In this document: piece by piece, positions 1 through 23,108 of the stretch
Numbering within the stretch: the stretch's first letter is position 1
Layout of the letters: the number at the start of each line of letters is the position of its first letter
Virus record (IMG/VR): IMGVR_UViG_3300034198_009790
Span: 1 to 23,108 of that record
Source of the DNA: a virus
Length of the DNA stretch: 23,108 nucleotides
Direction: 5' to 3' (one strand)
Position numbers and translations under genes: made by a program
Notes under the pieces: model-generated
Told to the model about the DNA's origin: nothing
What the model saw: the letters and a program-made list of their open reading frames with translations, nothing else
Databases searched by the model: none

Positions 1-459
1 AGGCCGTTTCAACTTCAATATGATTCTCCAACTGCTAAAGAAGTTCGCTCTGGTGCGCCAGCATCTTACGGCAACAATTTAAAAAAAGATCCACCTCCTT
101 TTGATCCTAGAAAACTGCAATCAAGTTTTATTAAATCAGGAACAAATCCTTTAAAAACAGGATTCAATAGTCAGGAGTTTGATCCCTCTACAGTTCAAAG
201 TTTAATTGACAAAGCTGGCACTGCCCCCAACTTTGGAGATATTGGCAATACAACAAATCAAGAAGATGAAGGAAACAAAGCAGGCAAAGAATTTTTAGCA
301 AAATACCAAGAAGGTGTACAACGAGGGTTAGTACAAGATCCCGTTAACGAGAATAATCTTGGTCCTTTTATGAGTCGCTCTGCTCCATATCAAAATGGTG
401 AAGGATTGACTAACGTATCTCAACCATTCCCAGGGAGTTCTGGAACTAAAATCGGATAG
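1..459 (+). CDS. 3' end of an unidentified gene, probably virion-associated
   Basis: The frame is open from the first base of the window and ends at TAG 457-459, giving at least 152 codons; the start lies outside the window. The visible part is polar and low in hydrophobic residues, rich in Asn, Gly, Pro, Ser and Gln, with no predicted membrane segment and no motif I recognise. It looks like the disordered or extended C-terminal part of a phage structural protein. It lies 9 nt upstream of the next gene and shares its strand, so the two are probably co-transcribed. It does not end in the Tyr-Val pair seen in the next two genes. Confidence 0.7.
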   Translation, partial: RPFQLQYDSPTAKEVRSGAPASYGNNLKKDPPPFDPRKLQSSFIKSGTNPLKTGFNSQEFDPSTVQSLIDKAGTAPNFGDIGNTTNQEDEGNKAGKEFLAKYQEGVQRGLVQDPVNENNLGPFMSRSAPYQNGEGLTNVSQPFPGSSGTKIG

Positions 460-468
460 AATTAGAAG

Positions 469-858
469 ATGGATATCAATAACATGCGCAAAGCCGGAGA
501 AGCATTAGGCGCGTTTTTTAAATCGCCTGCTGCACAACAGTTTGGCAAAAAAGTTGCTTTTGATTTAACAGCTAATGCTATTACTTCTGCATTGAATCCG
601 CGAATTACAAACGCAATGCAGCCTTCAATTAGCAATGGTATTCAGCCCGAGGCGCAAGCTGCTTATGTTGCTCATACTTATGATTTAAGTGCTCAGCAGT
701 ATGTGCAAGCTCAAATGGAGCATCAACGCTACTTGCAGAAGATGAGTTTAATTCAAGCTGAAAAGCAACCAACGGAAGTTATTCATCAGACAAGGCAAGA
801 CCCTAGCGCAATCATTGCGCAAATGTATGCACAAGGCACATCCAAAAGGTATGTGTAA
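469..858 (+). CDS. Small Ala/Gln-rich helical protein with C-terminal Tyr-Val tag
   Basis: The product has 129 aa and no recognised family. The N-terminal 45 residues look amphipathic (GEALGAFFKSPAAQQFGKK), and the rest is Gln/Ala-rich and probably helical. The last 15 residues, IIAQMYAQGTSKRYV, resemble the end of the transglycosylase-like protein at 14003-14617 (DIANQMLQSSYSYV). The ATG follows a weak purine run (AGAAG). The stop TAA shares its last base with the ATG of the next gene (TAATG), implying translational coupling. By position and composition I infer a minor or internal virion protein, without direct evidence of function. Confidence 0.75.
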   Translation: MDINNMRKAGEALGAFFKSPAAQQFGKKVAFDLTANAITSALNPRITNAMQPSISNGIQPEAQAAYVAHTYDLSAQQYVQAQMEHQRYLQKMSLIQAEKQPTEVIHQTRQDPSAIIAQMYAQGTSKRYV

Positions 859-2312
859 TGAATCCAGAAACAGTAAATAATTACTTGAATAATGGGTTGA
901 AGTTTGCGCAAAACTTTGCTCAAGATGTAATAAAGAAAGCTGAAACAAATATTTATCAAAGCCGCTATGGTACTTACGGATCAACTTTTAAAAAAGCTAC
1001 AGACTACGTTAAACACGCAGCAAAACAGTCAACCAATGTTGGCAAAGCAACCACTGTAGCCGCTGGCGCTATCAATGATTTTTTAACTAATCAGACGCGG
1101 CAAGATTGGTGGCATTACACAAATGTTCCACGCATGGCAGGAACAGTTGCTGGAAAAGTAGTAAATACTCTTGGCATGAGGGGAACGCTTGCAGGTGCAA
1201 CTTTAGTAGCAGCGGCTCCGTATCTTAATCAAATTTTAAGCACTGGTGGCAGTCTTAATGTTAAAGAAGGACTTAGGCCCAAAGGATACAAATCTTTAGC
1301 ACCAGCGTCACTAGAAAAAGATCCAACAGGTCGGACACCTGTATCTGCTCCTGTAGATCTTTCGCTTCGGTATCTCACTGGTCGCACTGGTGATTTATTG
1401 CCGTATCAAGAATTTAAACAAGACCGTCCTGATATTCTTCCAAGTCAATATGTAAACTATCGTCGTTACACTCAAAAAAGAAACAAGCCCGGAAATCTTG
1501 TAACAATTGATCCTGAAACTGGAAGTTTTGTAACTGCACAAGGAATTGTACGCGGATCTGTTGAAGGCTTGGCAGGAGATCCTGAAATTCGCATTATAGG
1601 CCGTCCTGTTACTGCTAGTTCAGCTGCAGGTTTTGGTGCGGGGTATGCTGTTATGCGTGGGTTACAAGCGGCAACCAAACTTCCTGTAAGTGAGAAAACA
1701 AAAATTGTATCTGAAAAATTAAAAGTAGAAGATCAATTAAAAAAGGTTATCAATGACTTGAGTACCGATGCTAAAAAAGCAGGCTATACAATGCCTGGTG
1801 AAATGATTTTTAATCAACAAGCAATTCAAGAAAACATTAAAAAAGTTAAAGAAGCAGGTGGAGTTCTTAATGCATTAGAAGCTCTAAGGGATAAACAACC
1901 CATGCAACAACAAACAACTAATGCTAATTACTTTAGAGAGTTAAAAGAATTAAGTGAGAAATTAAGAGGAAATGAATCAGCTGGTAAACAAGCAGAAGAG
2001 TTGCACCAGAAAATTAATGATTTTAAAGAAAAAGCTGCTAATGTCAAAGAACCAGTTTTAAATATTGCTCAACAAGCAGGGCAAGCTTTAGGTCCGTACA
2101 AAAATTTAGCTGTTGCTGGCGTTGGCATTGCTACAGCATTAGGTGTTGGTTATGCCACGAAGAAAGCATTACAGAAAGCGTCAGAGCAACGCATTAAAAA
2201 AAGTAATCCGGTAGAATACTTAAAACACAAACACGGTAGTTTAGAAGCTGCAGGCGCAGCACTAGGACAACCAAATGCCCGTAGCTGGCAAGAACTTGCT
2301 TCTTACGTTTAA
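858..2312 (+). CDS. 484-aa protein with hydrophobic segments and coiled coil; candidate internal/ejection protein
   Basis: No family is recognised. Residues about 103-125, 251-268 and 416-434 form Ala/Gly-rich hydrophobic stretches that could insert in a membrane. Residues about 285-400 are Lys/Glu/Gln-rich with heptad-like spacing, suggesting a coiled coil. A hydrophobic-plus-coiled-coil build without a signal peptide is common in phage internal proteins ejected into the cell, so I infer that role. The protein ends ELASYV, sharing the terminal Tyr-Val pair with four other proteins here. Its start overlaps the previous stop by one base, and the next gene begins 2 nt after its stop, so it sits inside a tight operon. 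Pore-forming or peripheral tail protein are alternatives. Confidence 0.75.
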   Translation: MNPETVNNYLNNGLKFAQNFAQDVIKKAETNIYQSRYGTYGSTFKKATDYVKHAAKQSTNVGKATTVAAGAINDFLTNQTRQDWWHYTNVPRMAGTVAGKVVNTLGMRGTLAGATLVAAAPYLNQILSTGGSLNVKEGLRPKGYKSLAPASLEKDPTGRTPVSAPVDLSLRYLTGRTGDLLPYQEFKQDRPDILPSQYVNYRRYTQKRNKPGNLVTIDPETGSFVTAQGIVRGSVEGLAGDPEIRIIGRPVTASSAAGFGAGYAVMRGLQAATKLPVSEKTKIVSEKLKVEDQLKKVINDLSTDAKKAGYTMPGEMIFNQQAIQENIKKVKEAGGVLNALEALRDKQPMQQQTTNANYFRELKELSEKLRGNESAGKQAEELHQKINDFKEKAANVKEPVLNIAQQAGQALGPYKNLAVAGVGIATALGVGYATKKALQKASEQRIKKSNPVEYLKHKHGSLEAAGAALGQPNARSWQELASYV

Positions 2313-2314
2313 TT

Positions 2315-2677
2315 ATGGCTTGGAACGCTTCTACAGATTTTAAGTTTGATCCAGGAGCTAGTTCTGGCTGGGGAGGGAGTTTTGATGACGCATATAAAAC
2401 AGATTGGAATAAAGATTTTACCAAAGACAGCAGTTCAGGTAGCAATAAAGGATTAGATTTTTTAAAAGGATTTGCTAAAAATTTATTTGGCGGGCAAGAT
2501 CAAAACTCACCTTATTCTTTTGGCAAAGGTTCTGTTGGTACAGGATTTTCTCAATTTACTCCTGATATTGGAATTATCACTCAAGGCGGTGGTTCTGGAC
2601 AATTTATTCCTGGACAACCTGGCTGGGGTGAAAAATTATTATCCGCAGGATTAAGTGCAGCTACTGCTTTCCTTTGA
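2315..2677 (+). CDS. Gly/Ser-rich 120-aa protein of unknown function
   Basis: The product has 120 aa. The first 45 residues are rich in Asp, Ser, Gly and Trp (GWGGSFDDAYKTDW), the middle is Gly/Gln-rich, and the last 12 residues are hydrophobic (LLSAGLSAATAFL end). No family is recognised. It starts 2 nt after the preceding stop, so translation is probably coupled. It ends before a 43-nt gap that holds a -10-like box and a strong ribosome binding site for the next gene. Composition and neighbours suggest a small virion component. Confidence 0.65.
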   Translation: MAWNASTDFKFDPGASSGWGGSFDDAYKTDWNKDFTKDSSSGSNKGLDFLKGFAKNLFGGQDQNSPYSFGKGSVGTGFSQFTPDIGIITQGGGSGQFIPGQPGWGEKLLSAGLSAATAFL

Positions 2678-2692
2678 TAAACTTATTCAGCT

Positions 2693-2698
2693 TAAAAT
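2693..2698 (+). promoter_or_regulatory. -10-like box (TAAAAT) before the 2721 gene
   Basis: TAAAAT lies in the only sizeable gap of this part of the operon, with 22 nt between it and the ATG at 2721. That spacing matches other candidate -10 boxes in this window. No convincing -35 box is visible. The 2721 gene also has a strong Shine-Dalgarno sequence, AAGGAG, at about 2707-2712. Confidence 0.35.
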
Positions 2699-2720
2699 AC
2701 TAAACATAAGGAGTTAGATT

Positions 2721-3536
2721 ATGTGGCCTTGGATTTTAGGTAGCGCAGCTCTAGGCGGTCTTCAAGCCTACGGTCAAAGTGGAGGAGATATTGGCAAGAC
2801 CCTTATGGGCGCAGGCATTGGCGGCGGTTTAGGTGCTTTTGGCCCAGCAGTCTCACGTTTTGCAGGAGGAGCGTTAGCAAATACAGCATTAGCTAACCAA
2901 CTGGCGCCAACTGCTTATAAAGCATCTCAACTGTTTGCAAGAAGTCCAGGCGCATCTAGTTTAATTAATCCTTTGCTTCAGCAAAAAGCAGGAGTAGAGT
3001 TAATTGGTAAAGGCGGTGCAGCTCTTGCTGGACTTGGACTTTCAGCAGCAATTCCAACAGTAGCTTCTGGAATTGCTGGTGCAACCCCACAGATTTTTGG
3101 AGGTGGCAGCCGCAAAGCAGGTGATGCTTTACGAGGCTCAATGCAACTGTTGGGCGCAGGAAAAGAAGTTACTACCCCTGGAGCAACTGGTGATGTAAAT
3201 CTTGCAGGCCCGCCTTCTTTAGGTCAGTATGGTCCTGATAGTTACACCGATGTTGCGGCTCTTAATAGCGCTGCTCGCGGCCAAATGTTACGAGGAGAAA
3301 TGGAAACGCGTAGTCAGTTAGAACAGATGAAAACATTGATGCCATATCAATATGAAATGATTAACAAGGCAGCCAACGCTGATTTTCTTCGTCAAGGCGC
3401 TGGGGCTCAATTGCGTACTCGTCTTGCACAAGGTGCTCAAGCTATGTTACAAGCTCAACTTGGGGCTCAAGCACTTGCCCAGCAAGGTAATCAAGCTATG
3501 TTACAAGCTGCAACAATGCGTGGCGGGTATGTTTGA
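2721..3536 (+). CDS. Gly/Ala-rich 271-aa protein with glycine-zipper-like segments and Tyr-Val tail
   Basis: ATG follows a strong AAGGAG site. The N-terminal half has long Gly/Ala-rich hydrophobic stretches with GxxxG spacing (for example GAGIGGGLGAFGPAV, about residues 31-45), typical of proteins that pack in or against membranes. The C-terminal third is Gln/Ala/Leu-rich and helical, and contains a repeated QAMLQA segment encoded by a 19-nt direct repeat (3437-3455 and 3491-3509). The protein ends in ATMRGGYV, carrying the terminal Tyr-Val seen in four other proteins. I infer an internal or ejected virion protein; no enzymatic motif is visible. Confidence 0.7.
   Translation: MWPWILGSAALGGLQAYGQSGGDIGKTLMGAGIGGGLGAFGPAVSRFAGGALANTALANQLAPTAYKASQLFARSPGASSLINPLLQQKAGVELIGKGGAALAGLGLSAAIPTVASGIAGATPQIFGGGSRKAGDALRGSMQLLGAGKEVTTPGATGDVNLAGPPSLGQYGPDSYTDVAALNSAARGQMLRGEMETRSQLEQMKTLMPYQYEMINKAANADFLRQGAGAQLRTRLAQGAQAMLQAQLGAQALAQQGNQAMLQAATMRGGYV
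3437..3509 (+). repeat. 19-nt direct repeat inside the 2721 gene
   Basis: Two identical 19-nt copies lie at 3437-3455 and 3491-3509, offset by 54 nt (18 codons), so both are read in the same frame and encode Gln-Ala-Met-Leu-Gln-Ala. This is a small internal duplication in the helical C-terminal region. Confidence 0.8.
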
Positions 3537-3538
3537 TC

Positions 3539-4087
3539 ATGGCAGATTCTGGTTCGGCATTTGATTTAAAATCAATCTGGGATCTAGCTTCTAAAGGAAG
3601 TTTGCCTTTTTTAAAGCAATACGCTCAATACAAAGTTCCAGAATTTTCTGCTAAAGGTATTGAAGCACCTGCTTTTGATCCGTTTAGCTTGGCTCCTGCA
3701 AGTTCACAACAAAAAGCAAGCGGAAAACCAAATTTAGAACCTACTCCTGATGTATCAAAATATGGTATTTGGTCACCCGAAGATGCTTTAAGGTATCAAC
3801 AAGCATACGGCGACATGGCAACGCAGCAAGCTGCTACAGCCTGGCGGGACATCTATCAACCTGGCATTAACCAAGCCAAGTTGTATGATTATCAGCTTCA
3901 AGCCGCAGGTTATAAATTAAAAGAAAACTCACCAACAGCTGCGGCTCAACGGGGTCTCATTGCTGCTCAAAATTTAGCTTCTACAATGGCAGGAGAAGCT
4001 GGATTATCTAATGCTCTTGCGAATCAATTAATTGCAGCAAAACAACCTGCACGCATTGGCTATACTGGTCAAACTTTTACAACTTAA
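3539..4087 (+). CDS. 182-aa protein of unknown function
   Basis: I chose ATG 3539 (start MADSGSAFDL), which lies 2 nt after the upstream stop TGA at 3534-3536. A TTG two codons earlier is open too but overlaps that stop and has no better ribosome site. The protein has a Pro/Ser-rich middle (about 45-75) and an Ala/Gln-rich helical C-terminal half. Near its end LANQLIAAKQPARIGY resembles the short helix seen before the Tyr-Val tags, but this protein ends TGQTFTT instead. No family is recognised; a minor virion protein is inferred from location. Confidence 0.65.
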   Translation: MADSGSAFDLKSIWDLASKGSLPFLKQYAQYKVPEFSAKGIEAPAFDPFSLAPASSQQKASGKPNLEPTPDVSKYGIWSPEDALRYQQAYGDMATQQAATAWRDIYQPGINQAKLYDYQLQAAGYKLKENSPTAAAQRGLIAAQNLASTMAGEAGLSNALANQLIAAKQPARIGYTGQTFTT

Positions 4088-4097
4088 ACTTTTAACC

Positions 4098-4107
4098 TTG
4101 CTATACT
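4098..4107 (+). promoter_or_regulatory. Extended -10 promoter candidate (TTGC-TATACT)
   Basis: TTGC directly followed by TATACT (4102-4107) lies in the 41-nt gap before the 4129 gene, leaving 21 nt to its ATG. The same TTGC-TATAnT arrangement occurs before the capsid leader at 10888-10897. No -35 match was found, which fits an extended -10 promoter read by a sigma70-type host polymerase. Confidence 0.5.
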
Positions 4108-4128
4108 GATACCAACGAGTTTAATGTA

Positions 4129-4503
4129 ATGGGCAGTTCCTCTCCTGTTGTTTACAATCCACCACCGCCGCCGCCTCCGTCCACGCAGTCGGTATCTACG
4201 CAGTCACTGCAAAACCAGACTGCACTGATGGAAGTTAGCGGTCAACAACAGCAAGCAAACATGCGGCTTGGTGCTGAGCTAGATCGTGCTAACAGTGAGT
4301 TCTTTACTGGTCAGAACATTCGCCAGACGCAAGCCACTGGTGCTGAAACTCGTGGCACACTGCAAACAAGTGGTGAGCAAGAACGTTTAGGTTACGGTGA
4401 ACAAGGTAAACAAACCAGGCTCACACAACAGCAAGCACAAGACTATGATAAGTACAAATCTCAACGTGATTACGAGTGGTCGCAAAAAGCGTACAAAGCG
4501 TAA
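4129..4503 (+). CDS. Polyproline, Gln-rich coiled-coil protein
   Basis: The product has 124 aa. Residues 11-18 form a near-pure proline run, followed by a Gln/Thr/Arg-rich stretch (about 25-124) that is probably one long polar helix or coiled coil. No hydrophobic segment and no known motif are visible. The start codon is immediately preceded by an overlapping ATG-TAA start-stop pair (4124-4129), and there is no clear Shine-Dalgarno. The 3' end overlaps the next gene by 28 nt in another frame. A structural linker or internal virion protein is possible; function is unknown. Confidence 0.65.
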   Translation: MGSSSPVVYNPPPPPPPSTQSVSTQSLQNQTALMEVSGQQQQANMRLGAELDRANSEFFTGQNIRQTQATGAETRGTLQTSGEQERLGYGEQGKQTRLTQQQAQDYDKYKSQRDYEWSQKAYKA

Positions 4504-4985
4504 CTTCCTGGCTAGAACGGTTAACTGAAAACGAAAAAGAATCTTATCTTGCTTTTTGTAAGAAAGTTTCTTCTCCAATCCAGATGTACCTTTATGCCCG
4601 TTTCATGGGGTTTAAAGGTTCAATTGTTGAATGTGATCAGTGGGCACAGCAACAATACAAAAAACCAAACTTTAACTTGGTTCTAGAAACTGAGATTGCT
4701 TCCATGCAGGTTGACATTGCCAAGCTGCGTGAAGGCATTGACATGGGAATGGTAAAGCAAGATATGGGAACTGCCCGTATTGCTATGCTGCAGAAAGAAC
4801 TGCGCGGTGCCATCAAACAATTGAATGATGAAAAACACTTAACAGATAAACAAGGTTTAATTCTTGCTGGTGCTGATCGTTCTTTAAGGGAGTTGCTTCT
4901 TATCTTTAGGGATGATCCAATTGAAGAATCTTTACAGGTTGCTTCCATGGGAGTGTGGACAAAAATCCTGGCAGAAGAATCCTAA
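4476..4985 (+). CDS. Putative small terminase subunit (helical protein just before the large terminase)
   Basis: The product has 169 aa, largely helical. Residues about 40-62 (ARFMGFKGSIVECDQWAQQQ region) could form a helix-turn-helix-like DNA-binding fold, followed by a charged coiled-coil middle (about 75-130). Small terminase subunits recognise phage DNA for packaging, often lie directly upstream of the large subunit and have a DNA-binding head plus oligomerising helices, so size, shape and place fit. I see no diagnostic motif. The GTG start at 4476 lies inside the previous gene without a ribosome site. The next in-frame ATG (about 4584) would cut off the N-terminus, so the true start is uncertain. 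Confidence 0.55.
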   Translation: MVAKSVQSVTSWLERLTENEKESYLAFCKKVSSPIQMYLYARFMGFKGSIVECDQWAQQQYKKPNFNLVLETEIASMQVDIAKLREGIDMGMVKQDMGTARIAMLQKELRGAIKQLNDEKHLTDKQGLILAGADRSLRELLLIFRDDPIEESLQVASMGVWTKILAEES

Positions 4986-5009
4986 GGTTTAGTAGCGTAA
5001 CCTAAAGGG

Positions 5010-6533
5010 ATGTCAGGAACTAGCATCTACTCTGTTTATCGGAGAACAGCACGAGCTGCTGCAAAGCAACACGTTGTCAAGAAAACATCAGACATTGATG
5101 TTGAAAGAGCGCGTACAGATTTTGCTTATTTTTGTGATGTTGTAGGTGACAAAAAACCTGCGAAGCATCACATGCAATGGCATCAGTATCTTTGCACTGG
5201 TGAAGATTCTGAATGTTTAATGAGTATTGGCGGTCCTAACGTTGACATCTTGGCTCCACGAGGATCAGCCAAAAGCACAGTTCTTGGTTTGTTTACTGCA
5301 TGGGCTATTGGTGTACATGCCCTACACAAAAAACCCTTAAAGATTCTTTACATCTCTTATACGGTTGATGTTGCTCGCCCCAAGAGTGCAGCTATCAAAC
5401 GAACCATTGAAGAAAGCAAACTCTATCGAGAGATCTTCCCAACGGTTAAAATTGCTAAAGGGATTAACTCTAACGAGTATTGGAGTATTGATTGGAAGTT
5501 TGCTGGCATTAAATCTACAGGTGAAGAAGAATTTACTGTATGTTGCGCAGGTCTTAAAGGTGCAGTGACTTCAAAACGTAGTCACCTTCTTATCCTCGAT
5601 GACGTGGTAAAGTCCGCCGACGACATTAAAAACAAAGATATTCGCTTAATGATGGAAGATAACTGGAACTCAGTTATTGTTCCAACCATGTTTGAAGGCG
5701 GCAGGGCAATCTGCCTTGGCACTAGATTCCGACATGATGATATTCACAGCACAACATTTACTCCAGCAAATAACTGGGTACAGCTTATCCAGTCTGCGGT
5801 TACTGTTGACAAGGAAGGCGATGAGGTTTCTTACTGGCCAGAAATGTGGTCACTGGAATACCTGCAAGATCGTCGGCGCCAGGCACCAATTAGTTTTAGT
5901 TTTCAGTACCAGAATCAAATTGTTCAAACCAGTGAGCTGTCCCTCTCCCCTGACTTGATTGTTAAAGGACAAATCCCTACAGAGTTTGATCGTATTGGGA
6001 TTGGCGTTGACCTTTCCGCTGGCGTCAGAGAACGTAATGACTACAGCGTATTTGTTTTGGGTGGGCGCGTAGGAGATAAGGTCTACATCATTGACTGCAA
6101 GCGCATCCGAATCATGGGCAACCTAGAAAAATTAGAAGCCCTAATGGAGATGCTCTACGAGTGGGGGATTGTTCATAAAGACGGAAATAACTACCATCCA
6201 ACTGGCACCAGTGTTGATGTTTGGTCAGAAGCTGTTGCCTATCAAGCATCTTTAGAAGCTGATTTTAAGCGAATTTGTTTAGGAGATCATGGACTCTATA
6301 ACATGATTTGGCACCCAATCAAAGGTTTCCGTGGCGACAAAGTTGCACGCTTTAGGGGCATTATGGGGTTGTTTGAACAACGCAAGATTAAGTTCAACAA
6401 GTACCGTAAGTTCCAAGCATTAACAGATGAAATCGTAAACTTTGGCGTCAGTTCTCACGACGATACGGTCGATGCCTTAGTATGGTTGTGCAATGGCCTA
6501 ATGGCCAGAGGAAAACTAGAGTTAGAGTATTGA
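5010..6533 (+). CDS. terL: Large terminase subunit (DNA-packaging ATPase/nuclease)
   Basis: The product has 507 aa, a usual length for the family. It drives ATP-dependent DNA translocation into the prohead and cuts the concatemer. The ATPase domain shows a Walker A loop at residues 82-90 (APRGSAKST), a Walker B at 193-198 (LLILDD) and a motif-III-like LGTRF at 236-240. The C-terminal RNase-H-like nuclease domain has the first acidic residue in IGIGVDLSAG (D334), a second candidate in VDVWSE (402-407) and the final pair in SSHDDTVDAL (D484, D485). All key residues are present, so it should be active. It begins 24 nt after the putative small subunit; AAAGGG just before the ATG is a weak, very close ribosome site. 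Confidence 0.95.
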   Translation: MSGTSIYSVYRRTARAAAKQHVVKKTSDIDVERARTDFAYFCDVVGDKKPAKHHMQWHQYLCTGEDSECLMSIGGPNVDILAPRGSAKSTVLGLFTAWAIGVHALHKKPLKILYISYTVDVARPKSAAIKRTIEESKLYREIFPTVKIAKGINSNEYWSIDWKFAGIKSTGEEEFTVCCAGLKGAVTSKRSHLLILDDVVKSADDIKNKDIRLMMEDNWNSVIVPTMFEGGRAICLGTRFRHDDIHSTTFTPANNWVQLIQSAVTVDKEGDEVSYWPEMWSLEYLQDRRRQAPISFSFQYQNQIVQTSELSLSPDLIVKGQIPTEFDRIGIGVDLSAGVRERNDYSVFVLGGRVGDKVYIIDCKRIRIMGNLEKLEALMEMLYEWGIVHKDGNNYHPTGTSVDVWSEAVAYQASLEADFKRICLGDHGLYNMIWHPIKGFRGDKVARFRGIMGLFEQRKIKFNKYRKFQALTDEIVNFGVSSHDDTVDALVWLCNGLMARGKLELEY

Positions 6534-6546
6534 CGATTTAGATCAT

Positions 6547-6552
6547 TACAAT
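6547..6552 (+). promoter_or_regulatory. -10-like box TACAAT very close to the AbrB-like start
   Basis: TACAAT lies in the terminase/AbrB-like gap, with only 6 nt before the ATG at 6559. If it is a promoter, transcription would begin at or next to the start codon and the message would be leaderless. No Shine-Dalgarno is present, which is consistent but not proof. Confidence 0.25.
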
Positions 6553-6558
6553 CTTGTT

Positions 6559-6732
6559 ATGCAGTATTTTGAAATTGAATTAGAGCAAGACAGCTACGGC
6601 TCTGCTATCTTTTCTCTTCCCGATGAACTCTGCCATGACATGGGATTAGTCCCAGGTGAACGATTTGATATTGAAGTGGAAGATGACTCCATTATTTTCA
6701 AACGGCTAACACCTGGCTATGAGGTTGAGTAA
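6559..6732 (+). CDS. AbrB/MazE-like swapped-hairpin protein (57 aa)
   Basis: The sequence starts MQYFEIELEQDSYGSAIF and continues with SLPDELCHDMGLVPGERFDI and a closing hydrophobic strand (DSIIFKRL). This matches the SpoVT-AbrB/MazE pattern: beta strand, Pro-Asp-Glu helix, Gly-Leu-x-x-Gly-Glu turn, then two strands. Such domains dimerise and bind DNA as transition-state regulators or antitoxins. No toxin gene is adjacent, so a regulator of late genes or an inhibitor of host regulation is more likely than an antitoxin. It sits alone between the terminase and the portal, 25 nt after the terminase stop. The family call rests on the short pattern only. Confidence 0.65.
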   Translation: MQYFEIELEQDSYGSAIFSLPDELCHDMGLVPGERFDIEVEDDSIIFKRLTPGYEVE

Positions 6733-6759
6733 GATAAAGACACGGCAAATTAAGAAGTA

Positions 6760-9036
6760 ATGAGCGAAACCAACACAATTCTTGATGGAATGTTGCGTGC
6801 TGCGGTAACCCGCGAGTCAACAGGCGCAGCAGATACCATGCTCATTAATGCCCACCTTTCCCAAATGAAAATGTTTGGGATTAGACAGGGCGTTGAATTT
6901 TATCCAGACCAAGATAACTTTGGTACTCAGCGTTTTGACTTTATTCAGCAAGTCATTAAGTTTAACAAATTAGACGCTCGATTAGATGCCATCTGGGATA
7001 GGTTTCTGGCATACGGTAAAGGTTTGTTCTATATTCGGCCAACAAAGAAAACGTATCGGTTGTACTGGTTTGACAAAGATGCGTACCGTACATACTACAC
7101 TCCCGAAGGTGACTTAGAAGAAGTAATTATTATTTATCCTTATAAAGTTAAATCCTCCCGTGGTTTTGGGGGAGCAGGACTTACTACGGATAAACGATAC
7201 ATGCGGTTACGGATCACCGCTACTGAGATTGAAGAATCGCACAGCGAACAGGAAATCAGCTTTGATATGCCTGAAAACTTTGCATCTTTAAACTCTAAAA
7301 CTGTAATCAATACTCTGGAATTTATTCCTTGTATTGAAGTTTTTAATAACCCAGATGCGTTTGGTACGGAAGGCAGCGGTGAATTTGAATGGCTGGCTAA
7401 TCAAGTTATTGCCCATGATGAAATGGTCAAAAACATCAGGGCAAACCTTTCATTCTTTGGTAATCCAACTCTGCTTTCTTCTCGTCCTAAACAGGACATC
7501 ATTGAAAAGCAAGACGGAGAAGTTGCCCAGCGTCCTAGTATTTCTAGCCAATCAGGATTCCAGTCAGAGTTCAGCCTTTCATCTTCTACTTACAAGCAAG
7601 ATAATGTAAGCCGCAACTCTCCCGGTTACATTGGTCGCCCTGGTTCTGGCATGAGAGTGCCCAGGGTTATTGCCAACCTGGAGCCAACAGATCGCGTTGG
7701 TTTCATTACGCCAATGGCCGTCAGTTCTGAACAAGCTCGTTACGTTGATCAGCTTCGTTCAGAAATCCGACTGGCATTAGGCGGTATTGATGACCTCAGC
7801 ATTACCAATGTAACCGCTACTGAAATCAAATCAGCTTACGGACGTGTTAGCGCCACAGCTAAAAAGAAGTGTTTGCAGCTTTACACCTACGGTTTGTGCA
7901 AGTGCTTTGAGCTGATGATCTTCCAGGAAGAACAAATCTTCCGCAAGAGCCTGGCACAAGCATCTGGATTAATGTATCCAAATCCTCCTGAAAATCCAGA
8001 CGATCCTGTTGAACAAGGTAAATATCAAAAAGCAAAAGTAAAATATGAGAAGGGCTTACAGAAGGCCATTGATAATGCCATTGAGACTAAAAAGATTCCT
8101 GATGGTGTCCTTGGATTAGCGCCAGATGGTGATAGAACCGTGTGCTGGCGGTGGATGGGACCAGTTTATGAAGATACAGCACAGGACAAACTTAACCAGT
8201 CAATCTTTACACGAAACCTACAAGAATTAGGTGTTGATAGCATTGAAGCACTGAAGTACCTTTTCCCTTCAAAAACAGATGATGAGATTGCAGGAATGCT
8301 ATCTGGTTATCCGTTTAGAATGGTAGGAGAGGTACAAAGGGCGTACTCATCGTTTATTGATTTAGTCAATTTACAAATGAGGACTCCACACCCGCAGCAA
8401 CCAAATCTCCCGATGGCTGCGGACCCTAGATTAAATCTCACCCCGTTCCTTTACAGAACTTTAGAAAGTCTTCAAAAAGAGGTAACCTATGCAGGCAGAT
8501 ACCGCAGCGCCGATCCAATCGGCACCCCAGTCTTACCAGACCCAGCCGACCAGTTACGCGGCGCCGGTAGCTCAGCAGACGGCGGCTCAGGCTTCTTCAG
8601 TGGCTACAACCCCGCAATGGGTGGCGCCCTACCAAGCAGCGGTGGCCCCAGCCCCGCAAATGCAGGCCCAGATGGGGGTCCAGCAACCCCAATTCAACCC
8701 TACTCAGTCGTACCCCCAGGCTTACCAGCCGTCGGCTCCACAAGCAGCGGAGAACCCTTACAAGGAAGCGTTCAACCGGGTGGTGGGACTCCTGAGTTCG
8801 CCGGTCCAATTCCCGTTCCAGGGTCAACAATCACAAGCGACCGAACAACTCGCCCCGGCCAATTACAATTCCCAGGCGTATTCCCAGTACAGCAACAACA
8901 GCGTGTATCCGGGTCAGCAGACCTTTACGCCTGGAACCAACAGCAACCAGGGTTACTCCAACAGCTCTTCCCCAACTTCACTGGAAATCAGCAGGGAGCA
9001 GCTCCTGGCAAACGGGGTAAGCCCAGCAAGTCTTGA
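6760..9036 (+). CDS. Portal protein with a long disordered C-terminal tail overprinting the next gene
   Basis: The product has 758 aa. Position directly after the terminase and before a scaffold-like and a capsid gene, the size, and an internal LGGIDDL...NVTATEIK segment (TATEI at 352-356) followed by a long helical region fit a portal, the dodecameric ring at the capsid vertex through which DNA passes. Residues 1-576 are an ordinary mixed sequence. Residues 577-758 become Gly/Pro/Ser-rich, lack secondary-structure character and end basic (GKRGKPSKS). That tail is encoded where a second gene (start 8489) runs in the +1 frame, and no earlier stop exists in the portal frame. A weak AGAAG precedes the ATG. 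I recognise no closer named family. Confidence 0.8.
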   Translation: MSETNTILDGMLRAAVTRESTGAADTMLINAHLSQMKMFGIRQGVEFYPDQDNFGTQRFDFIQQVIKFNKLDARLDAIWDRFLAYGKGLFYIRPTKKTYRLYWFDKDAYRTYYTPEGDLEEVIIIYPYKVKSSRGFGGAGLTTDKRYMRLRITATEIEESHSEQEISFDMPENFASLNSKTVINTLEFIPCIEVFNNPDAFGTEGSGEFEWLANQVIAHDEMVKNIRANLSFFGNPTLLSSRPKQDIIEKQDGEVAQRPSISSQSGFQSEFSLSSSTYKQDNVSRNSPGYIGRPGSGMRVPRVIANLEPTDRVGFITPMAVSSEQARYVDQLRSEIRLALGGIDDLSITNVTATEIKSAYGRVSATAKKKCLQLYTYGLCKCFELMIFQEEQIFRKSLAQASGLMYPNPPENPDDPVEQGKYQKAKVKYEKGLQKAIDNAIETKKIPDGVLGLAPDGDRTVCWRWMGPVYEDTAQDKLNQSIFTRNLQELGVDSIEALKYLFPSKTDDEIAGMLSGYPFRMVGEVQRAYSSFIDLVNLQMRTPHPQQPNLPMAADPRLNLTPFLYRTLESLQKEVTYAGRYRSADPIGTPVLPDPADQLRGAGSSADGGSGFFSGYNPAMGGALPSSGGPSPANAGPDGGPATPIQPYSVVPPGLPAVGSTSSGEPLQGSVQPGGGTPEFAGPIPVPGSTITSDRTTRPGQLQFPGVFPVQQQQRVSGSADLYAWNQQQPGLLQQLFPNFTGNQQGAAPGKRGKPSKS
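8478..8488 (+). promoter_or_regulatory. Strong ribosome binding site inside the portal gene
   Basis: AGAGGT lies 5-6 nt before ATG 8489 and is one of the best Shine-Dalgarno sequences in the window. It lies within the portal reading frame and decides that the scaffold-like gene starts here, 548 nt before the portal stop. Confidence 0.75.
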
Positions 9037-9514
9037 AGTTATTGATTATTTTGGTGCTGATGCTGCCAACGTTCTCAATAACTACGCTTGCGAACTTGAA
9101 AATCATCTGATTGTTACCAACAACCAGTTGATTGAGGCTGTTGGTCTGCTTCAAGAACTTGGCAATGAGCATCGTGCCTACGAAGCTATTCTGACTGATC
9201 CAGACATCCTTGCTGATTACACCTGTCAGTTCTTCGGTGAAAACGGTCCTTATCCGATTCCCGATGAAGAAGCTGGGTTTATTCCTCAAGGTGTGAACAC
9301 TGGTTATCGTTCACTGGCACGTCCAGAGCAACAGCAGTTTGAGCGTCCTCAAATGCCAGTGCCTCCGCAACCCCAAGCTCAAGGTAATCCTGTTGCCTTC
9401 TGGGATAGCTTTGGTGCTCTTGCTGAGCGTGATCCTGCTAATGCCTGGCGCTATCTTAACCAAGCTTCTAGCAACCCTGATGTGTTCCGCCAGAAACTTC
9501 TGGTTATGGAATGA
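8489..9514 (+). CDS. Putative scaffolding/capsid-assembly protein
   Basis: The product has 341 aa. Residues 1-165 are Gln/Pro/Ala/Tyr-rich and low in complexity, apart from a short helical patch near 88-103. Residues 165-341 look folded, Glu/Leu/Asp-rich and acidic, with helical stretches such as LEVIDYFGADAANVLNNYA. A gene between portal and major capsid protein, with a disordered half and an acidic helical half, is the usual place and build of a phage scaffold that shapes the procapsid; this is inference, not a family match. The start has a strong ribosome site. The first 548 nt overlap the portal tail. The GC content falls from 67% (8521-8580) to 40% (9061-9120) after the overlap. A terminator follows. 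Confidence 0.7.
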   Translation: MQADTAAPIQSAPQSYQTQPTSYAAPVAQQTAAQASSVATTPQWVAPYQAAVAPAPQMQAQMGVQQPQFNPTQSYPQAYQPSAPQAAENPYKEAFNRVVGLLSSPVQFPFQGQQSQATEQLAPANYNSQAYSQYSNNSVYPGQQTFTPGTNSNQGYSNSSSPTSLEISREQLLANGVSPASLEVIDYFGADAANVLNNYACELENHLIVTNNQLIEAVGLLQELGNEHRAYEAILTDPDILADYTCQFFGENGPYPIPDEEAGFIPQGVNTGYRSLARPEQQQFERPQMPVPPQPQAQGNPVAFWDSFGALAERDPANAWRYLNQASSNPDVFRQKLLVME

Positions 9515-9557
9515 TAATTGGAATCTAAATAAAAACCATTTATTAAGAATCCAAGTA

Positions 9558-9582
9558 GGGCAGTTTATTCTGCCCTTTTTTT
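9558..9582 (+). terminator. Rho-independent terminator after the scaffold-like gene
   Basis: GGGCAG (9558-9563), loop TTTATT, and CTGCCC (9570-9575) form a perfect 6-bp GC-rich stem followed by seven Ts (9576-9582). It lies 43 nt after the stop at 9514 and separates the packaging unit from the 9628 gene, which has its own candidate promoter. Confidence 0.9.
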
Positions 9583-9601
9583 ATTACAGGTTTAGCTGAA
9601 A

Positions 9602-9607
9602 TACAAT
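9602..9607 (+). promoter_or_regulatory. -10-like box TACAAT before the 9628 gene
   Basis: TACAAT follows the terminator by 19 nt and leaves 20 nt to the ATG at 9628, the same spacing as the other candidate promoters. A new promoter is expected here because the terminator closes the upstream unit. There is no obvious -35 box or TG extension. Confidence 0.45.
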
Positions 9608-9627
9608 AACTATATCGAGCATTTAAA

Positions 9628-10089
9628 ATGTACATTCTACCAGATCCTTGGGGACGCGCGGCTGAGGATTACAAAGATGCGCGTGATAACGCAGGACCTC
9701 CTGATGGTGTTAATCAAGTAATGGGCAAACGACGGTCAGCGCGTGATGCAGCAAAGAATTTTTTAAAGAATAAAGCGCGTCAAGCTCAACAAAGTACTGC
9801 CGGACAAAAAGTTGCTCAAGTTGCTGGTGCAACCGCACAAAATATTAAACAAAATCCAATGTTCCAGCAAACAATGGGAGCAGTACAAAATATTGGACAA
9901 AATCCGATGTTCCAACAAGCTATGGGAGCAGTACAAAATCTCCCAGGTGGGCCGCTTCCTTATGCCATGGGAGCTACTGCCTTAGGAACAGCAGGTGTTT
10001 TAGCATTGCGACAGAAAATGAAGCAAGATGCTGCAGCAAAAGCACAAGCTGCGGCTGTTAATCCTGCAGCACAAATGCCTCTTTATTGA
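9628..10089 (+). CDS. 153-aa Ala/Gln-rich protein with 16-residue tandem repeat and C-terminal hydrophobic segment
   Basis: The product opens with MYILPDPWGRAAEDYKD, then a basic stretch (about 33-53). Two 16-residue repeats follow at residues 76-91 and 92-107 (consensus NPMFQQxMGAVQN), then a hydrophobic segment at about 113-127 (AMGATALGTAGVLAL) and an Ala/Lys-rich end. The arrangement suggests a membrane-associating or membrane-penetrating small virion protein. No family is recognised. It is the first gene after the terminator, so it opens a new transcription unit that probably runs into the next two genes. Confidence 0.7.
   Translation: MYILPDPWGRAAEDYKDARDNAGPPDGVNQVMGKRRSARDAAKNFLKNKARQAQQSTAGQKVAQVAGATAQNIKQNPMFQQTMGAVQNIGQNPMFQQAMGAVQNLPGGPLPYAMGATALGTAGVLALRQKMKQDAAAKAQAAAVNPAAQMPLY
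9853..9948 (+). repeat. Two 48-nt tandem repeats in the 9628 gene
   Basis: Units 9853-9900 and 9901-9948 are nearly identical in DNA and encode NPMFQQTMGAVQNIGQ and NPMFQQAMGAVQNLPG. The differing third positions (CCA/CCG, CAG/CAA) show the duplication has aged under protein-level constraint. Confidence 0.9.
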
Positions 10090-10103
10090 TTACCGTTAAA
10101 ACA

Positions 10104-10598
10104 ATGTCACAAGCTCCTAAACAGCCAATTCGCGACCGCATTAGCGCTTTTGTTCAAGGACCAACTGCCGCTGGCATGTTAGGTGCTCTGGGACATTCTT
10201 TATCTCCAAGCTCAGCTCAAACTGTTGCTGCAGCTAATGCTCCACACAATCCAGCAATGCAACGCATGTCTGGTCAATCTTTGGGGGGAATCAATACTGT
10301 ATCAGCATCTACGGCAATGCCTGGACCTGCTGGCGCCGTTCCTGTGATGGGGCAAGGTTCTCCCTTAGCAGATGATCTTCAAGCTGGTTACCTTCATTTA
10401 AATCTTCCAGGATCTCCCTTGGGTCCAATGGGAATGCTTGCTAGTAACTCAGCAAGGCGTGCTCAAGTTGTTCAAGACGCAATGGTTGCTAATGAACAAC
10501 GCATGATGACTGGCATGATGATTCCTCGCGGTAATCTGCCAATGACTCAAGCTGATCAAATGGCACAACAAGCTGCAATGTATGGTGGACGCCGATGA
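10104..10598 (+). CDS. 164-aa Ala/Gly/Met-rich protein of unknown function
   Basis: I chose ATG 10104 (start MSQAPKQPIR). A TTG at 10086 is in frame but overlaps the previous stop. Neither has a clear ribosome site. The product is rich in Ala, Gly, Met and Pro with an Ala/Gly hydrophobic patch (about 23-35) and a helical Gln/Met-rich C-terminus ending AMYGGRR. It lacks the Tyr-Val end although the preceding helix (ADQMAQQAAMYGG) is similar to those that carry it. The stop overlaps the next start (ATGA). It is probably a minor capsid or internal protein. Confidence 0.65.
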   Translation: MSQAPKQPIRDRISAFVQGPTAAGMLGALGHSLSPSSAQTVAAANAPHNPAMQRMSGQSLGGINTVSASTAMPGPAGAVPVMGQGSPLADDLQAGYLHLNLPGSPLGPMGMLASNSARRAQVVQDAMVANEQRMMTGMMIPRGNLPMTQADQMAQQAAMYGGRR

Positions 10599-10855
10599 AT
10601 ACCAATAAGGCAAAAGCTGCAAAGAAAAAAGCTAAAAAAGTTACAGCAGCTCGTCAACAGTCCGACATGGCCCAAGCTTTAATGCAAGGGCAATTAGGAA
10701 TGGGTGTTCCAGGTTTAACACCTGAAGTTGCTGGCATTGGTTTAGGAGAACCTGCAGACTTGCAACCTGCTGATGGGATGTACAGTCCGTATCACCGCAT
10801 GGGGCCTGTGAACCCTAACTACTACAACCCTGGCAACGTAATTGGTGGTTTTTGA
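10595..10855 (+). CDS. 86-aa protein with Lys-rich N-terminus
   Basis: ATG overlaps the previous stop (ATGA), so translation is likely coupled. The first 20 residues are strongly basic (NKAKAAKKKAKKVTAARQ) and could bind DNA or a membrane; the remainder is Gly/Pro/Met-rich and ends in an aromatic, Asn-rich tail (NYYNPGNVIGGF). No family is recognised. The location just before the capsid leader and the basic head suggest a DNA-contacting internal head protein, but this is inference. Confidence 0.65.
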   Translation: MNTNKAKAAKKKAKKVTAARQQSDMAQALMQGQLGMGVPGLTPEVAGIGLGEPADLQPADGMYSPYHRMGPVNPNYYNPGNVIGGF

Positions 10856-10887
10856 TTCCACTGTTATTAATTCAGGTAAGTAAGTGG

Positions 10888-10897
10888 TTGCTATAAT
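10888..10897 (+). promoter_or_regulatory. Extended -10 promoter of the capsid operon (TTGC-TATAAT)
   Basis: TTGC is followed directly by a perfect TATAAT (10892-10897), the best -10 box in the window. It lies upstream of the capsid gene, which by codon choice should be strongly expressed. The expected start of transcription, about 7 nt downstream near 10904, falls next to an ATG at 10906. No TTGACA-like -35 box is present at 17 nt. Confidence 0.65.
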
Positions 10898-10905
10898 TTT
10901 ATTTA

Positions 10906-10995
10906 ATGGGACTGAAGTTCCAGGTTTTTGATTGCAGTTTGTGTGATCAATCCAGGAGCTTCTTCCTGGTATCAGCTAACCCTTACGCTGAATAA
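10906..10995 (+). CDS. Candidate 29-aa leader peptide, nearly leaderless, upstream of the capsid gene
   Basis: ATG 10906 lies 8 nt after the TATAAT box, so the message would have almost no 5' untranslated region. The frame runs 29 codons to TAA 10993-10995, five bases before the capsid ATG at 11001. The peptide starts MGLKFQVFDCSLCDQ, contains a CxxC pair, and ends SANPYAE. The capsid gene has no adjacent ribosome site, so termination-reinitiation from this ORF could load it. Chance occurrence cannot be excluded for so short a frame. Confidence 0.35.
   Translation: MGLKFQVFDCSLCDQSRSFFLVSANPYAE
10952..10969 (+). promoter_or_regulatory. Hairpin in the capsid leader
   Basis: CCAGGA (10952-10957) and TCCTGG (10964-10969) form a perfect 6-bp stem with a 6-nt loop, 31 nt before the capsid ATG. 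No T-run follows, so it is not an intrinsic terminator. The only purine-rich AGGAG near the gene lies in this stem, too far upstream to serve the capsid start directly. Confidence 0.5.
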
Positions 10996-11000
10996 CCAAC

Positions 11001-12140
11001 ATGTTCATTGATAATGATTTCCCGAAGCTGTTGGGTGCGGAACTGTACCGCCCCCATCCAGCTTATATCGTGGAAATGGCTGCCGAGCCGGTGGTCGTCC
11101 ACGACTTCACCAAACAACCTGGTCAAACCGTTCAGTTAGACCGCTATCGGTTCTGGGGCAACCCTGGCACCAAGGCCAGCCGCGAGCGGACTCAAGACCA
11201 AACAATCGGTACTGCTAACAGCCGTTCGATTGTTAAGGACAAAGTGCTTGTGTCTCTTCGTGAGTACACCGGCCCTGCTGACCCGAACAACTCCAACGCT
11301 CCCAGCACTTTCAAGATTGCTCGGGAAACGCTGATGACCGCTCAGCGTCTGCTGCTGGACACGGGGAACCTTAACATGTTCCATCAGTCCATCGGTTCGC
11401 TGACCCTGCTTGATGACTACCGCCGCTGGCGTGACCGTGTGCTGCTCGATGAGCTGTACAAGTCCTTCTCCCGTGGCCAAGCTTCTGATACGCAAGGCGG
11501 TTACTACTACCCCAACAACCACACCAATACCAGCGGCACGGTTAGCACCTATACCGCCACTGAGTATGCCTCTGAGCGTTACAAGTTTAACGTGAAGAGC
11601 GACCTTCTGGAAGTTGTCAAAGGTCTGCGTAAGCGTAACGTTCCCGTCTTCCAAGATGGTTACTACCGTTGTATCGCTGATCCCTCCTTCATGAAGGATC
11701 TGCGTGCTGACCAAGGCTTCCGTGAAGTTGCTCGTTACCCTGGCATGGGTGCTGGCAACCCGATGATGGGCGCTATGGGTCCAAACCAAGCCATCTACGG
11801 TGGTGGTCAGTACGGCCAAGCTCAGTTTGTGGGCGGCGAGCCCATCATGCCCTCTGGCTTTGTGTTTGAAGGCGTGCGTTTCTTCGAGTCAACCAACTTT
11901 ACCAATCTCACCGCTACTGTTGACATTGGTGATGGTGGCGGTTCTATCAGCCATACAACTCCTCCTGGTCTGTTCTTCGGTCCTCAGGCTGTTGGTATTG
12001 GTATCGGTGGTCCTAACGCTCAAGTTCTCATTAACAACAACGACGACTTCAGCCGCTTTATCATTCTGATCTGGCAGCTGTACGCTGGTTTTGCGAACCT
12101 GAACAAGGACTTCTGCACCGTTGCATTCACCATTGTTTGA
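11001..12140 (+). CDS. Major capsid protein, N4-gp56/HK97-fold-like
   Basis: The product has 379 aa. The N-terminal region (AEPVVVHDFTKQPGQTV then a basic-aromatic RYRFW, about residues 29-52) and the following VLVSLREYTGP (about 83-93) resemble the N4-gp56-type capsid family with its HK97 fold. A long helix-rich part (about 100-155) follows, then a Gly/Met-rich stretch (YPGMGAGNPMMGAMG, about 248-262) and a hydrophobic C-terminus. Codons favour C- and G-ending forms (60% GC in 11041-11100 against about 40% in neighbours), which fits very high expression. No ribosome site lies next to the ATG; a leader ORF ends five bases upstream. The gene is followed by a second gene with similar codons and a strong ribosome site. 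Confidence 0.8.
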   Translation: MFIDNDFPKLLGAELYRPHPAYIVEMAAEPVVVHDFTKQPGQTVQLDRYRFWGNPGTKASRERTQDQTIGTANSRSIVKDKVLVSLREYTGPADPNNSNAPSTFKIARETLMTAQRLLLDTGNLNMFHQSIGSLTLLDDYRRWRDRVLLDELYKSFSRGQASDTQGGYYYPNNHTNTSGTVSTYTATEYASERYKFNVKSDLLEVVKGLRKRNVPVFQDGYYRCIADPSFMKDLRADQGFREVARYPGMGAGNPMMGAMGPNQAIYGGGQYGQAQFVGGEPIMPSGFVFEGVRFFESTNFTNLTATVDIGDGGGSISHTTPPGLFFGPQAVGIGIGGPNAQVLINNNDDFSRFIILIWQLYAGFANLNKDFCTVAFTIV

Positions 12141-12157
12141 TAGGAGGTAACTAAATC
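12141..12157 (+). promoter_or_regulatory. Strong ribosome binding site for the 12158 gene
   Basis: TAGGAGGTAA fills the 17-nt gap after the capsid stop, the closest match to a full anti-Shine-Dalgarno complement in the window. It fixes ATG 12158 as the start and indicates high translation. Confidence 0.8.
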
Positions 12158-13018
12158 ATGGCTACTTACAAAACTGGTGGTGGTGCCGTTCTTTATCCCG
12201 GCGACCAAATCAATCGTCTTTCCGGTTACAACCAAGAAGGTGTTTTTGGTTGGCCTGGCGTTGAAGCTTACGAAGTTGTTGGTTATGTGCCCATCACTAC
12301 CTCAACTTTGATTAAGACTTTCACCAACATCACGGTTCCCTCCCCTGACCGTCGCGTTGATGATCGTGTTCGTGACAACCTGACTTCTATGGTTGTTCCG
12401 GCTTCGAGCGCCCAACCTTCGTTCATTTACGGTGCTTCTATTGCCATTGCCCAGGACATCCCTTCTGGCGTTGGTTATGGCACTGGGGCTCTGCCTGGTT
12501 TCCCTGGCGTGCCTGTGACTGCTGATCTTGTTGGTACTACCAGCGATCTGCTTCTGTTTGGTCCTGACAACAGCGGTGTCCCCACTGGCGTTACTACCGC
12601 TAACAAAGCTCTTGGTATTGGCAACGCTGTTGCTTACCTGACGGCTGCTAGCAATGCCTTTGCTCAAGGTGCTTCTGCTCTGTCCAACGGTAACGCTACT
12701 GCTGGTTCTCTGCCTTTTGCTAACTCTGTTACTTCTGCTGGTATCGTTGCTGCTGACTTCTACAGCTCGATGTTCTACAAAGTGACCAGTGCTACAACCT
12801 TTGGTGTGTACAGCGTGCTTACTGCTGCTGCTACAACTGCTAACGGTTCTGGTGTGGACATCAGTACTACTGACGTTGCCAACGGTAAGACCGGTTACAT
12901 TGTTTGCCGCATTAACTATCTCCGTGCTGCTAGCGCTGCTGGCTGGCGTGAGATCCAAGGCTTCATCGACTTCCCGTCCCAGATTGGCGGTGGCGATGGC
13001 CCTGGCGTTAACGGCTGA
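12158..13018 (+). CDS. Abundant structural protein, candidate capsid decoration or second head protein
   Basis: The product has 286 aa, rich in Ala, Gly, Ser, Thr and Val with few charged residues, as expected for a beta-rich exposed structural protein. It lies 17 nt after the capsid gene behind a near-perfect ribosome site and shares its codon style (frequent GCT, CTG, GGC, AAC). Genes placed directly after the major capsid gene with equal optimisation often encode decoration, cement or major tail components. No signal peptide or enzymatic motif is visible, and I recognise no named family. The N-terminus (GGGAVLYPGDQINRLSGYNQ) is Gly/Asn-rich and the middle is very low in Lys. Confidence 0.7.
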   Translation: MATYKTGGGAVLYPGDQINRLSGYNQEGVFGWPGVEAYEVVGYVPITTSTLIKTFTNITVPSPDRRVDDRVRDNLTSMVVPASSAQPSFIYGASIAIAQDIPSGVGYGTGALPGFPGVPVTADLVGTTSDLLLFGPDNSGVPTGVTTANKALGIGNAVAYLTAASNAFAQGASALSNGNATAGSLPFANSVTSAGIVAADFYSSMFYKVTSATTFGVYSVLTAAATTANGSGVDISTTDVANGKTGYIVCRINYLRAASAAGWREIQGFIDFPSQIGGGDGPGVNG

Positions 13019-13027
13019 TGTAAGTTG

Positions 13028-13088
13028 AGTCAGTTAATGTATTGATAGTGCAATTAACCTTTAAATGCTCTATCAATACAAACTGACT
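13028..13088 (+). promoter_or_regulatory. 17-bp interrupted inverted repeat with the start codon of the next gene in its loop
   Basis: AGTCAGTT (13028-13035) pairs with AACTGACT (13081-13088), and TATTGATAG (13040-13048) pairs with CTATCAATA (13070-13078). A small 4x2 internal loop separates the two stems, and 21 nt (13049-13069) form the apical loop. ATG 13065-13067 of the helix-hairpin-helix gene is in that loop, and the right arm lies in its coding region. No T-run follows. It may be an RNA structure controlling translation or a protein-binding operator. Confidence 0.8.
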
Positions 13089-13505
13089 GGCGGATTGGTC
13101 GAAGTCCTTGCTGATTATGGCGAAGGAATTGTAATGTGTGTGGATGCGCAGGACGAGGTTCATTATCTTGAAAAAGATAACCTCGTCCCGCATCTTTCCG
13201 CAACCAATGAAAAAGAACGGACAAAGGAGCGCTTGCGTGAAGTCTTGAAGCAAGATGGCGTTACTCCTCCAGAACCGTCAAATAAAGAAACGTTCCCTGT
13301 TGATGTTCGATTGAATATCAATACGGCAAGTGCCAGGCAGATTGCTGACGCATTACCTGGAGTAGGATTAAAGACAGCTAGAGACATTAAAGATCTGCAA
13401 ACTTCGATGCCTGGCGAGAAGTTTCTGCGGTTGGATCAGCTCAAGTCAATTAAACGTGTTGACTGGGATGAAATTATTGCAGAAAATCTCGTAAGAGTCG
13501 AATAA
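13065..13505 (+). CDS. Helix-hairpin-helix protein with a beta-rich N-terminal domain
   Basis: The product has 146 aa. Residues 1-43 look like a small beta barrel (GGLVEVLADYGEGIVMCVDA). A charged linker follows (45-80). Residues 84-108 carry a ComEA-type helix-hairpin-helix signature, NINTASARQIADALPGVGLK, with LPGVG at 97-101, followed by FLRLDQLKSIKRVDW, which fits the second half of the repeat. These motifs bind the DNA backbone without sequence preference. There is no export signal, so it is not a competence receptor. Its place between capsid genes and an adaptor-sized gene suggests a head-completion or DNA-end-binding role. No ribosome site precedes the ATG, which lies in the loop of an inverted repeat. 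Confidence 0.75.
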   Translation: MLYQYKLTGGLVEVLADYGEGIVMCVDAQDEVHYLEKDNLVPHLSATNEKERTKERLREVLKQDGVTPPEPSNKETFPVDVRLNINTASARQIADALPGVGLKTARDIKDLQTSMPGEKFLRLDQLKSIKRVDWDEIIAENLVRVE

Positions 13506-13506
13506 G

Positions 13507-13523
13507 TGCAATAAATTTATGCA
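13507..13523 (+). repeat. Short near-perfect palindrome before the 13524 gene
   Basis: TGC-A-ATAAATTTAT-GCA fills the 18-nt gap between stop 13505 and ATG 13524; ATAAATTTAT is a perfect palindrome flanked by TGC/GCA arms with one bulged base. It could be a small operator or only AT-rich spacer. Confidence 0.3.
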
Positions 13524-14003
13524 ATGAAACTAGATACATTCAATCAATCTAAAGTTCGTTGGCACCTTGGTTATAACTTAACCTCGGTGCCAGCTGGTGA
13601 CCAAGCACGTTTAGAAGAAGCAATTAACAATATTCAAGACTCTTTTTGGTACAGCAAAATTATTGAACAGATTGGTCGGTGTGATGAAGCTGAAAAGCGC
13701 ACCGATATGACAGGTAGCGTCAACAATGCTGAAGTACCAAAAGGACGTTTAGAAAACATTGCTGGTGACGTTGTTCGTACCGTTAGCACTACAGACTTTA
13801 AAGATACGCTTAAAACCTGGACACAGATTTATTTATACGAAACTGATCGTCTTGCATTGCACTTATACGTTCCTAACTATAGGAATCCAGAGCAAGCACG
13901 ATATAGGTTTAATAGAGAAGGTTCAGAATTTATTCAAGCTTTACCTGGTCCTGCCGATGTTTCTATTGGCACCAGAATTAAATTCATGGAAGAGTTACGA
14001 TAA
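13524..14003 (+). CDS. 159-aa protein, candidate head-tail adaptor
   Basis: The product is mostly helical at the N-terminus (about 20-60, LEEAINNIQDSFWYSKIIEQI) with a beta-rich C-terminal half (LHLYVPNYRNPEQARYRF, about 112-131). Length, the mixed helical/beta build and the position between capsid and hydrolase genes fit a head-tail adaptor or neck protein that docks under the portal. No signature I can name is present, so this is contextual. The stop TAA overlaps the next ATG by one base (TAATG), implying coupled translation with the transglycosylase-like gene. Confidence 0.6.
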   Translation: MKLDTFNQSKVRWHLGYNLTSVPAGDQARLEEAINNIQDSFWYSKIIEQIGRCDEAEKRTDMTGSVNNAEVPKGRLENIAGDVVRTVSTTDFKDTLKTWTQIYLYETDRLALHLYVPNYRNPEQARYRFNREGSEFIQALPGPADVSIGTRIKFMEELR

Positions 14004-14617
14004 TGGCAAATTTTAGACCGGGGCAGATAGCTAATTTGCTGCGACAGCAGGGTGTTGCTGAAGATAAAATTCCAACAATGACTGCTATTGCATTAGCAGA
14101 ATCAAGTGGAAATACTCAAGCATTTAATCCAACTGGGCTAGATAAATCATTTGGGCTATTTCAAGTCAATATGCACGGGGGTCTTGGACCTGCCAGGATG
14201 AAACAGTTTGGATTAAGAAGTGAACAAGAACTTTTTGATCCAACAGTAAACGCACGCGCTGCAAAACAAATCTTGGGAAGCCAAGGTTTAGGTGCATGGA
14301 CTACCTATACCAGCGGTAAGTATAAAGAGTTTTTACCACAAGCTCAACAAGGTTTATCTGAAGCAAGTCAAAAACCAGAATTTCAACAACAACAGCAACC
14401 TAGCGCAACAACTCCAACAAGCAAAGAGTTTCTTTCTGCGTTTACTGAACATCTTAATAAACAAAATGAACTCTTAGAAGCAGTTGTTAAATCTAAAAAA
14501 GAAAGTTTCACTCAAAACGATGACCCCTATGGCTTAAAAAATATCCCTATTCCCAAACCAGGTAATCCTCAAGACATTGCAAATCAAATGTTGCAATCAT
14601 CTTACTCTTACGTTTAA
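14003..14617 (+). CDS. Lytic-transglycosylase/lysozyme-like virion hydrolase
   Basis: Residues 1-111 match the soluble lytic transglycosylase/lysozyme fold. ALAESSGN has the candidate catalytic Glu at 33, SFGLFQVN (49-56) corresponds to the GLxQ(I/V)N substrate-groove motif, DPTVNARAAKQIL (79-91) is the conserved helix, and AWTTYTSGKYKEFL (98-111) ends the domain. Such enzymes cleave peptidoglycan glycan strands. A Gln-rich linker (about 120-135) follows, then a helix LNKQNELLEAVVK (about 151-163) and the C-terminus NPQDIANQMLQSSYSYV. There is no signal peptide or holin nearby, so a virion-borne enzyme that opens the wall during entry is likelier than a lysis endolysin. Its partner gene follows after 5 nt. 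Confidence 0.85.
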   Translation: MANFRPGQIANLLRQQGVAEDKIPTMTAIALAESSGNTQAFNPTGLDKSFGLFQVNMHGGLGPARMKQFGLRSEQELFDPTVNARAAKQILGSQGLGAWTTYTSGKYKEFLPQAQQGLSEASQKPEFQQQQQPSATTPTSKEFLSAFTEHLNKQNELLEAVVKSKKESFTQNDDPYGLKNIPIPKPGNPQDIANQMLQSSYSYV

Positions 14618-14622
14618 AAACA

Positions 14623-15246
14623 ATGGCTGGAATAAGTGTTGTTGATTTAGCCAAAGCCTTTGAAGGATACGGATTAAAAGCAGGAGAAAATCCTGAGGTT
14701 GGTTCTGGCAAAGTAGGCAAACATGCTCCTGGTTCTTATCACTACTCTGGTGAAGCTATAGATGTTACTGACTGGCGTTCGGGTGACTGGAAGAAACGCA
14801 CAGGAGATTTACGCTGGCGTGGAGCAGAATTAAAAAAAGTAGTTCCCGGTTTACTTGAGGTTTTAGGCCCTGGAGACCCTGGGCACGATACTCATCTTCA
14901 TGTAGCAGGTAAAGAAATTAACATTACGCCGCAACAAACCGAGTGGTGGGCAACAGGGCGTTGGAAAACACCAGAAGGAAGGGTGATGGCAACAATGCCA
15001 GGTGCTCAACAACTACAACAAGCGCAATCAACAGAACAACAAGAAGACCCTGGCAAAAAACAATTAGCTGAATACTTACAAAGAAATAATGAATTGATTT
15101 CTCAAGTGGTTGAACAATTAAAACCAAAAGATAAAACAACAGGTACTGCAGGGTTAATGGAAGAACTGTTTTCTTCTCCTGGCTTCAGTCAAGATTTCTT
15201 AAGCAATGCAATTGCTGCTGCATCTAAACCAACTCAGTACGTTTAA
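14623..15246 (+). CDS. M15/VanY-like peptidoglycan peptidase with the same C-terminal docking region
   Basis: Residues 1-100 carry the zinc-peptidase pattern of the M15/hedgehog fold: SYHYSGEAID (38-47), giving ligands H40 and D47, and HDTHLHV (88-94), giving the HxH pair H91/H93. Such enzymes cut peptide stems or cross-links in peptidoglycan. It follows the transglycosylase-like gene by 5 nt, so the pair would attack both the sugar and peptide parts of the wall. A Gln-rich linker (about 128-143) leads to LQRNNELISQVVEQL, alike in sequence to the helix in the neighbour, and to a C-terminus ending SKPTQYV. These shared ends suggest that both enzymes attach to the same virion site. Confidence 0.8.
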   Translation: MAGISVVDLAKAFEGYGLKAGENPEVGSGKVGKHAPGSYHYSGEAIDVTDWRSGDWKKRTGDLRWRGAELKKVVPGLLEVLGPGDPGHDTHLHVAGKEINITPQQTEWWATGRWKTPEGRVMATMPGAQQLQQAQSTEQQEDPGKKQLAEYLQRNNELISQVVEQLKPKDKTTGTAGLMEELFSSPGFSQDFLSNAIAAASKPTQYV

Positions 15247-15249
15247 TTT

Positions 15250-15262
15250 TTGCTGTTATAGT
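15250..15262 (+). promoter_or_regulatory. Extended -10 promoter candidate (TGT-TATAGT)
   Basis: TTGCTGT precedes TATAGT (15257-15262) in a 38-nt gap, with 22 nt left to ATG 15285. It belongs to the TTGC plus TATAnT family seen at 4098 and 10888. Confidence 0.5.
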
Positions 15263-15284
15263 AAGTAAAGATTAGTACAAAAGC

Positions 15285-15530
15285 ATGGGTTCTAGTTCTG
15301 GAAGCAATAAAAAAGAGTTATCAAAAATTGCAGCAGCAGTTCCAATGTCAGGTGTAAACAAAGACATTGCTTATGCTGCTATTAATTCTGCAAACTTAAA
15401 TGATCCAGAAACCATTCACCGCATGGCAGGTACTGTGTTTGGTGGACCTACCCCTGGCACATTTTCAGCACAAAAAGCTCCTAACCGTTACACTCAACAA
15501 GGTGCTTTAGGTGTTTCAATTCCTGAATGA
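15285..15530 (+). CDS. 81-aa protein of unknown function
   Basis: The product has 81 aa: Ser/Gly/Lys-rich at the start, then a helical part (IAYAAINSANLNDPETIHRMAG, given here only by its position about 28-49) and a Gly/Pro-rich end. There is no membrane segment and no motif I recognise. A candidate promoter lies 22 nt upstream, and the stop overlaps the next start (ATGA), so the 59-aa gene downstream is probably translated with it. Confidence 0.6.
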   Translation: MGSSSGSNKKELSKIAAAVPMSGVNKDIAYAAINSANLNDPETIHRMAGTVFGGPTPGTFSAQKAPNRYTQQGALGVSIPE

Positions 15531-15706
15531 ATATGACAGAGTTTTCTCCATCCAGGACAAGAATGGCAGGTCAAGCTCTTAAAGAGAATTTAACTGCTCA
15601 TGAAGGCATCATTAAACATCACACTCATTCTGCTAACGGTACTGATAAGTTAACTCATGTGCCAGGCATGATGACGTATGGGTTTGCTGAACAAAGATTG
15701 ATTTGA
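15527..15706 (+). CDS. 59-aa His-rich small protein
   Basis: ATG 15527 overlaps the previous TGA (ATGA). The frame runs 59 codons to TGA 15704-15706. The product contains a cluster HEGIIKHHTHSANGTDKLTH with five His residues plus another in the next turn, which could bind metal. No family is recognised. The coupling overlap and the exact fit between two neighbours support it being real. The sequence from ATG 15533 (MTEFSPSR) is an alternative start. Confidence 0.6.
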   Translation: MNMTEFSPSRTRMAGQALKENLTAHEGIIKHHTHSANGTDKLTHVPGMMTYGFAEQRLI

Positions 15707-15718
15707 TTGCATTAGAAT
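15707..15718 (+). promoter_or_regulatory. -10-like box TAGAAT with upstream TTGC
   Basis: TTGCAT followed by TAGAAT (15713-15718) fills the gap after the 59-aa gene, 25 nt before ATG 15744. It is another member of the spaced promoter family. Confidence 0.45.
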
Positions 15719-15743
15719 AAGTACAACTTGTTGTTACTGTGTA

Positions 15744-15911
15744 ATGGGTAAGATGCCCCCAGCTCTTCTTGCGCACTTCAAAGAGAAGGCAGAAAAAAAA
15801 GAAGGCGCCAGCCCTGAAGAAAAGAAAGAAGGTGACAAAGAAAAACGTAAAGAAGCTGTTAAAAAAGCACGGATTAAGTTAGAAGAAAAGAACAAAAAAC
15901 CTAGTAATTGA
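15744..15911 (+). CDS. 55-aa highly charged Lys/Glu-rich protein
   Basis: The frame ATG 15744 to TGA 15911 gives 55 aa starting MGKMPPALLAHFKEKAEKKE. Almost the whole remainder is Lys, Glu, Asp and Arg, so it is probably a single long charged helix. The opening (MPPALLAHFKEK) is reminiscent of small proteins in phages of marine cyanobacteria, but this is from memory and weak. It has its own candidate promoter 25 nt upstream and a promoter for the next gene after it. Function is unknown. Confidence 0.6.
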   Translation: MGKMPPALLAHFKEKAEKKEGASPEEKKEGDKEKRKEAVKKARIKLEEKNKKPSN

Positions 15912-15923
15912 TTGCGCTACAAT
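15912..15923 (+). promoter_or_regulatory. -10-like box TACAAT with upstream TTGC
   Basis: TTGCGC followed by TACAAT (15918-15923) lies 26 nt before the TTG start at 15950. A good ribosome site (CGGAGA, about 15939-15944) lies between the two, so promoter, ribosome site and start are correctly ordered. Confidence 0.5.
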
Positions 15924-15949
15924 ACTTTTAGCATTAATCGGAGATACCC

Positions 15950-16735
15950 TTGAGTTCTACAGCTGTTAACCGCCAGCCAATGATGCTGGATCGCCCGTTG
16001 CTTACCAGCACACTGGTAACAACGGCTTCTGGGCAGTCTTTTGCTACCAGCCTGATTCCAACGGCTACTGGTAACAGCACCAAAATTATTGACGTTAATA
16101 CTGCAGGTACTGATAACTCAATTAGTGGTGCTTATATTGACGAGATTTGGTTTCAATTTAGTCAGTTATCCAACAAATATTTTGCTCCTACAGCTGCAGT
16201 AACTGGTACATATTCTGCTACAAGCACCAGCGTTACAGTTACTTATGCCAACCATAACGTTCAAGTTGGTCAGCAAATCTATTTAGATTTTACTAGCTAT
16301 AGTTCTGGTTCAGTTCCTGCAGATGACACTCTTTCTGTAACTGCTGTCACAGCTAACACATTTACTTGCACTATCCCTTCTCTTGCTGGCACAATCACTG
16401 GCAACGTCAATATTTATTTGCCTACTGATTTTTGTTTTTACTTGGTTAATACCAGCAGCATTACCAGTATCTCTCAGTTTTTGCCGTTATTTACGGTTAG
16501 CGTTCCTAGTGTTTCTGCATCGCAGAACTACAGTTTAACACTTAATTCAATCCTTCCATTAATCAATCAACCTGTTACGCATTCTGGTGCTAATTTTAGT
16601 AGCGCAAACAGCACTGTGGCGCCTAAGATGCGTGGTTTGTTAATTGGTAATGGTTCTGCTTTGTATGTGTCTGTAGGCGGCAGCACGGCCCTTACAAACG
16701 GGTTCTACGTCAACATGCAAGGCGGTTACTATTGA
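15950..16735 (+). CDS. 261-aa structural protein with one ~70-aa repeat module
   Basis: The TTG start is chosen because CGGAGA lies about 6 nt upstream; the next ATG (residue 11) has no ribosome site. The protein is Thr/Ser-rich and probably all-beta. Residues 85-157 form a module (starting GTYSATSTSVTVTYANHNVQ) that also occurs four times in the next gene. An N-terminal MMLDRPLL is echoed by ILYDRPFP in the 19296 protein, a possible shared attachment segment. It ends MQGGYY and lies 8 nt before the 850-aa gene, so the two probably act in one complex. A tail or nozzle component is inferred; no enzymatic motif is present. Confidence 0.7.
   Translation: MSSTAVNRQPMMLDRPLLTSTLVTTASGQSFATSLIPTATGNSTKIIDVNTAGTDNSISGAYIDEIWFQFSQLSNKYFAPTAAVTGTYSATSTSVTVTYANHNVQVGQQIYLDFTSYSSGSVPADDTLSVTAVTANTFTCTIPSLAGTITGNVNIYLPTDFCFYLVNTSSITSISQFLPLFTVSVPSVSASQNYSLTLNSILPLINQPVTHSGANFSSANSTVAPKMRGLLIGNGSALYVSVGGSTALTNGFYVNMQGGYY
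16202..16420 (+). repeat. Repeat module copy A (residues 85-157 of the 15950 protein)
   Basis: This unit shares the pattern GTYxxTxxxVTV...H...VG...YLDFTS...T.SVTAVTANTFTC...G.V.I with four units in the 850-aa protein. The match is at protein level; the DNA has diverged. Confidence 0.7.
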
Positions 16736-16743
16736 GGTAACTT

Positions 16744-19296
16744 GTGACTCGTATTAACGGGTTTACTCAAAATTTTAGCTCTGGAGTTACCAAGGGATTT
16801 AATTCTCCAGGTAAACCTGTTGATGGAATTGAAACTTACAAAGCGGTAGATAACCCGTTTAAGTTTACACCTAAATCTGACGACTTTAAAAGCCGCATTA
16901 AGTTCTACGACCGTGATTCTTTATGGGCGCGGTGGAGACGCGGCTATGAATTATACACAATTACTCAAAGTGTTTTAGGTTCATACGCAACTGAACGAGC
17001 TTCTTATGGCGACTTTAGGATGTATTGCGCCTACCAGCTGTTCCCTGGCATCTATATTCCAGCGCGAGTTTTTACATTTCCTACAGCAACCGATGAAATT
17101 AATGAACAGATTGTTGGCATAAGAGATGCTAATGGATTTAACTTTTACAACTTTGGGTTATCTATTCTTGCTGTTCGTTATTTAAAAACTGTTCAAAGTG
17201 GGACCTACACACAAACGTCAACAACGTTAACAGTTACTGCAACCAATCATGGTTATTCTGTTGGAAATACTGTTACGTTAGTTATAACAAGTGGCGCAGC
17301 TTCTACGGCAACATTAACAATTGCAACTGCAACAACCGATACATTTACATGTACAATTACAGGAGGCGAAATTACAACTGGAACTGTAGACATTAAAACT
17401 GCTACAACTTTTTCTGATCTTAATTGGAATGAAACAAGAGTAAAGCTCCGTTCTATTTTTCCACCTATTCCTTTTCTTCTTGGTGAACGTTTAGTAGATC
17501 GAGTAGTTGAAAAAGACCCTGGAGTTGCCTCTACTTATAGCAGAACAGGAACTACTGTAACTGTTAATTGTGTTAGCCCTCATGGCCTTGCAACTGGAAA
17601 CACAGTTTTTGCTGATGTTACAAGTGGAACTGTTACTTCAAAGCAATACATTATTACTGTTACCAGCACTACTCAACTTCAATTTACAACTTCAAGCAGC
17701 GGAAGTACAAGTGGAAATCTAATCATTAATCGTTTGATTTCTGGTTACGATTATGAAGACTATGCAGGCTATACCTTAAATGGAATTGATTACACAACTA
17801 CTGAATTAATTTTTCAACGTGAAGACAGCTATAGCGCAAAAACAACTGATAACAAAACAGAAATAATTGCTCCAGCTTATCGAGGGTTTATTGTTGGTAG
17901 ATTTTTAACAACTGAAATTCGTTATCAGTGTACTTGCCCTGACTACACTCGTCGTTCTGGTTATAATTTATTTAAAGAAAACACTAGCAATAAATTTCCA
18001 AATACAGCAATTACATCGGTTAAGCCAGGACAAAAAGTAAATAAAGATAACTCAATTTCTGATGTTCGGGATCAACCTGGAACCTTCGGTGATCTTGGCT
18101 ATATTGCAACAGTGTCAAATTTTTATGATACTCCAAATTATAACGACACTTCTGCAACTTCTTATAACAATCTAAAGTATTATCAGCTGCGCTGGTGCAA
18201 ACATATCTATGCAGCTTTGTTTTCAATTAATCATGATGAAGGCAATACGCTTGTTCTTGGATCAGGAACTTATCAGCAAGCTGGTGCTAACGTTGTAATT
18301 GCAATTGAAAACCATGGATTAAATGCTAACAGTAAAATTCAAATAAATTTTACAAGTGGCTCAGCAATATCAGGAGAGTACACAATAACCGAAGTTGTTA
18401 ATGTAAATACATTTAAGATTGTTTATCCATTTAGTTCTACAACTAACGGTTATTGCTCTGTAGCAAATGTTAAACGGCACCAGTTTGTTAATCAATGGTT
18501 ATTAGAGCCAAGTGATAAGCCAATCGGAGATGACCTAGACACCTTCTATAAGAACTTTAATAAAGAAAATAACCGGCTTAGGCAAGCTGCTGAGCGGCTT
18601 TCAATGATGAAACAAGGTATGAAGTGGGTTGGAAGTTTACAAGTTGCCAGTGCCTCTACGCAACCTACTCAGACCGCTAATTATGATACTCAACTTCTTT
18701 CTATGATATTATCGGATAACATTCGTCGTGATGATACAGGAAATTTAAATAGATCAGTCAATAGAGCTGGTGTTTTACAAAACAGTACGCAACGAATGTC
18801 AGCAATGATGAGCAAGCTTATCAATGTTGAACCAAGTCAAATTCTTGGTGAAAACTTTGGAATGCTTGATCAACCTTTGGACGAGTACGATACAACTTAT
18901 CAGTTTGGATTGCTTGATAATGGAGTATATTTAAATGGCCTACCTTTTTCTAATCCTGGCGCTAGAACTTCAGGGTTTGATTTTTCAAATGCAACGTATG
19001 TTCAAACAGGAGCAGAGATTGTAGTAACAACTGCTGTGTTCCATAATTTACAAATCGGTACTTATGCTTACCTAGATGTTCTTACAGGAACAGCAGCTGA
19101 TGCAATTTTAAAAATTACTGCTGTAACTGCTAAAACTTTTACTGTAGTTTCTACTACGACATTTACAAATACATCTGGAACAATGAATTGCTATCCGCCA
19201 ACAGAAGATCCTGCAACAGTCACTGTGCTTGATTGTTTAACTTATGATCCTAGTATCCCTCAAGAATTTACTCTTGATGCAGGGACTTATTCATAA
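16744..19296 (+). CDS. 850-aa tail protein with four repeat modules and a SWIM-like Cys/His set
   Basis: The GTG start follows GAGGTAA by 4 nt. The N-terminal 150 residues are aromatic/basic and mixed (SLWARWRRGYELYTITQSVL), and residues about 580-720 are helical. Between and after these lie beta modules at 153-218, 263-328, 507-577 and 749-818, each inserted between different host-domain segments. CTCPDY (C396, C398) and WCKHIY (C485, H487) give a CxC...CxH set like a SWIM zinc finger, separated by 86 residues. Size, place after the adaptor and hydrolases, and no fibre-type repeats fit a tail nozzle or tail-hub protein, but no family is recognised. The large number of insertions is unusual. 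Confidence 0.75.
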   Translation: MTRINGFTQNFSSGVTKGFNSPGKPVDGIETYKAVDNPFKFTPKSDDFKSRIKFYDRDSLWARWRRGYELYTITQSVLGSYATERASYGDFRMYCAYQLFPGIYIPARVFTFPTATDEINEQIVGIRDANGFNFYNFGLSILAVRYLKTVQSGTYTQTSTTLTVTATNHGYSVGNTVTLVITSGAASTATLTIATATTDTFTCTITGGEITTGTVDIKTATTFSDLNWNETRVKLRSIFPPIPFLLGERLVDRVVEKDPGVASTYSRTGTTVTVNCVSPHGLATGNTVFADVTSGTVTSKQYIITVTSTTQLQFTTSSSGSTSGNLIINRLISGYDYEDYAGYTLNGIDYTTTELIFQREDSYSAKTTDNKTEIIAPAYRGFIVGRFLTTEIRYQCTCPDYTRRSGYNLFKENTSNKFPNTAITSVKPGQKVNKDNSISDVRDQPGTFGDLGYIATVSNFYDTPNYNDTSATSYNNLKYYQLRWCKHIYAALFSINHDEGNTLVLGSGTYQQAGANVVIAIENHGLNANSKIQINFTSGSAISGEYTITEVVNVNTFKIVYPFSSTTNGYCSVANVKRHQFVNQWLLEPSDKPIGDDLDTFYKNFNKENNRLRQAAERLSMMKQGMKWVGSLQVASASTQPTQTANYDTQLLSMILSDNIRRDDTGNLNRSVNRAGVLQNSTQRMSAMMSKLINVEPSQILGENFGMLDQPLDEYDTTYQFGLLDNGVYLNGLPFSNPGARTSGFDFSNATYVQTGAEIVVTTAVFHNLQIGTYAYLDVLTGTAADAILKITAVTAKTFTVVSTTTFTNTSGTMNCYPPTEDPATVTVLDCLTYDPSIPQEFTLDAGTYS
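17200..17397 (+). repeat. Repeat module copy B (residues 153-218)
   Basis: GTYTQTSTTLTVTATNHGYS start, TSG in the middle, TTDTFTCT near the end. It aligns with the other copies without large gaps. Confidence 0.7.
17530..17727 (+). repeat. Repeat module copy C (residues 263-328)
   Basis: STYSRTGTTVTVNCVSPHGL start, DVTSG centre, SGNLIIN end. It is the third unit in the 850-aa protein order counting copy A. Confidence 0.7.
17929..18204 (+). other. SWIM-like CxC...CxH zinc-finger candidate in the 850-aa protein
   Basis: Codons for C396-x-C398 begin at 17929, and C485-x-H487 ends at 18204. SWIM fingers have CxC, a spacer, then CxH followed by small and hydrophobic residues, as in WCKHIYAALF here. 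The 86-residue spacer is longer than the usual short spacer, so the fold would need an inserted loop or subdomain. Confidence 0.5.
18262..18474 (+). repeat. Repeat module copy D (residues 507-577)
   Basis: GTYQQAGANVVIAIENHGLN start, NFTSGSAISGEYTIT middle, VNTFKIV near the end. It begins about 20 residues after the zinc-finger-like CKH. Confidence 0.7.
18988..19197 (+). repeat. Repeat module copy E (residues 749-818)
   Basis: ATYVQTGAEIVVTTAVFHNL start, LTGTAADAILKITAVT middle, AKTFTVV near the end. It is the last of the five copies, near the C-terminus of the 850-aa protein. Confidence 0.7.
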
Positions 19297-19709
19297 TGAC
19301 CGTACAAATTCTTAGTCGTCGTTCGACCATCTTATATGATCGCCCGTTCCCTGCTAGGTTGGGCGCAGCTGAGCTTGCTGTAAACCTTAACGTTGGGGAC
19401 CCTGGCCTCTTCTTTGCTAATAGCACTGGTTCTTCTTTAATCAAGATAGGGCCTACGTTTGTTGGTTCTACTGCTCCCAACCTGTCACCTATTGGTTACA
19501 CTTCTTTATCAAAAGGTGAGTCTTGGCTTGATACTGCAAGCAGTCAGATCTTAAAAATTTATGACGGTACTGCCTGGCAGATCGGCAAAGCTGTTGCTTC
19601 CATGGGAGCTTCTTTTCCTGCTAGCCCCGCTAATGGCCAGCTTCACTATGTTGAAGGAACTGGCCTTTATATCTACCGCACCAGTGTTTCAACCTGGACA
19701 CTTGTTTAA
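19296..19709 (+). CDS. 137-aa fibre-type virion protein
   Basis: The start shares a base with the previous TAA (TAATG). The N-terminus RRSTILYDRPFPARLGAAEL followed by AVNLNVGDPGLFF is a pattern common at the start of phage tail-fibre and adhesin proteins. Then come GTAPNLSP-like and KGESWLDT...LKIYDGTAW segments of short beta units (about 75-95), and a second LHYVEGTGLYIYRTSVSTW unit near the end. It is probably a short tail fibre or the base of a fibre. Its stop TAA overlaps the stop of the convergent minus-strand gene. The exact receptor or attachment role is not visible. Confidence 0.7.
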   Translation: MTVQILSRRSTILYDRPFPARLGAAELAVNLNVGDPGLFFANSTGSSLIKIGPTFVGSTAPNLSPIGYTSLSKGESWLDTASSQILKIYDGTAWQIGKAVASMGASFPASPANGQLHYVEGTGLYIYRTSVSTWTLV

Positions 19710-19963
19710 GTAAAGTGAGTGCCGTTAGCCATTAACCGATCAAGAATCCTGTCCAGTTTTTTATGAACAGATTCCATTTCTCTTCGGAAATCTTCCTTTA
19801 AAACATAGTCGCGGATAACACGATCTTCTAATGTTTCAAGATCTTTTTCAATGGTTTGAAAACGACGATCAAGCCGATCTTGAAAGCTGCTGTAAGCTTT
19901 ATTGATACCTAAAAACGCGCCAATAGCGCCAGATACAGCCGCTAAGATATTCTCAAACGACAT
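19706..19963 (-). CDS. Small membrane/coiled-coil protein, the only minus-strand gene
   Basis: The product has 85 aa. Residues about 5-24 (ENILAAVSGAIGAFLGINKA) form one short hydrophobic segment, followed by about 55 charged residues with heptad spacing (LDRRFQTIEKDLETLEDRV), a coiled coil. This build fits a small phage membrane protein such as a holin-associated or XhlA-type lysis accessory; XhlA proteins usually have the reverse order, so the call is weak. It lies in the fibre cluster, opposite to all neighbours, and shares the TTAA at 19706-19709 with the plus-strand stop. A -10-like TAGAAT lies 24 nt upstream of its start. Confidence 0.7.
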   Translation of the reverse strand: MSFENILAAVSGAIGAFLGINKAYSSFQDRLDRRFQTIEKDLETLEDRVIRDYVLKEDFRREMESVHKKLDRILDRLMANGTHFT

Positions 19964-19987
19964 TCTAAACTTGGAACTGCTTTTACT

Positions 19988-19993
19988 ATTCTA
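19988..19993 (-). promoter_or_regulatory. Minus-strand -10 box TAGAAT for the 85-aa gene
   Basis: The minus strand reads TAGAATA from 19993 to 19987, with 24 nt to the ATG at 19963. It is one arm of an inverted repeat whose other arm is the plus-strand TAGAATA at 20009-20015. Confidence 0.5.
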
Positions 19994-20008
19994 GGGGATT
20001 CAACAACT

Positions 20009-20014
20009 TAGAAT
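20009..20014 (+). promoter_or_regulatory. Plus-strand -10 box TAGAAT for the 20036 gene
   Basis: TAGAAT lies 21 nt before the GTG at 20036. AGAAGAG (20021-20027) between them may serve as ribosome site. Spacing matches the other promoter candidates. Confidence 0.5.
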
Positions 20015-20035
20015 ACATTTAGAAGAGAAAAGCAG

Positions 20036-20563
20036 GTGACAGCTACCTACGATCCTAATATAGTAGGTGCGATTGAAGCCCTTGTTGACTTGATGTCAGG
20101 TAACGGTTTTGCAATGACGCGAGAACCATATGCTCCTAATTATCGCGGTCTTGTTGATGCCATTATTGATTTAAAAGAAGGGTTTCCAGTTTATGTTGCA
20201 CCAGAAGTTGGGTTTAAAACCGCTGCTGGCACCACAATTAACCAAGGGCAAGCTGTCTACTTAGATCAAACTACTGGCGCAGCATACCCAGCTGTTGCTT
20301 CTGGAACAGAAAACGAATCACATGTAATTGGATTTGCCAATGAAACTCAAACTGTTGGCAATCAAATTCAAATTTTAGTTGCTGGTGTTTTTGGTTTAAC
20401 TGGTTTAGACGTAGGGGATTACTACTACCTGTCTGCTACCACACCTGGCGCAATCACAAATGTTGCTCCTTCTGGTGCTGGTAAATATGTTGTTAGCGTT
20501 GGTCAGGCTGTTTCTTCTACTCGGTTCTCAATTCAATTGGAACCTACGATTAAGTTGAGTTAA
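20036..20563 (+). CDS. 175-aa fibre-associated beta protein
   Basis: The GTG start is chosen for its position 21 nt after a -10 box and for AGAAGAG upstream. Residues 1-55 are mixed helical (VGAIEALVDLMSGNGFAM) and may bind the virion. Residues about 58-175 are beta-rich, with GQAVYLDQTTGAAYPAVASG and VAGVFGLTGLDVGDYYYL segments that resemble the trimeric beta domain often found in phage fibre or capsid-associated proteins. No catalytic residues are visible. It lies 2 nt before the 572-aa fibre gene, so the pair is probably co-translated, and it may form the base or cap of that fibre. Confidence 0.65.
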   Translation: MTATYDPNIVGAIEALVDLMSGNGFAMTREPYAPNYRGLVDAIIDLKEGFPVYVAPEVGFKTAAGTTINQGQAVYLDQTTGAAYPAVASGTENESHVIGFANETQTVGNQIQILVAGVFGLTGLDVGDYYYLSATTPGAITNVAPSGAGKYVVSVGQAVSSTRFSIQLEPTIKLS

Positions 20564-20565
20564 CC

Positions 20566-22284
20566 ATGGCAACCAGAAAAGCTCTTGCTTTAGTCAGTGG
20601 TTTATTTCAAGAAGTAAATACACCGACAGACAAACTTGATTTTGCAGGCAATACTACAACTGATCTTGCTGAAGGTCTTAATCTTTACTACACAACTGCT
20701 CGTGTTTACGGATCGCTGTCTGCAGCAAACACGGGCACTGGTTATGGTTCACTTGCTTACAGCACTGTAACTGGAACTTTTACCTACAGTGTTGTTACTG
20801 ATGCAAATATTCGCGGCGCTTTAAGTGTTGCTATTGGCTCAGGTTTAACTTATAGCTCTGCTACAGGACAATTTGGCACCAGTGCAATCCCTAATTCCCA
20901 GCTCGCTAACAGTACGGTTACTTTTGGCAGTACATCTGTTTCTCTTGGCGGCTCCAGTAACAGTATCAGTAACCTTACAGCTCTTACAGCCACTACGGTA
21001 ACAGGCAGCACCAGTGTTATTGCAGGCACCGCAGGAGCAGCAAACAGCATTACCCTTGGCAGTACAGGCGTTGTTTTTGAGGGATCAACTGCTGATGCAA
21101 ACAAGACAACACTCAATGTTATTGATCCAACAGCAACACGCACAATCAACTTACCTAATGCATCAGGCACACTTGCACTGCTGACATCATTAAGTGCAAC
21201 CAATACTGGCACAGGTTTTGGTTCTATTGGTTATGACAGTGCAACAGGAACAATCAATTACAACGTTGTTACTGCCGCTAACATTCGGGGTAACTTCACC
21301 GCTTCTACAACAGGTACTGGTTATGGCTCGCTTACTTATAGCTCTTCGACTGGCAATTACGACTTTGCTGTTGTTACTGACTCCAATATTCGTGGAAGTC
21401 TCAGCGTCGCTTTAGGTTCAGGATTAACTTACAGTTCTTCTACCGGACAATTTGGCACCAGTGCAATCCCAAATAGCCAGCTTGCCAACTCAAATATTCA
21501 ACTTGGCAGCACTTCAATTGCTCTTGGTGGCAGCACTAATACAGTTGCCGGGTTAACTTCTTTAACAGCAACTACGTTATATGCTGGCACCCTTGGTGCT
21601 GCAAACTCCCTTTACCTTGATGGAACTGCAAGTAGTTTAGTTTTCCAAGGAACTACTGCAACTGCCAACAGTACTAAGCTTGTTGTTACCAATCCAACTG
21701 GTACACGAACTGTTACATTGCAAGATGCTACGGGCACCGTTGCTTTAAGTGTTAACAATCTTTCATTCTTTTCTTCTACTACTTCATCTCAACTTGCTGG
21801 TGTTATCAGTGATGAAACAGGTAGCGGATCGTTAGTTTTTGCTACATCGCCGTCTCTTGTTACTCCCAGCCTAGGTGTTGCTTCTGCAACAACAATTAAC
21901 AAAGTAACAATTACTGCACCAGCAACAGGGTCAACTTTAACAATTGCTGATGGTAAAACTCTGACAGCATCTAACACCCTGACATTTACTGGAACAGATG
22001 GTTCAAGTATTGCGTTTGGTGCTGGCGGAACAATTGCTTATGTTGGCAGTAATAATGCATTCACTGGTGCCAATACTTTTACTAATGCAACTGGACAGAC
22101 TTTTAGGCAAGCGGCTACACAGGATGGCATTATTGTTACTGGTCGAGCAGGGGGTACTAGCACTTATGCTGTAACAATTACGCCAACAACATTAACTGCA
22201 AATAGAGTTTTAACTTTTCCAGATGAAACAGCAACCCTTGCTTCTCAAGATTTTGCTGTTGCAATTGCAATTGCGTTAGGATAG
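20566..22284 (+). CDS. Tail fibre with large internal duplication
   Basis: The product has 572 aa, Ser/Thr/Gly/Ala-rich with almost no Cys and few charged residues. The N-terminal NTTTDLAEGLNLYYTTARV is a familiar phage-fibre segment. Residues about 53-205 and 247-393 are duplicate arms that both include TGQFGTSAIPNSQLANS, with a third, partial copy (NTGTGFGSIGYDSATGT) at 213-229. The stretch TSSQLAGVISDETGSGSLVF and SPSLVTPSLG (about 406-437) is another common fibre unit, followed by beta repeats. It ends AVAIAIALG, like the next protein. The role is host attachment as a trimeric fibre; the receptor-binding tip is not visible and may be another gene. Confidence 0.8.
   Translation: MATRKALALVSGLFQEVNTPTDKLDFAGNTTTDLAEGLNLYYTTARVYGSLSAANTGTGYGSLAYSTVTGTFTYSVVTDANIRGALSVAIGSGLTYSSATGQFGTSAIPNSQLANSTVTFGSTSVSLGGSSNSISNLTALTATTVTGSTSVIAGTAGAANSITLGSTGVVFEGSTADANKTTLNVIDPTATRTINLPNASGTLALLTSLSATNTGTGFGSIGYDSATGTINYNVVTAANIRGNFTASTTGTGYGSLTYSSSTGNYDFAVVTDSNIRGSLSVALGSGLTYSSSTGQFGTSAIPNSQLANSNIQLGSTSIALGGSTNTVAGLTSLTATTLYAGTLGAANSLYLDGTASSLVFQGTTATANSTKLVVTNPTGTRTVTLQDATGTVALSVNNLSFFSSTTSSQLAGVISDETGSGSLVFATSPSLVTPSLGVASATTINKVTITAPATGSTLTIADGKTLTASNTLTFTGTDGSSIAFGAGGTIAYVGSNNAFTGANTFTNATGQTFRQAATQDGIIVTGRAGGTSTYAVTITPTTLTANRVLTFPDETATLASQDFAVAIAIALG
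20866..21470 (+). repeat. Identical 26-nt direct repeats, 579 nt apart, in the fibre gene
   Basis: The copies 20866-20891 and 21445-21470 are identical and lie exactly 193 codons apart, inside the duplicated arms. The surrounding sequence is diverged, so this stretch is either strongly constrained or recently converted. Confidence 0.9.
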
Positions 22285-22288
22285 TATT

Positions 22289-22693
22289 ATGGCAACTCAA
22301 GTACAATTCCGTAGAGGAACAACTTTTGACATCAGCGGCTTTACTGGCGCCGTTGGTGAAGTTGTAGTCGATACTACAAAACAGACTGTTGTTATTAACG
22401 ATGGAACAACTGTTGGTGGTTATCCGTTATTGCGAGAAGACTTCAGCAATGCACTTCTTGCTTCTGGTACATTAGCTTCTCCAGCAATTAAATTTGCCAA
22501 TAGCACAAGCACTGGTATTTACAGTCCTAGTCAAGGTTGGCTTTCTCTTGTTACTGGAGGTGTTGCAGGACTTACAATAGATTCATCAGGCGCAGTAACA
22601 ATCCCTGGCAACGTGAACATTACTGGTAACGTTTCTATCAGCGGATCGTTTAACTCAACAGACAACCTTGCTCTTATCGTTGCCCTAGGCTGA
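22289..22693 (+). CDS. 134-aa fibre protein with Mtd_N-like N-terminus
   Basis: The N-terminus MATQVQFRRGTTFDISGFTG, then GEVVVDTTKQTVVINDGTTVG, is the pattern of the small N-terminal domain found in major tropism determinants and many phage fibres. The middle (KFANSTSTGIYSPSQGWLSL, about 70-89) is a typical fibre unit. Residues about 95-120 form short beta repeats (GAVTIPGNVNITGNVSISG). It ends LALIVALG, resembling the end of the preceding fibre. No C-type lectin domain, reverse transcriptase or variable repeat follows, so it is not a diversity-generating system. It starts 4 nt after the previous stop with no clear ribosome site, implying coupling. Confidence 0.75.
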   Translation: MATQVQFRRGTTFDISGFTGAVGEVVVDTTKQTVVINDGTTVGGYPLLREDFSNALLASGTLASPAIKFANSTSTGIYSPSQGWLSLVTGGVAGLTIDSSGAVTIPGNVNITGNVSISGSFNSTDNLALIVALG

Positions 22694-22694
22694 C

Positions 22695-23039
22695 ATGGCA
22701 AATACGTTTACAAAAACTACAAAGTCCAGCCTTTCAACTGCGGATGTTACATCCAGTTCGGCTACAAATATCATTACAGTTAGCGGCGGTGCTACCTTAA
22801 TTCTTCTCAGTGTTTTGATTTCAAACAAAACAGGTAGCAGTGCATTAGGAAATGTTTACCTTCTTCCCAACACTGGAGATGCAGCTTTCTTAATTAAGAG
22901 TGCGCCAATTCCTGCAGGCTCTTCTTTAGAGATGATTTCTGGCAGTAAAATCATTATGAATGCTAGCGATGTCTTGCGGGCAAGTTCAGATACTGCCAGT
23001 GCATTGGACATTACAGTAAGCTACCTGCAGCAGACCTGA
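22695..23039 (+). CDS. 114-aa beta-rich protein, candidate fibre accessory or knob
   Basis: The product is Ser/Thr/Ala-rich, with strands around ATLILLSVLISNKTGSSALG and DAAFLIKSAPIPAGSSLEMI. The pattern fits a compact jelly-roll-like protein often placed next to fibre genes and thought to bind or decorate the tail. I recognise the type but not a named family. It starts one base after the previous stop, and its own stop overlaps the next ATG (TGATG), so the whole fibre unit is translated in series. Confidence 0.65.
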   Translation: MANTFTKTTKSSLSTADVTSSSATNIITVSGGATLILLSVLISNKTGSSALGNVYLLPNTGDAAFLIKSAPIPAGSSLEMISGSKIIMNASDVLRASSDTASALDITVSYLQQT

Positions 23040-23108
23040 TGGCACTTACTAAAGTTGATGCTAACGAGCTGAATGCAAACGTTTATAACGTTGTTGGACC
23101 CTACCGTA
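23039..23108 (+). CDS. 5' end of the next gene (truncated by the window)
   Basis: ATG 23039 overlaps the previous TGA, and the frame is open to the last base: MALTKVDANELNANVYNVVG plus three residues. This is too short to identify. The opening resembles the start of a further fibre or tail protein, and the coupling overlap supports it being a real gene. Confidence 0.6.
   Translation, partial: MALTKVDANELNANVYNVVGPYR

Follow-up and report, generated by a model that had tools for sequence, protein, structure and literature searches.

Five proteins in the window (the whole 23,108-nucleotide stretch of viral DNA that was analyzed) end in Tyr-Val. In relatives of this virus from the S-EIV1 cyanophage lineage, the final residue drifts, and the tyrosine is retained among the last one to four residues of several unrelated protein families. 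An amphipathic helix precedes the tyrosine in some of these families, and in two lysins the catalytic domain before the tail has been swapped repeatedly. With moderate confidence, we propose that this end acts as a docking tag at the C-terminus, by which lysins and ejected proteins are loaded onto a single component of the virion or its assembly. The relevant features of the window are as follows.

469..858, + strand: g02, 129 amino acids, no Pfam or PHROG match, tail IIAQMYAQGTSKRYV
796..855, + strand: tail of g02 (last 20 residues), with an amphipathic moment
858..2312, + strand: g03, 484 amino acids, ending in ...SWQELASYV; the weakest of the five
2250..2309, + strand: C-terminal 20 residues of g03
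2721..3536, + strand: g05, 271 amino acids, with a Gly-rich hydrophobic N-terminal part, a long helix, and a terminal GGYV
3474..3533, + strand: tail of g05; Tyr in the last four residues in 35/35 relatives
4129..4503, + strand: g07, 124 amino acids, ending in AYKA (AYRA, QYRT, SYRV, or AFRA in relatives)
8489..9514, + strand: g12, scaffold-like ORF between the portal and the MCP; putative role
9628..10089, + strand: g13, 153 amino acids, ending in MPLY (IRY, ISY, VYG, or IVY in relatives)
14003..14617, + strand: g20 (lysin 1), SLT_3 lysozyme-like domain, Gln-rich linker, helix, and tail DIANQMLQSSYSYV
14555..14614, + strand: tail of lysin 1; in the last four residues, Tyr in 18/29 relatives and an aromatic residue in 22/29
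14623..15246, + strand: g21 (lysin 2), M15-like carboxypeptidase domain, linker, helix, and tail AIAAASKPTQYV
15184..15243, + strand: tail of lysin 2; in the last four residues, Tyr in 15/21 relatives and an aromatic residue in 18/21
15950..16735, + strand: g25, ending in GGYY; Tyr in the last four residues in 27/28 relatives

The window belongs to the S-EIV1 phage lineage (63.9% identity for the terminase, 51.5% for the portal, and 68.0% for the capsid protein). We sampled relatives as the best 80 of 597 terminase loci, the best 80 of 591 capsid loci, and 15 lysin-1 loci, and we called their genes with a simple purpose-made caller. Near-duplicates (G029, G027, L085, L160, and G012) were dropped before the covariation and tyrosine counts, and S-EIV1 was also left out of the family tyrosine counts. 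The lysins and g02 were assigned partly by position; for g02, we used an HMM or the position after g01.

An initial annotation of this DNA had pointed out the five Tyr-Val ends, and the stops and endings are as it described: KRYV at 858, ASYV at 2312, GGYV at 3536, YSYV at 14617, and TQYV at 15246. These are five of the 31 called genes in the window. Since YV makes up 0.30% of the dipeptides in the window's called proteins, the probability of five or more such ends is 3.8e-8, or 1.5e-5 over all 400 dipeptides. When we drew one random position per window protein (20,000 draws), any dipeptide reached five only twice.

The closest relative, G001 (84,149 bp; MCP 100% identical and portal 95% identical to the window's), has YV ends in 5 of its 132 called genes. 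All five are orthologous to the window's five and lie inside a 25-gene virion block, with 0/107 elsewhere. Equally frequent YV ends in non-virion genes had been named in advance as evidence against a shared signal, and this is not what we found. Homologs that lack YV had been named as well, and these do exist, but what they have lost is the valine. In L003, the next relative, only one of the five proteins still ends in YV, yet four of the five keep a tyrosine near the end (RYI, GGYV, TSYL, and DYLSS for g02, g05, and the two lysins); g03 ends in PHM. We found no YV ends among all called genes of the other eight long contigs or among 128 listed genes of S-EIV1 (one gene that spans the start of the record was left out). 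The valine is a property of the small clade around the window.

Across the sampled best loci, Tyr falls within the last four residues in 62-100% of the non-redundant members of eight families. In 13 control families with at least eight members, this ranges from 0 to 5/32; nine families with fewer than eight members were skipped. The last residue can be V, I, L, M, F, G, S, Q, T, A, K, or none. Because it varies while the tyrosine is kept, the idea that Tyr-Val itself is the signal is not supported, and the protease recognition site that the annotation had offered as an option fits poorly for the same reason. Nor do the tails have the fixed hydrophobic last residue of a PDZ-type C-terminal ligand. 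The annotation's remark that codons vary at the tag holds more widely: TAT and TAC are both used for the terminal tyrosine in all seven families that we counted. (TAC is commoner at the tag, at 113/182 summed, than inside proteins, at 611/1494.) Because both codons occur and the final codons differ, we reject a DNA-level cause, such as stop context or an overlapping signal. A scan of bases 1-16000 for promoters and terminators gave results near chance (18 found vs. 23.3 expected; 21 vs. 16.5).

Besides the original five proteins, the trait is found in g07, in g13, and perhaps in g25, whose GGYY is perhaps an independent structural end. For g05, an alignment of 36 homologs with 30% mean column identity has just two invariant columns, and the terminal tyrosine is one of them. 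In the structural model of g05, a single helix (residues 184-268) ends at the tag, with block pLDDT of 91-94 across residues 191-260. For g02, 32/39 non-redundant relatives have Tyr in the last four residues; one clade lacks it (GLRA or VRL in G004, G007, G010, and G028), and the g02 of G024 ends in ILR. The g03 family has it in 13/16 relatives, mostly at position -3 (PYVK or PYIK); the g03 homolog in S-EIV1 (E = 3.8e-21) has no tyrosine among its last four residues. For g07, the counts are 28/39 for tyrosine and 35/39 for any aromatic residue, and the homolog from S-EIV1 ends in AYRY. The count for g13 is 6/8, in a set gathered by position in which at least one row (G009) resembles g12. Tyrosine is missing from the last four residues in 11/29 tails of lysin 1 and 6/21 tails of lysin 2. 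S-EIV1 itself retains the trait in part (5/26 genes in the virion block vs. 11/103 elsewhere, P = 0.31).

The annotation had also described a short helix before the end. This is borne out for g02, g05, and both lysins, where an amphipathic helix precedes the tyrosine. The moment of the g02 tail is 0.35-0.36, against 0.26 in shuffled sequences (z = 4.2-5.1, n = 37), and the corresponding z values are 4.9-6.5 for lysin 1, 5.1-5.8 for lysin 2, and 8.4-9.8 for g05. Mean tail moments are 0.31-0.37, compared to 0.275 across 331 genes of four contigs.

The upstream likeness between tails that the annotation saw is thus real in kind (an amphipathic helix in these four families). Among ten protein pairs, only the two lysins have clearly significant likeness between tails from the same genome (P = 5e-5), and seven pairs were negative. 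The tail of g02 resembles the lysin tails of the same genome with P = 0.047 and 0.019, uncorrected. In the two lysins, the stretch before the tail is also alike, a pattern that can arise by common descent or gene conversion. An HMM of 61 lysin tails, with the lysins removed from the search, gave 49 C-terminal matches, of which 27 were to g02 (9) or g05 (18), against 3/45 in random inner stretches (redundant loci, best E = 0.027). As a classifier, the HMM did no better for g02 (AUC 0.62-0.77) than for the controls g01, g06, and g14 (0.47-0.77), and the controls g17 and g19 reached 0.83 and 0.86. We also compared the residue after the tyrosine in g02 and g05, leaving out rows without Tyr in the last seven residues of g02. 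It is hydrophobic in both proteins in 10 of 32 tree rows and in neither in the other 22, which comes down to two changes in each protein, both in the same direction (sign test, 0.5). Two of the left-out rows, G024 and L039, have a hydrophobic g05 end, which argues against strict coupling. Scanning 13 families for columns that track the residue after the tyrosine gave one Ile/Val column and pointed to no partner; three of the families lack the key genome G030.

The catalytic domain of lysin 1 has hits above the curated cut-offs to PF18896 (E = 6e-15, 55.9 bits vs. 27) and PF01464 (30 vs. 21.3). Lysin 2 has no Pfam match above cut-off, and its phmmer match is to 1lbu (E = 0.012). The residues S38, H40, G43, A45, D47, H91, and H93 (SxHxxGxAxD and HxH) are invariant in 6/6 sequences, and we take this pattern to be the zinc motif of peptidase M15. 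The model of lysin 2 has no Foldseek match at E = 0.001, and its best Z from VIA (5.5) is not distinctive; looking for relatives of g21 with DNA patterns gave nothing useful.

On the portal tree, the catalytic class changes at least five times for lysin 1 (25 rows) and at least four times for lysin 2 (18 rows). Even the window and G001 differ: lysin 1 of the window has an SLT_3 domain, while that of G001 groups by BLAST with an SLT protein, and there are only 12 differences between them across the last 69 residues. The linkers are variable, and a short conserved peptide lies at the C-terminus behind the flexible linker. In the model of lysin 2, residues 184-207 have pLDDT under 50 and include a short helix (190-201). 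Since the tail stays while the enzyme is swapped, it is probably a plug that loads proteins into the virus particle.

Given the conserved end and the helix, the docking or sorting signal proposed in the annotation remains the best reading, although not in the form of Tyr-Val, whose final residue varies. The tag would start with a flexible linker or a long helix, followed by roughly 12 residues that form an amphipathic helical turn, and would end with a tyrosine (sometimes phenylalanine) in the last one to four positions; Tyr-Val would be the window clade's spelling of its end. It most likely binds one shared component during head assembly, which could be the scaffold g12, the portal, the capsid protein, or a core of ejection proteins. 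In this way it would load enzymes that cut the cell wall, as well as hydrophobic, helical proteins that exit together with the DNA. The carriers sit in the head block of virion genes, a peptidoglycan hydrolase among them, and we infer their presence in the virion, their ejection, and a single partner for all of the tails. By gene position only, g12 is a candidate for this docking partner; it has a conserved end of its own, AWRYLNQA..NPDVFRQKLLVME. More tentatively, the tail might be a general C-terminal cargo code, under which a shared dock would bring into the head any enzyme that precedes the tail.

A possible but doubtful alternative is that the tails interact among themselves or with the ejected channel, so that the lysins, g02, and g05 join a periplasmic complex after ejection and are loaded into the head via other parts. 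Amphipathic helices could pack together, and the tag ends the long helix of g05. The encapsulation peptides of microcompartments self-associate (PMC12339742), and in T7, gp15 is stitched by a tape segment that follows the transglycosylase domain of gp16 (PMC8954989). This reading is close to that of the docking tag, and both may hold.

It is unlikely, in our view, that there is no common partner and that each family keeps a tyrosine for its own fold or contact, with the lysin tail due to common descent and the YV of the window clade a lineage coincidence. Control families do keep end residues of their own (Trp in 14/14 for g27 and Gly in 22/22 for g17), and the terminase, which is not a virion protein, ends in EY in 73/81 redundant loci among the sampled best loci. 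Also, the ends of g25 and g03 look like pieces of larger conserved ends, and in one test, the likeness between g02 and lysin tails was not above controls. But the same type of residue is kept in eight families and not in 13 others, four of the eight have the helix before the tyrosine, and the last residue matches as well across the five window-clade proteins.

We think it quite improbable that the tails are interfacial membrane helices with an aromatic anchor that settle ejected proteins on the host membrane. An amphipathic helix with a terminal aromatic residue would suit this role, but the last 20 residues of the lysins and g02 have a mean net charge of 0 (range -3 to 2, n = 89), unlike typical lipid-seeking helices, which are cationic. 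A degradation, processing, or PDZ-type signal would explain the position at the extreme end and the hydrophobic valine of the window clade, but it is very improbable, as readers of such signals recognize the last residue, which varies among relatives.

Little is known about how ejection proteins and virion lysins get into heads. A short transferable tail that is kept through swaps of the catalytic domain would make this question directly testable in cultured S-EIV1-like phages. If the docking tag is real, the tail would serve to pack foreign proteins into phage heads, and it would point out further cargo among the still unnamed genes of a widespread lineage. If the broader cargo code is real, the lineage could exchange wall-cutting enzymes domain by domain.

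Our literature search on C-terminal loading tags of phages, which covered its sources in part, found none; one may exist in print. In T4, immature proteins are directed to the prohead core by propeptides, and the giant phage SPN3US has eight substrates with N-terminal propeptides that are cut by the prohead protease (PMC10052503). As proposed for the present phages, a targeting sequence is common to proteins packed in the head. However, those sequences are N-terminal and are removed by the protease, whereas the tail described here is C-terminal, with no cleavage indicated, and hence is not a T4-type capsid targeting sequence. The ejection proteins of P22 are proposed to dock on a scaffold column (PMC12005531), and the last five residues of T7 gp16, which are basic, are required for infectivity (PMC8954989). 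T7 gp14-16 and P22 gp7, gp16, and gp20 likewise form a gene block of hydrophobic or helical proteins with a transglycosylase. The available parts of these accounts give no shared terminal tag for them, and in the present phages, the enzymes are small separate proteins.

The tag would work like the targeting peptides of two non-viral systems, encapsulins and bacterial microcompartments. The encapsulin targeting motif is SLxIGSL, and no sequence of this type was found in the phage tails of the sampled relatives. The peptides of microcompartments form amphipathic helices at a protein terminus, some 18 residues long, with a poorly conserved disordered linker, and they occur on different cargo enzymes (PMC12339742). 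The phage tails also combine a terminal amphipathic helix (short, and modeled with low confidence) with a variable linker; the microcompartment peptides are non-viral and, in the available part of that account, have no rule of a near-terminal tyrosine. The targeting peptides of family 1 encapsulins, such as SGSLNIGSLK, are short and modular, are usually at the C-terminus of the cargo, and bind through hydrophobic contacts to the interior surface of a shell with the HK97 fold (PMC10960027). Encapsulin cargo and the phage proteins thus both carry a short conserved C-terminal peptide behind a flexible linker. They differ in that encapsulins have one type of cargo and a peptide rich in Leu, Ile, and Val, while in the phages, the putative cargo comprises several proteins, and the tail has a helix and a tyrosine end. 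If the cargo code is real, these phages would have their own version of encapsulin loading, and the shell that serves as the dock might likewise be of the HK97 fold.

Judging from its proteins, the window (23,108 bases) holds part of the genome of a relative of Synechococcus phage S-EIV1: the terminase, portal and capsid protein are 63.9%, 51.5% and 68.0% identical to those of S-EIV1, which was the sole phage record matched by the portal and the capsid protein (at E 1e-5). The window carries the virion gene block, with tail-like genes past two lysins (small cell-wall enzymes with a C-terminal tail).

Layout of the window (g01 to g32 are genes along it)
g01-g08: 5' of the terminase
5010..6533: terminase
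6760..9036: portal
8489..9514: scaffold-like ORF (g12)
g13-g15: between the scaffold-like ORF and the capsid protein
11001..12140: capsid protein
g17-g19: between the capsid protein and the lysins
14003..14617: lysin 1 (g20)
14623..15246: lysin 2 (g21)
past the lysins: tail-like genes
19706..19963, minus strand: lone opposite-strand gene inside the virion block (85 aa)

The g12 ORF overlaps the 3' end of the portal gene by 548 nt in another frame, and its counterpart in the relative L173 is 335 aa, with a start and end of the same kind. The terminase match in the relatives L002, L012 and L020 spans about 2,028 bases rather than 1,521, and the S-EIV1 terminase gene is 846 aa, versus 507 aa in the window; this extra length looks like an intein- or intron-like insert. 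At the position of the minus-strand gene, relatives have a gene in matching orientation with a similar end (KLDRILDHLL).

As the initial annotation reported, five proteins of the window end in Tyr-Val, and chance is insufficient to explain their enrichment over expectation. In G001, the nearest relative (84 kb), 132 genes were called; the same five carry this end, and it is absent from all 107 genes outside the virion block, so Tyr-Val ends are not common in its non-virion genes. When we pooled ten genomes, Tyr was in the last four residues of 53/209 block genes versus 109/926 others (P = 1.8e-6). Within S-EIV1 alone the excess was not significant (5/26 in the block versus 11/103 elsewhere).

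The initial annotation also held that the Tyr-Val pair is kept at the protein level. Relatives do retain the Tyr, but the last residue changes, and the YV spelling is local. The ends of g05 are GGYV, QYQYS, QYQYQ, QYRYF, QYRYL, TYLY or FRYF; across 36 aligned sequences only two columns are invariant, and this Tyr is one of them. g02 ends in RYV, RYI, RYF, NYF, RYM, RYL, QYG, TYG, NYA or RY; lysin ends include SYV, QYV, SYL, NYA, EYA, NYLS, NYLA, NYFA and NYFK.

Tyr in the last four residues, by family (non-redundant sets; control families with at least 8 members; nine families with too few members, terminase among them, left out)
g05 35/35; g25 27/28; g02 32/39; g03 13/16
g13 6/8; g07 28/39; lysin 2 15/21; lysin 1 18/29
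Other families: g01 0/37; g06 4/39; g10 2/12; portal 0/29; g14 1/35; g15 5/32; g17 0/22; g18 0/14; g24 0/20; g27 0/14; g29 0/11; g31 1/25; g32 0/10

Terminase too ends in Tyr, so a terminal Tyr does not by itself mark a virion protein. It may be that g25 and g03 stand apart from the other families. Five contigs (G004, G007, G009, G010 and G028) are without lysin genes at the usual site past g19; in four of them g02 is also without a terminal Tyr, and in G009 g02 was not seen. In S-EIV1, the homologues of g07, lysin 2 (annotated as peptidase M23) and g03 end in AYRY, SGMFG and EYTEDLG, and we looked for homologues of g02, g05, g13 and lysin 1 and detected none. These ends imply that the trait is kept in part at ~51% portal identity.

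Ahead of the Tyr, both lysins, g02 and g05 have a strong helical hydrophobic moment (z of 4 to 10 versus same-residue shuffles), as in the lysin tails INPLQLLMGAFNQTPNYLA and SPMELAQQMVTTEPTNYFK and the g02 tail NPFEIANQMLSTPTTRYF. In the structural model of lysin 2, residues 184-207 have pLDDT <50 and a short helix; the g05 model has a long confident helix that terminates exactly at the tag. A profile of 61 lysin tails, with lysins removed from the target, gave 49 hits, including the C-termini of 9 g02 and 18 g05 proteins (versus 2 and 1 of 45 for random inner stretches), from redundant loci and with weak single E-values. In a stricter comparison against C-termini of genes far from the virion block, the tails of different lysin classes recognised each other (AUC of at least 0.80 in 14/20 comparisons), and those of g02 (0.62-0.77) and g05 (0.60-0.78) were not distinct from control virion families. 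By this comparison of sequences, a long tail motif is firm for the lysins, while g02 and g05 have in common with them a helical character and a Tyr near the end.

Different genomes fill the lysin-1 slot with different enzymes: the window has an SLT_3 domain, L107 an SLT domain (E = 9.5e-18), G011 a lysozyme resembling PDB 1am7 and 3d3d (E ~1e-13) and G018 an endolysin of a different kind (phrog_12490, E = 7e-6); the lysin-2 slot holds either an M15-like or an M23-like domain. BLAST of the first 130 residues gave six lysin classes and one singleton, and the portal tree requires at least five class changes for lysin 1 and at least four for lysin 2. Between the window and G001, the last 69 residues of lysin 1 have 12 differences, though the catalytic domain differs (the G001 class was assigned via BLAST grouping with L107). 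We infer a recent domain exchange before nearly the same tail (14003..14617 versus 22189..22857 in G001). The tails of lysins 1 and 2 are more alike in the same genome (27.3) than across genomes (6.3, P = 5e-5); for the stretch ahead of the tails this likeness is weaker (10.9 versus 1.9).

Tails of g02 are closer to lysin tails from the same genome than to those from other genomes (P = 0.047 and 0.019; 12 and 9 lineages), in two of ten pairs tested, of which seven were negative for same-genome likeness. In 10/32 tree rows both g02 and g05 have a hydrophobic residue following the Tyr, and in 22/32 neither does; this covariation comprises two changes only, one of which produced the YF ends in G030, separately from the other YF clade.

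The feature is real, conserved and unusual. Its occurrence at the same place on unrelated bodies, with variable linkers and exchangeable enzymes, gives it the look of a docking tag, and the best reading is a loading tag at the C-terminus. The tail would load tagged proteins into the head; possible docks, none of them favoured by the analysis, are the portal, the scaffold-like g12, the capsid protein and an ejection core. The main rival is that the tail joins the proteins to each other after ejection. The loading role is proposed by analogy with the ejection proteins of P22, for which docking on the scaffold column has been put forward (PMC12005531), and with the cargo peptides of encapsulins (PMC10960027) and of microcompartments (PMC12339742).

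Follow-up and report, generated by a model that had tools for sequence, protein, structure and literature searches.

Long out-of-frame gene overlaps are regarded as a trait of small viruses. The window analysed here, all 23,108 bases of an IMG/VR virus record, carries genes for a terminase, a portal protein, a scaffold-like protein and a major capsid protein in that order, and the scaffold-like gene begins, in the +1 frame, well inside the portal gene. We asked whether both frames of the shared stretch encode protein or whether one of them is open incidentally. The best explanation as a whole, to which we assign a probability of roughly 0.88, is that the shared stretch truly codes twice, for the tail of the portal and for the N-terminus of a probable scaffold, and that the sampled S-EIV1-like phages inherited it from their common ancestor.

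Two open frames between the portal and scaffold-like genes

A preliminary description of the locus had reported a 548-nt overlap with both frames open, had placed the last 182 portal residues within it and had noted a ribosome site ahead of the internal start. The coordinates proved exact: portal codons 577-758 lie in the overlap, and the motif AAAGAGG precedes the ATG by 6 nt (Table 1). The cited GC contents were likewise recovered (66.7% in 8521-8580 and 40.0% in 9061-9120), and both products have the low-complexity composition that had been claimed for them in this stretch. Other likely gene pairs in the window never overlap one another by more than about 30 nt.

Table 1. Features of the portal/scaffold-like locus (positions in the window).
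Feature	Position	Strand	Remarks
Terminase large subunit (context)	5010..6533	+	PF17289 E 3.4e-9; phrog_38 E 1.8e-78
Portal protein gene	6760..9036	+	758 aa; residues 1-576 body, 577-758 tail inside the overlap
Shine-Dalgarno-like AAAGAGG of the internal start	8476..8482	+	inside portal codons; 6 nt spacing to ATG at 8489
Scaffold-like protein gene	8489..9514	+	341 aa; ATG start within the portal gene
Portal/scaffold-like overlap	8489..9036	+	548 nt including portal stop; +1 frame; portal tail and scaffold-like N-terminal half
Scaffold-frame conserved block PYKEAFNRVVGLLSSPVQFPFQGQ	8756..8827	+	scaffold residues 90-113; contains predicted helix 90-102; near-invariant columns
Portal-frame conserved C-terminal motif GSADLYAWNQQQPGLLQQLFPN	8911..8976	+	portal residues 718-739
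Scaffold-like long predicted helices	8993..9244	+	residues 169-252; begin at about the portal end; block-mean pLDDT mostly 71-97
Scaffold-like C-terminal helical domain	9389..9508	+	residues 301-340, ...FWxSF..RDPxNAWR..N.A...KLxVME; AlphaFold2 and conserved columns
Major capsid protein (context)	11001..12140	+	phrog_1357 'major head protein' E 2.6e-18; 68% identity to an unannotated S-EIV1 frame

Both genes had been described as core morphogenesis genes. For the upstream gene this designation stands, as the predicted structure of its product is well supported as that of a portal. When its AlphaFold2 model (low-confidence, mean pLDDT 45) was compared with the PDB using Foldseek, the 45 best matches were all portals or portal-complex chains, among them those of 80alpha, SaPI1 and T7 (best E 2.5e-7). 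At the level of sequence, the protein matches phrog_20475 'virion structural protein' (E 1e-203), and 18 of 29 relatives match phrog_64 'portal protein' (best E 1.5e-6). The last predicted helix of the portal body ends at residue 582, close to the start of the overlap at residue 577, and the tail that follows is modelled as disordered save for two short low-confidence helices (720-728 and 732-736).

The designation of the downstream gene as a scaffold rests on its position and predicted architecture; searches of Pfam, PHROG, PDB sequences and BFVD returned no match, and a fold search gave nothing usable. We file the protein as scaffold-like rather than as a member of a scaffold family because it has no family match, scaffolds often being too diverged to match. 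Its gene lies between those for the portal and the major capsid protein, as it does in S-EIV1. AlphaFold2, run on inputs from which the S-EIV1 row was left out, predicts an elongated helical protein with disordered regions: disorder to about residue 168 apart from a helix at 90-102, long helices at 179-236 and 238-252, and a helical domain at the C-terminus. The folded part had been said to begin near the portal stop, and the model agrees, with predicted helices starting from residues 169-179 and the stop falling at residue 182. A capsid scaffold is thus the most likely identity on position and predicted architecture. Dual coding might also be real with the downstream protein serving as an internal core, head-completion or pilot-type protein; the lack of any family or fold match is compatible with this alternative, but the location between portal and capsid genes and a predicted order of disordered region, long helix and small C-terminal helical domain, as in scaffolds, make it the less likely identity, if one still to be reckoned with.

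Conservation of the overlap among S-EIV1-like phages

To place the locus among its relatives, loci were gathered from IMG/VR by homology, including with S-EIV1 as query, and with degenerate patterns that avoided the codons of the first set; two scans yielded 558 and at least 598 confirmed stretches, in sets that possibly overlap. Further patterns excluded the usual codons at the Shine-Dalgarno site in order to seek relatives without the overlap. The phages form a large group, mostly uncultured and related to the cyanobacterial virus S-EIV1. The overlap (about 480-640 nt) is retained in 437 of the 438 IMG/VR and isolate loci that carry both genes; its length is 497-620 nt between the 5th and 95th percentiles and at most 641 nt, and wherever it is kept its phase is +1. 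At eight loci the start chosen initially gave an overlap of 110 nt, and all eight share an upstream offset of 438 nt; in the two inspected individually (L364 and L402), the upstream ATG gives 548 nt. A sequencing indel or a chimera can be ruled out as the source of the overlap because 437 of the 438 loci share the arrangement.

The start of the scaffold-like gene is equally stable. Its codon is ATG in all 438 loci, and a Shine-Dalgarno-like motif (AAGGAG, AGAGG or AAGGA) precedes it in 426. The purine run at this site is kept although the portal codons there vary between lineages, and the lineages picked for other codons at the site still carry the overlap. The third frame of the overlap, by comparison, contains at least two stops in each of 147 relatives (mean 6).

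Portal homologues with enough downstream sequence included no relative without the overlap except L238. In this locus a single in-frame TGA, at around 4284-4286, replaces an otherwise invariant portal arginine just before the scaffold start, and the portal frame beyond it is open and conserved; the stop is most likely an error or the mark of a defective copy. No relative was found to combine a portal stop near the position equivalent to 8489 with an unconserved frame beyond it.

The loci fall into two clades whose portal bodies are about 59% identical to each other (minimum 55%), and the overlap is older than the split between them because both carry it. Two clade A portal homologues, 82-83% identical (QQUU01000043.1 and QQUU01000104.1), are filed under a Bacteroidetes metagenome-assembled genome; these are possibly binned phage contigs and not evidence of host.

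The only matching isolate is Synechococcus phage S-EIV1 (KJ410740; 79,178 bp), to which the window is 63.9% identical in the terminase, 51.5% in the portal and 68% in the capsid protein, with the same gene order, which places it among the S-EIV1-like phages. There, the portal gene AHV82224 (57537-59840) overlaps a 325-aa ORF (59287-60264) by 554 nt in the +1 frame, with the ATG and Shine-Dalgarno sequence in the same position and the same two motifs as in the window. The GenBank record differs in annotating just 59863-60264 of the downstream ORF (AHV82225, about 134 aa), and the overlap is invisible in it because that gene is annotated truncated.

Selection in the two frames

Selection was measured on close, disjoint and phylogenetically independent pairs of genomes (33 pairs in clade A, 51 in clade B). 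For each site, possible and observed changes were sorted, frame by frame, into silent and replacing, and a two-frame Poisson model with terms for transitions and base composition was fitted. In the overlap, omega is 0.59 [0.50-0.66] for the portal frame and 0.28 [0.25-0.32] for the scaffold frame in clade A, and 0.50 [0.43-0.57] and 0.28 [0.25-0.30], respectively, in clade B. Control frames gave 0.89-0.96 (portal body, +1 frame) and 1.43-1.63 (part of the scaffold gene outside the overlap, portal-phase frame). An earlier run on fewer genomes agrees, with 0.84 [0.76-0.94] for the portal-body control; that this control is slightly below 1 reflects a small bias in the model, which the effect far exceeds. 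Across the overlap, purifying selection acts on both frames in two diverged clades. The DNA of the overlap also diverges less (0.17-0.18) than that of the portal body (0.22-0.23), despite the low complexity of both products in this stretch.

Sliding windows show that constraint alternates between the frames along the overlap. The scaffold frame is most constrained over NP[YW]..AFN[KR]VV.LLS.PVQ.PFQGQ (8729-8848; omega 0.19, clade B 0.16), where portal constraint is weaker (0.5-0.8), and M1, S11, P90, A94, F95, N96 and P105 are among its near-invariant residues within the overlap. The portal peak follows directly, over ADL...QPG[LI]L.QLFPN (8849-8968; omega 0.19 in clade A and 0.30 in clade B). 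Here the columns G718, D721, P730, L736, F737 and P738 are invariant; L/I-x-x-LFPN is present in 382 of 414 complete portal tails, most of the others being one-residue variants, and where the motif is found the portal stop lies 5-68 residues past it and never before it. The proximal part of the portal tail (about 8549-8788) has, in clade A, a portal omega near 1, which suggests a stretch that is held open while its sequence is little selected. Both clades show the alternation, which fits a pair of disordered tails with one short functional peptide each.

These measurements bear on three explanations in which the overlap is not dual-coding. In the first, the scaffold-like gene alone is real there: the portal would functionally end near 8489, and its frame would be open by chance, the scaffold tail having few K, D, E and R codons. 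The Q/P/A/S-rich composition of that tail does make portal-phase stops scarce, and the omega near 1 over part of the clade A tail points the same way. However, when the scaffold gene of the studied locus was shuffled synonymously (2000 shuffles), a mean of 8.1 portal-frame stops arose and no shuffle left the frame open (P < 0.0005); across 16 genomes, 3.5-8.1 stops were expected and P ranged from <0.0005 to 0.0165. Chance alone would thus not keep the portal frame open. Together with a portal omega of 0.50-0.59 across the overlap, falling to 0.19-0.30 at the motif where the control gives 1.4-1.6, and a motif conserved between clades of 59% identity, this makes a chance-open portal frame quite improbable. 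The reverse shuffle, of the scaffold frame's openness given the portal amino acids, is a weaker test (P = 0.26 at the studied locus; at most 0.0555 in 10 of 16 genomes).

More improbable again is that the portal alone uses the overlap and the downstream protein, of about 134 aa, begins past the portal stop, the frame upstream being incidental. This is how AHV82225 is annotated in the GenBank record of S-EIV1; against it stand a scaffold-frame omega of 0.25-0.29 in the overlap, a stronger constraint than that on the portal, the universal ATG with its nearly universal Shine-Dalgarno-like motif, and the near-invariant residues inside the overlap. Finally, an RNA or DNA structure, such as a regulatory element or packaging signal, might account for the low nucleotide divergence of the overlap, but we give this hardly any credence, since the suppression tracks codon class in clade A (changes silent in the portal and altering the scaffold are 2.4 times as frequent as those altering both, versus 0.83 for the same classes downstream) and RNA structure is not expected to follow two frames.

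Possible function, origin and precedents

Under the dual-coding explanation, both proteins would be made from the overlap, as read from the sequence. The portal frame would add a flexible tail to the portal C-terminus, ending in the conserved ADL...QPGxLxQLFPN peptide, and the +1 frame would supply the mostly disordered N-terminal half of a likely capsid scaffold, with one conserved helical segment. Ribosomes would complete the portal in its own frame to its own stop, while the scaffold would be initiated independently at the internal ATG, from a conserved Shine-Dalgarno sequence that sits in portal codons. Such double use may be tolerated because each disordered tail fully preserves just one short motif, and the stretches that hold the two motifs adjoin but mostly do not coincide.

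The portal tail peptide may dock to an internal partner, the scaffold or the core, during procapsid assembly. One account of P22 describes the scaffolding protein as driving portal incorporation (PMC13386823), which makes an internal-facing portal tail peptide that binds scaffold or core a reasonable guess. A more specific proposal has the portal tail peptide bind the scaffold tail, both made from one stretch of mRNA, with the overlap thereby ensuring that a portal-scaffold nucleation complex is co-produced locally and co-evolves. This seems doubtful to us; if it were true, the overlap would persist as a link between proteins that have to come together.

The whole portal body is encoded ahead of the scaffold start, and the helical part of the scaffold begins at about the portal stop. 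This layout would fit the loss of a portal stop that once separated two adjacent genes, with the portal then running on into the disordered N-terminus of the scaffold; it would also fit an upstream shift of the scaffold start. A tblastn search for a deeper outgroup with the portal and the capsid protein against 50,697 phage records matched only S-EIV1; three further portal matches, at E 9-10, were dismissed as chance. Either frame may be the older, the search having yielded no outgroup that lacks the overlap. Codon usage leans slightly towards the portal frame, which in every one of 125 non-redundant genomes is closer than the scaffold frame to the usage of the portal body; because codon-position geometry confounds this comparison, the portal frame is not called older.

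Partial precedents exist among tailed phages. In lambda, the start of the Nu3 scaffold lies inside the upstream head gene C, as the scaffold start does here within a head gene; Nu3 is in frame with C, hence without dual coding, whereas the overlap of the S-EIV1-like phages is out of frame and joins a portal to a probable scaffold. Rz1 is an out-of-frame gene embedded in Rz and so resembles the present case in phase, but both are short lysis genes.

There is a likeness in kind to the same-strand overlaps of small phages of the phiX174 type, in which two unrelated proteins are read in two frames by internal initiation with its own ribosome site (reviewed in PMC8227390). The phiX174 genome is about 5 kb, however, compared with about 80 kb in S-EIV1-like phages, and the overlap described here differs in lying between head genes in a tailed phage with double-stranded DNA. 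Such overlaps had been called rare in the preliminary description, in agreement with a survey covering 12,609 virus reference genomes, in which the median length of +1 overlaps is 14 nt (IQR 8-26), overlaps are shorter in longer genomes, and those of tailed double-stranded DNA phages are usually 1 or 4 nt (PMC8903798). Against that median the portal/scaffold overlap is an outlier. A search of open-access full texts, which did not cover the S-EIV1 genome paper, found no report of overlapping portal and scaffold genes. Dual coding itself is already known; what is new, as far as we have checked, is so long an overlap joining a portal gene to that of a probable scaffold and fixed throughout a large group of tailed phages. 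With about 500-640 nt fixed in hundreds of phages of a group with genomes of about 80 kb, where compression is of no obvious need, it offers a natural test of why overlaps persist. It also illustrates, as in the S-EIV1 record, that annotation rules hide the true N-termini of head proteins.

Some further observations concern the neighbouring genes. The S-EIV1 terminase gene (846 aa; 4520-7060 of locus L081, taken from KJ410740.1) encodes an intein (PF14890, residues 202-526, E 1.4e-11) that is absent from the 507-aa terminase of the studied locus. The S-EIV1 record is also without a proper major capsid protein gene at 60784-61989 (11224-12429 of L081); the true capsid frame, 60859-61989, lies under AHV82227, a CDS annotated on the reverse strand, and AHV82228, a truncated CDS on the forward strand. 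In the window, an antisense ORF of 227 aa (11136-11819, minus strand) lies within the capsid protein gene, and the S-EIV1 capsid gene is likewise covered by a long antisense ORF; the antisense frame is probably a by-product of codon usage.
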